Part shown: one piece after another, positions 1 to 64,000 of the stretch
How positions within the stretch are numbered: position 1 is the first letter of the stretch
Layout of the letters: every line of letters begins with the position of its first letter
Source: Cytobacillus firmus
Lineage (GTDB): Bacteria; Bacillota; Bacilli; Bacillales; Cytobacillaceae
Assembly (NCBI RefSeq): GCF_023657595.1
Contig: NZ_CP098323.1
Span: 2,008,001 to 2,072,000, forward strand
Length of the DNA stretch: 64,000 nt
Direction of reading: 5' to 3'
The notes under the pieces: model-generated
Seen by the model: only the letters and a program-made list of their open reading frames with translations
Told to the model about the DNA's origin: nothing
The model's database searches: none
Position numbers and translations under genes: made by a program

Positions 1-259
1 TACTCTGGATCCATTAACACCTGTACACTCCTTAAATAGTACGAGATTATATATGGTTTTAAAACTGGCTGAGATCATTGCGGAAATTATTTCACGGGTA
101 GCGGCTAATGATCGGACTTCCAGAGGGGAGATAGAACAAATAAATGTGCCGTAAACATTGTATAAGAACTCTTGGTAAATCAGCCAAAAAATTGCTGTTA
201 CCCTGACAGGTAAGTTATAATGGGCAGTAAGGTTACTAAAGGGAGAAAGAGGGAAAGGG
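1..259. other. Upstream non-coding stretch with gntR promoter
   Basis: No gene can be supported here. A plausible sigma-A promoter lies at 192-221 (TTGCTG, 18-base spacer, TATAAT) and serves the GntR gene at 260. Its spacer contains an inverted pair TTACC-N6-GGTAA (about 198-213), which could be an autoregulatory site. A half-match to the GTATAC operator family, ATTGTATAAG, starts at about 158. The edge of the window cuts off whatever lies further upstream. Confidence 0.5.
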
Positions 260-934
260 ATGGTTAACAATTGGACAGAAGATAATCTGATCTCAATACG
301 TGAGAGGGTTTATCTGCATATTAAGGATCTTATTTTAGACGGGGAATTCAAAGCGGGAGACCGGCTTGTGGAACGGGAACTTGCTGAACGGTTAAATATC
401 AGCAGGACGCCAATTCGCGAAGCGCTGTTCCGCCTGGAATCACAAGGGTTTGTAAAGACAGTTCCAAGAAAAGGCGTAATCGTTGCCGATATTTCTGAAA
501 AGGAAATTATTGAAGTGTTTACCATTTTATCATCCCTTGAAGTATTGGCTGCAAAATTGGCCGTCCAAAAGCTGGATGATGAAATGAAAAACAAGTTCAC
601 AGGCAGCATAAAGAAGGTACAGGAGTTTCTGAACAATCCTGAAGAGGATGCTGCTGAATTACATAGGGAGCTCAATCATCTCCTATATAGCTCCGCCAAA
701 AATGTGAAGCTTTATGAGATGCTGAGCGGATTGTCCGATTACATTCGAGCATTTGCCAAAATCGGGCATAAAAATCCCGGCAGGGCAAAGCAGTCCATGG
801 AGGAGCATTTAAAAATCATGGAAGCCATCGTTAATAAAGAGATGGAAATGGCTGAGTATCTGACCAAAATACATATTGAGAATTCAAAAAAAGCATATAT
901 TGAAGCGGTTCAGCAGAATGAAGACAAAAATTAA
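260..934 (+). CDS. GntR-family (FCD subfamily) transcriptional regulator 1
   Basis: This is a 224-residue DNA-binding regulator. The N-terminal winged helix-turn-helix (about residues 10-75) carries the GntR recognition segment RTPIREALFRLESQGFVKTV, and an alpha-helical FCD effector domain follows (about 85-215). The length is normal for the FadR/VanR type, which usually represses catabolic operons until a small organic acid binds. The ATG at 260 follows a GGGAAAGGG site. The recognition region is identical to that of the second GntR at 12887, so both should bind the same operator, the GTATAC palindrome repeated through 1.8-13.6 kb. The ligand is unknown. Confidence 0.93.
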   Translation: MVNNWTEDNLISIRERVYLHIKDLILDGEFKAGDRLVERELAERLNISRTPIREALFRLESQGFVKTVPRKGVIVADISEKEIIEVFTILSSLEVLAAKLAVQKLDDEMKNKFTGSIKKVQEFLNNPEEDAAELHRELNHLLYSSAKNVKLYEMLSGLSDYIRAFAKIGHKNPGRAKQSMEEHLKIMEAIVNKEMEMAEYLTKIHIENSKKAYIEAVQQNEDKN

Positions 935-960
935 GAAAGAGCCTCAGCTCTTTCTTAATT
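929..960. terminator. Bidirectional terminator between gntR1 and nadX
   Basis: A perfect 14-bp inverted repeat (AATTAAGAAAGAGC with loop CTCA) overlaps the stop codon of the GntR gene. It is followed by T-rich sequence and lies just before the end of the convergent aspartate dehydrogenase gene, so it can serve both strands. Confidence 0.85.
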
Positions 961-964
961 TTTA

Positions 965-1771
965 TTAAATGCCAATCACGAATGGCGAAGTTAAATTATT
1001 TAAAACCTTAGCCACACTCATGGCGACAATTGGACTGGATTTTGGATTTTCCTCATAAGGAACATTCGAAACGGATATCTCTACTTCGCCAAAATAACCC
1101 TTAGCCTTGATGGTATGTGTGTTTGATTGGATAGTCGGATCGGCATACACCTTCACCTTTGTATTTTCAAAGCCAATCCCTGCAAGGCTAAGGGCTGCTG
1201 AAACATTCACGCTCTGCGGAAACAGCCTGGATGACTCCCGTGCATTCCCTTCATAAATACAAAATGGCTCAGTCAGCATATTCAGATCCACTTTTTCTTC
1301 CGCAAACGTGCCTTTCCAGCTGCGCGGATGCTTTCTTGTAATTAAGGTAATATCTTCAATCTCACCCAATGCTCCCGCTGCAATCCGGTCCAGGCCGGCT
1401 ATTGCTGCAGAGGGAACAAAGATCTGCCGGTCATGCTGCTTGGCCGCAGCCTGCAGTTTTTCATAAAAACCGGTGTCTCCTAATGCTCCAACAGAAAGCA
1501 CCACAAGATGGCTTCCATTTGCCAGCACTTTCTCCCCGAACATATGCAATGCCTGATGACCTGCTGATTCTATGATAATATCTAAATCTCCATTAAAAAA
1601 TTCGTCTTCATCTGATGTAAGGGTAAATGCTTGTTTATCAGCATGCTCTGAACTTTTAGTGCTTCTAACAAGCACAGACTTTAACTCCACGTTGCCGGCA
1701 TGGCCGGCTTCTATTAATTCCGCTATGGTTTTCCCCAGCGTTCCATAGCCGATAATTCCAGCTTTAAACAT
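965..1771 (-). CDS. nadX: L-aspartate dehydrogenase (NadX / DUF108 family)
   Basis: The protein of about 268 residues begins with a Rossmann dinucleotide motif (GIIGYGTLGKTIAEL) and has the NadX-family core around SVGALGD and the C-terminal segment ENPKSSPIVAMSV. Family members interconvert aspartate and iminoaspartate/oxaloacetate plus ammonia with NAD(P). The open frame extends to a GTG at 1780, but that codon overlaps the ribosome site AAGGAG, so the ATG at 1771 is the likely start. The gene is convergent with gntR1, and a GTATAC operator lies 45 bases upstream at 1816. In this setting it more likely handles a catabolic amino or imino acid than NAD biosynthesis, because no nadA or nadB is nearby. 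That role is inference. Confidence 0.85.
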   Translation of the reverse strand: MFKAGIIGYGTLGKTIAELIEAGHAGNVELKSVLVRSTKSSEHADKQAFTLTSDEDEFFNGDLDIIIESAGHQALHMFGEKVLANGSHLVVLSVGALGDTGFYEKLQAAAKQHDRQIFVPSAAIAGLDRIAAGALGEIEDITLITRKHPRSWKGTFAEEKVDLNMLTEPFCIYEGNARESSRLFPQSVNVSAALSLAGIGFENTKVKVYADPTIQSNTHTIKAKGYFGEVEISVSNVPYEENPKSSPIVAMSVAKVLNNLTSPFVIGI

Positions 1772-1815
1772 ATTTATCACTCCTTCTCGGGATCACCCTT
1801 AAAAAACCGCATAAA

Positions 1816-1832
1816 TTTGGTATACGATATAC
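1816..1832. promoter_or_regulatory. GntR operator upstream of nadX
   Basis: The sequence TTTGGTATACGATATAC contains the GTATAC core with a left TTG arm. It lies 45 bases upstream of the nadX ATG and matches the T-N-GT-N-AC-N-A pattern known for FCD-type GntR regulators. Confidence 0.65.
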
Positions 1833-2122
1833 TTTGTGCAATTTTATTCTAGATTTTAACTTAAAAACATTAATAGAGCAATAGATTTTATAGAAAATAT
1901 TAAAACATCTAAATTTTCAAAATTATTTGCACAATAGCTATTTTTAGTGTTATTATAGTATACAAGTTTAAAATAGTGTAAAGAGGAGGTGGTGGTGGTC
2001 TCAAGTTCTTGACGATGTTTGCACATCTAAAGAGCATAAGAGATTGGTATAGCATGAAGAGAGCGGTGCACCAGCAGATAACCAAGTCATCCATGAAAAG
2101 CGCTTTTTTGTTTTTTGATGAA

Positions 2123-2143
2123 TTTGGTATACAATCCACCAAA
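2123..2143. promoter_or_regulatory. GntR operator upstream of the permease
   Basis: TTTGGTATACAAT followed by CCACCAAA gives a long imperfect dyad with the GTATAC core. It lies 158 bases before the permease at 2301. Confidence 0.65.
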
Positions 2144-2300
2144 TGCTGTATTCTTTTTGGTAAAAGTTACAAGTCCTTCTAGTGAAGCAAAATGCCGGGG
2201 TATTACATAGTCAGCCATAGAAAAACAGAAAACCTTGCAATCTGTCTTTTGCAATATTTTATAGGGGTTATTATTTATAACGAAAAACGGAGGGGAATAT

Positions 2301-3746
2301 ATGGAGTTAACATTTGCTCATTGGGTCTATGCAATTGTTACTGTGTCTGTCATCGCCACGATGCTTTTTAGAAGAGGCGTTGTCTTGCCGGTTATCATCG
2401 GAACTTTCTTTGTGGCAGTCATTTATAAAGGCAGCCTGATCGCTGGCTTTCAGGCTGTGTTTAACGCTAATCTCCTCGCAGCAAAAGAGTTATTCAGTAT
2501 ATTCTTAATCATTTCTCTCATGATCGCGCTACTCAATTCACTGAAGGATTTGGGAGCTGACAAAAGGCTTATTGGTCCGATTGAGAAGGTTATGGTGAAT
2601 GGGCATATTTCTTATTTAGTTTTAATGGTAACAACGTATGTGATTTCTCTCTTTTTCTGGCCAACACCTGCTGTCCCGCTTATCTGTGCCCTGCTTGTAC
2701 CCGCAGCAGTCAGAGCTGGGCTGCCTGTAATGACAGCAGCCATGGTTATTGTCATTGCCGGTCAGGGTATGGCGCTTTCCTCTGACTATATCATGCAGGT
2801 AGCACCGATGCTCAGTGCCAAAGCAGCTGGAATTGATAAGGCCCTGGTTGCGGATAAGACACTGGTTCTTTCCGTCATTACAGGTGTACTTGCATTGACC
2901 TATGTTTATGTGGCGCATAGAAAATCAATCGTGAAAAATGGGAACCATGACTCCTCGTTAAACCCTGAAGATGCTGCCTTTTTTGGTGTAGCGAATGAGC
3001 TTGCTGCTACGGCTGAAGAAAGTGCTGAAATCATTCAGAGAAAAAATACATGGGGCAAGGTTTTTGCTGTATTAGTGCCTTTATCGATGCTGGGTGTTAT
3101 GATTTATATGTTTTCAACCAAATTAACAGGCGGGTCAGGCTTTGAAGGAACAGATGGAGCTGCTTTTATTGGCGGTGTTGCGACTCTTTTATTGGTGCTT
3201 GCCACAGTGGCATTTAATCGCATCCATGCTTTAGATAAGATAAGCGAGCATTTAACGGAAGGCTTCGTGTTTGCCTTCAGGGCGATGGCTCCGGTTATTC
3301 CAATAGCAGGATTCTTCTTTATGGGAAGCTCAGACTTTACCGGCACCATTTTATCATTAGATGAAAGCGCTGCCAAACCTGCTTTTTTATTTGATATGAT
3401 ACAGGCAGGCCAGGCTTATATTCCTGAAAATGCGTTTATTGCTGGATTTGGCCTCTTAATTGTTGGTCTGATCACCGGCTTAGATGGCTCCGGTTTTTCC
3501 GGGCTGCCGTTAACAGGTGCCTTATCAGGTGCATTAGCAAGTGGAAGCCATATTGACCCTTCCACATTAGCAGCCATCGGACAAATGGGTGCCATCTGGG
3601 GTGGAGGAACGATTGTTGCCTGGTCTTCGCTTGTTGCAGTAGCAGGATTCCTGCAGATTTCACCGCTGGAGCTGGCCAGGAAAAACTTTATTCCAGTCGT
3701 CTCCAGTTTATTTATCGCAACCTTAATTGCCATATTAATCTGGTAA
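2301..3746 (+). CDS. Multi-pass permease, ion-transporter/GntP-like
   Basis: This 481-residue, very hydrophobic protein has about 12 predicted membrane segments and glycine-rich re-entrant stretches near the C-terminus (GLDGSGFSGLPL, GQMGAIWGGGT). The two-repeat layout with a polar central loop (about residues 215-250) resembles ion-transporter superfamily carriers such as GntP or DctM for organic acids, but I do not recognise the exact family. The ATG follows GGAGGGG. It is preceded by GTATAC operators and followed after 91 bases by a dehydrogenase gene. It probably imports the substrate of the surrounding catabolic regulon, which is inferred from context. Confidence 0.8.
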   Translation: MELTFAHWVYAIVTVSVIATMLFRRGVVLPVIIGTFFVAVIYKGSLIAGFQAVFNANLLAAKELFSIFLIISLMIALLNSLKDLGADKRLIGPIEKVMVNGHISYLVLMVTTYVISLFFWPTPAVPLICALLVPAAVRAGLPVMTAAMVIVIAGQGMALSSDYIMQVAPMLSAKAAGIDKALVADKTLVLSVITGVLALTYVYVAHRKSIVKNGNHDSSLNPEDAAFFGVANELAATAEESAEIIQRKNTWGKVFAVLVPLSMLGVMIYMFSTKLTGGSGFEGTDGAAFIGGVATLLLVLATVAFNRIHALDKISEHLTEGFVFAFRAMAPVIPIAGFFFMGSSDFTGTILSLDESAAKPAFLFDMIQAGQAYIPENAFIAGFGLLIVGLITGLDGSGFSGLPLTGALSGALASGSHIDPSTLAAIGQMGAIWGGGTIVAWSSLVAVAGFLQISPLELARKNFIPVVSSLFIATLIAILIW

Positions 3747-3767
3747 AATAGTAAGCTTGAAATAAAG

Positions 3768-3818
3768 AAGGCTATCCTGCAAAGTTAGTATAAACTAACT
3801 TAGGGGGTAGTCTTTTTT
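3768..3818 (+). terminator. Two-part stem terminator after the permease
   Basis: An outer 10-bp stem (AAGGCTATCC with GGGTAGTCTT, some G-U pairs) encloses an inner perfect 8-bp stem (AAGTTAGT / ACTAACTT) and ends in a T run at 3813-3818. It lies between the permease and the dehydrogenase, so it may attenuate read-through. Confidence 0.75.
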
Positions 3819-3837
3819 ATAAGAGAGGAGTGAGGAT

Positions 3838-4518
3838 TTGAAAATTGGATTAGCAGGTATAGGGAAATTAGGTTCAGCGATGATGACTCACTGGAATAAA
3901 TCAAATCTTCCAATTGGTATTTTTCATCCTGACAGCTCAAAGGCAGAACAATTTGCTGAAAGGTATCCTAACGCACATCCTTTAACTGATAACGAAATGA
4001 GACATATGGATATTATCCTGCTCGCATTGCCGGCTGGAAAAGTGATTTCTTTTATGGATAGCATAATTCCAGAGAATTCTTCGATTGTCTTCATTAATAT
4101 GGCGACCGCTCTTCCAACGAAAAAGATTAAAGAAAGGTTCCCTTCCTGTAAGGTGTGTGGGTTGAAATACATGGGGCATTCAAGAGACTTAATGGAGAAT
4201 GGAAAGGGATTATTTATTACTGAGGACCAACTCCCTGCTCCCATACAGGACCTGTTTAGACCAGTGGGGGAAATCATAAAAGACAGCGAAGAGAGAGTAG
4301 CAGAAATAAATAAACTGGCAACCTATTATGCTGTGAAAACGGCTGTTGAAATTGAGAATGATTTGACAGGCAAAGGATACGACCCAGCTTACATTAAAAG
4401 AGGTCTTACTTCCCTTGCACCGGAAGTCATTCGCTCTTACAGCGAAGGCACTTTGGGGCATTTTGCAAAAGAAATTGTGAAGGAAATACAGGAATCTATT
4501 AAAAAAGCTGCTGATTAA
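3838..4518 (+). CDS. NAD(P)-binding oxidoreductase, P5C-reductase/F420-reductase-like fold
   Basis: The 226-residue protein starts at a TTG after AGAGGAGTGAGG. It opens with a Rossmann motif (GLAGIGKLGSAMM) and the DIILLALPAGKV segment typical of the NADP-oxidoreductase coenzyme-F420/pyrroline-5-carboxylate-reductase-like clan. The C-terminal half is helical, and no specific substrate signature is visible. It is shorter than 6-phosphogluconate or hydroxyisobutyrate dehydrogenases, which suggests an imino-acid or small-acid reductase. It follows the permease in the same direction, beyond a terminator that may be leaky. The function within the regulon is inferred only from position. Confidence 0.75.
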   Translation: MKIGLAGIGKLGSAMMTHWNKSNLPIGIFHPDSSKAEQFAERYPNAHPLTDNEMRHMDIILLALPAGKVISFMDSIIPENSSIVFINMATALPTKKIKERFPSCKVCGLKYMGHSRDLMENGKGLFITEDQLPAPIQDLFRPVGEIIKDSEERVAEINKLATYYAVKTAVEIENDLTGKGYDPAYIKRGLTSLAPEVIRSYSEGTLGHFAKEIVKEIQESIKKAAD

Positions 4519-4533
4519 TTTTCAGCAGCTTTT
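4503..4533. terminator. Convergent terminator
   Basis: A perfect 12-bp stem AAAAGCTGCTGA / TCAGCAGCTTTT spans the end of the dehydrogenase gene and lies just before the end of the convergent permease, so it serves both genes. Confidence 0.85.
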
Positions 4534-4537
4534 CCTA

Positions 4538-5920
4538 TTAGAGCAATCTTTCCAGCATAAACAAATAGAACATTACGCAGGCAACATAAACTGCCGCAAA
4601 GGGAAGATTCCAGCTCGAAACTTTATAGGAATCGACTTTGATAATGTTAGACATGAGACCAAGAGTGGCATTATATGGGCCTACTAAGAAGGCGGAAACT
4701 GCGCCGGAAAGCATTGCGACTGTCAGAATATGAGGAGAAATACCGATGGCTTCCGGGTTTACTCCTTCAATCATCAAAGCCAGGGAAACGGCTGGATGGA
4801 GGCCCAGAAAGGCCAGCCCTAAAGGAATCAAAGGAAGTATGATCAGGAATATCTCGACTCCTGCCACACTTATAAAAGCTGCAATCCAGTCAAAAAGGAT
4901 TTCATTTGCCTTCGAAATATTAATCGCTGAGATAAAAAAGCCTGTTGATAAAAAGATAAAAAATTGATCCTTCATGCTCATCGCGAAGGAATTGAAATGG
5001 TCAGACAGCTGATGGCCAAATTCTTTTCCTTTACGTAAAAAAAGGGACCAGCTGAAAGCAAATGGAATGACGATCAGCGATACAAGAATTAAGAATGGCA
5101 ACGAAACTTGTGTCTCTGCAAAGGATACGAGGACATTAAATATTGCGATTGCCACCAGGATCTGAAAAACTCTGCCCGGACGACTGTCATTGGTCACTTC
5201 CAGGGCTGCAGCTGTTTCATGCACAGATTCATCTGTAGAGTGAGGGAGTTTCATTGGCTGGGACTGACGGGATCCAATAAACCAATCCATTGCTAATCCT
5301 AATATGCTCAGCGGAATGACATAAGGGAGGATGGATCCCCAGCTGACCCCCGTCATCGTTATCACAATCCCCACAATAGGCGTTACAGGCGCCCAAATTA
5401 AAGGCATTGCAAACCCTCTGGAAATAGCCCTGCTCATGAACCGCTCTTTATTCCTTACCGGAAAGCTCCCCAGAGCCGGCCTGATAGAATAATAAGTCAT
5501 GGGCAGGGTGGCAAGATTCATGAAAATGCTGAAGAAGTAAGAGATTCCAGAAGTCATCATATACAAATGACCAGATGTTTTTACACGTTTTTGAATGATG
5601 GCCTGGATGCCTTCCCCGTATCGTCCCAGTTTAACAGGAATCCCCAAAATGGGTATTAAAGTAAACATGGTAAGCAAATCAAGCATTGGTCCAAAAGCAA
5701 AAATATACTGCTGCCACTCAGAGCTGCTTGTCCATAGCAGGAATGCACCTAAAGTCAGGAAAACGCCCCCGAGAATCTGTACAAATTTCTTCGTAAGCCG
5801 GAATGTCAAAACGACGATGAAAAAACACAAGATAGAAAGGAGAGAATCAATATTCCACTGCGGAAGCAAGGTGGACAGCAAATATAAAGCAATCACTGTC
5901 AAAAATAAAACTCTTAGCAT
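4538..5920 (-). CDS. Multi-pass permease (unclassified, organic-ion transporter-like)
   Basis: This is a membrane protein of about 460 residues with 11-12 hydrophobic segments. Recognisable stretches include MPLIWAPVTPIVGIVITMTG and an alanine/glycine-rich SGAVSAFLVGPYNATLG near the end, typical of anion permeases with two inverted repeats. The open frame extends to an ATG at 5935, but the sequence GAGGGTGG inside it is an obvious ribosome site for the ATG at 5920. A GTATAC operator sits at 5956-5968, immediately upstream. A second permease in the same regulon suggests transport of a second substrate or export of an intermediate. The exact family is not recognised. Confidence 0.78.
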   Translation of the reverse strand: MLRVLFLTVIALYLLSTLLPQWNIDSLLSILCFFIVVLTFRLTKKFVQILGGVFLTLGAFLLWTSSSEWQQYIFAFGPMLDLLTMFTLIPILGIPVKLGRYGEGIQAIIQKRVKTSGHLYMMTSGISYFFSIFMNLATLPMTYYSIRPALGSFPVRNKERFMSRAISRGFAMPLIWAPVTPIVGIVITMTGVSWGSILPYVIPLSILGLAMDWFIGSRQSQPMKLPHSTDESVHETAAALEVTNDSRPGRVFQILVAIAIFNVLVSFAETQVSLPFLILVSLIVIPFAFSWSLFLRKGKEFGHQLSDHFNSFAMSMKDQFFIFLSTGFFISAINISKANEILFDWIAAFISVAGVEIFLIILPLIPLGLAFLGLHPAVSLALMIEGVNPEAIGISPHILTVAMLSGAVSAFLVGPYNATLGLMSNIIKVDSYKVSSWNLPFAAVYVACVMFYLFMLERLL

Positions 5921-5955
5921 ATCAGCCACCCTCATTTAATTGAATTTCAACATAA

Positions 5956-5968
5956 ATTGTATACCAAA
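5956..5968. promoter_or_regulatory. GntR operator, left arm of the divergent region
   Basis: ATTGTATACCAAA lies 36 bases upstream of the likely ATG of the leftward permease. Together with the site at 6027 it flanks the divergent promoters. Confidence 0.7.
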
Positions 5969-6026
5969 ATCCCAATTTTTATATAATTGTTCAAAAATCA
6001 GTCACAAATATTCTTATATTTTGGTA

Positions 6027-6072
6027 TTTGGTATACAATTGTATTGTAAATCTTAAAAATTCATCTTATAAT
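6027..6072 (+). promoter_or_regulatory. GntR operator plus sigma-A promoter for the 28-aa gene
   Basis: The operator TTTGGTATACAATT (6027-6040) sits just upstream of a clear promoter, TTGTAA at 6044-6049 and TATAAT at 6067-6072 with a 17-base spacer. Transcription would start near 6080 and run into the microprotein gene at 6111. Confidence 0.7.
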
Positions 6073-6110
6073 AATGATAACAGGTAAGAGAAAAAAAGGA
6101 GGCTGCCCCG

Positions 6111-6197
6111 ATGTTCCATTTTCTTTTTGGATCCAAATATGCAATTGAGAAAACTGAAAGAAAATTAGCCCGTTTAAGAAGAACATTAAAATTCTAG
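6111..6197 (+). CDS. 28-residue basic microprotein
   Basis: A short gene encodes MFHFLFGSKYAIEK followed by TERKLARLRRTLKF. It has every element of an expressed gene: a 17-spaced TTGTAA/TATAAT promoter, the ribosome site AAAGGAGG ending 8 bases before the ATG, and a terminator hairpin 5 bases after the stop. The peptide has an aromatic, hydrophobic N-terminus and a strongly basic, probably helical C-terminus. That could mean membrane-surface or nucleic-acid binding, but no family is recognised. The adjoining GTATAC operator places it in the same regulon as the neighbouring permeases. No function is assigned. Confidence 0.65.
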   Translation: MFHFLFGSKYAIEKTERKLARLRRTLKF

Positions 6198-6201
6198 TTA
6201 T

Positions 6202-6230
6202 GCCGCCATCCTTTGGCGGTTTTTTCTTTT
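6202..6230 (+). terminator. Terminator of the 28-aa gene
   Basis: CCGCC-ATCCTTT-GGCGG followed by TTTTTTCTTTT, right after the stop codon. Confidence 0.85.
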
Positions 6231-6254
6231 ATAAAATTATTATTTGTGAACAGC

Positions 6255-6290
6255 AAACCCGGAAGAAGAGCGGCTTCTCCCGGGTTTTAA
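6255..6290. terminator. Additional strong hairpin
   Basis: AAACCCGG and CCGGGTTT enclose AGAAG/CTTCT, giving a long imperfect stem with TTTT on the right. No gene ends directly before it on the plus strand, so it may mark the border of the repeat element that follows. Confidence 0.55.
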
Positions 6291-6310
6291 GAAGTTTTTA
6301 TCGCAGACTA

Positions 6311-6573
6311 ACGGCCAGTAAGACCCCCACATCAAGACTCAGATGAATCAAGGGAGGATAAGTGGGGGTCAAACTGCCCGTAAAGGCCCGAAAAGAAGAA
6401 CAAAGACTAAAAACGCCACATCCTCCCAAAAGCTGCCGCTTTCGGTCGTGCGATGTATCGCTGCCGTAGCTTTCCTTGTCCTGTGGCAACGTCTTTGTGA
6501 CCCACTTCCTCCCAAAAGCTGTCGCATTTGGTCGTGCGATGCTCATGCTGACGAAGCCTTTCTTGTCCTGTGG
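6311..6573. repeat. Non-coding repeat element with internal direct and inverted repeats
   Basis: GC-richer than its surroundings and not coding. It contains an inverted repeat (6311-6330 and 6362-6380, perfect over GACCCCCAC/GTGGGGGTC) and two direct copies of a roughly 70-base unit at 6417-6486 and 6503-6573. Both copies share CTCCCAAAAGCTG, GGTCGTGCGATG and CTTGTCCTGTGG. The 82-codon frame on the minus strand here is only a by-product. I recall similar sequence scattered through Bacillaceae genomes, but I cannot confirm that here. Confidence 0.6.
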
Positions 6574-6585
6574 GCCTCAACTAAC

Positions 6586-6618
6586 AATCAGCAGGGAGAA
6601 AAGCACTCCCCACTGATT
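6586..6618 (-). terminator. Hairpin after the 111-aa gene
   Basis: AATCAG/CTGATT outer arms with AGGGAG/CTCCCC inner arms form an imperfect stem just beyond the stop of the leftward gene. The T content after it on that strand is modest. Confidence 0.55.
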
Positions 6619-6629
6619 GAAGTTTCACT

Positions 6630-6965
6630 TTATACTGCTACTTCATCAGATTTAACCAGCTTCGAGTGAATGGAGTCTTCACTATTGCCGGATGCCTTTA
6701 CAATCTCATCCAATTCTTCTCTGGCAGCTTCCAGCGTTTCAAAACGTTCAAAAAATTTAACACCGATATGATTTACATACTCTTTTCCTTCAAATTCTTC
6801 AAACAATTGGATTTTCATATTCTCATCCAAAACTTCTGCAATTGTGTACTTTGCCTTCAGTTTATCGAAAAAATAGAAATGATACGTCTCAACCGGCTTC
6901 AGTCCCTCGTTTTCAAGAATGGTCTGGAAAGTATCTTTATTCGTTAATACAATATATTTACCCAA
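6630..6965 (-). CDS. Conserved hypothetical 111-aa protein
   Basis: A small, acidic, soluble protein without cysteines. It starts at a TTG after AAAGGAGTG, and no membrane segment or signal peptide is visible. The pattern KYIVLTNKDTFQTILENEG followed by aromatic beta-type stretches (YHFYFFDKLKAKYTI) suggests a compact alpha/beta fold. I do not recognise a named family. A GTATAC site lies 86 bases upstream (7051-7064), so it may belong to the GntR regulon although its role is unknown. Confidence 0.7.
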   Translation of the reverse strand: MGKYIVLTNKDTFQTILENEGLKPVETYHFYFFDKLKAKYTIAEVLDENMKIQLFEEFEGKEYVNHIGVKFFERFETLEAAREELDEIVKASGNSEDSIHSKLVKSDEVAV

Positions 6966-7050
6966 TTAAAACACTCCTTTTTTTATTTTGATATTTTCAG
7001 TGTTTTTCAATATGTAATTAGGCAGCATACCTCCCTTTTTTTGTTGGAAC

Positions 7051-7064
7051 ATTGTATACCAATA
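7051..7064. promoter_or_regulatory. GntR operator upstream of the 111-aa gene
   Basis: ATTGTATACCAATA matches the regulon consensus and lies 86 bases upstream of the leftward TTG start. Confidence 0.6.
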
Positions 7065-7188
7065 ACTTTAAATGTATTTTATACTAAATTTTCGAAAAAT
7101 TCAATTGTATATTCTAAATTTTTTAATAATTCGGTAAAAGTTCCGTTTGATTATGTTAAGCAGCTTATGAATGGCAGCTCCTATGGCC

Positions 7189-7286
7189 GATTAACGACGA
7201 AAATATGTGAGCCAAGTTAAAAATGGTTGTTAATCCTCCTTAATAACGCCGATAATAAGCGAGCGCAACCTAAAATGGGAGTTATT
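7189..7286. repeat. Two tandem stem-loop repeat units
   Basis: Unit 1 is closed by GATTAAC (7189-7195) and GTTAATC (7229-7235). Unit 2 is closed by AATAAC (7242-7247) and GTTATT (7281-7286). Both carry a GCCGAT element near the left arm and a TAAAATGG-like element before the right arm, so they look like diverged copies of one palindromic repeat. Confidence 0.5.
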
Positions 7287-7401
7287 CCTTCCTATATCAT
7301 CTACAAACCTTCATACTGTATAAAAAAACAGCAAGTGTTCCATCTCCAGGATCATTTCCAACAAAAAAATAAAAAACCAGTTTGCCAATCTTACAGAAAG
7401 G

Positions 7402-7409
7402 TTGTATAC
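7402..7409. promoter_or_regulatory. Probable GntR operator core upstream of ferredoxin 1
   Basis: TTGTATAC lies 50 bases before the ferredoxin ATG. Its right arm (TTTG) departs from the consensus, so it is weaker than the other sites. Confidence 0.45.
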
Positions 7410-7458
7410 TTTGAAAAAAGTATCTAAATTTTTAGAATAAACTGAAAGGGGTAATGAT

Positions 7459-7791
7459 ATGCCAAAGGTGAAACTTCATGTGGATGGGGAGATTGTGGAG
7501 AAGCAAGTAAAGGATAATGCCAATTTGGTTGTTCTGGCAGGGATCCGCCAATTTCCAGAATTAAAATATGGCTGTGGCATGGGAAGATGCACAAAATGCA
7601 CTTGTATTGTTTTAAACGGGGGAGATGATCTCGCGCCGCCAAATTGGAAGGAAGAAAAAATGCTTGGCGATAAAGTGAAAGAAGGATACCGGTTAACTTG
7701 TCAGATGACTATCCAAAGTGATATTGAAATATCCCAGGAAAATATCTCTGTTAAACCTCCCAAGAAAACAACTGCAGCTATTTCAAAATAG
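7459..7791 (+). CDS. 2Fe-2S ferredoxin 1 (plant-type)
   Basis: This 110-residue protein has the [2Fe-2S] ligand set C39-x4-C44-x2-C47 and C81 in the order typical of plant/adrenodoxin-type ferredoxins (YGCGMGRCTKC, then RLTCQ). The lysine-rich C-terminal tail of about 20 residues is longer than usual. It should pass single electrons to an oxygenase or oxidase. The closest candidate is the diiron oxidase gene at 8848, because no Rieske or P450 gene is in the window. A creatininase-family gene follows 62 bases downstream of its stop, so the two may be cotranscribed despite the operator between them. Confidence 0.9.
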   Translation: MPKVKLHVDGEIVEKQVKDNANLVVLAGIRQFPELKYGCGMGRCTKCTCIVLNGGDDLAPPNWKEEKMLGDKVKEGYRLTCQMTIQSDIEISQENISVKPPKKTTAAISK

Positions 7792-7812
7792 TTTTTTATT
7801 TTTATTATTTAG

Positions 7813-7828
7813 TGGTATACAAAATACC
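7813..7828. promoter_or_regulatory. GntR operator in front of the creatininase-family gene
   Basis: TGGTATACAAAATACC carries the GTATAC core with a partly symmetric GGTAT/ATACC pair. It overlaps the GTG codon (7812) of the maximal open frame, which argues that translation starts downstream at ATG 7854. Confidence 0.65.
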
Positions 7829-7853
7829 GAAGAATAAGCGGGGTAATAAGAAA

Positions 7854-8624
7854 ATGAATTGTTATGAGCTTACCAAGATGACATGGAAGGAAGTCGAGAA
7901 ATCCTTAGAAAATGCAGAGTTTGCTATAATTCCGGTCGGAGCACATGAGCAGCATGGGCCTCATATGGCGGAAAGCTGTGATGCAGTGCTCGCGGAAAGA
8001 ATGGCATTTAAACTGGGGCAAAGAATGTTTCCTTATGCTATTGTGACACCAACAGTTAATATGGGTGTTTCCGAGCATCACATTCATTTTCCCGGAACCA
8101 TCACCCTTCAGCCGTCTACTTTGATTGCTGTTCTGAAAGATATGGTCTCTTCACTGAAACAGCATGGCATCAAGAAGTTTCTGTTTTTGAATTCCCATGG
8201 CGGAAACCAATCTACACTGAATCTCGCAGCAATGACTATCACGAAGGAATTAGAAGTAGAAGTCTACTATGCAAAGACTACTGCCTCTGCCAGGGAATCT
8301 ATCGGAAAATATGTTAAATCCCCTCTATTTGGCCACAGCTGCGAAAGGGAGGTATCTGAAGCTCTGTATCTGGCTCCGGAACTGGTCAGAAAGGACCTTT
8401 TGGAAAAAGGAGAAATCAAGCAAGGCGGCAGATGGGAAAAGCTCCGTCCGGGGAAGGCTGTCCAGGGATTTTATTTTTACGAAGAAATGACTGGAAACGG
8501 CTGTATAGGTGATGCCCGGCAAGGGAGCAGGGAAATCGGAGAGCAAATTGTAGAGGAAGCTTTGGATCATCTTACTGAGGAGCTTTCTGAACTGCTTGAT
8601 TTGAAAGAAGAACTTCCTTATTAA
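7854..8624 (+). CDS. Creatininase-family amidohydrolase
   Basis: The protein of about 256 residues has the creatininase-fold metal-ligand pattern: an early E in IIPVGAHEQHGPHMA, D in the SCDAV segment, H in the NSHGGN motif, and E in the GHSCEREVSEAL segment. Family members hydrolyse cyclic amides or formamides (creatinine, mycofactocin peptides, formamidopyrimidines) with two divalent metals. The GTG at 7812 lies inside an operator, so ATG 7854 is preferred, although its ribosome site (GCGGGG) is weak. In this cluster it could open a lactam or amide ring of the substrate, but that is inference. Confidence 0.82.
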   Translation: MNCYELTKMTWKEVEKSLENAEFAIIPVGAHEQHGPHMAESCDAVLAERMAFKLGQRMFPYAIVTPTVNMGVSEHHIHFPGTITLQPSTLIAVLKDMVSSLKQHGIKKFLFLNSHGGNQSTLNLAAMTITKELEVEVYYAKTTASARESIGKYVKSPLFGHSCEREVSEALYLAPELVRKDLLEKGEIKQGGRWEKLRPGKAVQGFYFYEEMTGNGCIGDARQGSREIGEQIVEEALDHLTEELSELLDLKEELPY

Positions 8625-8714
8625 TTCTAACAAACTAGCGGCGAGAAAAAATAATCTTTAAAAAATTCTAAAAATTGTGTTTACAATTAAAAAAGAATAG
8701 GTTATGATTTCATT

Positions 8715-8727
8715 AAGGTATACCAAA
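8715..8727. promoter_or_regulatory. GntR operator 1 of the diiron oxidase gene
   Basis: AAGGTATACCAAA contains the fully symmetric core GGTATACC and lies 120 bases before the ATG at 8848. Confidence 0.65.
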
Positions 8728-8786
8728 GACCAAAAACAAGATTAAATAGGGCTGAAAATTAGCAACCTATTATTTTTTAAAAGAAG

Positions 8787-8807
8787 TTTTGGTATACAAA
8801 ATATCAA
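8787..8807. promoter_or_regulatory. GntR operator 2 of the diiron oxidase gene
   Basis: TTTTGGTATACAAAATATC followed by AAA is one of the best matches in the regulon. With the site at 8715 it gives the oxidase gene a double operator about 70 bases apart. Confidence 0.7.
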
Positions 8808-8847
8808 ATGCCAATAGGCTACATAAATTTCGAGGAGGAGTTTACAC

Positions 8848-9579
8848 ATGCCAGAATTATTATCTAAAGATGAATTTCGCAAAGAACTAGAGGAAGCCAT
8901 TAAAGGAAACCACAGTCAGAAAGCTCCATTCACTGTAGCTTGGGCTGAAGGAAAACTGGAAAGAAAGCATTTTGCGAGATGGGCTGAAAATCATTACCAC
9001 TATGTAGGGCCTTTTGCTGACTACTTAGCGTACATCTATCACAACACTCCAACCGATCCGAAATTCGAAGCAGCAAAAGATTTCACTCTTCAAAATATGT
9101 ATGAAGAAGAAATTGCGGCCGACCGTCATACAGACTTGCTGATTCGTTTTGCAGAGGCATGCGGAACAACTCGCGAACGCGTAATTAATCCAGAAAACAT
9201 GGCACCGACTACACTAGGTCTTCAAAGCTGGTGCTATGCAGTTGCTGCCCGTGAAAACTTCGTTGTAGCTACAGCAGCTCTTGTTGTCGGCTTAGAGTCA
9301 CAGGTACCGGACATTTATCGAAAGCAGACTCCTGCTCTTCGTGCCCAATACGGATTTACAGATGAAGAAATCGAATTCTTCGATCTTCATATCGTATCCG
9401 ATGAAATCCATGGAGAACGCGGCTATAAGATTGTTTTAGATCATGCTGACACTCCTGAATTGCAGCAGCGCTGTCTGGAAGTCGTTCGCACAGGTGCGAA
9501 GATGCGCCGCATGTACATGGATGGCCTATGGAGAGAATATCTTGAACAGGATCTTGGCTCTTTAGTAGAAGCAAAATAA
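8848..9579 (+). CDS. Heme-oxygenase-like diiron oxidase (HDO; PqqC/TenA/CADD fold)
   Basis: The 243-residue all-helical protein belongs to the PqqC/TenA-like superfamily. It keeps a full set of putative diiron ligands: E87 and H94 (EEIAADRH), E150 (VVGLESQV), and H181, D185 and H188 (HIVSDEIH). The E-x6-H and H-x3-D-x2-H spacings equal those I recall for Chlamydia CADD, so a metal-dependent oxygenase is more likely than a PQQ synthase or thiaminase. HDOs perform N-oxygenation, decarboxylation or C-C fragmentation of amino or fatty acids. Two GTATAC operators precede it, an excellent ribosome site (GAGGAGGAG) is present, and an aldehyde dehydrogenase follows. The substrate is unknown. Confidence 0.85.
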   Translation: MPELLSKDEFRKELEEAIKGNHSQKAPFTVAWAEGKLERKHFARWAENHYHYVGPFADYLAYIYHNTPTDPKFEAAKDFTLQNMYEEEIAADRHTDLLIRFAEACGTTRERVINPENMAPTTLGLQSWCYAVAARENFVVATAALVVGLESQVPDIYRKQTPALRAQYGFTDEEIEFFDLHIVSDEIHGERGYKIVLDHADTPELQQRCLEVVRTGAKMRRMYMDGLWREYLEQDLGSLVEAK

Positions 9580-9701
9580 TATCTATTATCCAGGCCGTCA
9601 CACTAAATCTTGTCATCCGAGGTCTATGTGGCGGCCCTTTCTATAACCAGAGAATTTGGCGCAGTAAAGGGAGAAATAAACAGAGAGTAAGGTGATTTCA
9701 T

Positions 9702-11165
9702 TTGATTACAACAAAAGTAGAAACCTTCCATAATTATATTAATGGTGAATGGCAGGAATCCGGGAGCCAAAAGAAGTTTTATAGTGTTAACCCGGCAAAT
9801 ACTGAAGATGTCGTCGGCGTTTTTCAGGCATCCAATGAAACAGATGTCAAGCTGGCGATTGAAGCCGCGAAAGAAGCATTCCCGGGCTGGGCAAAGGCAG
9901 CGCCATCCAAGCGTGCAGCCATTTTAAACAAAGCAGCAGCATACCTTGAAGAAAATGCCGCCCAATTTGCAGAAGAACTGACAAGAGAAGAAGGGAAGCA
10001 TGTCAGTGATGCAAAAAATGAAGTGCTCCGTTCCGCACAGACGCTTCGTTATTATGCGGTTGAGGGACAAAGCTTCACAGGTGAAACCTTCCCTAATGAT
10101 GATCCCAAAATGAGAGTTTCAACGGAAAGAGAACCGCTCGGCGTTGTAAGTGTCATAACGCCATGGAACTTTCCAATCTCCATTGCGGCGAGAAAAATTG
10201 CTCCAGCATTAATTACAGGGAACACAGTTGTGTTCAAACCTTCATCAGATACCCCTCTAATTGCTGTCCGGCTTGTAGAAGCACTGCACGAGGCAGGTAT
10301 ACCAAAAGGGGTCTTAAACTTTGTTACAGGGAGGGCTTCCGATGTAGGTGATTTATTAGTCACCCACCCTGCCGTCAAGGCTGTTACATTCACAGGTTCA
10401 ACAGCTGCAGGTGAGGACATCCACAGCAAGAGCTCTTTCACCACCCGTACTCAAATGGAGCTTGGCGGCAAAAACCCGCTTTTAGTTATGGAAGATGCTG
10501 ACCTTGATCTGGCGGCAACATTAACAGTAAATGGCGGGTTTTCTTTAACAGGCCAAGCCTGCACTGGAACAAGCAGAGTAATTGTAATGAAGGAAGTAAA
10601 GGAAGCATTTGTAAACAAATTGATTGAAAAAACGAGTGCCCTTAAAATTGGCAGCGGCTTTGAAGAAGGAGTTAAAATTGGTCCGCTGGCAAATGAAAAG
10701 CAGCTGAAAAACGTTCTAAAGTATATTGAGGTTGGAAAAGAAGACGGTGCAGACCTTGTATATGGCGGTGAACAGCTGACTGAAGGCCAATATGAAAAAG
10801 GATATTTTGTTCAGCCTGCCATTTTTACGAATGTCAAACCGAATCACCGTATTGCCAGGGAAGAGATTTTTGGACCGGTTATTGCCGTGATCGAGGCAGA
10901 TACATATGAAGAAGCCATTGCGGTTGCAAATGACGTTGACTACGGATTATCTGCTTCCATCGTGACAAATAACTTAAAAATAGCCAGCCAGTTTACTAAA
11001 GACATCCAGGCAGGCACGGTAAAAGTGAACCGGACTACAACAGGCAACTTAATCAATGCTCCGTTTGGCGGATTAAAGCAATCAAGCACGGCTACTTTCC
11101 GGGAATCAGGAAGGGTTGGCCTGGAGTTTTTCACTCAAGTAAAAACCGTTTATATCGGCTATTAA
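9702..11165 (+). CDS. NAD(P)-dependent aldehyde dehydrogenase
   Basis: The 487-residue enzyme starts at a TTG after AAGGTGAT. It has the usual ALDH landmarks: TPWNFPI near residue 150, the coenzyme loop FTGSTAAG, the general base E253 in MELGGKNP and the catalytic cysteine C287 in GQACTGTSR, then EEIFGPV. The sequence around ELGGKNP and GQACTGTSR is closest, from memory, to the alpha-ketoglutarate-semialdehyde type (YcbD-like). It lies 122 bases after the diiron oxidase and 19 bases before the GlcG-like gene, so it probably oxidises an aldehyde formed by the pathway. The exact substrate is inference. Confidence 0.9.
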   Translation: MITTKVETFHNYINGEWQESGSQKKFYSVNPANTEDVVGVFQASNETDVKLAIEAAKEAFPGWAKAAPSKRAAILNKAAAYLEENAAQFAEELTREEGKHVSDAKNEVLRSAQTLRYYAVEGQSFTGETFPNDDPKMRVSTEREPLGVVSVITPWNFPISIAARKIAPALITGNTVVFKPSSDTPLIAVRLVEALHEAGIPKGVLNFVTGRASDVGDLLVTHPAVKAVTFTGSTAAGEDIHSKSSFTTRTQMELGGKNPLLVMEDADLDLAATLTVNGGFSLTGQACTGTSRVIVMKEVKEAFVNKLIEKTSALKIGSGFEEGVKIGPLANEKQLKNVLKYIEVGKEDGADLVYGGEQLTEGQYEKGYFVQPAIFTNVKPNHRIAREEIFGPVIAVIEADTYEEAIAVANDVDYGLSASIVTNNLKIASQFTKDIQAGTVKVNRTTTGNLINAPFGGLKQSSTATFRESGRVGLEFFTQVKTVYIGY

Positions 11166-11184
11166 AACTAAAGGAGAATGAAAG

Positions 11185-11664
11185 ATGAAAACAGCTTTAA
11201 AGCTTGAACTGGAAGAAGCAAAATTGATGATTGAAGCAGCAAAGGAAAAGTCTGCTGAAATCAATGTGTTTGAGACAATTGCGATTGTCGATGACGGCGG
11301 AAGTGTCATTGCCCTGGAACGCATGAATGGAGCAAGAATCACTGGCCCGGAAATTGCGATTGCTAAGGCATACACTGCCGCCGGCCACAAACGCTCCACC
11401 CACCTATTCAATAAAGAACCGAACGGGCCTGCCCTGCCTGGCAATGAGGCATTTGGCATTCAGCATATGCTTAATGGCAAATTTGCTGTGTTTGTCGGAG
11501 GGTTCCCAATTGTGGTAAATGGTGAGGTTGTTGGAGGAATCGGCATCAGCGGAGGAAACGGCGAGCAGGATACCGCTGTTGGGACTGCTGCACTAAAAGC
11601 CCTTCAAACTTACCTGGAAAAAGACGGCTATGAAGTCGTAACCGAAGCAGATATTAAAAAATAA
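11185..11664 (+). CDS. GlcG/HbpS-family protein (DUF336)
   Basis: This 159-residue protein has the family's GlcG/HbpS pattern: an N-terminal helix ending in VFETIAIVDDGG, the ARITGPEIAIAKAYTAA segment, and the glycine-rich GGFPIVVNGEVVGGIGISGG near the C-terminus. Members are found in glycolate, propanediol and aromatic-catabolism loci, and one branch binds heme. It has no signal peptide, so it acts in the cytoplasm. It lies 19 bases after the aldehyde dehydrogenase and is almost certainly cotranscribed with it. Its biochemical role is not established. Confidence 0.88.
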   Translation: MKTALKLELEEAKLMIEAAKEKSAEINVFETIAIVDDGGSVIALERMNGARITGPEIAIAKAYTAAGHKRSTHLFNKEPNGPALPGNEAFGIQHMLNGKFAVFVGGFPIVVNGEVVGGIGISGGNGEQDTAVGTAALKALQTYLEKDGYEVVTEADIKK

Positions 11665-11671
11665 TAGAAAG

Positions 11672-11709
11672 GGACCTCATTCGTTTTTAATAGTAGCGGA
11701 ATGAGGTCC
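11672..11709 (+). terminator. Stem-loop after the GlcG-like gene
   Basis: GGACCTCATTC (11672-11682) and GAATGAGGTCC (11699-11709) form a perfect 11-bp stem. The T run is short (TTCTTC), so some read-through into the ChrA pair is possible. Confidence 0.7.
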
Positions 11710-11747
11710 TTCTTCAGTCAGAAGCACCTAAAAAAGGGGAGGATCGC

Positions 11748-12344
11748 ATGAAGCCTTATCTTGAATTGGCGGTTGGATTTGCACGTACCGGTGTGACAGG
11801 GTATGGAGGAGGTCCCTCGACAATACCACTGATCGAATTTGAAGCAGTCAAGAAATATAAGTGGATGACGGAGGAGGAATTCGGAGAGACTCTGGCTCTA
11901 GCCAATACTTTGCCCGGACCGATTGCAACAAAGATGGCTGCCTATATCGGCTATAAAGTCAAAGGCAGTTTGGGTGCTACTGTAGCCATCCTTACGCATA
12001 TACTTCCTTCCATTATTGCCATGCTAGCCTTGCTGGGCGTTTTATACTCTTTCCGCCAGTCCCCAATTGTCAGTGGAATGGTGCAGGGAGTGACACCAGT
12101 GATCGGTTTTATGCTGGCAGAGATGGCCTATCGTTTTTACCAGAAAGGCAGCCAGGGGTTAGGATTGCCAAAAAACCTTATATTGGCCGCAGTGTCATTA
12201 ATTTTTGTGCAATTCTTGGAATGGCATCCCGGTATTTTAATTGCAATTATCTTAAGTACTGCTTTTTATATTGCCCACCGGAAAGAACAGGCGAATAAAA
12301 AGGTAGCTGAAGAGTACATGCCAGTAAGGGAGAAAAGTTCATGA
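11748..12344 (+). CDS. Half-size ChrA-type (CHR family) transporter, subunit A
   Basis: This 198-residue membrane protein covers one CHR domain, recognised by GYGGGPSTIPLIEFEAV, the WMTEEEFGETLALANTLPGP motif and IATKMAAYIGYKVKG. Half-size CHR proteins normally work as unequal pairs that substitute for full-length ChrA. The charged C-terminal tail (about residues 180-198) is cytoplasmic. It overlaps the next gene by an ATGA. CHR proteins are annotated as chromate transporters, but in this cluster the pair could move an organic anion. That suggestion rests on context only. Confidence 0.88.
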   Translation: MKPYLELAVGFARTGVTGYGGGPSTIPLIEFEAVKKYKWMTEEEFGETLALANTLPGPIATKMAAYIGYKVKGSLGATVAILTHILPSIIAMLALLGVLYSFRQSPIVSGMVQGVTPVIGFMLAEMAYRFYQKGSQGLGLPKNLILAAVSLIFVQFLEWHPGILIAIILSTAFYIAHRKEQANKKVAEEYMPVREKSS

Positions 12345-12871
12345 TCTATTGGGATATCTTTTGGGCATTTTTTATAGCGAATTTATTGGGTTACGGAGGG
12401 GGACCCGCAACAATTCCCCTCATACAAATTGAAGTAGTCAATAACAATGGCTGGATGACACTCGCTGAATTTGGGGATGTTCTCGCCATAGCCAATGCGC
12501 TGCCGGGTCCTATAGCAACCAAAATGGCCGGATTTATCGGTTATGAACTAGGCGGAGTATTGGGTGCGGCGGTGGCTTTAGCCGCAACCATCCTGCCATC
12601 CGCTTTGGCAGTGATTGTGCTGTTTAAGTTTGTGAATTTATTTAAAGATTCTCCTAAAGTGAAATTAATGACCAAATCCGTACAGCCGGTCATTGCGGTC
12701 CTTCTGGCTGTCATGGCCTATCAGTTCTTTATGTCAGCCTTCGAAAAAAGCGGAATGCTGCACCTTATACTTCTTGCAGCCGTCAGCTATTTAACATTAA
12801 TCAAATTCAAGGTTCATCCTTCTCTTGTTATATTCGGAGCCTTATTTTATGGAGGGATCTTTTTATCTTAA
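12341..12871 (+). CDS. Half-size ChrA-type transporter, subunit B
   Basis: The 176-residue partner of the preceding gene repeats the CHR signature (GYGGGPATIPLIQIEVV, WMTLAEFGDVLAIANALPGP, IATKMAGFIGYELGG). Start and stop codons overlap as ATGA, indicating translational coupling and a two-subunit transporter. The stop lies 15 bases before the second GntR gene, which therefore probably belongs to the same transcript. Confidence 0.88.
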   Translation: MIYWDIFWAFFIANLLGYGGGPATIPLIQIEVVNNNGWMTLAEFGDVLAIANALPGPIATKMAGFIGYELGGVLGAAVALAATILPSALAVIVLFKFVNLFKDSPKVKLMTKSVQPVIAVLLAVMAYQFFMSAFEKSGMLHLILLAAVSYLTLIKFKVHPSLVIFGALFYGGIFLS

Positions 12872-12886
12872 ACAGGCGGTGAAACA

Positions 12887-13573
12887 ATGGAAAAAATATG
12901 GGGGGAAAATAACTTAATATCTATACGCGAACATGCGTATTTGTATCTGAAAAAACTTATTTTAGAAGGAGAATACCAGGCAGGGGACAGACTGGTAGAA
13001 AGAGAACTTGCAGCCAAACTAAACATCAGCCGCACACCGATTAGGGAGGCGTTGTTCAGGCTGGAATCCCAGGGCTTCGTGAAAACAGTTCCCAGAAAAG
13101 GGGTGGTTATCTCCAATATCTCAGAGGATGAAGTATTGGAGGTATTTACGATTCTCGCTTCACTGGAAGTGCTGGCAGTAAAACTGGCAGCACAAAGAAT
13201 GGATACAGGTACACAACAAGAACTCGATCTCAAGATTAAGGAACTAATAGAGCTAAGTGAACAGGATGAAGAAAACTTCAATTCCGAACATATCCAGATG
13301 AACAGGCTGATTAATAAGGCATCCAAAAGCCCAAAGCTATATGAAATTCTATCAGGTTTGATTGATTTCATTCACATGGCTGCCAATATGGGATATGAAA
13401 CACCTGGGAGAAGAAAGGACTCATTAAAAGAACATATCGATATTATGAAAGCACTTCGCGATAAAGATGCCGAAATAGCGGAATACCTGATGAGGATTCA
13501 TATTGAAAACTCAAAGAAGGCCTATATGGCATATATTAACCGAATTAAAAAGAGAGGGACTGCTAAAAACTAA
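12887..13573 (+). CDS. GntR-family (FCD subfamily) transcriptional regulator 2
   Basis: The 228-residue paralog of the regulator at 260 has the same layout: a winged helix domain (about residues 10-75) then an FCD domain. A 28-residue block over the recognition helix and wing is identical between the two, while the FCD domains differ clearly. They should read the same operator but may respond to different ligands. The ATG follows AGGCGG and lies 15 bases after the ChrA subunit B gene. Two regulators with one DNA specificity suggest either stepwise induction by substrate and intermediate, or a duplicated operon pair. Confidence 0.93.
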   Translation: MEKIWGENNLISIREHAYLYLKKLILEGEYQAGDRLVERELAAKLNISRTPIREALFRLESQGFVKTVPRKGVVISNISEDEVLEVFTILASLEVLAVKLAAQRMDTGTQQELDLKIKELIELSEQDEENFNSEHIQMNRLINKASKSPKLYEILSGLIDFIHMAANMGYETPGRRKDSLKEHIDIMKALRDKDAEIAEYLMRIHIENSKKAYMAYINRIKKRGTAKN

Positions 13574-13620
13574 TAAATAATTAAAAGCTTAGTATTGTCT
13601 GAATATTATATTTATGGTAT

Positions 13621-13632
13621 ATTGTATACCAA
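13621..13632. promoter_or_regulatory. GntR operator upstream of ferredoxin 2
   Basis: ATTGTATACCAA lies 37 bases before the ferredoxin ATG, with an additional ATGGTAT half-site at 13614-13620. It matches the other regulon sites well. Confidence 0.7.
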
Positions 13633-13668
13633 GAACCAAGAAACGAAATCACAGGGAGGAATTCATTC

Positions 13669-14019
13669 ATGCCAAACATCCATTTTGTCAACAGCAGCAA
13701 AACTCTGGAAGTGCCTGAGGATTCTAATATATTAAGAATGTCGCTCCGCTATGATGGTGATCTGCCAAATCGCTGCGGCGGCGGTATTTGCGGCACATGT
13801 GTTTTTAAAACAGAAGAAGGGTCCGAATATCTGGACAACGTGAAAATCCAGGAAAGAAGAAAGCTGGGAGAAGAGTGGCTGGAAAAAGGCTACCGTTTAG
13901 GATGCCAGACTTTTGTAACAAAAGGGGATGTTACCATTTCCTGGGATGATAAAGTGACAGATCAGGTTAAGAAGAGAAAACCGGATAAATTGAAGCAAGC
14001 CGTCTCAACAGGAAAATGA
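13669..14019 (+). CDS. 2Fe-2S ferredoxin 2
   Basis: The 116-residue ferredoxin has cluster ligands C36-x4-C41-x2-C44 and C79 (NRCGGGICGTC, then RLGCQ). Its glycine-rich binding loop distinguishes it from ferredoxin 1. The C-terminus is lysine-rich, as in ferredoxin 1. It has its own operator immediately upstream. A second ferredoxin in the regulon suggests either two oxygenases or separate input and output partners of the diiron oxidase. No dedicated ferredoxin reductase is present in the window. Confidence 0.9.
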   Translation: MPNIHFVNSSKTLEVPEDSNILRMSLRYDGDLPNRCGGGICGTCVFKTEEGSEYLDNVKIQERRKLGEEWLEKGYRLGCQTFVTKGDVTISWDDKVTDQVKKRKPDKLKQAVSTGK

Positions 14020-14032
14020 GATTCCGAAGAAT

Positions 14033-14077
14033 GCATTCTGTAATGAAGGAACTTAGCTTCTGCACGTTACAGAATGC
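14033..14077. terminator. Long stem-loop between ferredoxin 2 and the 65-aa gene
   Basis: A perfect 11-bp inverted repeat (GCATTCTGTAA / TTACAGAATGC) encloses an inner GAAG/CTTC pair. No T run follows, so it may be an RNA-processing or stability element instead of a terminator. Confidence 0.5.
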
Positions 14078-14114
14078 AAAATAAATTTCCAATAATATAG
14101 AAGAAGGTGAAATT

Positions 14115-14312
14115 ATGTGGGTTTGCAGCACTCATTTAAAAGAAGCCATGCAAATATTAAAAACACCTCATATTCGAAAAGCTCCTTATGAAATTAAATG
14201 CTCACTTTGTGAAAATCAAGCTTTCGCCAAAGTGTATTATACTCACCGCTCATTTAAATTCACTAAACAACTTTATTCTTCATTAAAACAAAGTGTTTCC
14301 CAGGAGGCATAG
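14115..14312 (+). CDS. Small CxxC protein, 65 aa
   Basis: A small basic protein with a possible metal-binding knuckle: C4 near the N-terminus and CSLC in the middle (IKCSLCENQAFAKVYY). The ribosome site AAGAAGGTG precedes the ATG, and the stop lies 2 bases before the RidA gene, so it is in an operon with it. I do not recognise the family. The pattern fits the small zinc-ribbon-like proteins common in Bacillus genomes. Confidence 0.65.
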   Translation: MWVCSTHLKEAMQILKTPHIRKAPYEIKCSLCENQAFAKVYYTHRSFKFTKQLYSSLKQSVSQEA

Positions 14313-14314
14313 CG

Positions 14315-14788
14315 ATGGAAGGGGTAAAAAAGGGAATTGAAGAAAGACTGGAAGAGCTGAATATCCAGCTCCCTGAATTGACTGATATCCGAATGCCTTT
14401 TGAACCGGGCGTTATCTCAGGAAAGATTGTCTATTTATCCGGGCAAACACCCAGAGTCAATGGTCTTCAAAAGTATACCGGAATTGTCGGGGCAGGCATT
14501 TCGATCGAAGAAGCAAAGGATGCGGCACGAATTTGTACGCTGAATTTGCTGGCAGCCCTTAAAGGAATAATTGGAGATTTAAATAAAGTGAAAAGAATCA
14601 TCAAAATGGATGGATATGTTGCCTCAACAAGTGACTTTAAATATCATCCAATCGTCATAAATACATCATCAGAACTGCTGCATGATATTTTCGGCAAGGA
14701 AAATGGACACGCACGTAAAGCAGTGGGATTAGCTTCACTGCCAGGCGGGGCTCCTGTAGAAATTGAAATGATTGTTGAAATAGAATAA
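14315..14788 (+). CDS. RidA/YjgF-family imine/enamine hydrolase
   Basis: This 157-residue protein of the RidA/YjgF/UK114 superfamily has an N-terminal extension of about 20 residues, VYLSGQTPRV in the core, the conserved HARKAVGLASLPGG segment with the carboxylate-binding arginine, and VEIEMIVEIE at the end. RidA proteins hydrolyse reactive imines and enamines, and some relatives deaminate aminomuconate in aromatic pathways. Two bases separate it from the 65-aa gene. Its place at the end of an amine-linked cluster fits detoxification of imines released by the oxidase or dehydrogenase steps. Confidence 0.88.
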   Translation: MEGVKKGIEERLEELNIQLPELTDIRMPFEPGVISGKIVYLSGQTPRVNGLQKYTGIVGAGISIEEAKDAARICTLNLLAALKGIIGDLNKVKRIIKMDGYVASTSDFKYHPIVINTSSELLHDIFGKENGHARKAVGLASLPGGAPVEIEMIVEIE

Positions 14789-14802
14789 ATTCCGAACAAG
14801 GG

Positions 14803-14827
14803 CTGCTCAATTTAGAGCAGTTTTTTT
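14803..14827 (+). terminator. Terminator after the RidA gene
   Basis: CTGCTC-AATTTA-GAGCAG followed by seven T. It ends the GntR-controlled cluster. Confidence 0.85.
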
Positions 14828-14904
14828 GTGACTTAAAACTAATTTCATAGATTCACTGTCATGGTAAAATGATTGAGGATATTGAAGATAAGAAGGAGGG
14901 TACT

Positions 14905-16272
14905 ATGAAAAGAGCATTACTGCTAATCGTAACCATTATTCTTTCTGCAGTTGTTCTAATTGCATGCAGTTCAGCTGAAGAGAATAAGGACGATAAAAAG
15001 GAGTCTGATCAAAAGAAATCAGCTGAAAGTGTGGAAGGAGCTGAGGAAGAAGATTCAGAGCAAACTGTAAAAAAGTTTCCTCCTGTTCCCAAGTCTTTCA
15101 AAGAATCTGCTGAATATGACATGACAGGAGAATTTGCAGGAAAAGAGTTTTCACAAGAAGCAAAAAATAAGCTTAATGAGCTTCCTGACATTAATAAGGA
15201 TTCGTCAGAGGAAGAAATAGAGGCAATGGAACAGGAGATATTTGCGCTGTTTAAAGAAAATCTTAGTTTGCCTAATGTGCCAATTGATCAATGGGAAGCA
15301 ATGAAGTTTACAGATCCAAATGCCGGGGGGGAAGATCTGCAGGTTAAACAAAATTATAATGTGGCTATATTGCTGGATTCCAGCGGCAGCATGGGTGCGC
15401 TCGAGAACGGGCGGACAAGAATGGATTTAGCCAAAGAGGCAATTCAGCAATTTGTTGAGAGTTTGCCGCAAAAAGCTAATGTCTCTCTCAGCGTTTATGG
15501 ACATGTGGGCACAGGTCAGGAAAAAGATAAAGAAAAGTCCTGCAGAAAGGTTGAAGAAGTTTATCCGCTTTCAGCTTATGACCCTGCTGCATTCACAAAC
15601 TCATTAAATCAGTTTAAGCCTGCAGGCTGGACACCTATGGCTAAAGCTGTCGAGCAGGTGATGAAGGATTTAAAGGAAAAGGATGGTGAGATGAATACCA
15701 ACATAATCTATTTAGTCAGCGACGGGATTGAAACATGCGGAGGAGATCCAGTTAAAGCAATGGAAAGCCTTGGTGCGTCCAATCTCAAGCCCGTTGTCAA
15801 TATCATTGGCTATCAGGTAGATAACCATGGTCTTAGTCAATTAAAGGAAATGGCAAAGGCCGCCAATGGCCAGTTTGTGAACGTTCAAAATCAGCAGGAT
15901 CTAAAATCTGAATTTAACAGGACAGCTGAAATGGCTAAAGTGTGGTCTGAATGGCATGAAGATGCCAATGCAGCCATTAACAGTCTGTTTAATAATGTTC
16001 AATCACAGCTGAACGAGTGGCACAAAACAGAGCAGGAAAAGATGAACAGGGAACATAAGAATCTCCAATCAGCGGTAAATTATTTGAATGATCAAGAGAA
16101 AATTGATACAGATGTTTTCTTAAGATATGATGATCATTATCGGGAATATTTTTTGACAGTGGATCAGGAGGCGCGTGATTTATTCTTAGAGCTCGATAGT
16201 CTAAATCGTGACTCATTCCTTGATAATTGGGATGAGATAACAGATCGATTTTTAGAAAATGTTAATAAGTAA
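14905..16272 (+). CDS. VWA-domain lipoprotein
   Basis: The secreted lipoprotein of about 455 residues has a signal peptide ending at the lipobox LIAC. A charged linker rich in E, K and D follows. A von Willebrand A domain then begins at NYNVAILLDSSGSMG with the MIDAS D-x-S-x-S motif and continues through LVSDGIETCGG. The C-terminal third is helical and coiled-coil-like. The frame extends to an ATG at 14869, but the site AAGGAGGG before ATG 14905 and the signal peptide fix the later start. VWA lipoproteins bind surface ligands or assemble complexes, but no partner is evident here. Confidence 0.88.
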   Translation: MKRALLLIVTIILSAVVLIACSSAEENKDDKKESDQKKSAESVEGAEEEDSEQTVKKFPPVPKSFKESAEYDMTGEFAGKEFSQEAKNKLNELPDINKDSSEEEIEAMEQEIFALFKENLSLPNVPIDQWEAMKFTDPNAGGEDLQVKQNYNVAILLDSSGSMGALENGRTRMDLAKEAIQQFVESLPQKANVSLSVYGHVGTGQEKDKEKSCRKVEEVYPLSAYDPAAFTNSLNQFKPAGWTPMAKAVEQVMKDLKEKDGEMNTNIIYLVSDGIETCGGDPVKAMESLGASNLKPVVNIIGYQVDNHGLSQLKEMAKAANGQFVNVQNQQDLKSEFNRTAEMAKVWSEWHEDANAAINSLFNNVQSQLNEWHKTEQEKMNREHKNLQSAVNYLNDQEKIDTDVFLRYDDHYREYFLTVDQEARDLFLELDSLNRDSFLDNWDEITDRFLENVNK

Positions 16273-16282
16273 ATTTATAAAG

Positions 16283-16316
16283 AGTCTGCTCAAAAAGCAT
16301 TAAGAGCAGGCTTTGT
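16283..16316 (+). terminator. Stem-loop after the VWA lipoprotein gene
   Basis: AGTCTGCTC and GAGCAGGCT form a 9-bp stem with G-U pairing and a T-rich 3' side. Confidence 0.65.
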
Positions 16317-16392
16317 CTGTATATAGGACTAAAAAAAGGATTCTCTTCACTTTTACCGAATTAAAGTATAACAGAATCAAAGGGAGGATTTT

Positions 16393-17268
16393 ATGCAAAC
16401 ATTAGAAAAACTAAAGCGCAGATTTTGGTATCTTACTCCTGTTGCAGAAACAGACCGTCCCATTTTAGGGGCTGTGGTCGGGGATCGAATGACTTTGATG
16501 ATTGATGCAGGAAATTCGGAAGCTCATGCTCAACTATTTTTAAGCGAGCTGGAGAAACATCAAATACTTTCACCAGGGATGGTGGTGTTGACTCATTGGC
16601 ACTGGGATCATATATTCGGATTGTCTCGACTGAACATCCCATCTATTGCTTCCCGACTGACCAAAGCTGAAATGGAAAAACTAATCCCATATTTATGGAC
16701 AGATGAAGCATTGGATGAACGTGTGGAAAACGGAGTCGAAATAGAATTTTGCGCGAGCGCCATAAAGAAAGAATATGGTAATGACCGGAGTATTAAAATT
16801 AAACTTCCAGATATCACTTTCGAGAATAAGCTTGAAATTGATCTCGGCGGTGTGACTTGCCAACTGCAGCAAGTCGGTGGGGACCATTCTCCAGATTCCG
16901 TAGTGGTATTTATAAAAGAAGAAAAAATATTATTTTTAGGTGATGCGATTTACGCGAATCTTTACGCAAGTAAATGGAATTACACGGAAGATCCCATGCT
17001 TCGGTTATTAGATGCAATAGATCAATTTGATGCAGATACATATATTTTATCCCACGGGACTGCAATCTCAAAGGCAGAATACCAGGAGGAAGCGGCCATG
17101 CTCAGGAAAGCAGCCCACCTAAGCGAAAAATACGAAGGACAGATGGAAGAAATGAAGAACGCCTATCAATCCTATGTTAATCGTGAACTGAATGAGAATG
17201 AGTTAGAAACGATACAGTTCTTTGCAAATGGAAATGAACTGAAAGGACCTTCCAGGAGGCTGCCATGA
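16393..17268 (+). CDS. MBL-fold metallo-hydrolase
   Basis: This 291-residue metallo-beta-lactamase-fold enzyme has the zinc motif in THWHWDH, a second ligand region GGDHSPDS, the bridging aspartate in LFLGDAIY and a late histidine in LSHGT. The C-terminal about 60 residues are helical. It is the first gene of a three-gene operon in which both junctions are 4-base ATGA overlaps, so it is tightly coupled to the isomerase and reductase that follow. It may hydrolyse a thioester or lactone feeding them. The substrate is not recognisable. Confidence 0.85.
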   Translation: MQTLEKLKRRFWYLTPVAETDRPILGAVVGDRMTLMIDAGNSEAHAQLFLSELEKHQILSPGMVVLTHWHWDHIFGLSRLNIPSIASRLTKAEMEKLIPYLWTDEALDERVENGVEIEFCASAIKKEYGNDRSIKIKLPDITFENKLEIDLGGVTCQLQQVGGDHSPDSVVVFIKEEKILFLGDAIYANLYASKWNYTEDPMLRLLDAIDQFDADTYILSHGTAISKAEYQEEAAMLRKAAHLSEKYEGQMEEMKNAYQSYVNRELNENELETIQFFANGNELKGPSRRLP

Positions 17269-18026
17269 ACAATTTTTCTGTTAATCTTTCAACCGTTTTT
17301 ACAGAAGTCCCTTTTTTGGACCGATTCAAAAAAGCCCGCGAAGCTGGTTTTGATCTTGTAGAATGCCAATTTCCATATTCTAATACAATAGAAGAAATCA
17401 GAAATGAGCTTGAGGACAATGATTTATCATTGGTTTTAATAAACCTGCCTCCAGGTCATTGGGAAGAAGGGGACAGGGGCCTTGCTGCAGACCCCAATCG
17501 CAGAGAAGAATTCAGAGAATCAGTTGAAATCGGGATCCGTTATGCGAAAGGACTTGGGGTAAATCAGATTCATTGCATGGCAGGGATACACCCGAGTAAT
17601 AATCAGAATATTTTTATTGAAAATCTCTTCTTTGCGGGCACTGCTATGTCTGAACACGGAATTAACTTATTAATTGAACCAATCAATCCAATCGACATGC
17701 CTGGCTATTTCTTAAACGATATCCAGCAGGCTGAAGAGATAATCAATAGTGTCGGTTTGCCGAATGTGAAGCTTCAATTCGACTTTTACCATATTGAAAG
17801 AATACATGGCCAGGCTCTTTCTTTTTTTCAAAAGTATGCTGAGCTGGTTTCACATGTACAGATTGCAGACTCTCCGGGCAGACATGAGCCGGGGACGGGG
17901 GAAATGAACTATAAAGAGATCCTCCTATATTTGCAGAAACACTATAAAGGCAGTATTGGTCTTGAATATAATCCGCAAGGCAGAAGCGCTGAGAGCTTTG
18001 CTAGGCTGAAGGAGGTGACCTCATGA
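17265..18026 (+). CDS. Hydroxypyruvate isomerase-like TIM-barrel protein
   Basis: The 253-residue sugar-phosphate-isomerase/AP-endonuclease-2-type barrel carries the hydroxypyruvate-isomerase (Hyi/OtnI) landmarks: FDLVECQFPYS, NLPPGHWEEGDRGLAADP, LLIEPINPIDMPGYFL and LQFDFYHIERIHG. Metal-ligand E, D, H and E residues lie in these strands. Such enzymes interconvert hydroxypyruvate and tartronate semialdehyde, or 2-oxo-tetronates. The following gene resembles tartronate-semialdehyde reductase, so the pair would convert hydroxypyruvate to glycerate. Its ATG overlaps the stop of the MBL gene. Confidence 0.88.
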   Translation: MNNFSVNLSTVFTEVPFLDRFKKAREAGFDLVECQFPYSNTIEEIRNELEDNDLSLVLINLPPGHWEEGDRGLAADPNRREEFRESVEIGIRYAKGLGVNQIHCMAGIHPSNNQNIFIENLFFAGTAMSEHGINLLIEPINPIDMPGYFLNDIQQAEEIINSVGLPNVKLQFDFYHIERIHGQALSFFQKYAELVSHVQIADSPGRHEPGTGEMNYKEILLYLQKHYKGSIGLEYNPQGRSAESFARLKEVTS

Positions 18027-18916
18027 AGATCGGGTTTATAGGAACAGGCGTGATGGGCTCCAGAATGGCCCAGCGGCTATTAGGCCATGGTTTTCAAGTG
18101 GCAGTACATAACCGGACATTCCAAAAAGTGCAGCCGCTTATTAAAAATGGAGCGATTTATTCAGAGACAGTAAGTGAGCTTTCCAATCAATGTGAAATTA
18201 TATGCACGTGTCTTTCGATGCCTCAGGATGTTATGACCGTTTATATGAGTAAACAAGGAATCATTGACAATGCCAAGCCCGGAACGATATGCATTGACTT
18301 TACTTCAGTAGGGGCCGATACGAGTAAAATCATCAATAGGATGGCAGGTGCAAAAGAAATCAGTTATCTTGACTGTCCTGTCAGCGGCGGACCTGAAGGG
18401 GCCGAAAGCGGCACTTTAACGATCATGGCTGGCGGAGGGGAAATGGCCTTTCAGAAAGTTAAGCCGGTACTTGATGTGCTGGGTGACACTATAGAATATA
18501 TGGGACCTTCGGGGTCTGGCAGCATTGCCAAGCTGATTAATCAGTACCTTGTTTCTGTCCACTCGCTGGCTGCCTCAGAGGCAATGGTAACCGGAGCTGC
18601 ATATGGACTGGATTCTGAACAGCTATTAAAAGTCCTGAAAACAAGCTATGGCGACAGCAAGATCCTACGCAGGCATATGGAACAATACGTATTACCCCGC
18701 CATTTCACACCAGGAGGGGCAGTCAAGTATGTACATAAAGACGTCCTGCTTGCCAACCAGCTTTTGCAGGAAGCCGGCCTTACTCAATTTACCGGGAGGA
18801 TGGCAGAAAAAGCATTCCAAAAAGCAGTAGAGAAAGAACTAAGCGAGCAGGATATGTCGGCAGTGATAAAGATTCTCGAGGAAGAGACGGGCACTGTTGT
18901 GAAGCTGAAAGATTAA
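18023..18916 (+). CDS. NAD(P)-dependent beta-hydroxyacid dehydrogenase (tartronate semialdehyde reductase-like)
   Basis: The 297-residue member of the beta-hydroxyacid dehydrogenase family has the N-terminal Rossmann motif IGFIGTGVMGSRMAQRL, the substrate loop DCPVSGGPEGAESGTL and the catalytic lysine in SIAKLINQ. Length and motifs fit 3-hydroxyisobutyrate dehydrogenase, GarR and GlxR. The adjacent Hyi-like gene makes tartronate semialdehyde reductase the best guess. Start and upstream stop overlap as ATGA. Confidence 0.88.
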   Translation: MKIGFIGTGVMGSRMAQRLLGHGFQVAVHNRTFQKVQPLIKNGAIYSETVSELSNQCEIICTCLSMPQDVMTVYMSKQGIIDNAKPGTICIDFTSVGADTSKIINRMAGAKEISYLDCPVSGGPEGAESGTLTIMAGGGEMAFQKVKPVLDVLGDTIEYMGPSGSGSIAKLINQYLVSVHSLAASEAMVTGAAYGLDSEQLLKVLKTSYGDSKILRRHMEQYVLPRHFTPGGAVKYVHKDVLLANQLLQEAGLTQFTGRMAEKAFQKAVEKELSEQDMSAVIKILEEETGTVVKLKD

Positions 18917-18918
18917 TG

Positions 18919-18949
18919 AGCGGGTGCAGAAATGCGTCCGCTTTTCTTT
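18919..18949 (+). terminator. Terminator after the three-gene operon
   Basis: AGCGGGTGCA and TGCGTCCGCT pair around GAAA, followed by TTTTCTTT. Confidence 0.8.
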
Positions 18950-19055
18950 ATCATTTTCCTGCAAATTCACGTAAGGAGTTTTTTTATTAAAATATCAGTA
19001 TTTTCTGCTATAATAATAATCTGAAATAATAATAGAGAAAACCGGGAGTGCAGCA

Positions 19056-19730
19056 ATGAAGCGCAGAAAAAGCAAAAAGCGTACAAAACGCAGTTCAAAT
19101 ATAGCCTTACTGTTATTTTTTATGGTTTTGATCTTCGTCTTATTTGACCAATTCAAGCAGATTAATATAAAGGAAACTGCAGTTTCTTTAATGCCAAATT
19201 TGGTATCTAAAAACGTCCAGAATTACACGCCTTTACTTGAAAAGGAATTGAAAGAGGTCAATCTAGAAGAATACACACTTGTTCTGGCCGCAATCATGCA
19301 GCAGGAAAGCAAAGGGAAGGGAGGTGACCCGATGCAGGCTTCTGAATCAGCAGGATTGCCCCCAAATTCAATTCAGGACCCCGAACAGAGCATTAAACAG
19401 GGAGTAAAACACTTTCAGAAAGCATTAAATTATGGCAGTCAAAAAAATGTAGACTTCCCTGCCGTTATCCAGGCTTATAATATGGGAATCGGATATATTG
19501 ACTTTGTCGCTGAACAAGGGGGAAAACACAGTGAAGAAATCGCTAAGCAATTCTCTCTCAAGCAGGCTGAAAAGAATCCAGAGGTATATGATTGCGGAGG
19601 CGATAAGAATAATTTCCGCTATCCATACTGTTATGGCGATTTCACATACACCACTAAGGTAACAAAGAATATCGAGATTCTCACAGCAAGAGGCACAGGA
19701 AAAAACGGTGAATATAAATCAGTTTGGTAA
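19056..19730 (+). CDS. Membrane-anchored lysozyme-like (T4-type goose/slt) protein
   Basis: The 224-residue protein has a very basic N-terminus, one membrane anchor (about residues 16-32), then a lysozyme-like domain. The catalytic glutamate context AAIMQQESKGKG is followed by DPMQASESAGLPPNSIQDPEQSIKQGVKHF and YNMGIGYIDF. The domain matches the N-terminal muramidase of CwlT and the B. subtilis YocA/YddH type. It acts outside the membrane on peptidoglycan. CwlT-like proteins often travel with conjugative elements, but no conjugation gene is nearby, so here it is a solitary chromosomal copy. Confidence 0.82.
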   Translation: MKRRKSKKRTKRSSNIALLLFFMVLIFVLFDQFKQINIKETAVSLMPNLVSKNVQNYTPLLEKELKEVNLEEYTLVLAAIMQQESKGKGGDPMQASESAGLPPNSIQDPEQSIKQGVKHFQKALNYGSQKNVDFPAVIQAYNMGIGYIDFVAEQGGKHSEEIAKQFSLKQAEKNPEVYDCGGDKNNFRYPYCYGDFTYTTKVTKNIEILTARGTGKNGEYKSVW

Positions 19731-19760
19731 AACCAAACATAATAATATTATTGTAAACTA

Positions 19761-19790
19761 AAACCGCACCTTATTGTGCGGTTTGTTTTT
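19761..19790. terminator. Bidirectional terminator
   Basis: AAACCGCAC-CTTATT-GTGCGGTTT followed by GTTTTT. It lies between convergent genes and overlaps the last codons of the serine hydrolase gene. Confidence 0.85.
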
Positions 19791-21057
19791 TAAGAATATG
19801 CGTTTTTCCATATACATCTACAAACTCTAGAAAGTGACCTTTCAAATCAAATGTAAAAACCTCATACACAAATTCTGATTTGAAAATAGCTTTGCCGTCT
19901 GTAAGGGTAAAAGGTCTTATTTCATATTTATATAGTGCCCCATATTTCTTTGGCATGGTCACAAACAATTTATTGTTTTCCCAATGGACTGATGAATATA
20001 ATTCATTGGATTTATATTCACCTATAAGATTTCTCCATGGAATAGGCTCTCTTACAGGAGAAAACCTTTCCGGCATGCGAACCTCCTTATTTAAAATGAT
20101 TTTGGATATATCCTCACAGATTTTGTCCGCTGGAGTTATATTTACATTACTCAACACGATAATGGTAAGATCCTCTTTAAAGTTCATCAACAGTTCATTT
20201 GTAAAGCCATTGATGTCCCCAGTGTGTCTGGCTGTCTCCGAATTGCCGCTAATAAACCAGCCATAGCCATATCCGCCATGGCTGGCTGTGAACATTTTTA
20301 AGGTCATGTTTTTGTTTAGCAGTACACCATTCCGCAATGCTTCTGTCCACTTGTATAAATCCTCAGCAGTGCTGTACATCCCATATGCTCCCTGTGGAAT
20401 GCTCATATCTACAAATTCTGCGTTAATTACCTCTTCCCAGACCGAATGACCGCTGGCCAAGTCCTTCACAATCTTGCGGCCATGATCAATGCCTGTATTT
20501 TTTAGTTGAAGTGGTTTAAAAATATTCTCCAGGAGGAATTGTTCATAGGGTAAACCTGAAACGTTTTCAATTAAAGCAGTCAGGAGCAGATATCCTGCAT
20601 TGCTGTATTGCATGTTTGTACCGGGCTTAAATTGCAGCGGTCTGCTTTTAATCCAATTGACGGATTGTTCCAGACTGGAAGGAAGGCGCATATATTTCTC
20701 CCAGTATTCAGAAGAGAAAGTGAAATCAGCCACACCCGAAGAATGGCATAATAAATGGTGGATGGTCACACCGTTTTCAGAATGGAAATTGTTAATATAG
20801 TCATTAATTTTATCCGAAAGATTCAGTCTTCCTTGCTGGTGGAGCAGCAGGACAGCCGCGGCGGTAAATGACTTTGTTAAAGAACCGATTCGGAACCTGG
20901 TGTCTGACGTGTTTTCAATGGCATATTGATAACTTGATAGTCCATATCCTTTATTCAGAATGACTTCTCCTTTATTTGCTGCAAGTACAGATCCATTAAA
21001 ATAATTGCCCTCTGCAAGGGTGTTCATATACTCATTAATTTGCTGTTTCTTGTCCAT
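19771..21057 (-). CDS. Serine hydrolase of the beta-lactamase/penicillin-binding fold
   Basis: The 428-residue class C beta-lactamase-like protein has the nucleophile motif SLTK (IGSLTKSF), the second motif YSN (MQYSNAGYLL) and the third motif HTG (ARHTGDINGF). About 100 C-terminal residues form an extra beta-rich domain. No signal peptide is visible, so it is probably cytosolic, as with many esterase or D-aminopeptidase relatives. Transcribed alone and convergent with the lysozyme-like gene. The substrate is unknown, and beta-lactam resistance should not be assumed. Confidence 0.85.
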   Translation of the reverse strand: MDKKQQINEYMNTLAEGNYFNGSVLAANKGEVILNKGYGLSSYQYAIENTSDTRFRIGSLTKSFTAAAVLLLHQQGRLNLSDKINDYINNFHSENGVTIHHLLCHSSGVADFTFSSEYWEKYMRLPSSLEQSVNWIKSRPLQFKPGTNMQYSNAGYLLLTALIENVSGLPYEQFLLENIFKPLQLKNTGIDHGRKIVKDLASGHSVWEEVINAEFVDMSIPQGAYGMYSTAEDLYKWTEALRNGVLLNKNMTLKMFTASHGGYGYGWFISGNSETARHTGDINGFTNELLMNFKEDLTIIVLSNVNITPADKICEDISKIILNKEVRMPERFSPVREPIPWRNLIGEYKSNELYSSVHWENNKLFVTMPKKYGALYKYEIRPFTLTDGKAIFKSEFVYEVFTFDLKGHFLEFVDVYGKTHILKKQTAQ

Positions 21058-21472
21058 GAAAATATTCCGCCTTTATGTATAATTGTTTACCATTCTTCAT
21101 ATATATTGGCTGTTGTCTGATTTTTCTCCTTCCCTGGAAAATTATAGATTCATAAGTTTTTATATAAAAAGTGAAACCAAATTGTATTTCATTCGTCTAT
21201 ATAGACGTGCAGCATTTATAAATGTCTTAAAATGAGCTTAGACTGTGAATAGGGCTCTCACCCTGATTTTATCGGCATTAAAGAGCGGTTTATCTGGACA
21301 TGCTTGACATTTTTTTAAATGCGAGTATAGTTATATTCTTGTGCAGGGCTTTTTTGCCTGTTCATAGATTATTAATATGTTTCAGGTAAACTAATAATTA
21401 GGCTGATTGCCAACATTAAATTTTTAAATTACTAGCGAAGTATGTTACAATAATGTGCTAGAAGGCAGGTGT
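21058..21472. promoter_or_regulatory. ltaS upstream region with ECF-sigma and sigma-A promoters
   Basis: About 415 bases without a gene. TGAAAC at 21172-21177 and CGTC at 21194-21197, 16 bases apart, form a textbook sigma-M/sigma-X-type extracytoplasmic-function promoter pointing to ltaS. A sigma-A promoter follows: TTGACA at 21304-21309 and TATAGT at 21326-21331. A small CAGGGC/GCCTG hairpin lies in the leader near 21344-21361. Confidence 0.7.
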
Positions 21473-23476
21473 ATGATTTTGAATACTTTACTTCATAAAA
21501 GTCAGGATATATTGAATAAATATATAGGCTTTTTCTTTTTAGCAGTATTTCTGCTCTGGATGAAAACGTATATTACTCAAATGACACAATTTAATTTAGG
21601 CATTGAAAGTGCCTTGCAGCAGTTCCTTTTATTCATTAACCCGCTTGGGTCTGCATTGCTGTTTTTAGGGATTGCATTCTTTTTTAAAGGCAGAAGAAAA
21701 TATATCGCATTGATGGTTATGTACTTCTTCCTGTCGTTCCTGCTGTTTGCAAATGCAGTGTACTACCGTTTCTTTAATGACTTTATTACACTGCCGACAT
21801 TGACGCAGACACAAAATTTCGGTGATGTTAGCGGAAGCATCAGCTCACTATTAAAGCCAACTGATATCTTTTTCTTCCTTGATTTCATCGTGCTTGCCGG
21901 CTTGCTTATTTTTAAAGCCGTTAAAATGGAAACAAAGGATTTGACGCGCCGCAGATCAGCAGCCCTAATCTATGCGTCGCTTGCCATTTCCTTTGCAAAT
22001 CTGGGCCTTGCTGAAACAGACCGCCCTGAGCTTTTGACAAGAGGTTTTGACCGTAACTATATTGTTAAATATCTGGGCATGTACAATTATACAATCTATG
22101 ATGCAGTGCAAAGCACAAAGGCATCCGCACAAAGAGTTATGGCGGATAGCAGTGATACAACTGAAGTCATTAACTTTACAAAATCGAATTATGCTGAGCC
22201 GAATCCGAAATATTTTGGAAAAGCCGAAGGCATGAATGTGATCTACCTTCACCTTGAGTCCATTCAGACATTTTTAATGAACTATGAATTGCATGGTGAA
22301 GAAGTAACACCATTCCTGAATTCGCTGATAGAAGAGGAAAATACAACGTATTTTGACAACTTCTTCCATCAGACTGCACAAGGGAAAACAGCTGATGCTG
22401 AGTTTATCCTTGAGAACTCCCTATATGGGCTCCCTCAGGGTTCTGCCTTTACAACAAAAGGTATGAATACGTACAATGCAGCGCCGGCAATTCTGAAGGA
22501 TAAAGGATATACTTCTGCGGTCTTCCACGGCAACTCCGGAAGTTTCTGGAACCGTAACGAAATTTATAAATCATTTGGATATGATAACTTTTTTGATGCA
22601 GATTATTATGATTTAAAACCTGAAAACATGGCTGACTACGGTCTAATGGATAAGCCGTTCTTTGAACAATCCATGCCGTACCTGGAATCGCTGAAGCAGC
22701 CGTTCTATTCTAAATTCATTACAGTGTCCCATCACTATCCGTATCATATGGATCAGGAGATGGCGACAATTGAGCCCCATACTACAGGGGACAAATCAGT
22801 TGATAATTACTTTCAGACAGCCCGTTATGCTGACGAAGCGCTTAAACAGTTCTTTGAACAGCTGAAGGCTTCCGGTCTGTATGAAAACTCAGTAATTGTC
22901 ATGTATGGTGACCATTATGGAATTTCCAAAAATCATAATAAAGCAATGGAAAAAGTGCTTGGCAAGGAAATTACACCGTTCGATAGTGCCGGTCTGCAGC
23001 GTGTTCCTCTATTCATCCGTGTACCTGGCATGGAAGGCGGAGTAAATCATGAATTTGGCGGTCAGATCGACCTGATGCCAACATTGATGCACTTGCTTGG
23101 GATTGATACTAAACAGTATCTCCAATTCGGTACAGACTTATTATCAGAAAATCATGATGACCTTGTGCCGTTCCGTAACGGAGACTTCATGAGCCCAACC
23201 ATTTCATCTGTTGACGGAAAGTACTATGACTCAACAACGGGTGAACTGCTGGATGAAAGCCGTTTTGAAGAAGCGAAAAAACTCCAGGAAAGTGCTGAGC
23301 AGAAATTGGCACTATCTGATAAAGTGGTAAACGGAGATCTTCTCCGCTTCTACCAACCGGAAAACTTCGAACCGGTTGATCGTTCAAAATACGATTACAA
23401 AGCAGAAAACAATGGGGTAATCAAGAAGAGCGAAGAACCTGATGAAACGTCTGAAACTGAACCAGCTGATAAATAA
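21473..23476 (+). CDS. ltaS: Lipoteichoic acid synthase (LtaS type)
   Basis: This polyglycerol-phosphate LTA synthase has about 667 residues. Five N-terminal membrane helices (about residues 15-190) are followed by an extracellular sulfatase-fold domain. The catalytic threonine is T306 in QGKTADAEF. Metal-site segments include HLESIQTF, SGSFWNRNEIY, YGDHYGISKNHNK and the SHHYPYH loop. A signal-peptidase-like site is expected after the last helix, as in the family. The frame extends to a GTG at 21455, but GGCAGGTG fits ATG 21473 or TTG 21479. The ECF promoter upstream suggests envelope-stress control like that of the B. subtilis paralog YfnI. Confidence 0.93.
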   Translation: MILNTLLHKSQDILNKYIGFFFLAVFLLWMKTYITQMTQFNLGIESALQQFLLFINPLGSALLFLGIAFFFKGRRKYIALMVMYFFLSFLLFANAVYYRFFNDFITLPTLTQTQNFGDVSGSISSLLKPTDIFFFLDFIVLAGLLIFKAVKMETKDLTRRRSAALIYASLAISFANLGLAETDRPELLTRGFDRNYIVKYLGMYNYTIYDAVQSTKASAQRVMADSSDTTEVINFTKSNYAEPNPKYFGKAEGMNVIYLHLESIQTFLMNYELHGEEVTPFLNSLIEEENTTYFDNFFHQTAQGKTADAEFILENSLYGLPQGSAFTTKGMNTYNAAPAILKDKGYTSAVFHGNSGSFWNRNEIYKSFGYDNFFDADYYDLKPENMADYGLMDKPFFEQSMPYLESLKQPFYSKFITVSHHYPYHMDQEMATIEPHTTGDKSVDNYFQTARYADEALKQFFEQLKASGLYENSVIVMYGDHYGISKNHNKAMEKVLGKEITPFDSAGLQRVPLFIRVPGMEGGVNHEFGGQIDLMPTLMHLLGIDTKQYLQFGTDLLSENHDDLVPFRNGDFMSPTISSVDGKYYDSTTGELLDESRFEEAKKLQESAEQKLALSDKVVNGDLLRFYQPENFEPVDRSKYDYKAENNGVIKKSEEPDETSETEPADK

Positions 23477-23481
23477 ATTAA

Positions 23482-23515
23482 AACTGCCTGCGGGAGAGCC
23501 TGCAGGCAGTTTTTT
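23482..23515 (+). terminator. Terminator after ltaS
   Basis: AACTGCCTGC and GCAGGCAGTT form a 10-bp stem followed by a T run. Confidence 0.88.
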
Positions 23516-23654
23516 AATGGCATTCCTTTTAATTAAAAAATGAAACAACTGGACGAAAGTAAAATATGTTTTACTAAAGTGCTTAATCACTGTTTTATTG
23601 TAATGTATATTTTATTATGATTCATATAGATGTACATACCGAGGGGGAGTAAAA

Positions 23655-24467
23655 ATGAAAAAGCTTGCCGGCAAAAAAGTTGCACTTTTAGGTTCACGGA
23701 AAATAGAAGATATCAGTAAATTGGTGGAGAATCAGGGAGGGGCTGCTGTCAGCAGGCCCGCTCAGGGAACATTACTGCTGAAAGATGAAAAACTCCAGGA
23801 CCATGTAGAAATGCTGACTGAGTGCAGCTTCGATTGGATTATTTTTACGACTGGAATCGGTGTTGAAACCATTTATCAAACTGCTCTTGAAATGAATAGA
23901 AGTGATGCCCTGATCAGCAGCCTGCAAAAAGCAAATATTGCTGTAAGGGGATACAAAACCGCCAATATGCTGAAAAAACTTAATATCATACCTGCTGTTC
24001 GGGATGATGACGGCAGCATGGCAGGATTACTTCGAGAGCTCTCAGCATATTCTCTAAAAGGCATGAAAGTAGCTCTGCAGCTTCACGGCGACCCCGCACC
24101 GCTCCTTAAACAATGGCTGGAAGATAACCAGGCCGTCTATGAAGAAATTCTTCCATATACCCATATTCCTCCGGAGGAAAAAGTGATGAGTCTGCTGCTT
24201 TCAGAGATCCTTGACGGAAAGCTCGATTCCGTATTTTTCACAAGCACTCCACAAGTGAGGAATTTATTCAGCTTCGCCCGCCAAAAGAATACAGAAGAAC
24301 AATTGAAAACCTGTTTTTCGGAAAAAACTGTTGCGTTATCTGTTGGAAAAGTAACTGCTCAAGCTTTATATGAAGAAGGGATTATTAGAGTCATTTTCCC
24401 CGAAGTCGAAAGGATAGGCAGTGCGGTAATTGAATTAGCCCGTTATTATACGGAAGAAGATATTTAG
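23655..24467 (+). CDS. Uroporphyrinogen-III synthase-like protein (HemD domain)
   Basis: The 270-residue protein has the two-lobed HemD pattern: a first lobe with FDWIIFTTGIGVETI, a crossover segment, and a second lobe with LDSVFFTSTPQVRNLFSFA and VALSVGKVTAQALYEEG. HemD closes the tetrapyrrole ring in heme synthesis. The gene stands alone, away from any hem operon, and sequence identity in this family is low. It may therefore be a second HemD or a HemD-like protein of another function. It has its own ribosome site (GAGGGGG). Confidence 0.78.
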   Translation: MKKLAGKKVALLGSRKIEDISKLVENQGGAAVSRPAQGTLLLKDEKLQDHVEMLTECSFDWIIFTTGIGVETIYQTALEMNRSDALISSLQKANIAVRGYKTANMLKKLNIIPAVRDDDGSMAGLLRELSAYSLKGMKVALQLHGDPAPLLKQWLEDNQAVYEEILPYTHIPPEEKVMSLLLSEILDGKLDSVFFTSTPQVRNLFSFARQKNTEEQLKTCFSEKTVALSVGKVTAQALYEEGIIRVIFPEVERIGSAVIELARYYTEEDI

Positions 24468-24515
24468 AAATGAAGTTTGTATTCATAAATGTTCAGCATT
24501 GCAAAATTTATCATG

Positions 24516-24536
24516 GAGCCTGTATAGGCTCTTTTT
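24516..24536 (+). terminator. Terminator after the HemD-like gene
   Basis: GAGCCT-GTAT-AGGCTC followed by TTTTT. Confidence 0.8.
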
Positions 24537-24615
24537 CAATGACTAGATGTATATACAAATTTTTAAAAAATTATTAAAAAATATTGAAAAGGCTTACACA
24601 TCATGATAATATTAC

Positions 24616-24634
24616 AACGTAAACGTTTTCGTTA
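24616..24634. promoter_or_regulatory. LacI-type operator upstream of the regulator gene
   Basis: AACGTAAACGTTTTCGTTA is an imperfect copy of the perfect palindrome at 25699 and shares the AAACGTTT centre. It lies 35 bases before the LacI-family gene, indicating autoregulation. It also resembles a CcpA cre site. Confidence 0.7.
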
Positions 24635-24668
24635 TAAAAATAATTCAGTAACTTAAAGCAGGTGGGAT

Positions 24669-25676
24669 ATGTCCTATACCATCAAAGATGTTGCCAAAAA
24701 GGCAAATGTCTCTATTGCAACAGTCTCCAGGATTTTAAATGGCCAGGGAGGGTATTCGGAAAAAACAAAATCTAAAGTTCTTAAAGTGATTGAAGAACTG
24801 GGCTATCAGCCAAATGCAGTAGCAAGGGGATTAATTAATAAGAGAACCCATACGATTGGGGTGCTTTTCCCAAAACTATCGAGCTCATTGGTTACCGATC
24901 TGCTGGATGGCATTGAAAAGGCTGCAAATGATAACGGTTCCAGTGTGATTGTCTGTCATACTGAATCAAATGGCGAAAAAACGATGAAGTATCTTCAGCT
25001 GCTTATTGAAAAAAGGGTAGACGGAATCATTTTCGCAAGTGAAATTTTAAAGGATGAATATTATCGATTTGTAACCAAAACCAGCATGCCAATGATTCTG
25101 CTTTCGACAGAGTCCTATGCGTACCCGGTGCCTTTTGTAAAAGTTAACGATTTTCATGCAGCATATGCAGCAGCTAAGCATTTAATAGACAAGGGTCATA
25201 CCAGAATTGGAATGATAAGCGGGAACAAGGATGATATCATCGCGGGGATTCCCAGGATAGAAGGATTTAAGAAAGCTTTGACCGATCATAACATACCGCT
25301 GGGGTCTGAAAATATTGTATTCAGCAGGGGATTTACATTTCCTGATGGTGTTGAGGGTTTGAAAAATCTTATCAAACAGTTTCCTGATGCAACGGCAATA
25401 TTTGCAGCAAGTGATGAAATGGCTATAGGTGCCTTATCAGCAGCTTATCAAATGGGAATAAGGGTCCCGGACGAAATTTCTGTTATAGGGTATGATAACT
25501 TGAATCTTGCTGAAATGTCCATCCCGCCGCTGACAACAGTAGGACAGCCTCTCGCAAAAATGGGTGAAGCTGCAGCAGAAATGCTTTTTTCCATTCTAGA
25601 AACTGGCGAAACTCCGGAAAGCCGGATAATGCCGCATAAAATCATTGAAAGAATGAGTGTGAAAGAGAGAAAATAA
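24669..25676 (+). CDS. LacI-family transcriptional regulator
   Basis: The 335-residue regulator has the LacI helix-turn-helix at the N-terminus (TIKDVAKKANVSIATVSRIL), the hinge helix YQPNAVARGL and a periplasmic-binding-protein-like sugar domain (about residues 60-330). It should repress the downstream sugar importer and glucosidase genes until an oligosaccharide or its product binds. Palindromic operators with an AAACGTTT centre flank the gene on both sides. The ATG follows AGGTGGG. Confidence 0.93.
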   Translation: MSYTIKDVAKKANVSIATVSRILNGQGGYSEKTKSKVLKVIEELGYQPNAVARGLINKRTHTIGVLFPKLSSSLVTDLLDGIEKAANDNGSSVIVCHTESNGEKTMKYLQLLIEKRVDGIIFASEILKDEYYRFVTKTSMPMILLSTESYAYPVPFVKVNDFHAAYAAAKHLIDKGHTRIGMISGNKDDIIAGIPRIEGFKKALTDHNIPLGSENIVFSRGFTFPDGVEGLKNLIKQFPDATAIFAASDEMAIGALSAAYQMGIRVPDEISVIGYDNLNLAEMSIPPLTTVGQPLAKMGEAAAEMLFSILETGETPESRIMPHKIIERMSVKERK

Positions 25677-25698
25677 TAACTCTCTTTTTCTCAGGTCA

Positions 25699-25720
25699 AT
25701 TACGTAAACGTTTACGTAAT
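25699..25720. promoter_or_regulatory. Perfect LacI-family operator palindrome
   Basis: A 22-bp perfect palindrome whose central 20 bases are TTACGTAAACGTTTACGTAA. It lies between the regulator gene and the binding-protein gene and is the likely main operator of the importer operon. Confidence 0.85.
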
Positions 25721-25751
25721 TTGACTATAAAATCAAATAGGGGGATATACC

Positions 25752-26984
25752 ATGATAAAAAAAATGACTGCAGGTGTAATGGCATTAACTTTAGGAGCTT
25801 CTTTACTGGCTGGATGTTCATCTGGTGATGCTGATGACGGGAAAGTAACGCTTGAGCTGTTCTCCAATAAATCAGAAAGCATCGAGACGTACAAAGGATT
25901 GATTAAAGAATTTGAAGCAGAAAATCCAGATATTAAGATCAAATTGGACGCACCGCCGGAAGCAGAAACAGTTTTGAAAACACGTTTGACCAAAAACGAT
26001 CTGCCTGACATCATGTCTATCGCTGGTAATGCTACATACGGCGAGCTTGGCCGTGCAGGCGTTCTTGAGGATTTTTCAGGGACAGATTTAGCTAAAACAG
26101 TTCAGCCATCCTATATCGACATGATCAATCGACTGGTTGGACCTGAAGAAGAAGGCACTTTTGGTCTTCCATATGCTACAAATGCAAATGCCGTAATTTA
26201 CAACAAAGCGAAATTTGAAGAACATGGCCTTGAAGTCCCAACTACGTGGGATGAATTCATTGCCAGCCTGTACAAGGTAAAAGCTGCCGGTGACACACCA
26301 ATCTACTTCACATTAAAAGATGCCTGGACAGGCATGATTGCATGGAACTCACTTGGCGCTAATGTAGCGGGAGAAGACTTTGCTGAGAAGAAAAACGCAG
26401 GGGAAACATCATTCACCGATCAATATGATGAAGTTGCAGACAAGATGGAAACATTAGTTCAGTATGGCCACAAGGACAATATGGGTGTTGCTTACGGGGA
26501 TGGAAACAATGCATTTGCGGCTGGCAAATCTGTTTTCTACCTGCAGGGCAACTGGGCAATCCCTGAAATTCTTAAAGCAAATCCTGACATGGAACTTGGA
26601 GTATTTCCAATGCCTGTAACAAATGATACTTCACAAAACAAACTTGTTTCTGGTGTAGATGTTCTTTTAGCAGTCAGCAAAGATACTGAGCATAAAGAAG
26701 AAGCGATGAAATTTGCTGAATTCATGATGAATAATGATACTGCTCAAAAGTATATTGACGAGCAGAAAGCTTTCTCAGCCATTGAAGGAGTGTATCAGGA
26801 AGATCCGGTGTTTGAAGGAATCAAAGCTAACTTTGAAAATGGCACCATCACAAGCTTCCCTGATCACTATTACCCTGCAGGCATGGGAGCCGAAAACCTT
26901 GTTCAGGAATTCCTGATCAAGAAAGATAAAGAAAAATTCCTGAAGAAAATGGACAGCGAATGGGAAAAAGTTCAAAACCGATAA
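25752..26984 (+). CDS. ABC sugar-binding lipoprotein
   Basis: The 410-residue extracellular solute-binding protein (family 1) has a signal peptide with lipobox LAGC. The motif NKSESIETYKGLIKEFEAENPDI and the hinge segments fit maltose/multiple-sugar binding proteins. It captures an oligosaccharide outside the cell for the two permeases encoded downstream. The following stem-loop (26994-27023) probably lets the binding-protein message accumulate above that of the permeases. The glucosidases at the end of the operon point to an alpha-glucoside such as isomalto-oligosaccharide. Confidence 0.9.
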   Translation: MIKKMTAGVMALTLGASLLAGCSSGDADDGKVTLELFSNKSESIETYKGLIKEFEAENPDIKIKLDAPPEAETVLKTRLTKNDLPDIMSIAGNATYGELGRAGVLEDFSGTDLAKTVQPSYIDMINRLVGPEEEGTFGLPYATNANAVIYNKAKFEEHGLEVPTTWDEFIASLYKVKAAGDTPIYFTLKDAWTGMIAWNSLGANVAGEDFAEKKNAGETSFTDQYDEVADKMETLVQYGHKDNMGVAYGDGNNAFAAGKSVFYLQGNWAIPEILKANPDMELGVFPMPVTNDTSQNKLVSGVDVLLAVSKDTEHKEEAMKFAEFMMNNDTAQKYIDEQKAFSAIEGVYQEDPVFEGIKANFENGTITSFPDHYYPAGMGAENLVQEFLIKKDKEKFLKKMDSEWEKVQNR

Positions 26985-26993
26985 AGGCATCGG

Positions 26994-27023
26994 GCCAGGG
27001 AATCTCATGATTTCCTGGCTTTC
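26994..27023 (+). terminator. Intra-operon stem-loop
   Basis: GCCAGGGAATC and GATTTCCTGGC form an 11-bp stem with G-U pairs and a weak T tract (TTTCT). It separates the binding-protein gene from the permease genes and probably acts as a leaky terminator or 3'-end stabiliser. Confidence 0.65.
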
Positions 27024-27041
27024 TAAAAAGGAGTTGTCACT

Positions 27042-27905
27042 ATGAAAAAGAAAAACAGTGTGTTTCTCATCATCACCATACCCGCTTTCCTTCTTTTCGT
27101 TATTTTCCACAGTTTTCCCGCATTGCAGGGGATTTTTTACAGCTTTACAGATTGGAAAGGGTATGGAGATTGGAATTTCGTTGGGTTAAAAAATTACTTA
27201 AACGTTTTTAAAGATGAACGGGCAGGGGATGCCTACTTATTTACTTTTAAATTTGCCATTGTTGCGACCATTTTGGTCAATATCATAAGCCTTCTTGTGG
27301 CCATTGGGCTTAATTCCAAGATAAAGTTTCACAAAACGCTTCGGGCAATCTACTTCCTGCCTTACATTCTGAGTATCTTGATTGTTGGCTTTATCTTTAA
27401 TTTTATTTTTGCTCATTTCCTGCCGCAGATTGGCGATGTATTCGGATGGGAATTTTTGACCCGCAATATTCTTGGAAACCCGGACCTTGCCTGGATTGGA
27501 ATTGTCATTGTAGCCGTTTGGCAGGCTGTGTCCTTTAATACGATACTGTATCTTGCAGGGCTTGTGACAATCTCAGAGGATTTATATGAAGCAGCAAGCA
27601 TTGATGGTGCCGGTGTCTGGACAAAGTTCTGGAAAATTACGTTTCCTCTCATCGCGCCATTTTTCACCATTAATATGGTTCTCTCATTGAAAAACTTCCT
27701 TATGGTCTTTGATCAGATTGTTGCCTTGACTGGAGGAGGCCCGGGAAAGTCGACCGAATCCATTTCCCTGCTAATTTACAGAGGAGGATTTGAAGGCGGC
27801 GAGTTTGCCTATCAATCAGCCAATGCGGTCATATACTTCATCGTCATCATCGTCTTTTCTGTTATTCAGCTGAAATTTTTAAATAAAAGAGAGGTGGAAA
27901 ACTAA
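27042..27905 (+). CDS. ABC sugar permease 1 (MalF type)
   Basis: The 287-residue inner-membrane permease has six membrane helices and the cytoplasmic EAA loop EAASIDGAGVWTKFWKITFPL, which docks the ATPase. It pairs with the following gene, with the stop and start codons sharing a base (TAATG). Its short periplasmic segment is typical of Gram-positive MalF-like subunits. Confidence 0.9.
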   Translation: MKKKNSVFLIITIPAFLLFVIFHSFPALQGIFYSFTDWKGYGDWNFVGLKNYLNVFKDERAGDAYLFTFKFAIVATILVNIISLLVAIGLNSKIKFHKTLRAIYFLPYILSILIVGFIFNFIFAHFLPQIGDVFGWEFLTRNILGNPDLAWIGIVIVAVWQAVSFNTILYLAGLVTISEDLYEAASIDGAGVWTKFWKITFPLIAPFFTINMVLSLKNFLMVFDQIVALTGGGPGKSTESISLLIYRGGFEGGEFAYQSANAVIYFIVIIVFSVIQLKFLNKREVEN

Positions 27906-28726
27906 TGAATCGCAAAAAAACGAGCTGGCTTGTGACCACTCTATTAATCTTAGGTTCATTGCTCATTCTTTTTCCACTGTATTTAACTATTACCATTGCG
28001 TTTAAAACACCGCCTGAAATGGCAGGCAATTTACTGGCTCTTCCTAAGTCATGGTCATTTGACAACTTTACACAGGCCATTGAAATGACTAATTTCTTTA
28101 ATGCATTTAAAAACAGTGCATTTGTTACGGTATTTGTAGTCATTTTTACAGTGTTAACGAACTCGCTTGTTTCATATGCCATCGCCAGAAACCTTCATAA
28201 GAAGTTTTATAAGTTCCTATACTTCTATTTTTTAAGTGCGATGTTTATTCCTTTTCCAATCATCATGCTGCCGCTTGTCAAACAGACCAGTGCATGGGGA
28301 ATGGATAACCTGGTTGGATTAATCATTTTGTATATCGTTTTCAACCTTTCTTTCAATGTGTTTATCTATATTGGCTACATCCGTGCCATTCCGGTTGAAT
28401 TGGAAGAAGCGGCTATCATGGACGGAGCAACCACATGGGGTGTTTTCTGGAAAGTCATTTTCCCTCTTCTGGCACCAATGAATGCAACCGTAGCAATCAT
28501 TACGAGCCTTGGTGCATGGAATGACTTTATGCTTCCGCTTGTCCTGCTCAGCGACCGGGAAATGGCCACACTTCCGCTGGTCCAGTACATTTTCCAGGGC
28601 CAATTCAGCACAGATTATAATCTTGCATTTGCCTCCTATTTAATGGCACTTGCGCCAATGATTATTGTGTACATCTTTGCTCAAAAATGGATCATAAGCG
28701 GTGTAATGAAGGGTTCAATAAAATAA
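27905..28726 (+). CDS. ABC sugar permease 2 (MalG type)
   Basis: The 273-residue partner permease has the EAA loop EEAAIMDGATTWGVFWKVIFPL and six helices. Together with permease 1 and the lipoprotein it forms a complete importer except for the nucleotide-binding subunit, which is missing from the operon. In Bacillus such importers commonly borrow the shared ATPase MsmX, and that is expected here. Confidence 0.9.
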   Translation: MNRKKTSWLVTTLLILGSLLILFPLYLTITIAFKTPPEMAGNLLALPKSWSFDNFTQAIEMTNFFNAFKNSAFVTVFVVIFTVLTNSLVSYAIARNLHKKFYKFLYFYFLSAMFIPFPIIMLPLVKQTSAWGMDNLVGLIILYIVFNLSFNVFIYIGYIRAIPVELEEAAIMDGATTWGVFWKVIFPLLAPMNATVAIITSLGAWNDFMLPLVLLSDREMATLPLVQYIFQGQFSTDYNLAFASYLMALAPMIIVYIFAQKWIISGVMKGSIK

Positions 28727-28760
28727 AGATGAAATTATCCTTTGATCGGAGTTGTAAAAA

Positions 28761-30446
28761 TTGAACAAAACATGGTGGAAAGAAAGCGTTATTTATCAAA
28801 TCTACCCAAGAAGCTTCAATGATTCAAATGGGGACGGAATTGGCGATATCAACGGAATCACTGAAAAGATTCCATACTTAGCCGAATTGGGGATCGATGT
28901 CATCTGGCTATCCCCCGTTTACAAATCTCCTAATGATGATAATGGCTATGACATCTCAGATTACCGTAATATTATGGATGAGTTCGGAACTATGGAAGAC
29001 TTTGACGGGATGCTTGCAAAGGCCCATGAACACGGTATCAAAATCATGATGGACCTCGTTGTCAACCATTCAAGCGATGAACACCAGTGGTTCAAGGAAT
29101 CACGAAAATCTAAAGATAATCCGTATCGGGATTATTATATCTGGAAAAAGACGGACAATGGCGAGCCTCCTACTAACTGGGGAGCAGCGTTTGGCGGAAG
29201 CGTGTGGGAATATGATGAACAAACCGGCGAATATTACCTGCATCTGTTCAGTAAAAAGCAGCCTGACTTGAACTGGGAAAATCCTGTTCTGCGAAATGAA
29301 GTGTATGAAATGATGCGTTTCTGGCTGGATAAAGGTATTGATGGTTTCCGCATGGATGTAGTCAACTTCATTTCAAAAGATACGAGCTTTCCTCAGGGGA
29401 AGATCCGGGAAGGTCACAAATATGGGGACGGCAGCGAGTATTATATGAACGGTCCAAGAATTCATGAGTTCCTGCAGGAAATGAACAAGGAAGCCCTTAG
29501 CCCGTATGATACCATCACGGTTGGCGAGATGCCTGGTGTAACAGTTGATGAAGGCAAACTCTACACCGGCCGGGACAGAAATGAATTAAATATGGTATTC
29601 CATTTTGAACATGTGGGCCTAGGAGATGGACAATACGGCAAATGGGACCCCCGCCCCTGGAAATTGACTGATTTGAAAGAGATCTTCAACAAGTGGCAAA
29701 AGGGCCTTGAAGAAGATGGCTGGAACAGTCTGTACTGGAGCAACCATGACCAGCCTCGCGCCATCTCCAGATGGGGCAATGATTCAGAAGAATACCGTGT
29801 AACTTCTGGTAAGATGATTGCTGTTTGCCTTCATATGTTGCAGGGGACGCCTTATATTTACCAGGGCGAGGAAATCGGCATGACAAATGTTAAGTTCAAT
29901 GATATCAATGATTACCGTGATATCGAAACCTTGAATGCCTACCGTGATCTTACACCGGATTCCTTAACACATGATGAGATTTTTAAGGGCATTCATGAGA
30001 GAGGCAGGGATAATGCGAGAACGCCTGTTCAGTGGGATGCCAGCCCGAATGCGGGCTTTACAGACGGAACACCTTGGATCAATGTGAACCCGAATTACGA
30101 GAAGATTAATGCAGAAGCAGTTTTAAAAGACGAAGACTCGATCTTCCATTTTTATAAGAAGCTCATTCAGCTTAGAAAGCAAAATGAAGTGATTGTATAT
30201 GGAACATTCGATTTAATAATGGAAGAGGATGAGCAGATCTTTGCTTTTACAAGGACTCTTGGTGATGACCAGCTGCTTGTGATCTGCAACTTCAGTGATG
30301 GAACACCGGACTTTAAGCTGCCGGGACATGTCCTTTATTCGTCTAAGGAACTTCTGATATCCAACTTGTCTGCAGATGAAGATGAAGAAATTGATATCCT
30401 GACACTCAAGCCATATGAAGCTAGAGTGTATCGTTTGAAAAAATAA
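28761..30446 (+). CDS. Oligo-1,6-glucosidase-type alpha-glucosidase (GH13_31)
   Basis: The 561-residue cytoplasmic glycoside hydrolase starts at a TTG after GATCGGAG. Nucleophile D199 lies in DGFRMDVVN, the acid/base is E256 in VGEMPG, and the transition-state aspartate is in NHDQPR. QPDLNWENP is the signature of the oligo-1,6-glucosidase subfamily. Valine right after the nucleophile is the feature linked to alpha-1,6 specificity. It would hydrolyse isomaltose or similar sugars brought in by the importer encoded just upstream, 34 bases away. Confidence 0.92.
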   Translation: MNKTWWKESVIYQIYPRSFNDSNGDGIGDINGITEKIPYLAELGIDVIWLSPVYKSPNDDNGYDISDYRNIMDEFGTMEDFDGMLAKAHEHGIKIMMDLVVNHSSDEHQWFKESRKSKDNPYRDYYIWKKTDNGEPPTNWGAAFGGSVWEYDEQTGEYYLHLFSKKQPDLNWENPVLRNEVYEMMRFWLDKGIDGFRMDVVNFISKDTSFPQGKIREGHKYGDGSEYYMNGPRIHEFLQEMNKEALSPYDTITVGEMPGVTVDEGKLYTGRDRNELNMVFHFEHVGLGDGQYGKWDPRPWKLTDLKEIFNKWQKGLEEDGWNSLYWSNHDQPRAISRWGNDSEEYRVTSGKMIAVCLHMLQGTPYIYQGEEIGMTNVKFNDINDYRDIETLNAYRDLTPDSLTHDEIFKGIHERGRDNARTPVQWDASPNAGFTDGTPWINVNPNYEKINAEAVLKDEDSIFHFYKKLIQLRKQNEVIVYGTFDLIMEEDEQIFAFTRTLGDDQLLVICNFSDGTPDFKLPGHVLYSSKELLISNLSADEDEEIDILTLKPYEARVYRLKK

Positions 30447-30450
30447 AGAC

Positions 30451-30474
30451 TGGGCCTGTTTAGGGCCCTTTTTT
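30451..30474 (+). terminator. Stem-loop between the two glucosidase genes
   Basis: GGGCC-TGTTTA-GGGCCC followed by TTTTTT. It would limit expression of the second glucosidase unless read-through occurs. Confidence 0.75.
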
Positions 30475-30504
30475 ACGAAGATTTGATGATAATGAGGTGG
30501 CCCT

Positions 30505-32124
30505 GTGAGTAAAAAATGGTGGAAAGAAGCAGTTGTATATCAAATTTACTGGAGAAGCTTTTTTGATTCCGATGGTGATGGGTATGGTGATTTAAGAGGG
30601 GTTATAAAAAAGCTTGATTATATTAAGAATCTTGGCGTTGATGTGATTTGGCTGAATCCCTTTTACCAATCACCAGACAGGGATAATGGCTATGACATTT
30701 CAGATTATTATGGGATTATGGAAAAAGCCGGTGACATGGCAGCTTTCGATGAGCTGATCCATGAAATACATCAGCGCGGTATGAAGGTCATTATGGATCT
30801 GGTTGTAAACCATACTTCTGACCAGCATCCCTGGTTCGTGGAATCACGCTCCTCCAAAAATAATCCGAAGAGAGATTGGTATATTTGGAAGGATCCAAAG
30901 GATGGCAGGGAGCCAAATAATTGGCGCTCCTATTTTGCTCCATCCTGCTGGGAATGGGACAAAGCATCAGGACAATATTATTATCATTCCTTTGCAGTCG
31001 AGCAGCCGGATCTTAATTGGGAAAATCCTGAACTGCGACAGGAAATCTACAAAATGATGCGCTTCTGGCTGGATAAAGGGATTGACGGGTTTCGAATGGA
31101 TGTGATTAATCTATTGGCAAAAAGAGAAGATTTATCAGATGCAGGGAACCCTTATGATATAAGCTATCTTGCCAATAATCCGGGTATCCATGACTATCTT
31201 CAGGAAATGCATCAAGAAGTCCTTCAGCATTATGATGTGATGACTGTCGGTGAGATCCCGTTTGTTTCACCGGAAGAGGGACTGCTCTATGTGGATGAAA
31301 GCAGAAATGAACTGAACACTCTGTTCCATTTTCAGGTGGCAGATGAAATGCCGGTATGGGATATGCTGAGATTCAAGGAAATCCAAACAAGCTGGCATGA
31401 AGGCCTTAAGAAAAAAGGGTGGAATTCGCAATTCCTTAACAACCATGATCACACAAGACAGGTTACCCGCTATGGAAATGATGGCCAGTACCGTATTCAG
31501 TCTGCGAAGCTTTTGGCAGCTATGATTCATACCTTGCCTGGAACTCCTTATATCTATCAGGGCGAAGAAATCGGCATGACAGGTGTGAGATTTGATTCCA
31601 TTGAAGACTATAATGACATTGCTATGAAAAATAAATATCATGAAGAAGTTTCAAAAGGGCGTGACCCTCAGGAGGTTTTTGATAGCTTATTGCTTTTGAG
31701 CCGCGATAATTCCAGGACACCGATGCAGTGGAACGCAAGCAGCCAGGCAGGCTTTACTGCTGGTGAACCATGGATCAAAGTGAATCCGAATTATAAGGAA
31801 ATCAATGTCGAATCAGCTCTGAATGATACAGACTCCGTATATTATTTTTATCAAAAGCTGATTGAATTAAGAAAACAAAACGAGGTAATGGTTTACGGGG
31901 ATTATAAGGATCTATTGCCAGATGATGAACACCTATATGTATATACACGTTCCTATAATGATGTAACCTGGCTGATAGTTTTAAACCATGATGACGAGCA
32001 GCAGAGATTTACCTTTAATGGATTCACAAACCGGAAGCTGATTCTTTCTAATTATAGAAGTGACTTTGAAAAAAATGAAGAAGTCCTGCATCCCCATGAA
32101 GCGAGAATTTATAAGATAAATTAA
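30505..32124 (+). CDS. Second GH13_31 alpha-glucosidase
   Basis: The 539-residue paralog of the preceding enzyme begins at a GTG after AATGAGGTGG. Nucleophile D199 in DGFRMDVIN, acid/base E250 in VGEIPF and NHDHTR complete the catalytic set, and valine again follows the nucleophile. Active-site loop differences (VGEIPF versus VGEMPG, NHDHTR versus NHDQPR) suggest another linkage or chain-length preference. Trehalose-6-phosphate hydrolase is a possible alternative within the same subfamily. It lies behind a stem-loop but in the same direction. Confidence 0.9.
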   Translation: MSKKWWKEAVVYQIYWRSFFDSDGDGYGDLRGVIKKLDYIKNLGVDVIWLNPFYQSPDRDNGYDISDYYGIMEKAGDMAAFDELIHEIHQRGMKVIMDLVVNHTSDQHPWFVESRSSKNNPKRDWYIWKDPKDGREPNNWRSYFAPSCWEWDKASGQYYYHSFAVEQPDLNWENPELRQEIYKMMRFWLDKGIDGFRMDVINLLAKREDLSDAGNPYDISYLANNPGIHDYLQEMHQEVLQHYDVMTVGEIPFVSPEEGLLYVDESRNELNTLFHFQVADEMPVWDMLRFKEIQTSWHEGLKKKGWNSQFLNNHDHTRQVTRYGNDGQYRIQSAKLLAAMIHTLPGTPYIYQGEEIGMTGVRFDSIEDYNDIAMKNKYHEEVSKGRDPQEVFDSLLLLSRDNSRTPMQWNASSQAGFTAGEPWIKVNPNYKEINVESALNDTDSVYYFYQKLIELRKQNEVMVYGDYKDLLPDDEHLYVYTRSYNDVTWLIVLNHDDEQQRFTFNGFTNRKLILSNYRSDFEKNEEVLHPHEARIYKIN

Positions 32125-32134
32125 TGGTAAAAGC

Positions 32135-32161
32135 AGAGGACCCGTGCGGTTCTCTTTTTTC
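32135..32161 (+). terminator. Terminator of the sugar operon
   Basis: AGAGGACC-CGTGC-GGTTCTCT followed by TTTTTT. Confidence 0.85.
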
Positions 32162-32305
32162 ATTGCGAAAACGTCTATGAAAGTAATTCAGAAAGTTCCA
32201 CCTCAATACCAGTAACATCAGGCAAACCACAGAACATTCATTACTTTCTCCCTAACCCTCCCTATGCTATCATTAACAAATAGTCTATTCTGGGAGGATT
32301 CGTCT

Positions 32306-33391
32306 TTGAAAAAGGACTTACTTGAAAAAGCATCAGAATTTATAAAAATGTATTATGGTGAACAGAATAAAAGTCCTGCTGAGCTAAACAGCAGGTTAAG
32401 GGAAATCGAATACTCCATTAAAAAGCAAGGGTTTTATGAACATACTTTAGAAGAATTGGAATTTGGTGCAAAAGCAGCCTGGCGAAATAGCAATCGCTGC
32501 ATCGGCAGGCTGTTCTGGGATCAGCTGAATGTTTTGGACAAGCGGAATGTGAAACAAGCGGATGAAGTATTTTCTGCTCTTTTTGAACATATACAATTTG
32601 CCACTAACAAGGGCAGACTGCGTCCGGCCATCACCATTTTCTCTCCGGACACTTCCGAACAGGGAATTAGAATTTGGAATCATCAGCTAATCCGGTATGC
32701 TGGGTATGAGACAGAGGAAGGCATCCTTGGCGATCCTCACTCCATCGCATTTACAAAGCAATGCATGAAATTGGGCTGGGAGCCGAAGTACGGCAAATTT
32801 GATGTGCTGCCATTAGTTATACAAATGAACAATCAGCCGCCCCAATTAAGGGAAATACCGGAAGAGCTGATTCTTGAAATAGAGATTGAGCATCCAGAGT
32901 ATAATTGGTTCTGTGATCTCGGTTTGAAATGGTACGCAGTCCCGATGATCTCGGATATGAAACTGGAAATTGGGGGCATCTCCTATAATGCAGCCCCATT
33001 CAATGGCTGGTATATGGGTACTGAAATTGGTGCGCGGAACCTGGCAGACGATTTTCGTTATGATATGCTCCCTCAAATTGCCTCATTAATGGGGCTTGAT
33101 ACCAGGTCGAATTCTTCGCTATGGAAGGATCGGGCTCTGGTGGAATTAAATGCAGCCGTACTGCATTCCTTTAAAAAAGAAGGGGTTAGCATAGTAGACC
33201 ATCATACTGCTGCACAGCAATTCAAGAAATTTGAAGAAAACGAAAAGAACCAGGGAAGGGACCTGACCGGTGACTGGACCTGGCTGATTCCGCCCGTTTC
33301 CCCTGCTGCTGCACATATTTTTCATAAGCAGTATAATAATGAAGTGAAAACCCCTAATTACTTTTATCAAGATACTCCTTATCAAAAATGA
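32306..33391 (+). CDS. nos: Bacterial nitric oxide synthase oxygenase
   Basis: The protein of about 361 residues matches the oxygenase domain of NO synthase. The heme-ligand cysteine C65 lies in [11 protein letters not shown], with [12 protein letters not shown] and the substrate-binding segment [24 protein letters not shown]. The reductase domain is absent, as in all Bacillus-type enzymes, so it uses cellular flavodoxins or reductases. The frame opens at ATG 32264, but GGGAGG at 32292 fits the TTG at 32306 and gives the usual family length. NO from L-arginine protects against oxidative stress and antibiotics in Bacillus, which is family knowledge. Confidence 0.95.
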
Positions 33392-33421
33392 AAGCCGGCA
33401 TTCAAAAATGCCGGCTTTCTT
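33391..33421. terminator. Terminator after nos
   Basis: A 12-bp perfect stem AAAGCCGGCATT / AATGCCGGCTTT with T/C-rich 3' flank. It also faces the end of the small leftward gene. Confidence 0.88.
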
Positions 33422-33427
33422 CATTTG

Positions 33428-33583
33428 TTAATTCATCTCTCCATCACTGGTTCTTCGGTCCGTTTTCTCTGGAGGAATCTTAGATAGCTGGTCCATAGGC
33501 TCCATCATAGATTCAAGAAGACTCCCTTTAACTCTTTTTTCTTCATTAATATTTTTCGACTGAACATTTTCGCGGTTGTCCAT
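33428..33583 (-). CDS. 51-residue hydrophilic small protein
   Basis: Leftward short gene encoding MDNRENVQSKNINEEKRVKG followed by SLLESMMEPMDQLSKIPPEK and a short tail. The ATG has a ribosome site GAGGTGA 5 bases upstream, and the nos terminator hairpin lies right after the stop. The protein is charged, without membrane segments or cysteines. I do not recognise it. It resembles the small acidic proteins common in Bacillus genomes, and the intact signals on both sides support expression. Confidence 0.6.
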   Translation of the reverse strand: MDNRENVQSKNINEEKRVKGSLLESMMEPMDQLSKIPPEKTDRRTSDGEMN

Positions 33584-33717
33584 TATTTCACCTCAATTTA
33601 TATTTTCACATAGAGTTTACTTTCAGCTTTGTGATTATTCCAAAAACCGAAAAGTCATAGGTTAAATTCCCTCTCAATGGAAATAATGAAATCTAAAAGA
33701 TCTTTTGGAGAAGACTA

Positions 33718-35133
33718 ATGACCAATATATTATTAATTGCAACACTTGCAATGATTTCCTTATTATATATTTTTTTATTATTTATGCTTGTTATCGGCTG
33801 GCGCTGGATCATGAAGCGGGCAGTGAAGCAGGCAGGAAAAATTATTATGACAGACAGCTATCAGGAAAACCTCATTGAGCTGATTCCCGGCTTTAAGCAT
33901 ATGGGCATTCAAAATGCGCTTGAAAATAACCTGCGGGCCGAAACAGGTGATGTCCTGCACCGCCCCTTTGGCTCATCGAAAAAATGGCCGCATTTTGAAG
34001 AAATTACGTTTATCCCTGCACAAACATCACCTTTCCCCATTGACGGCGAGGAAGATGTTGATGTGAAAGTGACAATTGGTCCAAGAGCGAAAAAGCCGAT
34101 GAAAATCAAAATTCCACTGATGATTAGTGGAATGGCCTATGGAATCGCTTTAAGTGAGCAAGTCAAAATTGCATTGGCCACAGCTGCCAAGAATACAGGA
34201 ACAGCCATCAATTCCGGTGAAGGCGGAATACTGCCTGAAGAGCTTGAAAGTGCGGGGAAGTACATTCTTCAGTTCTCCAAGACGGAGTGGGGTAAGGAAG
34301 AAAAGACTATTAAAAGGGCGGACATGATTGAACTTAAGCTGGGTCAGGGAGCTACACTGGGTATGGGCGGGAACATCTCCCCTGAAAATTTAACCGGTCG
34401 TGCAAGGGAAGTCATGGGGTTAAAGGAAAACGAAACTGCCCATATAATGGAACATTTTTTTGAAAAACAGACATTGAAGGATTTAAAAGAGCTGGTGGAT
34501 GAGCTGCGTAAAATGTCCGGAGGTGTCCCGATCGGCGCAAAAATAGGGGCAGGCGGAAAGATCGAAGATGATATTGATCATTTAATCGAAATCGGTGTGG
34601 ATTTTATCGCTGTTGATGGGGGACAAGGGGCTTCTGTCGGTGCACCTCCCTTATTGGCAGACGATTTTGGAATACCAACCCTGCATGCTATCACCCGTGC
34701 CTCAAACCATCTTGAAAAAAGAAAAAAGAAGGGGGATATAAGCTTAATTGTTTCTGGAGGTCTTTTTACACCAGGACACTTTTTAAAAGTCCTGGCGCTT
34801 GGAGCGGATGCGGTTTATCTGGGATCTGTAATGCTGTTTACTGTTTCTCATAAACAAACATTGAATGCTCTTCCTTTTGAACCGCCAACACAGGCTGTCT
34901 GGAACCAGGGGAAATTCAAAGATGTATTTAAAACGGAGGATGGGGCTAAGTCGGCGGAAAAGTTCTTGACCGCGAGCACCGAGGAAATCAAAATGGCTTT
35001 AAGAGCCATGGGGAAAAAGTCATTAAAAGAATTATCTAAGAAAGATCTTGTGTCTTATGATGAACTCACCGCGAAAATGATCGGAATCCCATTTTCCTTT
35101 GAACCATGGGAGGACAAATCTAAGAAGGTATAA
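33718..35133 (+). CDS. FMN-binding glutamate synthase-family protein (YerD-like)
   Basis: The 471-residue protein has one N-terminal membrane helix (about residues 5-28). The FMN/glutamate-synthase TIM-barrel domain follows, seen in SGEGGILPEELESAGKYILQF, KLGQGATLGMGGNI, IGAKIGAGGKIEDD, DFIAVDGGQGASVGAPP and ALGADAVYLGSVML. It corresponds to the stand-alone synthase domain of GltB without the amidotransferase part, as in B. subtilis YerD. Its reaction is not established. It is transcribed alone from a promoter region shared with the small leftward gene. Confidence 0.88.
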   Translation: MTNILLIATLAMISLLYIFLLFMLVIGWRWIMKRAVKQAGKIIMTDSYQENLIELIPGFKHMGIQNALENNLRAETGDVLHRPFGSSKKWPHFEEITFIPAQTSPFPIDGEEDVDVKVTIGPRAKKPMKIKIPLMISGMAYGIALSEQVKIALATAAKNTGTAINSGEGGILPEELESAGKYILQFSKTEWGKEEKTIKRADMIELKLGQGATLGMGGNISPENLTGRAREVMGLKENETAHIMEHFFEKQTLKDLKELVDELRKMSGGVPIGAKIGAGGKIEDDIDHLIEIGVDFIAVDGGQGASVGAPPLLADDFGIPTLHAITRASNHLEKRKKKGDISLIVSGGLFTPGHFLKVLALGADAVYLGSVMLFTVSHKQTLNALPFEPPTQAVWNQGKFKDVFKTEDGAKSAEKFLTASTEEIKMALRAMGKKSLKELSKKDLVSYDELTAKMIGIPFSFEPWEDKSKKV

Positions 35134-35167
35134 AAAGCCTGGCACTTGTTAGCCAGGCCCTTTTTTT
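35133..35167. terminator. Convergent terminator
   Basis: GCCTGGC-ACTTGTTA-GCCAGGC with A and T runs on either side, between the YerD-like gene and gerA. Confidence 0.88.
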
Positions 35168-35169
35168 AT

Positions 35170-36660
35170 TTATTCATCAATATCTTTCTTTACCTTTGAT
35201 TTTTTCTGAGGCTCGAACCGATGGGGATTTTGCGTTCTTAAATACACAGGCCTCAAAGGCTGAAACGGGAATCTTATAAATGAATCTTTCAAGTCCCGAT
35301 ATCTGGGAGGATAAAACGGCTCCATAAAGGGTCTGCCAAGAGATGTGAGCCTGATCATATGAGTTAACAAAATACATGAACAGAACAGCACACCTACAAA
35401 TCCCCATAAATTTGCGAATAATAAAAACGGAAATCTTAGAAATCGGATGGTATTATTCATCTTATATACAGGTGTAGTAAAAGCGGCAAGAGCAGCAAGG
35501 GCGATAAAGATTAACAGGACATTACTTGTCAGACCTGCCTGTACAGACGCAGTCCCAATAACAATCCCCCCTACGATACCGATTGTCTGACCAACTTTCG
35601 TAGGCAATCTGGCTCCAGCCTCTCTTAAAAGCTCTATTACCAGTTCAAGCATTAACGCTTCATAGAAAGGAGGCAAAGGAATATGCTGCCTTGAAGTTAC
35701 CAATGTTCCTAATAAATCGGTGGGGACAAGCTCCATATGATAAGTAAGCGTTGCAACATAAATAGACGTGATCTGTATGGAAAAAATAACAGAAAAAGCC
35801 CGCAATATTCTGGCAAAAGAAGCGATAGTCCAATTTAAAAAATAATCTTCAAAGGAACTGAAGAATTCAGAAAACGTTGTAGGGGTAATCAGTACATGCG
35901 GTGACCCATCTACGGCTATCACTATTTTTCCTTCAGCAAGGACAGCGGCTGCCCTGTCCGGTCTTTCTGTATCCAGCAGCTGAGGAAATGGGGAGTTCTT
36001 ATTATCTGAAATGAGCTGTCCAATGTAAGAACTGTCAGTGATTTCGTCAAAATCTATATTTTCGATTCTTTCTTTTACCATGCTGACATTATCTGTATTC
36101 GTAATTCCCTCAATATAGAGAACAGCCACTACGGTTCTGGATATGCTTCCGATTATATATTCCTCTATGATCAGTTCAGAGATGGGCAGCCGTTTGCGGA
36201 TTAAATTCAAATTATTCTCCAGAGACTCAACAAAGGCCTCTTTTGCTCCAATAACCGTTTGCTCAACTTCCGGATGTGTGATTTCCCTGACATATGAACA
36301 TTTAGCAGCCATAAAAGCCGCTTTTTGCTTCTCGGTTTCTGATGTAACCATCACATAGCCCTTCAAAAGCATATGTTCTGCTTTTGAAAGATCTTCGCAT
36401 ATTTGTATGCTTGCAGATGGCAAAAGTTTTTTTAAATCATCAATTTTGCTGAACTCACCAAGAAGAAGCTGAGGGAGCAAACTTTTTGTGAGCATTTTTT
36501 GGTCAATCAGTGTTTTGAAATAAGTAAAAGAAAAGCAGAGGCTAGTTTGTCTGTTGCTATAATGTACTTTTTGAAAATCATGAGACCGTGAAAGCGACTT
36601 TTCCAGCTGGTCAAGTTCAATCTCTGACACAGGTCTCTTCTTTTTTAACTCTTTTTTCAT
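35170..36660 (-). CDS. GerA-family spore germination protein (A subunit)
   Basis: The 496-residue A subunit of a Ger-type germinant receptor. The soluble N-terminal domain (about residues 1-285) contains VAVLYIEGITN and DSSYIGQLI. A membrane domain follows with the SRQHIPLPPFYEALMLELVIELLREAG signature (in part) and a basic, proline-rich cytoplasmic tail. Receptors usually need A, B and C subunits from one operon. Here no B or C gene is adjacent, so it is an orphan that may join subunits encoded elsewhere. It would be made in the forespore, though no clear sigma-G promoter was identified. Confidence 0.9.
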   Translation of the reverse strand: MKKELKKKRPVSEIELDQLEKSLSRSHDFQKVHYSNRQTSLCFSFTYFKTLIDQKMLTKSLLPQLLLGEFSKIDDLKKLLPSASIQICEDLSKAEHMLLKGYVMVTSETEKQKAAFMAAKCSYVREITHPEVEQTVIGAKEAFVESLENNLNLIRKRLPISELIIEEYIIGSISRTVVAVLYIEGITNTDNVSMVKERIENIDFDEITDSSYIGQLISDNKNSPFPQLLDTERPDRAAAVLAEGKIVIAVDGSPHVLITPTTFSEFFSSFEDYFLNWTIASFARILRAFSVIFSIQITSIYVATLTYHMELVPTDLLGTLVTSRQHIPLPPFYEALMLELVIELLREAGARLPTKVGQTIGIVGGIVIGTASVQAGLTSNVLLIFIALAALAAFTTPVYKMNNTIRFLRFPFLLFANLWGFVGVLFCSCILLTHMIRLTSLGRPFMEPFYPPRYRDLKDSFIRFPFQPLRPVYLRTQNPHRFEPQKKSKVKKDIDE

Positions 36661-36740
36661 TCTGTAATCACCAATTTTTTCGGCATTAAGTGTAGTGTTT
36701 CCGTTTTTGGAAGGATTATGAATGAATAGTGGGAATAGCT

Positions 36741-36770
36741 AAAAAAAGCCTCCCTCAGAATGGGGCAGGC
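36741..36770 (-). terminator. Terminator of the TetR gene (leftward)
   Basis: On the minus strand GCCTGCCCC and GGGAGGC pair and are followed by seven T, directly after the stop codon at 36777. Confidence 0.8.
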
Positions 36771-36776
36771 CTGAAA

Positions 36777-37667
36777 TTATACCGGTTCTTCTTCCGGGTG
36801 TTTAAAGCAGGATGAAACCAGATTTTCAAGATTCTCAAATTCTTTGGCATCCAAAAATGCTATGCACCTGCTCAAAGATTGGAGTGCGCTATCAATGAGA
36901 AATTTTCTTGGCTTTTTCGAATGAATCATTTCTTCCTGGATAAAGTCCAGAAGATCCATGCAATCGTTCTGTTCTTCCTGCTTGATGGATTTCTTCAAAA
37001 TCAATATGGATTTGCAGAGAATATGCACATTTCGATAATCGGTCTGCTTAAATCTATTTTCAATCAGTTCAGGCTTCAGCAGGTATTCATCGGCAGAACT
37101 GACCTCTTCAACGATCTTCCTGATTCTCTCGACACTATAACGGACTACTGGATTAATGCTGGAAGAGAATTCAAAGAATTTTGTATAGTATTTTACGTTA
37201 TGATGGAGGATGCCAAGGAACATTATGGCACAGTCCAGTAAATATGGTTTCTTGTCCTCACCAAAGATTTCAATAAACCGGCTGAAAATCCAATTCACCA
37301 TTCTAAGCTGGCCTTCCTTAATAAACTGCTTGAGCTCAGGGTCATTTGACACAAGTACTTCTTCAAAAAGGGCAACCAGCTTATTGGTCCGATTCATATT
37401 CATTTGTAATTCGATCTGCTGTGTGAATACTTCTAAGCTGCTTGGGTCCTGGCCAATAAGAAGTTTATTGCGTTCTGATTCCATTTTTTCATGCAATGTT
37501 TTAAAAATGGAGATAAGAAGCTCGTTTTTTGAAGAAAAATAATTATAGAAGGTGCCTTTAGAAATCCCGCTGTAATCTAAAATATCCTGAATGGATGTAG
37601 CCTGAAAACCTTTATCCAGGAATAATTGATGTGCTTTTTTTATAACATGCATTTTCCTGTTATTCAT
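36777..37667 (-). CDS. TetR/AcrR-family regulator, long form
   Basis: The 296-residue regulator has a TetR helix-turn-helix (TSIQDILDYSGISKGTFYNYFSSKNELL, in part) and an unusually long C-terminal ligand/dimer region of about 220 residues, against about 140 in typical TetR proteins. It diverges from the MFS pump at 37854, which it most likely represses. The 186-base gap contains repeated TTTGTGT(A/G)TAA-like motifs at about 37699, 37731 and 37800 as possible operators. Confidence 0.88.
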   Translation of the reverse strand: MNNRKMHVIKKAHQLFLDKGFQATSIQDILDYSGISKGTFYNYFSSKNELLISIFKTLHEKMESERNKLLIGQDPSSLEVFTQQIELQMNMNRTNKLVALFEEVLVSNDPELKQFIKEGQLRMVNWIFSRFIEIFGEDKKPYLLDCAIMFLGILHHNVKYYTKFFEFSSSINPVVRYSVERIRKIVEEVSSADEYLLKPELIENRFKQTDYRNVHILCKSILILKKSIKQEEQNDCMDLLDFIQEEMIHSKKPRKFLIDSALQSLSRCIAFLDAKEFENLENLVSSCFKHPEEEPV

Positions 37668-37853
37668 CTATAATCACCTGTCATTTTATTTGAACTATGT
37701 GTATAACTTAATAGTACCTCATTGTATTAATTTACACAAACCCTCTATTTTACAAGGATTTTTTTGTTGCAAAAGTTGAACTCATAGTATATTATATGAT
37801 TTGTGTGTAACGAGAGTATAAAAGAATGAACTGATTGTACAGGAGGAAAGATA

Positions 37854-39395
37854 ATGGAACAAGCAATAAACAATAAAACAGACCGGCCGCCTTATGGGAT
37901 TCTTGCTGTTTTAATGATTGGGGCATTTATTGCCTTTTTGAATAATACATTATTAAATATTGCCCTGCCATCTATCATGGCAGATTTAGAAATAGAAGCG
38001 GCAACAGTGCAGTGGCTGACTACCGGCTTTATGCTGGTTAATGGTATCTTGATCCCGGCTACTGCCTTTTTAATTGAAAAATATACAGTCCGCAGGCTAT
38101 TTATTGTGGCAATGGGACTATTTACAATCGGTACGCTTGTAGCGGGTATTGCTCACGTATTCCCGGTTTTGCTGGCAGGCAGAATGCTGCAGGCTTCAGG
38201 GTCGGCTATTATGATGCCGCTTTTGATGAATGTAATGCTGATCAGCTTCCCGGTTGAAAAACGCGGAGCAGCCATGGGTGTATTTGGTCTGATCTTAATG
38301 TTTGCCCCTGCAATTGGGCCAACTCTCTCAGGATGGATTATTGAACATTATGATTGGAGAATGTTATTCCACTTCCTTTCACCAATTGCAGGTGTCATTT
38401 TAGTTCTTGGAGCCGTCATGCTGAAAGACAAAAAGGAAAAAGTGAATATCCGTCTGGATATGTTTTCTCTTGTCCTTTCAAGTATAGGGTTTGGCGGAAT
38501 ACTTTACGGATTCAGTTCTGCAGGGAACAAGGGCTGGGACAGCCCTCATGTGTATTTAACAATTGCAGTGGGAGTCATAAGTTTGATTTGGTTTATTTTA
38601 AAACAAACCAAATCAGAACGTCCGATGCTTAATTTTGGTGTTTATAAGTACCCGATGTTTGCATTATCTTCAGCTATCAGCATGACGGTAAATATGGCAC
38701 TGTTCTCAGGAATGATTCTGATTCCGATTTATGTTCAGACATTAAGGGGGATTTCACCGCTGGATGCGGGATTGATGATGCTTCCAGGTGCCCTTGTTAT
38801 GGCTGTGATGTCGCCATTAACTGGAAAGCTGTTCGATAAAATCGGGGGCCGGATTTTGGCGATCATTGGGTTAGCCATTACAGTAGGAACTACGTATGTA
38901 TTCAGCAGGCTGACTCTGGAAACAACCTATACTCAACTGATTATACTCAACTCAATCAGGATGTTCGGGATGTCCATGGTCATGATGCCAGTTTCAACAA
39001 ATGGCCTGAACCAGCTGCCTAGAAGATTATATCCGCATGGAACTGCAATGAACAACACACTGAACCAGGTGGCAGGTGCCATTGGCACAGCCTTATTGGT
39101 AACAGTTATGTCAACAAGAACGGAAACGCATGCTGCTGAAATTGCGAAAGAAGCAATGAAAGGCGGGGCTATGGCTAATGGCGGCCAGATGACTGAAGCT
39201 GCTGTGGCGGAAATGCAGCAGCAGGTTCTAATGAAAGCCATGCTTGAGGGAATCAACGATGCTTTCTTCGTAGCAACCTTTATAGCTGCTGCTGCACTTG
39301 TTCTGGCTTTCTTCATTAAACGCGCAACACCAATGGAGGACTCGGTTGAAGAGCCTAAGCAGGAGAATATGGTGCCTAAATTGGCTAAGAATTAA
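37854..39395 (+). CDS. MFS drug exporter, DHA2 (EmrB/QacA) family
   Basis: The 513-residue exporter has about 14 membrane helices, the N-terminal FLNNTLLNIALPSIM motif of the DHA2 family, GRMLQASGSAIMMPL and motif C around GPTLSGWIIEHYDWRMLF. It expels lipophilic drugs or metabolites with the proton gradient. The divergent TetR gene is the likely controller. A methionine-rich cytoplasmic or extracellular segment lies at about residues 440-460. The substrate cannot be predicted. Confidence 0.9.
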   Translation: MEQAINNKTDRPPYGILAVLMIGAFIAFLNNTLLNIALPSIMADLEIEAATVQWLTTGFMLVNGILIPATAFLIEKYTVRRLFIVAMGLFTIGTLVAGIAHVFPVLLAGRMLQASGSAIMMPLLMNVMLISFPVEKRGAAMGVFGLILMFAPAIGPTLSGWIIEHYDWRMLFHFLSPIAGVILVLGAVMLKDKKEKVNIRLDMFSLVLSSIGFGGILYGFSSAGNKGWDSPHVYLTIAVGVISLIWFILKQTKSERPMLNFGVYKYPMFALSSAISMTVNMALFSGMILIPIYVQTLRGISPLDAGLMMLPGALVMAVMSPLTGKLFDKIGGRILAIIGLAITVGTTYVFSRLTLETTYTQLIILNSIRMFGMSMVMMPVSTNGLNQLPRRLYPHGTAMNNTLNQVAGAIGTALLVTVMSTRTETHAAEIAKEAMKGGAMANGGQMTEAAVAEMQQQVLMKAMLEGINDAFFVATFIAAAALVLAFFIKRATPMEDSVEEPKQENMVPKLAKN

Positions 39396-39400
39396 TCGGA

Positions 39401-39429
39401 AAGGGAAATCAAGGATTTCCCTTTTTTTT
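39401..39429 (+). terminator. Terminator after the MFS gene
   Basis: AAGGGAAATC-AAG-GATTTCCCTT followed by a run of T. Confidence 0.88.
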
Positions 39430-39447
39430 ATGCGCAGGAAATGAATA

Positions 39448-39474
39448 TGAAACATAATTGGCCCGTCGTGCGTC
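39448..39474 (+). promoter_or_regulatory. Sigma-W-type promoter of fosB
   Basis: TGAAAC (39448-39453), a 17-base spacer and CGTC (39471-39474) lie 55 bases before the fosB start. B. subtilis fosB is known to depend on sigma-W, which uses TGAAAC/CGTA-type promoters. Confidence 0.7.
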
Positions 39475-39528
39475 TAAATTGGTATGCAAAGATTGTTTTA
39501 CTAAAATGCTGATTTGGAAGTTGAACAT

Positions 39529-39951
39529 TTGTCGATTAGGGGTATAAATCATTTCTTATTTTCCGTTTCAGATTTGGAGAGGTCGATACAATTTTATAAA
39601 AATGTATTTAATGCAAAGCTGCTGGTAAAAGGCAAAACGACTGCATATTTTGAATTGGCGGGAATTTGGATTGCCCTGAATGAAGAACGGAACATACCAA
39701 GGAATGAAATTGCCCATTCGTATACTCATGTTGCTTTTAAAGTCGATGACTCAGATTTTGAAAATATGTGCAATAAACTTGAAAAGCTGAAAGTTCATAT
39801 CCTGCCTGGTCGTGCGAGAGACATGAGAGATAAGAAATCGATATATTTTACTGATCCGGATGGACATAAATTTGAATTTCATACAGGAACATTAAGGGAT
39901 AGATTGGAATACTACAGATCTGAAAAAGGACATATGGAGTTTTTTGGTTAA
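39529..39951 (+). CDS. fosB: Fosfomycin resistance bacillithiol transferase FosB
   Basis: This vicinal-oxygen-chelate metalloenzyme has about 140 residues. Metal ligands are the histidines in GINHFLFS and SYTHVAF and the glutamate in KFEFHTG. The [20 protein letters not shown] block is the FosB hallmark. It opens the fosfomycin epoxide with bacillithiol (or cysteine). The frame extends to a TTG at 39514, but GGAAG ends 8 bases before the TTG at 39529, and the FosB sequence naturally begins there. A sigma-W-type promoter precedes it. Confidence 0.95.
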
Positions 39952-39994
39952 AAAAAGCCTGCAATGCTATTTGAGCATTTGCAGGCTTTCTTTC
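39952..39994. terminator. Convergent terminator after fosB
   Basis: AAAGCCTGCAA and TTGCAGGCTTT arms with inner GCT/AGC, flanked by A and T runs. It serves fosB and the small leftward gene. Confidence 0.85.
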
Positions 39995-39997
39995 TTA

Positions 39998-40180
39998 TTA
40001 TCTATTTTTTCCTACTAATTTAATTGATTGATGTCCGCTGTGAGGGTGAGGAGAAAACAAAATATGATCCAGATACAGAGCTTCCAGCTTTCGGTCACTT
40101 AAATTAAACAATCTGTGATTATGCTGGAATTTAGAAAGTGATAATAATTTGCTGATTAACGTTTCTCTGTTTAATGGCAT
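39998..40180 (-). CDS. Small basic protein, possibly FbpA-like
   Basis: A 60-residue basic protein with an AGGGAGGG ribosome site 7 bases before its ATG. The N-terminal half, LISKLLSLSKFQHNHRLFNL followed by SDRKLEALY, has the spacing of the Fur-regulated basic protein (FbpA) domain, but the match is from memory and weak. The C-terminal half is histidine- and proline-containing (SPHPHSGH). No Fur box was recognised upstream, so iron control is not supported. Confidence 0.5.
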   Translation of the reverse strand: MPLNRETLISKLLSLSKFQHNHRLFNLSDRKLEALYLDHILFSPHPHSGHQSIKLVGKNR

Positions 40181-40824
40181 GTAATGAACCCTCCCTTATT
40201 GTTAGTTTTATTTTAATTCATATTTATCCGATTAGTCAAGTAGGAATTAAAGTTTGTCTGTTAATTATGAACAATTTGCACTTTGACTGCTCTGATCCCA
40301 AAACCATATTGATAAAAAGATCACTTAAACAAAGTTAATAGCACAGGCTACCTGTCCTCAAGGTTAATAAAGTAGTATAAATATCTAATAAGGATGTGAG
40401 CATTAATGGAATTTTGTGAGTATTGCGGCTACCACACTGATTTTTGCAGATGCGGTACTGGAAATAATATGAGCTTGGTTAAGTACCTTTTCATGGGTAT
40501 AGCCTAATAGGGAGAGAGTTTTTATCCAATTGTAATATCGCCCATCATGTTGCCAAAAAACGTCTTCAGCTTTCACCGTGTAGCAGAAATTTAGATCCGC
40601 TTCAGTTCACCATCAGCAAAAGATTCTTAAACGTAAAGGGATACATTTCCAACATGCAGACTGTTTGCCCATTCATGAAATGGTTTGCTCCAATGCGCTG
40701 AGGAATTGGGACAAATGCTTAACATAAAATTTACTCTTATGAATTTTCTGTCTATATTTGCTGATTCCTAAAAATAACATGCTAAAATAGGAAGAAGACG
40801 AATATTTAAAAAAGGGGGGTTAGT
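40181..40824. other. Long gene-poor stretch
   Basis: About 640 bases before the sigma-54 activator gene. It holds the 33-codon frame listed separately at 40406. A start-less frame open from about 40473 to 40702 could be the trace of a decayed gene, but nothing recognisable is encoded. No other signals were recognised. Confidence 0.45.
40406..40507 (+). CDS. 33-residue cysteine-rich peptide (tentative)
   Basis: A short frame encodes MEFCEYCGYHTDFCRCGTGN and a hydrophobic tail. The CxxC and CxC pairs could bind zinc. AAGGATGTGA stands 6 bases before the ATG. There is no recognised homolog and no clear terminator, so this is a candidate only. Confidence 0.35.
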   Translation: MEFCEYCGYHTDFCRCGTGNNMSLVKYLFMGIA

Positions 40825-42192
40825 ATGAACAATACGGCACTATTAATCAATAATCAATTGCTGGACTTGATTTTTGAAAGTACATACTATGGAATTGTGA
40901 TTGTTGATGCAGATGGAATCATTCAATATATGAGCAATAATTATTGTGATTTTCTTGAAGTTCAAAGAGACGAAGTTATTGGCAAACATGCAACGGATGT
41001 TATTGAAAATACAAAAATGCATCTCGTTGCACAAACTGGTAAACAGGATTTTGCTGATTTACAATTTTTGCAAGGCGATTTTGTCATCGCCAACCGCATT
41101 CCGATTATCGAAAATAATGATATTGTCGGAGCAGTCGGTACGATAATATTTCGTGATTTGGATGAATGGAAGAAATTGAACAGTCATATTAAAGGGGTAT
41201 TATCAGAGCTCAATTATTATCGAAGCGAATGGAATGAATCGAATGGATTAAGATATTCCCTTCATGATCTGATCGGGGAAACACCGGAGATTAAAGATCT
41301 GAAAGATAGAGTCATGCGCATTGCAAGAGGCGATATTTCTGTTCTTTTGAGGGGGGAGAGCGGTACAGGGAAGGAAATTGTTGCCCAAAGCATTCATCAG
41401 CTGAGTGAAAGGAGCGAGAAGCCTTTTGTTAAAGTAAACTGCGGCTCCATACCTGAACATTTATTGGAATCTGAGCTGTTCGGCTATGAGGATGGAGCAT
41501 TTACAGGTGCAAGAAAAGGCGGAAAAATAGGTAAATTCCATTTGGCTGATGGAGGGACTATTTTTCTTGATGAAGTAGGGGACATGCCATTGCATATGCA
41601 GGTGAAACTATTAAGGGTTCTCCAGGAAAGAGAATTCGAGCCTATTGGGGCGCTTCAGCCTAAAAAAGTGAATGTGAGAGTGATTGCTGCTACAAATCGT
41701 CCGCTTGAAAAAATGATCAATGATCAATTATTCCGGGAAGACTTGTTTTACAGGATTAATGCGGTGCAGTTATTTATACCGCCTTTAAGGTCCAGAAGAT
41801 CTGATTTGCCGATCTTGACCGAACACTTTTTGAGGAAAGCGACTAAGCGGATAGGCAAAAGGGTGACTGGAACAAGTCCTGAGGCAGCCGCTCTGATTAG
41901 ACAATATGACTGGCCGGGAAATATCCGGGAATTAGAAAACGTTCTGGAAGCCAGTGTCCACTTAACTGACAGTGAATTGATTGGTGTTGAGGAACTTCCT
42001 GATTATCTAAAAGGCGGGAAAAAGAAACCAGAAGTGAAAAATCTAAAAGTTTTATTGGAAGAAACCGAAAAGAATGCAATCGAAGCCGCTCTAAAAAGGT
42101 ACAGGTATGACAAAAATAAAGCTGCAGAATCATTGGGAATTGGCAATTCTACTATTTACGATAAAATAAAAAAATATAATATTTCTTTTTAA
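40825..42192 (+). CDS. Sigma-54-dependent activator with PAS sensor
   Basis: The 455-residue enhancer-binding protein has an N-terminal PAS domain (about residues 10-125). A AAA+ domain follows with Walker A GESGTGKE, the sigma-54 contact loop GAFTGA intact in EDGAFTGARKGG, Walker B IFLDEVGDM and the arginine-finger region. A Fis-type helix-turn-helix closes the protein (AAESLGIGNSTIYDKIKKYN). It needs sigma-54 (SigL) and should drive the -24/-12 promoter found 167 bases downstream of its stop. The PAS domain would sense an intracellular small molecule, probably the substrate of the following operon. Confidence 0.93.
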   Translation: MNNTALLINNQLLDLIFESTYYGIVIVDADGIIQYMSNNYCDFLEVQRDEVIGKHATDVIENTKMHLVAQTGKQDFADLQFLQGDFVIANRIPIIENNDIVGAVGTIIFRDLDEWKKLNSHIKGVLSELNYYRSEWNESNGLRYSLHDLIGETPEIKDLKDRVMRIARGDISVLLRGESGTGKEIVAQSIHQLSERSEKPFVKVNCGSIPEHLLESELFGYEDGAFTGARKGGKIGKFHLADGGTIFLDEVGDMPLHMQVKLLRVLQEREFEPIGALQPKKVNVRVIAATNRPLEKMINDQLFREDLFYRINAVQLFIPPLRSRRSDLPILTEHFLRKATKRIGKRVTGTSPEAAALIRQYDWPGNIRELENVLEASVHLTDSELIGVEELPDYLKGGKKKPEVKNLKVLLEETEKNAIEAALKRYRYDKNKAAESLGIGNSTIYDKIKKYNISF

Positions 42193-42195
42193 TGC

Positions 42196-42240
42196 CAAAA
42201 ATCCGGGAACTCGGAATCCAATCCGAAATCCCGGATTTTT
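42196..42240 (+). terminator. Terminator of the activator gene
   Basis: AAAAATCCGGGA and TCCCGGATTTTT pair, with an inner CGGA/TCCG stem. It isolates the activator from the operon it controls. Confidence 0.88.
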
Positions 42241-42358
42241 GCGTTTTTCATTTTAGTTTTAATATTTGAGGACATGTATATGCAGTAATATTTCTGAAAA
42301 GTCGGAAAAATAATATCGTGAATCTGGCAGGAATGGCTTATCCATTGAAATTCCAATG

Positions 42359-42374
42359 TGGCACAAAACTTGCA
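42359..42374 (+). promoter_or_regulatory. Sigma-54 (-24/-12) promoter
   Basis: TGGCACAAAACTTGCA matches the sigma-54 consensus TGGCAC-N5-TTGC exactly, 69 bases before the acyl-CoA ligase start. The upstream activator gene fits it. Binding sites for the activator were not pinned down. Confidence 0.9.
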
Positions 42375-42443
42375 TTATGTTTTTAATAGAAAACTATTTT
42401 GAAAGATATGTATACGCTTACATAACTAAAGGAGGAGGATTTC

Positions 42444-43988
42444 TTGGATCTCGGATATTTTACAAGGAAAATGGCACTTGATATTAATCGTGAAAATCCT
42501 GCCAAAGTGGCTATTAAAGAAGAATCCGGCAGAGAATGGAGTTACGAATGCCTTCACCGGACTTCAAACTCTTATGCAAACAAGCTTAAAGATCTTGGTG
42601 TCCAAAAAGGCGATAGGATAGGGATTCTGCTCTATAACTGTCTTGAGTATTTCGCGTTGTATTTTGCAGCTGCAAAAATTGGAGCTATCGCTGTCCGTCT
42701 GAACTTCCGTCTGACCAGCAGCGAATTTGAGTATGCCCTAAATGATTCCGGTACAAAAATTTTATGCTTTCACTCGGAGCTGGCTCCCAGGATTGAATCT
42801 ATTCGCAAAAATACAGGAGTGGAAAGGTATATTTGCCTGGCGGGTAGGACTGGGCCGATACCGGTATGGGCTCAAAGCTGGAGTCTGCTGGAGAATGGCG
42901 GTGAAGATGAAATCAGTACAGACTCCATTCGCCTCAGCGATCCCGTAATGTTAATGTATACGTCCGGTACGACCGGTAGACCGAAAGGGGCCATCTGGAC
43001 TCACGAAACCACTTTTTGGTTCTCTGTTATGCAGGCTCTTAAGTGGAACTTTAAAGGAAAGGAAATCGGAATGACTACCGGCCCGCTCTATCATGTAGGA
43101 GCAATGGAAGATATTGCGCTTCCCATTTTAATGATGGGGGGAACGGTGATTATAACTGAGAGCAAAGGTTTTGAAATAACCAGAATCTTATCAGTGATAG
43201 AAAAGGAATACGTAACGGATTGTTTCCTTTTCCCTTTTATGATTTATGAAATGCTCAATCTTGCTAATCTTGTGGATTACAAATTTATAAATCTAAAAAC
43301 AATTTATACAGGCGGAGACCCGTTAATGCCTTGGGCACTTGAAAAATTAAAAGAGAATTTCCCGCATATAGGCATTGTTCAGGTTTATGGACTTACAGAA
43401 GGAACTCCCATTGCCGCCTGTCTTGATTCCGAGGATGCTTTGAAAAAGGGGAAAACGGTTGGAAAGCCATTGCCATTGACTGAAATTCAAATTATTGATC
43501 AGAACAGAGTGCCCCTTCCTCCAGGGGAAATCGGGGAAATTGCCATTAAAAGCCCTGCCGTGTCAGCTGGATATTGGCGAAAACCGGAAGCCACCAAAGA
43601 AACTTTCACAGGCGGATGGTGCAGGACAGGAGATTTAGGGGTGCTGGATGAAGAAGGATATTTATCCATTGCCGGACGAAAAAAAGATATGATTCGGAGC
43701 GGCGGAGAAAATGTGTATGCTGCTGAAATTGAAGATGTCTTATACCGCCTTGAAGGTGTGAAGGAAGTATCCATTATTGGTGTTCCTGATCCGAAATATA
43801 TTGAAGCTGTATGTGCAGTCATAGTCAAAAAGGAAGGCAGCACGTTTACAGAAGAAGAAGTCATCGAACATTGCAAAAAGTATCTTGCAAGCTATAAAAA
43901 ACCAAGAAAAATTATCTTTACAGAAGAGCTGCCCCGCACACCTTCAGGTAAGGTTCAGAAGTTCATGCTAAGAGAACAATATAGCTGA
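42444..43988 (+). CDS. AMP-forming acyl-CoA synthetase/ligase
   Basis: The 514-residue ANL-superfamily ligase starts at a TTG after GGAGGAGG. It has the P-loop motif MYTSGTTGRPKGAIWTH, the VYGLTEGTP segment, the hinge GWCRTGDLG and the C-terminal catalytic lysine in RTPSGKVQKF. It activates a carboxylic acid as its CoA thioester. Together with the hydratase and symporter genes behind it, it suggests uptake and CoA-dependent breakdown of a short or substituted organic acid. The type resembles crotonobetaine/carnitine or medium-chain ligases, but the substrate is not determined. Confidence 0.92.
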   Translation: MDLGYFTRKMALDINRENPAKVAIKEESGREWSYECLHRTSNSYANKLKDLGVQKGDRIGILLYNCLEYFALYFAAAKIGAIAVRLNFRLTSSEFEYALNDSGTKILCFHSELAPRIESIRKNTGVERYICLAGRTGPIPVWAQSWSLLENGGEDEISTDSIRLSDPVMLMYTSGTTGRPKGAIWTHETTFWFSVMQALKWNFKGKEIGMTTGPLYHVGAMEDIALPILMMGGTVIITESKGFEITRILSVIEKEYVTDCFLFPFMIYEMLNLANLVDYKFINLKTIYTGGDPLMPWALEKLKENFPHIGIVQVYGLTEGTPIAACLDSEDALKKGKTVGKPLPLTEIQIIDQNRVPLPPGEIGEIAIKSPAVSAGYWRKPEATKETFTGGWCRTGDLGVLDEEGYLSIAGRKKDMIRSGGENVYAAEIEDVLYRLEGVKEVSIIGVPDPKYIEAVCAVIVKKEGSTFTEEEVIEHCKKYLASYKKPRKIIFTEELPRTPSGKVQKFMLREQYS

Positions 43989-44005
43989 GATGAGGAGGAA
44001 TGAAA

Positions 44006-44797
44006 TTGGAAAAAACAAAAGCTGTTTCCTGGTCCATTCAAAACAAAATTGCCATTATTATAATCGATAATCCACCACTGAATGTTCTAAGTGAGGAAGT
44101 CATTGAGCTTTTATCAATTGCTGCGGATGAAATTGAAAGCGATTCCAATATCAAAGCTGTTATCGTAACGGGGGCTGGAGAAAGGGCTTTTGTCGCAGGT
44201 GGCGATATAAAGGGTTTTCCTGATTGGATGGGAAAAGGGATTGAACTGGCAAAGGAAAAGTCTCTCTGGCTTCAGGAGCCTTTAAATAAACTGGAAAGGC
44301 TGCCGCAGCCCACGATAGCTGCCATTAATGGGTTTGCTCTGGGAGGCGGCTGTGAATTGGCTTTAAGCTGTGATATCCGGATAGCAGAGGAGCACATAAA
44401 AATCGGGCTGCCTGAAATCAAGCTTGGCTTATTTCCAGGTGCGGGAGGAACTCAGCGGCTATCACGTCTTATTGGTAAATCAAAAGCAAAAGAAATGATT
44501 TTCACCGGTGAGCCACTGTCTGCAGAGGATGCCTGGCGGATAGGCTTAATTAACCGGATTGCCCCTAAAGGAAAGTCGCTTGAAACAGCCTTGGATCTGG
44601 CGGAATCTATCAGCAATCATTCACTTCCCGCCCTGGCTTTTGCCAAGAGGTCGATAGATAAAGGTTATGAGCAAAGGCTTGAAAACGGACTCATCACCGA
44701 GGCTGAATATTTTGGCCAAGTTTTTCAGACCGAGGATATTAAGGAGGGGGTCGGGGCTTTTATACAAAAAAGGGACCCTAAATTTACTGATCAATAA
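44006..44797 (+). CDS. Enoyl-CoA hydratase/isomerase family protein
   Basis: This crotonase-fold enzyme has about 263 residues. The oxyanion-hole motifs are AFVAGGDIKGF and FALGGGCELALSCDIRIA, and LPEIKLGLFPGAGGTQRL carries the glutamate region of hydratases. An ATG at 44000 is only one base from GGAGG, so the TTG at 44006 with a 7-base gap is the better start. It acts on the CoA ester made by the preceding ligase, hydrating or dehydrating it. Confidence 0.9.
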   Translation: MEKTKAVSWSIQNKIAIIIIDNPPLNVLSEEVIELLSIAADEIESDSNIKAVIVTGAGERAFVAGGDIKGFPDWMGKGIELAKEKSLWLQEPLNKLERLPQPTIAAINGFALGGGCELALSCDIRIAEEHIKIGLPEIKLGLFPGAGGTQRLSRLIGKSKAKEMIFTGEPLSAEDAWRIGLINRIAPKGKSLETALDLAESISNHSLPALAFAKRSIDKGYEQRLENGLITEAEYFGQVFQTEDIKEGVGAFIQKRDPKFTDQ

Positions 44798-44820
44798 TTT
44801 AAAGATTAGGAGGAATAAAA

Positions 44821-44946
44821 ATGTTTGGATTATCGCCATTAATGACTTTTATGTTATTTGTTTTTTGGCCGCTGTCATTGGCCGCCGCTGGATTATGGGG
44901 ATTATTGGCATTTAAAAATAAAGAGGAAGAGGATGATGCTTTATGA
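44821..44946 (+). CDS. Symporter small accessory protein, 41 aa
   Basis: A single-helix membrane peptide, MFGLSPLMTFMLFVFWPLSL then AAAGLWGLLAF and an acidic tail. AGGAGGAAT precedes the ATG, and the stop overlaps the symporter start as ATGA. Peptides of this size and position accompany many sodium:solute symporters and are annotated as symporter small accessory proteins. It probably associates with the symporter. Confidence 0.8.
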   Translation: MFGLSPLMTFMLFVFWPLSLAAAGLWGLLAFKNKEEEDDAL

Positions 44947-46439
44947 TTTTGGCAATCGGAATTATCTATCTGCTTGTAATCCTGGTTATAGGGTTATTAT
45001 CGATGAAGCATCAGAAAGACATGGACACCTTCTATACCGGGGGCCGGAGATTTGGCCCGTGGCTTGTTGCCCTGGCTGTCTCTTCCACAACCATGTCCGG
45101 ATACGGTTTTATTGGATTGACTGGGCTTGTGTATGAGCATGGCTATGCCATTTTTATGATCGGTATTTTTGCCACTGCCGGGATTTTTGTAAGCTTTTTG
45201 GTATTGGCTAAGCCGATGAGGAGAATTACACAAAAATTTGGCGCTCTGACCATTCCGGATTTATTGGAAATCCGCTATAACAGTAAAACAGTGCGGGCCA
45301 TTACTGCACTTGCCATTCTTGGAGGAGCAATAGGCTATCAGATGGCTCAATATAAAGCATTGGGCAATATGCTTGAAACTGTCTTAGGAGTTGATTATAA
45401 ACTTGCTTTATTTATAGGAGTGGCCATATTAACGGTTTATGTTGTTGGCGGCGGAATGATCAGTGCCGTCTGGACAGACTTTATTCAAATGATTGTTATG
45501 ATTGTTGGCTCTTTAATTGTTTTCATAGGCGGAATGAGAATGGTTGGAGGCATGTCCCAGATGAATGCTGAACTGACAGCTATTAATCCTGATATGGTTC
45601 AGGCCTTCCATACTACAGGCCCAATCGGAATTTTTGCTTTTATTTCTTATTTCTTCATTTATGTAATTGGACATCAGGGACAGCCGCATGTGGTAACCAA
45701 ATTTTATATGATCAGAAAAATTTCCATGCTTAAGTGGGCTTGCATTATAGCGGCATCCACTTACGCATTAACAGCTTTATTATGGTTTGTAGGATTATAT
45801 ACACGCGTAATGGTAAACCGCGGGGAAATGGCAGCACCGGCAACTCCTGATATGGTGGCCCCAATGTTTATCGAAAACTTTTTCCCGCCTGTTGTCGCCG
45901 GGATCATATTTGCCGCTGTAATGGCAGCAATCATGTCAACCAGCGAAGCATTTCTTCTAGTAGCAAGCTCATCGATTGTAAGAGATATATACCAGCAGAT
46001 TATTAAGAAAGGTGAAAAATTACCGGAGAAAAAGGAATTGGCCCTATCCAGATGGTTTACTCTTATCATCATTGCTATTACATTCCTGCTCTCACTAAAT
46101 CCGCCTGATCTCGTTGGCTGGCTTGGCAATGCATCCTGGGGAATCTTCTCAGCCTCATTGCTGCCTGTATTGAGCATTGGTCTGCTGTGGAAGCGCGCAA
46201 CAAAGACAGCTGCTATTTGCTCATCTGCATTAGGTTTCATCTCGAGCCTTGGTCTTTACATTTTGAAAGTAAAAGGGATTTATGTTCCGGCACTTGATAC
46301 TGGTGCTATTGCTATGATCATCTCTACTTTATCATTGGTTGGAATCTCCCTCATCACAAAACCGGCATCCAGCCCAATTTTTGAAGATAAGCCCGGTCAG
46401 GCTGCTAAAACCGATCCTGCTGCAGCTAATCTTTCATAG
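44943..46439 (+). CDS. Sodium:solute symporter (SSS family)
   Basis: The 498-residue transporter has about 13 membrane helices and SSS landmarks: FYTGGRRFGPWLVALAVSSTTMSGYGFIG, the GGGMISAVWTDFIQM stretch (in part) and VMAAIMSTSEAFLLVASS. It imports an organic acid or betaine with sodium. It is the last gene of the sigma-54-dependent operon and very likely supplies the ligase substrate. The alanine-rich C-terminal tail is cytoplasmic. Confidence 0.92.
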   Translation: MILAIGIIYLLVILVIGLLSMKHQKDMDTFYTGGRRFGPWLVALAVSSTTMSGYGFIGLTGLVYEHGYAIFMIGIFATAGIFVSFLVLAKPMRRITQKFGALTIPDLLEIRYNSKTVRAITALAILGGAIGYQMAQYKALGNMLETVLGVDYKLALFIGVAILTVYVVGGGMISAVWTDFIQMIVMIVGSLIVFIGGMRMVGGMSQMNAELTAINPDMVQAFHTTGPIGIFAFISYFFIYVIGHQGQPHVVTKFYMIRKISMLKWACIIAASTYALTALLWFVGLYTRVMVNRGEMAAPATPDMVAPMFIENFFPPVVAGIIFAAVMAAIMSTSEAFLLVASSSIVRDIYQQIIKKGEKLPEKKELALSRWFTLIIIAITFLLSLNPPDLVGWLGNASWGIFSASLLPVLSIGLLWKRATKTAAICSSALGFISSLGLYILKVKGIYVPALDTGAIAMIISTLSLVGISLITKPASSPIFEDKPGQAAKTDPAAANLS

Positions 46440-46602
46440 TTTAAGAAAACTTCCGCGGGTGTTTTTTAAAATAGGTAAAAAGGTACAACTTAACTTGCAG
46501 AATGGCAGGAATACCCCTTTCCGCCGGTGAATACAATTAGAAAATGGAAACAGCTTTCTATATAGAGAAAGGAAGCAAATATTTAAAAAAGCTGGGGGAA
46601 AA

Positions 46603-47628
46603 ATGACTAAGCGAAAATGGGGAATAGCACTTTTGTTTATTGTCTGTTTCATAGGATTAGCCGGGTGTTCAGGAAAAACTGCCGGCGATAATGAGCCGGA
46701 GAAAAAGGCCGCGGAAGAGAAGTCTAAAGAAGATAAGACAAAAGAGGAGGCAAAGGCAGAGGAGCAGGCTAAAGAGGAAGAAAAGAAGGAAGAAATAAAG
46801 CCGGTTGTGGTTAATGTCATCGATCCTGATGCAAAAACAGTGCTAAAGACCTTCAGCCCTGCTGAAATGGGATTTGGTGAGGATGATGAAAAATATAAAG
46901 CAGATCTTTCCCAATGGGCCAAGGAAATAGCGCGAGGAACGGATACAATAAAAGGCTATGACCAAAGGATGACCCTTGACAAAATTGGTCCCGATGGCAA
47001 TATCATTAAAGGGCAGCCTGAGATTATTCTTGAAGAAAGCGAATTAGTGGATAAGATTTTCGCTGCTTCTGTAAGCGGCGGGGATGTTGAGCTGCCGCTC
47101 TATGTTTCAGAAAGCGGTTATGATCCTGCTGATGTACCTCATTTAGGAGAAGTAATCGTCGCATCCTATAGTACCAATTTTAACAGCGGCGTGGCAGGCA
47201 GGACAAAAAACATTGAACTCTCAGCAGAAGCCATCAATAATATCATTCTTGGTGAGGGAGATCACTTTTCTTTTAATACAACAGTGGGGCCCAGTGATGA
47301 AGCACATGGGTATCAGCCTGCAGAGGAAGCCATTAATGGCAAGCTCGTAATGGGGATTGGGGGCGGTATTTGCCAAACATCCTCCACTCTATACAACGCT
47401 GTTGATAAAGTCGGGGTCAGTTATGTAGAAAAACACCACCATTCTGTAACGGTGGGTTATGTCCCAAAGGGCCGGGACGCAACCGTTTCATATGGAGGCA
47501 AAGACTTCAGGTTTGAAAACACAACCGGCATCCCGCTTCTTGTAAAAGCAAACTTCGGAAATGGTGTCTTAACAATTGAAATCAGAACAGCAAAAAAGTA
47601 TGAGGGAATGCTTAAGAAAGCAGTTTAA
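46603..47628 (+). CDS. VanW-family lipoprotein
   Basis: The 341-residue lipoprotein has signal lipobox LAGC and a long E/K/A-rich linker (about residues 28-65). The VanW domain in the C-terminal half shows SYSTNFNSGVAGRTKNIELSA (in part), GDHFSFNTTVGPS and GGGICQTSSTLYNAV. VanW proteins are cell-surface and of unknown reaction, often linked to peptidoglycan. The charged linker probably spans the wall. It is a single-gene transcript with its own terminator. Confidence 0.88.
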   Translation: MTKRKWGIALLFIVCFIGLAGCSGKTAGDNEPEKKAAEEKSKEDKTKEEAKAEEQAKEEEKKEEIKPVVVNVIDPDAKTVLKTFSPAEMGFGEDDEKYKADLSQWAKEIARGTDTIKGYDQRMTLDKIGPDGNIIKGQPEIILEESELVDKIFAASVSGGDVELPLYVSESGYDPADVPHLGEVIVASYSTNFNSGVAGRTKNIELSAEAINNIILGEGDHFSFNTTVGPSDEAHGYQPAEEAINGKLVMGIGGGICQTSSTLYNAVDKVGVSYVEKHHHSVTVGYVPKGRDATVSYGGKDFRFENTTGIPLLVKANFGNGVLTIEIRTAKKYEGMLKKAV

Positions 47629-47634
47629 CTGCAT

Positions 47635-47680
47635 CAGGCACCTAAGACTTATTTCCGGTTTAGGTGCCTGAGCTGTTTTT
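47635..47680 (+). terminator. Terminator of the VanW gene
   Basis: CAGGCACCTAA and TTAGGTGCCTG form a perfect 11-bp stem followed by GTTTTT. Confidence 0.85.
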
Positions 47681-47766
47681 AATGCACTGAATAAGTTATG
47701 GAAAAATAAGCAAATAGCGGAGGGGTTTGTCCACACCATTCCAGTCACTTTTAATACAATAATATA

Positions 47767-47842
47767 GAAGATCTCCTCCCTAAGGATCTTTGGTCTGCAT
47801 AGTCGCCGCTAATCTGCCAGCCGGATTAGCGGCATTTTTTTT
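47767..47842 (+). ncRNA. Candidate small RNA with C-rich loop
   Basis: A TACAAT -10-like box at 47755-47760 would start RNA near 47767. The RNA begins with a hairpin AAGATC/GATCTT (47768-47790) whose 11-base loop TCCTCCCTAAG is complementary to ribosome-binding sites. It ends with a strong terminator, GCCGCTAATC/GATTAGCGGC (47805-47833) plus eight T. No good -35 box is visible. Only inference supports an antisense role. Confidence 0.45.
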
Positions 47843-47986
47843 GTATTATTATGAAAATAATAGCGAAAGAAGGAGAATTTTCTGTAAATATCTGAAGATC
47901 CAGGTAAAAAGCACCTGACTTACCAGTTGTGTTCATGATAAATTATAAGTAGAATATCCTATCATATCTGGAAATGAGGAAAAGGC

Positions 47987-49675
47987 ATGAAATTATCTGT
48001 GGCAAAAAAACTGTTCCTCGGGTTTTTGTCTGTCCTTTTATTATTTGGTCTTGTCGCCGGTTTATCAAATTACGAACTCGGTAATGTTAACAGAAATTAT
48101 CAAAGTTTAATAGATGATAATGTCTCTGAAGTGATGCTTGTAAAAACACTGAAGGCAGAGCTTATGAATGAAGCAGGGGGAATCCGCGGCTATCTCCTGA
48201 CAGGCGACTCTACATATCTGAGTGACTATGAAAGTTCCCGCAAGAGGATGGAACATCATATCAATAAACTGAATGAATTAGCCGGCAATAAGAAGGAGAA
48301 GGAATTGGCGCAAGAACTGGGAGTGCTCCATAATCGCTATCAGAGCATTATTGACAAAGAAATTAAGTTTAAGCTGGAGGAAAATAATGCTTATATGTCA
48401 TTAGTTGAAACTTCCGATAAACAGATCAGCCAGGATTTTAATAAAAAAGCGGATGAACTTGTAAAATTTTATGAATCCCAATTAAATGCCGGGATAAATG
48501 AAACTGTCTCTGGCGTTAAATTCTCTCAGACGATTACTTTAATTATTTCGATTACAGCCGTTATTGCTGCCATGCTGATCGCTTATTTTATAAGCAGAAT
48601 GATATCCAGGCCGATTAACCTGGCTGCAGGAGCGATAGACAAAGTGGCAGGAGGAGATTTAAGTCAGACCTCTATTAAAGTAAAAAACCGGGATGAAATA
48701 GGAGTGTTTATTTTATCATTAAATAAAATGGTCCAGGACTTGAGGTCTCTAGTCAGCCAGGTAAGAAGCACATCAGAACAAGTGGCATCAAGCAGTGAAC
48801 AGCTGGCTGCAAGTGCAGACGAAAGTTCTTTGGCTTCTGAACAGGTAGCTGCTATTTCGCAGAAAAATGCTCTGGGGACTGAACAGCAGCTTTACCGTTT
48901 TAGAGAGGTATCTTCTTCAATTAAGGAGATTGCTTCCGGAATGCAGCAAATTTCTTCAAGTAGCGAGCTGATGCTTGAAGCAGCGGAAAAGGCAGATTTT
49001 TTAACTAAACAAGGCACTAATTCAGTCGATAATATTGTAAGGCAAATGAATGAAATAAATACTACAGTAGGCAGTGCTGCTCAGCATATTTATACGCTCG
49101 AATCCCGGTCAAAAGAAATCAGCAATATCGTTGAATTGATCACGAATATCGCAGAACAGACAAATTTGCTTGCACTCAATGCTGCCATTGAAGCTGCAAG
49201 GGCGGGTGAGCACGGGAGAGGCTTCTCGGTTGTCGCTGACGAGGTCCGTAAATTGGCAGAGGGATCCAAGCAATCTGCCATTCAGATTCAGCAAATGATA
49301 GGGCTTATTCAGGAAGAAACAAAGCATGCCGTTCTGGCAATGGAAAAAGGAAATGAACAGGTAAGGGATGGCCTCGAAGATACAATGGAAGCAAGTGCAG
49401 CTTTTGATGAGATCGCCCATTCAATGGGTGATGTAACATACAAAGTTGAAGAAGTCTCATCCTCAGTGGAAGAACTGACTGCCTTAACCACCCAGATTAT
49501 TGATGTTATGTCCAATGTGCAGGACATTTCAGAAAAAAACGCAGCAGCTTCACAGGAAACTTCAGCCGCAACAGAAGAGCAGCTTGCCACCATGGAAGAA
49601 GTATCATCATCAGCGGGGTCTCTTGCAAAACTTTCTGAAGAATTGCAGGAACTTGTATCAAGATTTAAATTATAA
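47987..49675 (+). CDS. Methyl-accepting chemotaxis protein
   Basis: The 562-residue receptor has an N-terminal membrane helix, a four-helix-bundle extracytoplasmic sensor (about residues 30-180, CHASE3/4HB-like with [16 protein letters not shown]), a second membrane helix, a HAMP domain ([19 protein letters not shown], in part) and a cytoplasmic signalling domain. The invariant hairpin tip lies around [20 protein letters not shown]. The ligand is unknown. Confidence 0.93.
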
Positions 49676-49699
49676 AAGGGACTCAGCTGAGTCCCTTTT
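49674..49699. terminator. Convergent terminator
   Basis: AAAAGGGACTCA and TGAGTCCCTTTT with a two-base gap, between the chemoreceptor and the ycgQ-like gene. Confidence 0.85.
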
Positions 49700-49707
49700 G
49701 AATTTTA

Positions 49708-50682
49708 CTACAAGATTTTAATGGTTAATGGATACAGGTATGGAATGAACGGCTCCTCAATTTCTTTCCATTCCTTAATTTTAATCATCGGCATCTCTGT
49801 TCCATTATAGGCTGCTTTATCTATAACTCCGCTAACTTTGACCCACATATTATCATAGAGGTCCGGAGCTTCCTCCAACTCTGATAGAAAGCCAATCATA
49901 CTTGCATCTGCCACACAATGCGTAATCAAAAATCTCGAAATGACAAGCTGATTGGAAGCAAGTCCTTCTTCTTTATATATAAATCCCTGAAATTCAATTT
50001 CCCTGCCAATGAATTTATCAATATCCTTACTGATTTCCTCATAATACAAGCTAAAAACTTTATCATCCATCTTAATAGCAGAAGCGGAATAAAGGTCCTT
50101 TTTTAATTGCTCAAACTCTTCATTGGATATTTCCTCTACTTCTTCATTTACAGACAGGTCATGTTCCAGCTCCCCGGCTTCCTCCAGCTCTTCTTCAAAA
50201 GAATAGTCTTCTAGGTCAAAGTCTGATTCATCAGACCCTGTCGAGGAGCTCACCTCTTGTTTTTGATTACCAAGTATGGCCAGTCCGCCTTTTTTTTCAG
50301 CTATGGAAGCATCAAGCGTCTTTGCAGGCAAGAAGAATCCTGTTAATAGCGGAAATAATATAATGGAATAAGACAGCAGCTTTTTTACTGTAAACGGTGT
50401 ATCTCCATGATCATGATGATGAGAACACGTATCAACATCATGATGGCAGCAGTCCTGACCTTGATGATGTTCGTGAACAACGTTTTCTCTATTAAAAGTC
50501 CATATTCTTGTAATTTGAATAAAAAATAAAAATAAAATCAGTATGGAAGCGGATTGGCTTAAGCGGACATATTTGGGATTAATATACTTGGTTATGTCGC
50601 CTGTATAATGAAGCTGAAAAATCAGGCCGCAAAAAGCCAGTAGAATCAGTGCCCTTAATGCCTGCTGGAAATGGATTTTCAT
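49708..50682 (-). CDS. ycgQ: TIGR03943-family protein (YcgQ-like), zinc-responsive permease partner
   Basis: The protein of about 324 residues has N-terminal membrane segments, a histidine- and cysteine-rich loop (HEHHQGQDCCHHDVDTCSHH, in part) that could bind zinc, a third membrane helix, an acidic linker and a C-terminal soluble domain (IKMDDKVFSLYYEEI to the end). The frame extends to 50733, overlapping ycgR, but AGGAGG at 50688 fits the ATG at 50682. It pairs with the upstream permease as in B. subtilis ycgR-ycgQ. Zur boxes upstream of the pair imply induction by zinc starvation. Confidence 0.85.
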   Translation of the reverse strand: MKIHFQQALRALILLAFCGLIFQLHYTGDITKYINPKYVRLSQSASILILFLFFIQITRIWTFNRENVVHEHHQGQDCCHHDVDTCSHHHDHGDTPFTVKKLLSYSIILFPLLTGFFLPAKTLDASIAEKKGGLAILGNQKQEVSSSTGSDESDFDLEDYSFEEELEEAGELEHDLSVNEEVEEISNEEFEQLKKDLYSASAIKMDDKVFSLYYEEISKDIDKFIGREIEFQGFIYKEEGLASNQLVISRFLITHCVADASMIGFLSELEEAPDLYDNMWVKVSGVIDKAAYNGTEMPMIKIKEWKEIEEPFIPYLYPLTIKIL

Positions 50683-50692
50683 AGCAATCCTC

Positions 50693-51685
50693 CTAAATGA
50701 AATTCTGTACAAGAAGCAGCGTGAAAAAGACAACAGAAGCAGTCAGCGCTAATACGCCAAGAACAAACTTCATCCGAAACACACTAAGCATCATGATTGT
50801 ATTTTTAAAATCGATCATCGGACCAAAGATCAGGAATCCCAGTACGGAAGACTTAGGAAATATGCTGCTGAATGAGGCACCAATAAAAGCGTCGGCCTCT
50901 GAGCATAGTGACAAAACATAAGCAAAGCCCATCATGATCAGTAAGGATACAACTGGATTATCAGCATTTTGCATAAATGTTTTTGCAGGCATATAGACTT
51001 GTACAATGGAAGCTAATAAAGCGCCAATAATCAAATATTTGGCCATGTCAAAAAATTCATCGATTGAATGAGTCAGCATGGACCAAATCCGGTCCAGGAA
51101 AGGACGATTGATTTCACTGCTGTGAGGTAAATGAAGAGTTTTCTTCAATTGCCCGGACTTAAAGAAGATGCTCACACTAAAGGCAACTATAATGGCAATT
51201 AGGAATCCCAATCCCATTCGTAAGCCCGCCATTTCAAAATCGTTTCCAAAAGCCATGTATGTAGAAGCAATAACGATGGGATTAATCAAGGGCCCAGTCA
51301 GCATAAAACCAATCGCTGCATATACTGGAACACCCTTGGACATAAGACGGCGGATGATAGGAACAATTCCGCATTCACACGCTGGAAAAAGTGCGCCAGC
51401 CACACAGCTCATGACAACAGCAGCTGTTCTATTTTTCGGAATCCACCTTTTAATATGGTCTTCTGTAATGAAAATTTGGATAAACCCTGCAATCAGCACA
51501 CCTATCAGCACAAAAGGCAATGCTTCTATTAAAATGCTGATAAAGATTACGTTCAGATTTAACAGGGAAGTCGGAATATCAAAAGACAAACCTAATCCAG
51601 AGCTGAAAGATATTAAATATACCAGAATGGCTATCAATATTATGCCTGTTATATCAATAATATGGCTGCGAAAAATTCGGTTCAT
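50693..51685 (-). CDS. ycgR: DUF318-type permease (YcgR-like)
   Basis: The 330-residue permease has about 8-9 membrane helices and the family motif FPACECGIVPIIRRLMSKGVP followed by FMLTGPLINPIV (quoted in part). The conserved cysteine pair and acidic residues could pass metal ions or small thiol ligands. It is the first gene of a two-gene leftward operon, with a Zur box 19-38 bases upstream of its ATG. A role in zinc or metallophore handling is inferred from that control. Confidence 0.87.
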   Translation of the reverse strand: MNRIFRSHIIDITGIILIAILVYLISFSSGLGLSFDIPTSLLNLNVIFISILIEALPFVLIGVLIAGFIQIFITEDHIKRWIPKNRTAAVVMSCVAGALFPACECGIVPIIRRLMSKGVPVYAAIGFMLTGPLINPIVIASTYMAFGNDFEMAGLRMGLGFLIAIIVAFSVSIFFKSGQLKKTLHLPHSSEINRPFLDRIWSMLTHSIDEFFDMAKYLIIGALLASIVQVYMPAKTFMQNADNPVVSLLIMMGFAYVLSLCSEADAFIGASFSSIFPKSSVLGFLIFGPMIDFKNTIMMLSVFRMKFVLGVLALTASVVFFTLLLVQNFI

Positions 51686-51703
51686 AGTATCCTCCTGAAT
51701 TAA

Positions 51704-51723
51704 AATCGTAATGATTTCGTTTT
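51704..51723. promoter_or_regulatory. Zur box 1 (ycgRQ side)
   Basis: AAATCGTAATGATTTCGTTT closely fits the Zur consensus with core TCGTAATNATTACGA (mismatches on the right arm only). It lies directly before the leftward permease gene. Confidence 0.8.
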
Positions 51724-51848
51724 ATACTCTATATTAATTTTATGAAATTGTAAATGGGATTATGAGCATTTTGAAAGGATAGGAGAATTGGAGGATAAAA
51801 GGATATAAAGTTTATCCTTGCAATCGCATAAAAATTTTAATATCATTT

Positions 51849-51869
51849 AAATCGAAACAATTACGATTT
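51849..51869. promoter_or_regulatory. Zur box 2 (central)
   Basis: A 21-bp site with left half AAATCGAAAC and right half ATTACGATTT around one central base. The right half is perfect and the left has two mismatches. It lies between the divergent zinc genes. Confidence 0.8.
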
Positions 51870-51938
51870 ATCAGATACTTCTCCATACCCACCAGTAATT
51901 CTTGATTTATCAGAGCAAGGGGGGAATTAATCAATTGC

Positions 51939-51959
51939 AAATCGTAATGAATACTATTT
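51939..51959. promoter_or_regulatory. Zur box 3 (zagA side)
   Basis: A 21-bp site with left half AAATCGTAAT and right half AATACTATTT around a central G. The left half is perfect. It lies 22 bases before the GTPase start. Confidence 0.8.
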
Positions 51960-51980
51960 ATATTCAAAAGGAGAAAGTCC

Positions 51981-53186
51981 ATGACAAAGAAGATACCCGT
52001 CACTGTACTGAGCGGCTATTTAGGTTCAGGAAAGACCACTCTGCTGAACCACATTTTAAATAATCGCGGCAATAAGAAAATGGCAGTGATTGTAAATGAT
52101 ATGAGTGAAGTCAATATTGATGCATCCATGGTTAAAAAAGGCGGTTTTTCAAGGACCGATGAAAAACTGGTAGAGCTTCAAAATGGATGCATCTGCTGTA
52201 CGTTGAGAGAAGACTTAATGATAGAAGTGGAAAGGCTGGTTAACGAAGGGGATATCGAATATATCCTGATTGAATCCTCAGGCATCTCAGAACCTATTCC
52301 GGTTGCCCAGACTTTTACTTATATGGATGAAAGTTTGGGAATTAATCTTTCAAATAGGTGCACGCTCGACACCATGGTTACAGTTGTAGATGCAAATCGT
52401 TATTGGCATGACTATGCATCCGGAGAAACACTGCTGGACCGCAAACAGGCCACAGATGAAAGTGACGTCCGGGAAGTTGCTGACTTATTAATTGACCAGA
52501 TTGAATTCGCAAATGTCGTGGTGCTGAACAAACTGGATCTGGTTGATTCAGAAAGTGCTGATGAACTGAAGGCTGTATTGGAAAAATTAAATCCAGATGC
52601 AAAAATAATTAAAGCTGTAAATTCAGAAGTTGAATTAAAAGAAATACTCAATACAGGTCTTTTTGACTTTGAAAAAGTAAGCCAGGGAGCAGGATGGATT
52701 AAGGAACTGAATGAGGAGCATACGCCGGAAACTGAAGAATATGGAATTTCATCATTTGTCTATAGAAGAAAAAGGCCTTTCCATCCAGAAAGATTTATGC
52801 GATGGCTTGAAGATTTTCCGGTAGATATTGTGAGAGCCAAAGGTTTTTTTTGGCTGGCTTCACGAAATGACATAGCCGGTCTCCTGTCTCAGGCCGGTCC
52901 ATCTATAACACTGCAAGGGGTAGGGAAATGGATTGCAGCACTTCCAGAGATGGAGAGAAACCAAATCTTAAAAGATGAACCAGAACTGCTTGATAGATGG
53001 GATAAGGATTTTGGAGACAGGATGACAGAGCTCGTGTTTATTGGCCTGGGTATGAAGAAATCAGAAGAGATCGCATCAAGTCTAGATGGCTGTTTACTAA
53101 CTGATAAAGAAATGATTTCAGATTGGAGCAGGCTTGCTGACCGGCTGCCAGCTTTTCAAACTAATATGATGGAGGAAATAATATGA
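51981..53186 (+). CDS. zagA: CobW/COG0523 G3E GTPase, ZagA (YciC)-like zinc metallochaperone
   Basis: The 401-residue GTPase has Walker A GYLGSGKTT, the metal-binding CxCC motif C70-C73 in NGCICCTLRED, the ESSGISEP segment, the NKLD guanine motif (VVLNKLDLVD) and a C-terminal CobW domain. Zur-controlled members deliver scarce zinc to client enzymes. Zur boxes lie directly upstream. The stop codon overlaps the start of a broken zinc-free L33 gene. The combination strongly supports a zinc role over cobalamin synthesis. Confidence 0.93.
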   Translation: MTKKIPVTVLSGYLGSGKTTLLNHILNNRGNKKMAVIVNDMSEVNIDASMVKKGGFSRTDEKLVELQNGCICCTLREDLMIEVERLVNEGDIEYILIESSGISEPIPVAQTFTYMDESLGINLSNRCTLDTMVTVVDANRYWHDYASGETLLDRKQATDESDVREVADLLIDQIEFANVVVLNKLDLVDSESADELKAVLEKLNPDAKIIKAVNSEVELKEILNTGLFDFEKVSQGAGWIKELNEEHTPETEEYGISSFVYRRKRPFHPERFMRWLEDFPVDIVRAKGFFWLASRNDIAGLLSQAGPSITLQGVGKWIAALPEMERNQILKDEPELLDRWDKDFGDRMTELVFIGLGMKKSEEIASSLDGCLLTDKEMISDWSRLADRLPAFQTNMMEEII

Positions 53187-53309
53187 GAGCATTGGCATGC
53201 ACTGTAACAGGGGATCGCAACTATATAACAGCCAAAAGATCCTGAAAGAATTGAATTAATGAAATACTCTCCAAAGCTAAAAAGGTACACTAAGCACAGG
53301 GAAACAAAA
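53183..53309 (+). pseudogene. rpmG: Frameshifted zinc-free ribosomal protein L33 gene
   Basis: Reading from ATG 53183 gives MRALACTVTGDRNYITAKRS then a stop. Shifting frame at about 53240 continues with PERIELMKYSPKLKRYTKHR and ETK. Joined, this is ribosomal protein L33 of the cysteine-poor (zinc-independent) type, because KYSPKLKRYT replaces the zinc CxxC. Several codons (the NKRNN region) are missing at the junction, and the original stop is lost. The start overlaps the zagA stop as ATGA, so it was the second gene of the Zur operon. Confidence 0.85.
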
Positions 53310-53657
53310 TTACACAATCGTTCCCTTTAATATCTGGTTGAGCTCAGACATATAACAGAGCAATTTGAAAAATTATGTTGCTTTTTCCTGGTCTTGCAGA
53401 TATGCTCAAATTAGGAGATATACGGAAGGGGAATTGAAATTCTAAATGTGGCATAACTTGTAATCATTTTAATTTAATAAACGTCTGCCTGCTTTTTTGG
53501 GGAGAGGTTTGTCTATTTATAAAATGATATGAACAAGGAATGCTTGCTGTGGAATTTCAAACCATAAATTCGCAGATACCTTGTTGTGTATCTGCATTTT
53601 TATTGGAATCCAATCTCCATGCCAGTCCCGGCAGGCCCTAAATGGAGGGAACGCTGT
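53310..53657. other. Gap before the SDR gene
   Basis: A sigma-54-like fragment lies at about 53438-53464 (see rejected items). A hairpin GCAGATAC/GTATCTGC with TTTTT follows at 53572-53602. No other gene is supported. Confidence 0.5.
53572..53602 (+). terminator. Leader terminator before the SDR gene
   Basis: GCAGATAC-CTTGTTGT-GTATCTGC followed by ATTTTTA, 56 bases before the SDR ATG. It could be an attenuator or the end of an upstream transcript. Confidence 0.65.
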
Positions 53658-54413
53658 ATGATCGAAAAGCAGAATAAAACCGCAATAGTTACAGGTGTCA
53701 GCAGCCATCAGGGTATTGGTGCAGCTATTTGCCGAAAATTAGCCAGCCAGAATTTTAATATTTTTTTTACTTATTGGGACGCGGAGCCCCTTTGGGAAAA
53801 AGTATTCAGCAAGGAATTATCGGAAACTGGCATCGTATGTAAAGGCCTCGAAATTGACTTATCGAATGTTCAATCAGCAGAAAAGGTGCTGAAATCTGCT
53901 GCCTTGACAGTCGGAAATCCGATGATACTTGTTAATAATGCAGCCCATTCAACAAGAGATGGATATCTGGAGTTTGATGCAATAACACTGGATGCACACT
54001 ATGCTGTTAATATGAGAGCCGTATGTCTTCTTTGTACAGAATTCGCCAAAAGATTTCCAGAATGGAATTTGCCTTACGGCCGAATCATTAATATGACTTC
54101 CGGCCAAGAGCTTGGCCCAATGCCCGGCGAATTGGCTTATGCTTCTACCAAAGCTGCCATAACGGCATTTACCAGGTCGCTTTCAACAGAAATTGCTCAT
54201 TTAGGGATTACGGTAAATGCGATTAACCCGGGACCTACTGACTCTACATGGATGAATGAGGAGATAAGAAATCACCTATTGGCCAAGTTTCCAGCGGGCA
54301 GAATCGGCCAGCCTGAAGATGCAGCCAATCTGGCAGCATTCCTGGCAGGAGAAGATTCAAGGTGGATAACAGGACAGGTGATTCATTCTGAGGGAGGGTT
54401 CATACGCGGTTAA
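53658..54413 (+). CDS. Short-chain dehydrogenase/reductase (SDR)
   Basis: This classical SDR has 251 residues. The cofactor motif is VTGVSSHQGIGAAIC with a two-residue insertion in the usual TGxxxGIG. NNAAH and the catalytic Y-x3-K in YASTKAA are intact, followed by NAINPGPTDS. GGAGGG stands before ATG 53658; the longer frame from 53586 has no ribosome site. The sequence FTYWDAEP near residue 40 suggests NADP preference is uncertain. It stands alone and the substrate is unknown, although 3-oxoacyl-ACP reductase-type annotation is common for such proteins. Confidence 0.87.
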   Translation: MIEKQNKTAIVTGVSSHQGIGAAICRKLASQNFNIFFTYWDAEPLWEKVFSKELSETGIVCKGLEIDLSNVQSAEKVLKSAALTVGNPMILVNNAAHSTRDGYLEFDAITLDAHYAVNMRAVCLLCTEFAKRFPEWNLPYGRIINMTSGQELGPMPGELAYASTKAAITAFTRSLSTEIAHLGITVNAINPGPTDSTWMNEEIRNHLLAKFPAGRIGQPEDAANLAAFLAGEDSRWITGQVIHSEGGFIRG

Positions 54414-54540
54414 CACGAAAGCAAGTGACATTTACTTAACAAATTAGAGCTATTTATATCATTTTCGATACAAAATACCCAAATGGGTTTATTGATCTCC
54501 TCCAATGTGTATAAATAGAAGTTATAGAGGGGAGAGAACA

Positions 54541-54867
54541 ATGTTAAATTTATTAAATGACCCTGATTTTGTGCAGAATTGTGAAACTGCTTCCCCGCTT
54601 GAGCTGGTTGAGTACTTAACAGGCGGCAATATTAGAGGATTGGAAAAAATCGCTTTGGGCACGCTTGCAAACAGAAAACAGCTGCCGCCAAATGTCGTTA
54701 ATGTTCTGATCGTTTATTTTTTCAGCACGTTTGCCAATAAAGTATATGACCGAAATGATCTTGCCAGGCTTTATGATTACTGGGCATCGAATCATGTATA
54801 CAGTTTTGGAAAAGCACACGAAATGACTGCCGAAGATATAGAAAAAGTCCTGGCCGGCTTAAAATAA
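54541..54867 (+). CDS. Small helical protein, DnaB/DnaD C-terminal-like (tentative)
   Basis: This 108-residue protein starts at ATG 54541 after AGGGGAGAG. LPPNVVNVLIVYFFSTFANK and the following RLYDYWASNHVYSFGKAHEM recall the C-terminal DnaD/DnaB2 domain of helicase loaders (LPPGVINVLI...HW...EA). It lacks the winged-helix part, so it is not a complete loader. The match is from memory and moderate. It is a single-gene unit with a strong terminator. Confidence 0.6.
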   Translation: MLNLLNDPDFVQNCETASPLELVEYLTGGNIRGLEKIALGTLANRKQLPPNVVNVLIVYFFSTFANKVYDRNDLARLYDYWASNHVYSFGKAHEMTAEDIEKVLAGLK

Positions 54868-54877
54868 TAGATTATAT

Positions 54878-54909
54878 AAAAAGTTCATCCCAATTGGATG
54901 AACTTTTTT
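54878..54909. terminator. Convergent terminator
   Basis: AAAAAGTTCATCC-CAATT-GGATGAACTTTTT, a perfect 13-bp stem between the DnaD-like and holin-like genes. Confidence 0.9.
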
Positions 54910-54917
54910 AATATTAC

Positions 54918-55196
54918 CTATTTCTTTTTATTGCTGTATGCACCTTCTATAGTCTGTTTCATCATTTGATGTCCAAGCACCGCCACGCCTGCTGCAACGA
55001 TTCCATTAAGGAGCCCTTCAAAAGAAAAGCCAAATGCAAGACTGCCTGCAGAAATCGAAATCATTAGAAGAATCCATACGATGGACCAATCGGGAACTTT
55101 GGGTGTCTGTTTCAATGCATACCCAATTACCCACAAAGCCGGGACCAGCATGTAATAATTCTGATTTAAAAAATCCAGTAAGTTCAATCCACTCAC
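54918..55196 (-). CDS. Phage-holin-family small membrane protein
   Basis: The 92-residue protein has three hydrophobic segments and a lysine-rich C-terminus (GAYSNKKK). Spacing and the GLLNGIVAAGVAVLGHQMMKQ helix fit the phi29-type phage holin family. No endolysin or other phage gene is adjacent, so it is probably a domesticated chromosomal holin-like protein and not part of a prophage. The ATG has GGGGGTGAG just upstream. Confidence 0.8.
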   Translation of the reverse strand: MSGLNLLDFLNQNYYMLVPALWVIGYALKQTPKVPDWSIVWILLMISISAGSLAFGFSFEGLLNGIVAAGVAVLGHQMMKQTIEGAYSNKKK

Positions 55197-55535
55197 CCCC
55201 TGGTTAATGTTTTTATATAGTTTATGAAATCCCCTTATAAGTTGTTTGTCTGCTTGTCTATAAATTAGTAGAGATTTTATTAATAAGCTTGGGAATTATT
55301 ACGCTCGAAAAAGACGGAATAGTTTGATAAAATGCTATCAAAGACGCGCAGAATAGTTGACAATCATTTCTATAAGTGCTAAATTTGAATCAGCCGTTAT
55401 GCATCGTGTTATATTTTGCTAGCTGCTTTTTCAACCGTTAGGCAATGGTCTGGATGAGTAATGAACGTAAAGTAATAAGCGTGTATATGGTGAATTTACA
55501 CATGGCTTTTTCTAGCCAATAGGAGGATTTTTTTC
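55197..55535. promoter_or_regulatory. Cold-shock gene leader and promoter
   Basis: A sigma-A promoter, TTGACA at 55357-55362 and TAAATT at 55380-55385 with a 17-base spacer, gives the cold-shock gene an untranslated leader of about 145 bases, as is usual for csp mRNAs whose leader folding senses temperature. Nothing is recognised in 55197-55350. Confidence 0.65.
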
Positions 55536-55736
55536 ATGAAAAACGGTAAAGTAAAATGGTTCAATGCTGAAAAAGGTTTCGGATTCATCGAAGGTGAAGA
55601 CGGAAACGACGTATTTGTACATTACTCTGCTATCCAATCTGAAGGTTTCAAATCTTTAGAAGAAGGCCAAGAAGTTTCTTTCGAAGTTGTTGAAGGTGCA
55701 CGCGGACCTCAAGCAGCTAACGTAACTAAACTATAA
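55536..55736 (+). CDS. Cold-shock protein (CspA/CspB family)
   Basis: The 66-residue single OB-fold domain carries the RNA-binding motifs KGFGFIE and VFVHYSAI. It acts as an RNA chaperone and transcription antiterminator. The ribosome site is TAGGAGG. The long leader fits post-transcriptional cold control. It is the usual size for B. subtilis CspB/CspD, but I cannot tell the paralog. Confidence 0.96.
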
Positions 55737-55751
55737 TCGACACACCCATAC

Positions 55752-55789
55752 AAAAACAGCCTGGCCATTAGGTCAGGCTGTTTTATTTT
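55752..55789 (+). terminator. Terminator after the cold-shock gene
   Basis: AAAACAGCCTG and CAGGCTGTTTT arms followed by ATTTTG. Confidence 0.85.
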
Positions 55790-55852
55790 GCGCTAACTTG
55801 AATATTCCTCCACCAGTTCCATACCCTATTAGAAAAAGGAAGGTGTATCCAG

Positions 55853-56437
55853 ATGAATTTTGCCTGGCAATCAGTGATTCTGGTTTTAGCAGGAGTTTTG
55901 CTTTTACGTGTAGCAGGCAGGAAGTCTATTTCCCAAATGACGCTGGCGCAAACGGTAGTTATGATTTCCATAGGTTCCATTATCATTCAGCCTATCATTG
56001 AGACAAGTGTATGGAAGACCATCGTGGCTGCTGGAATCTTTGTTGGATCACTAATTATAATGGAATATTTGCAGGTGAAATACAATTTCATTGAAAAATT
56101 TATTACAGGCAAATCCAAAATAGTGATTGAGAATGGGAAATTAAAAACAGCAAATATGAGGAAATTGCGCTTTACAGCAGATCAGCTGGAAATGAGGCTC
56201 AGAACCAACGGTATTACTAAAATTTCAGATGTTAAAATGGCTACACTTGAGCCAAATGGACAGCTTGGGTATGAATTAATGGATGATGCAAAGCCTTTGA
56301 CAGTAGGAGAATTTAAAAGGCTGATGGGAGAAATAATTTTGCAGTCACCCGTTCAGCCTGCTCATCAAGCATCAGATGATATTTTTCAGGAGCTGAAAAA
56401 GGGACATTCCCTGCCGAATTCTAATGATCTTCACTAG
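55853..56437 (+). CDS. DUF421/YetF-type membrane protein
   Basis: The 194-residue protein has three N-terminal membrane helices (VILVLAGVLLLRVAGRKSIS, then VMISIGSIIIQPII and IVAAGIFVGSLIIMEYLQ) and a soluble C-terminal DUF421 domain containing GKSKIVIENGKL and LRFTADQLEMRLR. B. subtilis has several such paralogs (YetF, YrbG, YkjA, YdfR), some linked to the spore membrane. The function is unknown. AAGGAAGGTG precedes the ATG. Confidence 0.88.
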   Translation: MNFAWQSVILVLAGVLLLRVAGRKSISQMTLAQTVVMISIGSIIIQPIIETSVWKTIVAAGIFVGSLIIMEYLQVKYNFIEKFITGKSKIVIENGKLKTANMRKLRFTADQLEMRLRTNGITKISDVKMATLEPNGQLGYELMDDAKPLTVGEFKRLMGEIILQSPVQPAHQASDDIFQELKKGHSLPNSNDLH

Positions 56438-56442
56438 TTTTT

Positions 56443-56462
56443 AGCCGCATTGCGGCTTTTTA
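56443..56462 (+). terminator. Terminator after the DUF421 gene
   Basis: AGCCGC-ATT-GCGGCT followed by TTTTTA. Confidence 0.85.
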
Positions 56463-56597
56463 TATTTCAACTTCCGTCTTTCCCCTTTAAGCATTATTCA
56501 AATTCCAATTCCATTAAGAAAAAAGTACTTGAAGTTTAGCGAGTTTCCTGTATAATTTTCAAACGTGAGTTATTTTAGAATAATTTAATACTATTCA

Positions 56598-56700
56598 CTT
56601 ATCAAGAGAGACGGAGGGGCTGGCCCGAAGATGTCTCGGCAGCGGGCTCTGCAGAGCGCTGTGCCAAATCCAGCAAGCATTGATGCTTGGCAGATAAGAA
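56598..56700 (+). ncRNA. SAM-I riboswitch (S box)
   Basis: The aptamer opens with CTTATCAAGAG, then GGAGGG and CTGGCCC, and closes with GATAAG, pairing the P1 helix 56598-56603 with 56693-56698. CCAAATCCAGCA and GATGCTTGGCAG form the later conserved parts. The architecture fits S-adenosylmethionine sensing. It is followed by a terminator (56720-56754), so high SAM should stop transcription of the transporter gene. Confidence 0.93.
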
Positions 56701-56719
56701 GAGAACGATTGATAGATCA

Positions 56720-56754
56720 AGATCTCTTCTTGCTTGAAGGGGTCTTTTTATTTT
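56720..56754 (+). terminator. Riboswitch expression-platform terminator
   Basis: AGATCTCTTC and GAAGGGGTCT form a 10-bp stem with three G-U pairs and loop TTGCTT, followed by TTTTTATTTT. Confidence 0.85.
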
Positions 56755-56786
56755 GCTTGGAAAATCCATTATTAAAGGAGAATTCA

Positions 56787-58073
56787 ATGAAAAACAGGGG
56801 CAATCCATGGGCTTTATTGCCGCTAGCCGCTTTCCTGCTTATTTTTATTGGCAGCGGTATAGCAACTGGTGATTTTAACAGCATACCAATTATTGTCATT
56901 GTATCCGCAGCAGCCGGAATTGCGCTCGCAATGAATAGAAAAAAGCCATTCATGGAAAAAGTAGAGATATTCACAAAAGGGGCTGGACATCCTGATATTA
57001 TATTAATGTCCATCATTTTTATCCTGGCAGGGGCTTTTTCCGCTACGGCTAAAGGAATGGGTGCGGTTGATTCGACTGTGAACCTTGCACTCTCTTTTAT
57101 CCCGCAGAATCTGCTCATGGTCGGAATTTTTATCATTGCATGCTTTATTTCATTATCGATGGGAACATCAATGGGGACAGTTGTTGCTCTTGCTCCAATT
57201 GGTGTAGCCATTTCAGCAGAGACAGATATTACAGTAGCTCTAGCCATGGCAGCAATAATTGGCGGTGCAATGTTTGGCGATAATCTTTCTGTCATTTCTG
57301 ATACGACGATTGCAGCGGTCAGGACGCAGGGAACGAGAATGACTGATAAATTCCGTGTGAATTTTTTAATCGTACTGCCTGCTGCAGTTCTTACTGCTAT
57401 AATTCTTGCAATTTTAACAGCAGGTCAGGAAAGCGTCGTGACCAGCGGAGATTTCAACTTCTTAAAAGTAGTCCCTTATCTTGGCGTATTGGCTGCAGCT
57501 TTGTTCGGCATGAATGTTATTCTTGTGCTTAGCGGGGGTATCCTTCTTGCAGGCCTGATTGGAATTGCTGACGGCAGCTATACGTTTGTTTCATTCCTGC
57601 AGATGATTGCTGAGGGAATGGCCGGTATGCAGACCCTTGCGATTATTGCCATCCTCATTGGCGGATTGGTGGAGATCATCCGGGTTAATGGAGGAATAGA
57701 TTACTTGCTTCACATGGCTACCAGCAAAATAAAATCCCGCAGGGGAGCAGAATTTGGTATTGCGTCGCTTGTCTCTGTGACCAATCTATCTACAGCCAAT
57801 AATACTATTGCCATCATTATTGCAGGGCCGCTTGCCAAAAAAATTGCTGACCAATATGAGATTGACCCGCGTAAATCAGCAAGTATACTTGATATATTTG
57901 CCTGCTTTGTACAAGGGACTATCCCTTATGGAGCACAGATGCTCGCTGCTTCGGGGCTCGCTGCCATTTCGCCGGTGAGCATCATGGCATATTCCATTTA
58001 TCCAATATTAATTGGCATTTTCGGTATTATTGCCATTCTGATCAACTTTCCTAAGTTAAAAAGCAATAAATGA
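56787..58073 (+). CDS. metT: NhaC-family transporter, probable methionine transporter MetT
   Basis: This membrane protein has 428 residues, about 11 helices and NhaC-superfamily character (MSTSMGT-like region CFISLSMGTSMGTVVALAPIG and GAMFGDNLSVISDTTIAA). The longer frame from 56631 runs through the riboswitch and is not real. AAAGGAG stands 6 bases before ATG 56787. S-box-controlled NhaC-type genes have been proposed as methionine transporters (MetT), and the riboswitch supports that over sodium/proton exchange. The substrate is not proven here. Confidence 0.85.
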   Translation: MKNRGNPWALLPLAAFLLIFIGSGIATGDFNSIPIIVIVSAAAGIALAMNRKKPFMEKVEIFTKGAGHPDIILMSIIFILAGAFSATAKGMGAVDSTVNLALSFIPQNLLMVGIFIIACFISLSMGTSMGTVVALAPIGVAISAETDITVALAMAAIIGGAMFGDNLSVISDTTIAAVRTQGTRMTDKFRVNFLIVLPAAVLTAIILAILTAGQESVVTSGDFNFLKVVPYLGVLAAALFGMNVILVLSGGILLAGLIGIADGSYTFVSFLQMIAEGMAGMQTLAIIAILIGGLVEIIRVNGGIDYLLHMATSKIKSRRGAEFGIASLVSVTNLSTANNTIAIIIAGPLAKKIADQYEIDPRKSASILDIFACFVQGTIPYGAQMLAASGLAAISPVSIMAYSIYPILIGIFGIIAILINFPKLKSNK

Positions 58074-58096
58074 GAGAGCCTGCCGGGCTCTTTTTT
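58074..58096 (+). terminator. Terminator after metT
   Basis: AGAGCC-TGCC-GGGCTC followed by TTTTTT. Confidence 0.85.
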
Positions 58097-58245
58097 CTTT
58101 GAACAATGCTGTGTTTTAAAAATAATTGATGATATAATTAGAACGAATGTTCTGTGAAATGTTACTGAGCCTCTGCCGTTTTTTGATTTGGTATAATGGT
58201 AATATTGCAGAAAGTATCTCAGGCAAGGAAAAGAGGGTGTAAGAT

Positions 58246-59391
58246 ATGAAATTTATCCATACAGCTGATTGGCATTTGGGCAAGCTGGTCCATGGTGTAT
58301 ATATGACCGAAGATCAGCGCCATTTTTTGAATCAATTTATTGATGTGGTAGAAGAAGAAAAGCCGGATGCAGTCGTAATTGCAGGAGATTTATATGACCG
58401 GTCCGTACCTCCCACTGATGCTGTAGAATTGCTGAATGAAATTCTTTTTAAAATAAATGTAGAGCTTAATACACCTGTGGTTGCCATAGGAGGAAACCAT
58501 GACAGTGCAGAGAGGCTGTCATTTGGAAGCTCCTGGTATAAGCAAAGCAAGTTCTACTTGTCTGGAAAACTGTCAAATGATTTTAAGCCCGTACATATTA
58601 ATGGTGTGAACTTTTTTCTGGTTCCGTATGCTGAACCCGGAATGGTCAGGCATTTGCTTGATGATGACCGTGTACACTCCCATGATGATGCAATGAAGGC
58701 AATTGTGAGCAGAATTGAAAAGGACCTGAATCATAATGAACCGAACGTTCTTGTAGGACATGCTTTTGTCCTGGGTGGTTCTACCAGTGATTCGGAGAGG
58801 ACCCTTTCAGTCGGCGGAACAGGCTGTGTCCATTCAAGTTCCTTTGATCCTTTCTCTTATACAGCACTGGGGCATTTGCATAGTCCTGATGCCATAAAGC
58901 ATGAAAAAATTCGGTATTCTGGCTCCCTCTTAAAATATTCTTTTTCAGAAGCCAAACAGGAAAAATCGATTTCAATTATAGAAATGAAGGAAAATGGCGA
59001 ATTTGATTTGCGTACCCGTTCACTGAAGCCCCAAAAAGACTTGAGAGAAATCGAAGGGCATTTAGATGAATTGATGGATCCAGCATTCTATGAAAAACAG
59101 AATCTTGATGACTACCTGAAAATCACCCTTTTTGATGAAGGCGCATTGCTTGATCCAATTAATAAGCTGAGACAGGTCTACCCGAATGTTCTTCATCTGG
59201 AAAGAAGAATTGCCGTTACAGATTTGAAGAAAAAAAGCTCATTCTTATCGATGAAGGAAGAGAAAAAGTCGGAGCTTGATCTGTTTAAACAATTCTATGA
59301 ACAAATGACTACTTCTGAGTTTACAGAAGATAAACAGCAAGTAATGACGGATGTGATTGAAAAAGTGCTTAGGGAGGAGGCCCTGAAATGA
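58246..59391 (+). CDS. sbcD: Exonuclease subunit SbcD
   Basis: The 381-residue Mre11-type nuclease carries the five phosphoesterase motifs: HTADWHLG, GDLYDRSVPP, GGNHDSAERL, GHAFVLGG and LGHLHSP. It cuts hairpins and protein-blocked DNA ends together with SbcC. The stop overlaps the sbcC start (ATGA), as in most bacterial sbcDC operons. AAGAGGGTG precedes the ATG. Confidence 0.96.
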   Translation: MKFIHTADWHLGKLVHGVYMTEDQRHFLNQFIDVVEEEKPDAVVIAGDLYDRSVPPTDAVELLNEILFKINVELNTPVVAIGGNHDSAERLSFGSSWYKQSKFYLSGKLSNDFKPVHINGVNFFLVPYAEPGMVRHLLDDDRVHSHDDAMKAIVSRIEKDLNHNEPNVLVGHAFVLGGSTSDSERTLSVGGTGCVHSSSFDPFSYTALGHLHSPDAIKHEKIRYSGSLLKYSFSEAKQEKSISIIEMKENGEFDLRTRSLKPQKDLREIEGHLDELMDPAFYEKQNLDDYLKITLFDEGALLDPINKLRQVYPNVLHLERRIAVTDLKKKSSFLSMKEEKKSELDLFKQFYEQMTTSEFTEDKQQVMTDVIEKVLREEALK

Positions 59392-62300
59392 AGCCATTAA
59401 AATTAACGATGCAGGCATTCGGCCCCTATGCAGACAGTGAAAGCATTGATTTTACCCAACTTGGAAATCGGACCATGTTTGTCATATCCGGAAAGACGGG
59501 TTCAGGCAAGACCACTATTTTTGATGGCATCAGCTATGCCATTTATGGAAAGGCAAGCGGAGAAGATCGAAATGGTCCTGAGCTTCGGAGTCAGTTTGCC
59601 AAAAATAATACACTAACCGAGGTTTCCCTGGAATTCTTTTTAAGAAATAAACGGTATCATATTATAAGATCTCCTCAGCAGGAAAAGAAAAAAGAGCGGG
59701 GCGATGGGACAACAACAGTAAGTGCAAAAGCAGAACTGTATATATATGATGAAAATGGAGAGCAAAAGCTCCTGGCTTCAAATGTCAGGGATGTTGATGA
59801 AAAGATAAAAGAAATTATGATCATTGACAGCAATCAGTTCAGGCAAATTCTGATGATTCCCCAGGGAGAGTTCCGAAAGCTCCTGACTTCTGAAAGCAAG
59901 GATAAGGAAATCATTCTGCAGCGGTTATTCCATACTCAAATATACAAGCGCATCGAAGAAAAACTTAAAGAAGATGCAACTGAATTAAAAAGAGCGGTAG
60001 AAGAACAGATTAAATTGCGAGATCAATACTTTAATCATGTGCAGCCTGTATACAGCGGGGAGCTGAAAACGTACCTCGAAGCAGGAAGTGTTAATGACAC
60101 CCTGCTCTTGCCGCTCCTAGCAGAGGAAATTAAGGAGATGGCAGAAGGTCTTGCCGAGCTGACAGAAGCAGGCAGGAAAAAGAAGGAACAGAGAGATCAT
60201 CTTCAGCAAAAGCTCTATGAAGCAGAAATGGTGCTTAAACAGCTGAAGATGAAAGAAGAGCTTAAGCAACGGAAAGAAGAGCTTGAAGAGCTGAAAGACC
60301 AATATACTGTCAAAGAGAATGCCATCGCTCTCGCCCACAAAGCAGCACTGCTTAGTCAGCAGGAGCAGCTCTGTCATGAACTGAAGAAAGATCTGGATGC
60401 AGCACATGCTGATATTGAGGGACTTCAGAAAAAAATAGGCACTCTTGAATCTCTGCTAAAAGAAAAGCAAGAAAAATGGGAATCTGAAAAGAACCGGGAG
60501 GAAGAAAGAAAACAAGCTGCCGAACAGGTCAATCACCTGCAAAGTATGAAAGAGGATATTCTCTCTTATGCAAAAGTGGAAAAGCTTGTCCGTTCTCTTG
60601 AAAAAAATCTTGAAAACCTCAGGCTTCAAAAAAAACAGAAAGATGAAGCCCTCCTAAAAGCTGATCTGCAAATAAAAACACTTGCTGCAGAAAAGCAGGA
60701 CATTGAAAAGAGCAGGCTCGTACAGTTTGAGAATGAACGAAACCTGGAGAAACTATCAGACGAAATAGAACGGCTTCAAAGATATGAAGAGCTTCATAAA
60801 GAGCATCTCTTATCACTGAATGCATTCAGCAAGAAAAAAAGTTATTTTGAGCAGACTTCGTCCAGGCTGACTGACGCCAAACTGCTTGTAGATGAACTGG
60901 AGGGCAAATGGCTTCATGGACAGGCATCAATCTTGGCTGACAGGCTTCAAAACGGAGAGGCATGTCCAGTCTGCGGCTCAGAACACCATCCAAATCCAGC
61001 TGTCTCTCCTCAAGATATTCCTGATGAAAAAGATCTGAAGGAAGCAAAAAAACAGGCAGCTGAAATGGAAGCAGAGAAAGCGAAAGCAGAGTCTGCATTT
61101 TATGAAGCTCGGTCTCAGCTGAATTCCAGTGAAAGTGGATTAGCGGAATTAAAAGCCCAAATACAGAAGCACCGTCCTGATTTTAAACCTGAAAGTCTGC
61201 TTGTGCTGAAAAATACACTTGCCGATCAAAAAAAGGATTTGCTGACACTTGATGCAGAACTGAAGGAGAAATCTTCAAGACTGGAAAACTGTACAGTAGA
61301 GTTAGAAAATTCACAGGAGATGAAAGAATCTCTGGCTGCAGAAATTGACCTTCTGCAAAGCCAAATAAATGACGCTGCCATTATGCATGCGGAAAAGAGA
61401 AGCAACTTAGCGAGGATGACGGACACAATTCCTGAAAACCTGCGGTCTGTTGAAGCTTACGAGTCAAGTTTTAAAAAAGCGGCTGAAAAACTTGAAATTA
61501 TGCAAAGACAGCTGGAAACTGCCCAGCAGAATTATCAAGATGCAAAGTCGGTTCATATGGCAGAACAGGCAAAGCTCGAGACACTTCAAAAGCAGGCTGT
61601 TAAAAACGAGCAAAAGCTTGCAGCTGCAAGGCAGAATTTTGTACAGCGCATGAAGGACCAGGGCTTTGAAGTATACGGAGAATATCGGGATGCCAAAAAA
61701 TCAGAAGATCAAATCAGGCAGCTTGAAGGTGAACTTCGGGAATATCGGGAAGAAGTCCGTTCTATTCAAGACAGATACGCTGAACTGGTGGAACTCTTAG
61801 AAGGGATTGAAAAACCTGACATGGAAAGCTTGCAGCTATTATTGCAGGAAACCGATGATCAATTGAAACAGCTGCAGGATCAATATACAAATCTGTTTAT
61901 GAAGAAAAAGCAAAATGAAGAGACTTTGCAAAAAATCAAAGAAATCAATGAAGATATGAAGACCCTTGAGGAAAGGTATAAAGTAATCGGACACTTATAT
62001 GAAATTTCCAAAGGGCAGAACACTTACCGTATTACTTTTGAACGTTTTGTCCTGGCGGCATTTTTAGATGATATACTGAGGGAAGCCAACGGACGTTTAT
62101 CGAAGATGACCAGCGGGAGATATATGCTGCTTCGAAAAACAGACCGTTCAAAGGGCAACGCACAAAGCGGCCTGGAATTACTTGTGTTTGATCAATACAC
62201 TGGGCAGGAAAGGCATGTTAAAACTTTATCCGGCGGGGAAAGCTTTAAAGCCGCGCTTGCACTTGCTCTTGGTCTGGCAGACGTGGTGCAGCAATACGCA

Positions 62301-62522
62301 GGAGGCGTATCTCTTGAGACGATGTTCATTGATGAAGGATTTGGGACACTAGATCCCGAATCATTGGATCAGGCAATAGAAGCATTGATCGAAATTCAAA
62401 GCAGCGGAAGGCTAGTAGGTATTATCTCGCATGTTCCTGAGCTGAAGGAAAGGATAGATGCGCGTCTGGAAGTAACTGCAAGCCAGACAGGAAGCCGAAC
62501 ACAGTTTCAATTTTTAAATTAG
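59388..62522 (+). CDS. sbcC: Exonuclease subunit SbcC (SMC/Rad50-type ATPase)
   Basis: The 1044-residue ATPase has Walker A GKTGSGKTT near the N-terminus and two long coiled coils (about residues 180-500 and 560-870). The zinc hook CPVC is at 526-529. The signature LSGGESFKAALALALGLADVV and Walker B MFIDEGFGTLD lie in the C-terminal lobe. It is somewhat shorter than the roughly 1130-residue B. subtilis protein but intact. With SbcD it forms the Mre11-Rad50-like repair nuclease. Confidence 0.96.
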   Translation: MKPLKLTMQAFGPYADSESIDFTQLGNRTMFVISGKTGSGKTTIFDGISYAIYGKASGEDRNGPELRSQFAKNNTLTEVSLEFFLRNKRYHIIRSPQQEKKKERGDGTTTVSAKAELYIYDENGEQKLLASNVRDVDEKIKEIMIIDSNQFRQILMIPQGEFRKLLTSESKDKEIILQRLFHTQIYKRIEEKLKEDATELKRAVEEQIKLRDQYFNHVQPVYSGELKTYLEAGSVNDTLLLPLLAEEIKEMAEGLAELTEAGRKKKEQRDHLQQKLYEAEMVLKQLKMKEELKQRKEELEELKDQYTVKENAIALAHKAALLSQQEQLCHELKKDLDAAHADIEGLQKKIGTLESLLKEKQEKWESEKNREEERKQAAEQVNHLQSMKEDILSYAKVEKLVRSLEKNLENLRLQKKQKDEALLKADLQIKTLAAEKQDIEKSRLVQFENERNLEKLSDEIERLQRYEELHKEHLLSLNAFSKKKSYFEQTSSRLTDAKLLVDELEGKWLHGQASILADRLQNGEACPVCGSEHHPNPAVSPQDIPDEKDLKEAKKQAAEMEAEKAKAESAFYEARSQLNSSESGLAELKAQIQKHRPDFKPESLLVLKNTLADQKKDLLTLDAELKEKSSRLENCTVELENSQEMKESLAAEIDLLQSQINDAAIMHAEKRSNLARMTDTIPENLRSVEAYESSFKKAAEKLEIMQRQLETAQQNYQDAKSVHMAEQAKLETLQKQAVKNEQKLAAARQNFVQRMKDQGFEVYGEYRDAKKSEDQIRQLEGELREYREEVRSIQDRYAELVELLEGIEKPDMESLQLLLQETDDQLKQLQDQYTNLFMKKKQNEETLQKIKEINEDMKTLEERYKVIGHLYEISKGQNTYRITFERFVLAAFLDDILREANGRLSKMTSGRYMLLRKTDRSKGNAQSGLELLVFDQYTGQERHVKTLSGGESFKAALALALGLADVVQQYAGGVSLETMFIDEGFGTLDPESLDQAIEALIEIQSSGRLVGIISHVPELKERIDARLEVTASQTGSRTQFQFLN

Positions 62523-62530
62523 GATTCAGA

Positions 62531-62561
62531 GGAAAAAGGATAGACCTCCTATCCTTTTTCC
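62531..62561 (+). terminator. Terminator after sbcC
   Basis: A perfect 13-bp stem GGAAAAAGGATAG / CTATCCTTTTTCC with loop ACCTC. Confidence 0.85.
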
Positions 62562-62587
62562 CATACTATTAAAGTTGGTGATGACTC

Positions 62588-63265
62588 TTGAGTAAGAAAG
62601 TCGTTTTATCATGGAGCGGCGGCAAAGACAGCTGTCTGGCTCTGGATGTTCTGGTAAAACAGGGGTATGAGGTTGCATGTCTTCTGACAACGGTTCCGCA
62701 GGAAATTGGCAGAACCTTTGGGCATGGGGAAAAAAAGGAATTAATCCAGCTTCAGGCTAAAAGTTTATCCATACCTGCAGAGTTTATTTATTGTACCTTT
62801 GAAGATTACTCTGAACGTTTTGTGAGTGATTTAAGAAAAATAAAAGATACATATGGGATTACAGGCATTGCATATGGGGATCTTTACTTGGATGGACACC
62901 GTGAATGGGGAGAAAAAACAGCGGCTGAAGCAGGATTGGATGCGGTATACCCTCTATGGATGGAGGAGAAGGATAGTCTTAAGGCTTTAAAAGCCTTTGT
63001 GGTATCAGGCTATAAAGCCAAAGTCATACGGGTTCTGGAAGAGGTATTGGACAATTCCTGGCTGGGCAAAGAACTTGATTATGACTTTGTAAGCAAAATA
63101 GAAGGTGAGCCCGTATGTCCGATGGGTGAATCAGGTGAATATCATACATTTGTGTATGACGGTCCGCTATTTTCTAATAGGATTCAGCTGGACTCTCCTG
63201 AAGTGATTCAGCTTGAGACAACAAAGAAATTGGAATTTGGCGAGTTTAGGCTCGCTGTAAAATAA
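62588..63265 (+). CDS. Dph6-like PP-loop ATPase (diphthine-ammonia ligase family)
   Basis: The 225-residue protein starts at a TTG and has the N-type ATP-pyrophosphatase loop LSWSGGKDSCLAL and the family block GVAYGDLYLDGHREWGEK (here GIAYGDLY...). Eukaryotic relatives amidate diphthine; bacteria lack diphthamide, so the bacterial role is unknown, perhaps another amidation. Its C-terminal CPMGESGEYHTFVYDGP is characteristic of the family. It stands alone. Confidence 0.88.
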   Translation: MSKKVVLSWSGGKDSCLALDVLVKQGYEVACLLTTVPQEIGRTFGHGEKKELIQLQAKSLSIPAEFIYCTFEDYSERFVSDLRKIKDTYGITGIAYGDLYLDGHREWGEKTAAEAGLDAVYPLWMEEKDSLKALKAFVVSGYKAKVIRVLEEVLDNSWLGKELDYDFVSKIEGEPVCPMGESGEYHTFVYDGPLFSNRIQLDSPEVIQLETTKKLEFGEFRLAVK

Positions 63266-63302
63266 TAATAAACGTCAATGACGGGAATGTGCAGGTAATG
63301 AA

Positions 63303-63677
63303 ATGATTGAAATTAAGACATCAGCAGTAAGCGATGGCGAACATAACAGAGGAGTCTTTGCTACTCGGGATATCAAGAAGGGTGAACTGATTCATGAGGC
63401 TCCGGTTCTTCCTTATCCAAACAATGAGCATCAGCATATTGAAAAAACCACTCTGGCAGACTATGCATTTGAATACGGGAAAAATCACAGTGCCCTTTTA
63501 TTAGGCTATGGAATGCTTTTCAACCATTCCTACCAGCCAAATGCAGTATATGATATTAACTTTGACAACCATACGTTTGATTTTTTCGCCTATAAAGATA
63601 TTAAAGCAGGTGAAGAGGTTTTGATTAATTATAATGGGGAAGCTGAAAATGATGATCCCCTTTGGTTTAATAAATAA
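63303..63677 (+). CDS. SET-domain protein
   Basis: The 124-residue protein reduced to a SET domain has GVFATRDIKKGELIHEAPVL at the start. The SAM/catalytic pseudoknot is formed by LFNHSYQPNAVYDI and AYKDIKAGEEVLINYNG. Bacterial SET proteins methylate lysines in unknown targets. It follows the Dph6-like gene by 37 bases and may be cotranscribed with it. The ribosome site (GCAGGTA) is moderate. Confidence 0.87.
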   Translation: MIEIKTSAVSDGEHNRGVFATRDIKKGELIHEAPVLPYPNNEHQHIEKTTLADYAFEYGKNHSALLLGYGMLFNHSYQPNAVYDINFDNHTFDFFAYKDIKAGEEVLINYNGEAENDDPLWFNK

Positions 63678-63702
63678 TTTTACTGGAGTCCACCTCTTTC
63701 CT

Positions 63703-63730
63703 GGCCGGGGAGTTATAGTCTCCAGGCCAG
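63703..63730. other. Hairpin in the leader of the last gene
   Basis: CTGGCC and GGCCAG arms with inner GGAG/CTCC, without a T run, just upstream of the ribosome site of the gene at 63746. Confidence 0.5.
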
Positions 63731-63745
63731 AAGGGAGGGTATAGT

Positions 63746-64000
63746 TTGTCTCAGTTTTTTTCTCACAATTATCAAGCTTTCCCTTTCAGTACTTTTACCC
63801 TATCCCATATTGCCATGATTGCATTATTTACTGGAGTTGCGGTGTTTTTATACATATTCAGAAAAACTATAAAAAGATATGACCGGAAACTCAGGATGAT
63901 TATGTTTCTCTTGCTTTTTGTATTGGAGCTCCTCTATCATTTCTGGCTTTATATTGGAGGCTATTGGGAAATTTCCTTCACTTTGCCGCTTCAGCTTTGT
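63746..64000 (+). CDS. YwaF-like (TIGR02206) membrane protein, cut by the window edge
   Basis: The first 85 codons of a gene starting at TTG after GGGAGGGT. The translation has an amphipathic start (SQFFSHNYQAFPFSTFTLSH), a first helix IAMIALFTGVAVFLYIF, a basic loop (RKTIKRYDRKLR), a second helix MFLLLFVLELLYHFWLYIGG and then the FTLPLQLC sequence where the TIGR02206/YwaF family continues. The remainder lies outside the window. The function of the family is unknown. Confidence 0.75.
   Translation, partial: MSQFFSHNYQAFPFSTFTLSHIAMIALFTGVAVFLYIFRKTIKRYDRKLRMIMFLLLFVLELLYHFWLYIGGYWEISFTLPLQLC

Follow-up and report, generated by a model that had tools for sequence, protein, structure and literature searches.

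A locus of Cytobacillus firmus combines two GntR/FCD regulators with a candidate oxidase of the heme-oxygenase fold (HDO), ferredoxins, permeases, a hydrolase and dehydrogenases, and raises the question of whether these genes serve one purpose and, if so, which. The window analyzed here is the whole stretch of 64,000 nucleotides, and all positions are given within it. Every gene that a preliminary description had named is present at 260–14788, all but the two permeases with a profile match in Pfam or NCBIfam, which confirms its gene list as an observation. That list was incomplete, however: it overlooked a 111-aa gene (o6630) that is among the tightest members of the set. The genes are as follows.

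260..934, plus strand: GntR/FCD regulator 1 (PF00392, 71.1 bits; PF07729, 60.1 bits)
965..1780 (likely start 1771), minus strand: aspartate dehydrogenase, AspDH (NF009828, 243.2 bits, passing the cut-off of 177)
2301..3746, plus strand: perm1, permease with an ion-transporter-superfamily fold (TRAP-M/DASS/ArsB-like)
3838..4518, plus strand: Rossmann oxidoreductase (PF03807, 31.6 bits)
4538..5935, minus strand: perm2, second permease, with two operators upstream
6630..6965, minus strand: o6630, 111-aa orphan protein
7459..7791, plus strand: fdx1, plant-type [2Fe-2S] ferredoxin (PF00111, 35.9 bits; C39-x4-C44-x2-C47...C81)
7812..8624 (likely start 7854), plus strand: creatininase-family hydrolase (PF02633, 213.8 bits)
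8848..9579, plus strand: HDO, heme-oxygenase-fold diiron oxidase candidate (PF14518, 120.3 bits, cut-off 28.9)
9702..11165, plus strand: aldehyde dehydrogenase, ALDH (PF00171, 567 bits)
11185..11664, plus strand: GlcG/HbpS (DUF336) protein (PF03928, 122.1 bits)
11748..12344, plus strand: ChrB half-transporter (PF02417, 141.3 bits; NCBIfam ChrB 231.6 bits, below the cut-off of 250)
12341..12871, plus strand: ChrA half-transporter (PF02417, 146.1 bits; NCBIfam ChrA 215.9 bits, below the cut-off of 250)
12887..13573, plus strand: GntR/FCD regulator 2 (PF00392, 68.4 bits; PF07729, 67.8 bits)
13669..14019, plus strand: fdx2, plant-type [2Fe-2S] ferredoxin (PF00111, 43.8 bits; C36, C41, C44, C79)
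14315..14788, plus strand: RidA/YjgF-family protein (PF14588, 67.1 bits)

The two GntR regulators are identical at 128 of 224 aligned residues. The palindrome TKGTATACMA occurs seven times in the 64-kb window, against 0.16 expected, and all seven copies, listed here as predicted operators, lie within the cluster.

2125..2134: before perm1, TGGTATACAA
5957..5966: before perm2 (proximal)
6029..6038: before perm2 (distal)
7052..7061: between o6630 and fdx1
7813..7822: before the likely hydrolase start
8790..8799: about 50 bp before HDO
13622..13631: about 37 bp before fdx2

A near-operator with one mismatch (1817–1827) lies beside AspDH, and six of the seven genome-wide copies of TTGGTATACAA are in the cluster. 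Because one operator copy occupies 7813–7822, ATG 7854, rather than 7812, is the probable start of the hydrolase. At the level of sequence the cluster genes form one predicted regulon, and the shared operator bears out, at that level, the proposal of a co-regulated unit built around HDO.

The gene set recurs in 71 Firmicutes loci (L001–L071 of 80 loci, which are the best among 465 relatives; L073 and the loci of other phyla were tallied separately), which are closely kin, so that counts out of 71 are not independent events. The genes directly downstream of the cluster (vwa, mbl, hyi and garR) are each found in only 1–5 of the same 71 loci; judged against them, the recurrence of the set is, as counted here, far above chance. 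Genes in distant loci were called with a simple gene finder, and some that it skipped were recovered by tblastn (e.g. HDO in L069). In one analysis L084–L098, L108 and L109 were set aside as duplicates or non-cluster loci, and one was based on 37 non-redundant copies. The 71 Firmicutes loci (best 80 of 465 relatives) carry 460 operator copies, against 5.6 expected, with a copy upstream of HDO in 71/71. Burkholderiales clusters share the GTATAC core (73 copies versus 9.4 expected), which stands ahead of HDO in 14 of 15 loci; in the exception, L103, a GntR gene was looked for and not found. Actinomycete clusters, which have PucR in place of GntR, show no GTATAC enrichment (1 versus 1.5 expected). 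For all three groups the expected counts were computed with a first-order model of each locus.

Carriers of the cluster are soil bacilli, Burkholderia relatives and actinobacteria, and we observed a core common to the three phyla, comprising HDO, GlcG/DUF336, ALDH, a permease and two [2Fe-2S] carriers. ALDH is present in 71/71 Firmicutes (best 80 of 465 relatives), 14/15 Burkholderiales and 5/5 actinomycete loci, and GlcG in 71/71, 15/15 and 5/5, respectively. This core fits the idea, already advanced for the C. firmus locus, that an oxidase receives electrons from a ferredoxin and an aldehyde dehydrogenase acts after it. The Rossmann gene is found in 33 of the 71 Firmicutes loci, and o6630 was not found in the five actinomycete loci or in L069, L071, L073 and L103. 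The C–N hydrolases and imine enzymes differ between lineages: clusters without creatininase have other C–N hydrolases nearby (alpha/beta hydrolase, amidase, GGT and isochorismatase type). Their link to the HDO clusters can only be surmised, since the families vary by lineage and some of the genes (amidase and isochorismatase type) lie 4–7 kb from HDO.

This distribution bears on the exact route put forward in the preliminary description, in which a creatininase-type enzyme opens a cyclic amide, HDO acts on the amino acid, ALDH on the aldehyde and RidA on the imine, and AspDH handles the final amino/imino acid. All of these enzymes are encoded in the cluster, and among 150 Bacillales genomes HDO, the hydrolase and o6630 share an identical set of 13 (in one of them, G738, HDO is represented by two partial matches at contig starts). 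The predicted co-occurrence of HDO and creatininase thus holds in Bacillales, but RidA does not keep company with them: it lies near HDO in fewer than half of the Firmicutes loci (34/71, best 80 of 465 relatives; 28/57 with full flanks). Furthermore, creatininase gave no tblastn match in 15 Burkholderiales and 5 actinomycete loci, and the hydrolase could equally come later than HDO and act, for instance, on a product with an N-formyl or amide group. Of the full scheme, co-regulation and the HDO/creatininase pairing survive, and the route in its exact form seems improbable.

HDO shows the three-His/three-carboxylate ligand pattern of its superfamily (PF14518), and residues E86–E88, H94, E150, H181, D185 and H188 are invariant in all 26 aligned members (26 of 93 HDO copies). 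Our best reading is a candidate non-heme diiron oxidase, the putative terminal oxygenase of the cluster. The closest solved relatives by sequence are the 4-aminobenzoate synthases, CADD and NePabS among them, and the metal-ligand positions align with those that we take to be the CADD ligands. A p-aminobenzoate (CADD-like) or PqqC-type cofactor pathway might be read from this kinship and from the TIGR04305 (CADD) score of 93.3 bits. However, that score falls short of its cut-off of 200, as does that for TIGR02111 (PqqC; 46.7 bits, cut-off 240), and no folate or PQQ family was found in the scanned cluster members, whose neighborhood looks catabolic. The Tyr27 and Lys152 that CADD sacrifices align with T29 and Q160, which contradicts a self-sacrificing p-aminobenzoate synthase identity; we find such a pathway scarcely credible.

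The [2Fe-2S] carriers beside HDO swap type between clusters, being a plant-type pair, a plant-type pair plus a BenC-like reductase (in Burkholderiales clusters), or a Rieske pair plus an FAD reductase. In tblastn extractions the plant-type motif C-x4-C-x2-C-xn-C is present in 85/85 copies of each ferredoxin family. The same kinds of ferredoxin and reductase feed the Rieske and soluble diiron multicomponent oxygenases (BenC and HcaC types), but here the oxygenase would be an HDO, and there is no Rieske alpha subunit among the cluster genes of the window. Within the HDO family, the mangotoxin acetylenase MboA likewise has a dedicated redox partner, the flavin/Fe2S2 reductase MboB, comparable to the BenC-like reductase; unlike the role that we propose for our cluster, that of MboA/MboB is biosynthetic, and in the available parts of PMC13185094 and PMC13108848 it is not described with a set of two ferredoxins or with a permease, ALDH, DUF336 or GntR.

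The hydrolase is assigned to the creatininase family by its PF02633 score, above the Pfam cut-off, and by the metal motifs E-x-H-G and N-x-H-G-G-N, each present in 56 of 72 copies (the 16 without E-x-H-G are partial extractions of 2–42 aa); against the creatininase equivalog TIGR04448 it reaches 98.4 bits (cut-off 235). The best NCBIfam match of ALDH, alpha-ketoglutaric semialdehyde dehydrogenase (NF042993), likewise stays below its cut-off (594.8 versus 770 bits), and the RidA-like protein scores 28.1 bits against TIGR00004 (cut-off 106.25), its PF14588 score exceeding the cut-off of 35. BesC-type HDOs cleave a C–C bond oxidatively to yield an olefin, ammonia and formaldehyde. They resemble the cluster HDO in fold family and the 3-His/3-carboxylate pattern, the two features on which we liken them, and differ from its proposed role in serving natural-product biosynthesis; such chemistry here would account for an aldehyde binder among the genes. 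K61, S122 and D129 of GlcG match K57, S114 and D121 of the formaldehyde pocket of the sensor EfgA, also a DUF336 protein, and across the clusters both the S...D pattern and the K are found in 92/92 copies (K: 84 by strict motif, 8 by inspection). These residues are no proof of formaldehyde binding, since they are largely kept across DUF336 (PMC8153426). The gene neighborhood of EfgA is not conserved (PMC8153426), whereas the cluster DUF336 gene accompanies HDO in 91/91 counted loci that carry HDO (15 Burkholderiales, 5 actinomycetes and 71 Firmicutes, the last drawn from the best 80 of 465 relatives).

Neither perm1 nor perm2 matched a Pfam or NCBIfam family in profile searches. Structure comparison gives perm1 the fold of TRAP-M, DASS and ArsB, one shared by organic-anion carriers. 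Most of its best Foldseek matches are uptake carriers (TRAP and DASS types), but its best VIA match is the arsenite exporter ArsB, and the exporter family MtrF/YdaH is also among the matches, so that import by perm1 is a guess. The cluster might instead serve detoxification of a toxic soil compound, which HDO and its carriers would destroy and perm1, ChrA/ChrB or MFS pumps would export, with DUF336 and ALDH dealing with the aldehyde. The ArsB match led us to weigh this slightly up and feeding slightly down. ChrB/ChrA, which have no clear place in the explanation that we prefer, are present in 65 of the 71 Firmicutes loci (best 80 of 465 relatives); in Caballeronia an EmrB-like MFS gene (201.6 bits, cut-off 230.2) adjoins the OCD gene; and the HDO DtpC protects Acinetobacter during drying, according to the available part of PMC13232832. 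However, ChrA/B were looked for and not found in the 15 Burkholderiales and 5 actinomycete loci, the Foldseek matches of perm1 point to uptake, and AspDH, OCD and the C–N hydrolases resemble assimilation. We regard detoxification as rather unlikely.

The HDO family has at least 19,778 likely members by one survey (PMC13185094, available part), most of them without known function (PMC13232832, available part). Most characterized HDOs are biosynthetic, as far as the available parts of PMC13108848 and PMC13232832 show, and ours could accordingly make a small natural product or signal. Yet no ATP-grasp, NRPS, PKS or carrier-protein family was found among the scanned cluster members, and the FCD/PucR regulator, permease, amidohydrolases, ALDH and AspDH are catabolic equipment, which makes a biosynthetic cluster quite improbable.

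With modest confidence, we lean toward a GntR/FCD-controlled regulon for the O2-dependent breakdown of a small N-containing carboxylate, with HDO as the terminal oxygenase; we infer its catabolic nature, substrate class, step order, electron route and transport direction. In the proposed scheme perm1 would probably bring the compound in, and a dedicated C–N hydrolase (of the creatininase family in C. firmus) would open or release it. HDO, with electrons from the two dedicated [2Fe-2S] carriers, would oxidize or fragment it, and o6630 may be an accessory of the plant-type carrier pair. ALDH would oxidize the resulting aldehyde, GlcG/DUF336 may bind or sense a small reactive aldehyde, and the N-bearing imine or amino product would pass to AspDH, or to OCD or RidA in other lineages. 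Rut-type ring-cleavage pathways similarly unite an oxygenase, an amidohydrolase, RidA and a permease in one operon, but their oxygenase is the flavin monooxygenase RutA, which the cluster lacks, having HDO, ferredoxins and DUF336 instead.

More tentatively, and at somewhat less than even chance, the HDO system may be a multicomponent oxygenase built on the heme-oxygenase fold, parallel to the multicomponent diiron and Rieske enzymes, with a dedicated [2Fe-2S] pair and, in its plant-type version, o6630 as a new kind of accessory. It would span three phyla, with the GTATAC operator in two, and would be the first HDO for feeding, not making, within the literature covered. That literature, in the parts available, describes biosynthetic HDOs and one stress-protection HDO, and no catabolic one.

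If the HDO regulon is linked to growth, its readable operator, its defined electron chain and the surrounding enzymes that lineages swap would allow HDO catabolism to be tested directly in a bacillus that can be cultured. Such a regulon would also help to reveal what DUF336/GlcG proteins do, as well as the role of a transporter family that has no model in Pfam or NCBIfam. The HDO literature, as far as its available parts go, treats the family as natural-product enzymes plus one stress factor.

Every gene named in the preliminary description of this region was found in the window, but that description had overlooked one gene, which encodes an orphan protein:

6630-6965, minus strand: o6630, 111 aa

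The genome containing the window is 4.98 Mb in size, and eight records, including Cytobacillus firmus and C. oceanisediminis, list the candidate heme-oxygenase-fold diiron oxidase (HDO) at 100% identity. Searching genome contigs with the HDO yielded 465 relatives, from which the 80 best loci were retained; Firmicutes counts refer to 71 loci (L001-L071), with complete flanks in 57. Beside the HDO in these loci, the creatininase-family hydrolase, aldehyde dehydrogenase (ALDH) and the DUF336 protein GlcG are each present in 71/71, the permease perm1 and at least one GntR regulator in 70 each, the plant-type [2Fe-2S] ferredoxins fdx1 and fdx2 and o6630 in 69 each, the permease perm2 in 68, ChrA and ChrB in 65 each, aspartate dehydrogenase (AspDH) in 52 and the Rossmann gene in 33. 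Downstream neighbours are rare (vwa 1/71, mbl 3/71, hyi and garR 5/71 each). The set is constant while gene order shifts among genera: perm1 adjoins AspDH in Cytobacillus, and Gottfriedia has a hydrolase-perm1-HDO arrangement. The best-conserved member is the HDO, with a median identity to the window of 92.6% (GlcG 86.1%, perm2 62.7%).

Three genes were compared across a single draw of 150 Bacillales genomes: the HDO at E <= 1e-40, o6630 at E <= 1e-6 and the hydrolase at E <= 1e-40. Each has matches in 13 genomes, and the three sets of 13 are identical; the HDO of one (G738) consists of two partial matches at contig starts. The creatininase is strictly linked to the HDO within this sample. The proposed co-occurrence of HDO, creatininase and RidA stands for the first two; RidA lies beside the HDO in only 34 of the 71 Firmicutes loci, and is a variable member.

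Six loci (L059, L060, L064, L066, L067 and L068) carry an extra flavoprotein family adjoining the HDO set (thioredoxin-reductase-like, under cut-off, in L066), and four of the six a small ferredoxin-like protein. A malic-enzyme-like gene lies by the set in L064, L067 and L068 (profile check: L068). These added genes possibly represent another electron supply and a C4 product.

The suggestion that the genes are co-regulated gained support from a predicted operator. A palindrome with a GTATAC core, TKGTATACMA, was derived from k-mers common to the intergenic stretches of the cluster; it has seven sites in 64 kb versus 0.16 expected, all within 2125-13631, and no shuffle gave seven. The genome holds seven copies of TTGGTATACAA, six of them in the cluster, and two of the reversed pattern. 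The 71 Firmicutes loci contain 460 operator sites versus 5.6 expected. Counting sites up to 400 bp upstream of each gene, the operator precedes HDO in 71/71, o6630 in 69/69, perm2 in 62/68, fdx2 in 60/69, fdx1 in 58/69, AspDH in 37/52, the hydrolase in 37/71 and perm1 in 33/70. It is seldom upstream of gntR1 (7/43), gntR2 (3/57) or RidA (4/34), and its near-absence before ALDH (1/71) and GlcG (0/71) is expected if both are transcribed from the HDO promoter. The core is likewise enriched in Burkholderiales loci (73 GTATAC versus 9.4 expected; upstream of HDO in 14/15); in the sole exception, L103, we found no GntR gene and no GTATAC site. Five actinomycete loci, in which PucR replaces GntR, have one GTATAC site versus 1.5 expected. 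Absence of GntR thus goes together with absence of the operator, and one or both GntR proteins may bind the TKGTATACMA sites. Upstream of perm2, two operators make up the two ends of a 34-nt inverted repeat (window 5955-6040), and many relatives have this pair at a spacing of 62-73 bp, which hints at cooperative binding or looping. A dispersed repeat at 6298-6629 separates perm2 from o6630; a query of 6240-6629 has 91 matches in its own genome, an Rfam Bacillaceae-1 RNA match covers 6391-6525, and the small ORFs at 6298-6629 are probably not genes.

The HDO of 15 Burkholderiales loci is 66-73% identical to that of the window. By tblastn, these loci contain GlcG (15/15), ALDH and perm1 (14/15 each) and both plant-type ferredoxins (15/15); ALDH, perm1 and GntR are all retained outside L103. 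There, fdx1-o6630-fdx2 is a single tight unit, o6630 being detected in 9/15 by tblastn and, with L075, L081 and L100 added from gene calls, in 12/15. Gene calls, made for 12 of these loci, place a BenC-like Fer2/FAD/NAD reductase family in 11 (profile check: L081) and an ornithine-cyclodeaminase family in nine (profile checks: L081 and L074). The five actinomycete HDOs (67-74% identity) are accompanied by GlcG, ALDH and RidA (5/5 each) and perm1 (4/5). No plant-type ferredoxins were found in these five loci; two Rieske ferredoxins, an FAD reductase and a gamma-glutamyltranspeptidase are present in all five (profile check: L104). The HDO is patchy in the genomes sampled, centre genomes counted: 7/300 in Burkholderiales and 5/394 in the actinomycete class. 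In a tree of 37 HDO sequences, Pseudomonadota and actinomycetes each group (100/100), and Bacillota need two changes, or one in 66% of bootstrap trees. Cupriavidus basilensis (L076) has two divergent HDO copies, 5900-6631 (minus strand) and 10001-10732, and two perm1 copies in the same cluster.

C-N hydrolases near the HDO vary by lineage: Caballeronia has an alpha/beta hydrolase with esterase-like profiles; L072, L077 and L105 carry amidase-signature enzymes, L106 one of the isochorismatase type, and L104 and L076 a gamma-glutamyltranspeptidase. The L105 amidase and the L106 enzyme each adjoin a perm1 copy. Non-orthologous replacement of a hydrolysis step, upstream or downstream of the HDO step, would be the simplest reading, which we can only infer because distances to the HDO vary. 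Outside the window, some 3.4 kb to the left of its first base, the same genome has a partial acetamidase/formamidase-family match (L109 5692-6627, minus strand).

The HDO matches PF14518 at 120.3 bits, and its six ligand positions are invariant among 26 aligned members. Its nearest solved relatives are 4-aminobenzoate synthases, which consume their own Tyr27 and Lys152, according to PMC11965152. T29 and Q160 stand in their place here, so that a self-consuming 4-aminobenzoate synthase is ruled out by that test. The review PMC13108848 describes HDOs with three His and three carboxylates, reactions including C-C cleavage, N-oxygenation and desaturation, and release of ammonia and formaldehyde by BesC. 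MboA, an HDO of mangotoxin synthesis, has the flavin/Fe2S2 reductase MboB as its redox partner (PMC13185094), a precedent for an iron-sulfur-fed HDO. PDB relatives of GlcG include EfgA, a formaldehyde sensor whose pocket contains K57, S114 and D121 (PMC8153426). The window GlcG has K61, S122 and D129 at these positions; the K as well as the S...D pair is retained in 92/92 cluster copies.

The predicted perm1 model (pLDDT 85.7) is folded like TRAP-M, DASS and ArsB carriers, most of which transport organic or inorganic anions, suggesting that its cargo may be a carboxylate; but VIA ranks the exporter ArsB as its best match, so perm1 may work in either direction. Searches for a Pfam or NCBIfam model of this family found none; the family is widespread, since relatives occur in 99/150 Bacillales genomes (E <= 1e-60). 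Eleven copies outside the HDO cluster (L110-L120) have unrelated neighbours. For o6630, which lacks cysteine in the window copy, no Pfam/NCBIfam match exceeded the cut-off, and structure comparison gave no convincing match to its predicted model (pLDDT 83.1), which has seven strands plus a single long helix. Because it occurs with plant-type ferredoxins and went undetected in the loci that use Rieske carriers instead, these ferredoxins are a likelier partner for it than the HDO on its own. Two loci lacking both fdx1 and o6630, L069 and L071, are consistent with this partnership; L073 and L103, with both ferredoxins and no detected o6630, conflict with it.

The detailed scheme of five steps, from creatininase through HDO, ALDH and RidA to AspDH, does not follow from these data. 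The ideas of co-regulation and of a system centred on the HDO hold. As judged from sequence, this is a real cross-phylum module around the HDO, with a dedicated electron supply and predicted co-regulation, and its function is most likely catabolic.
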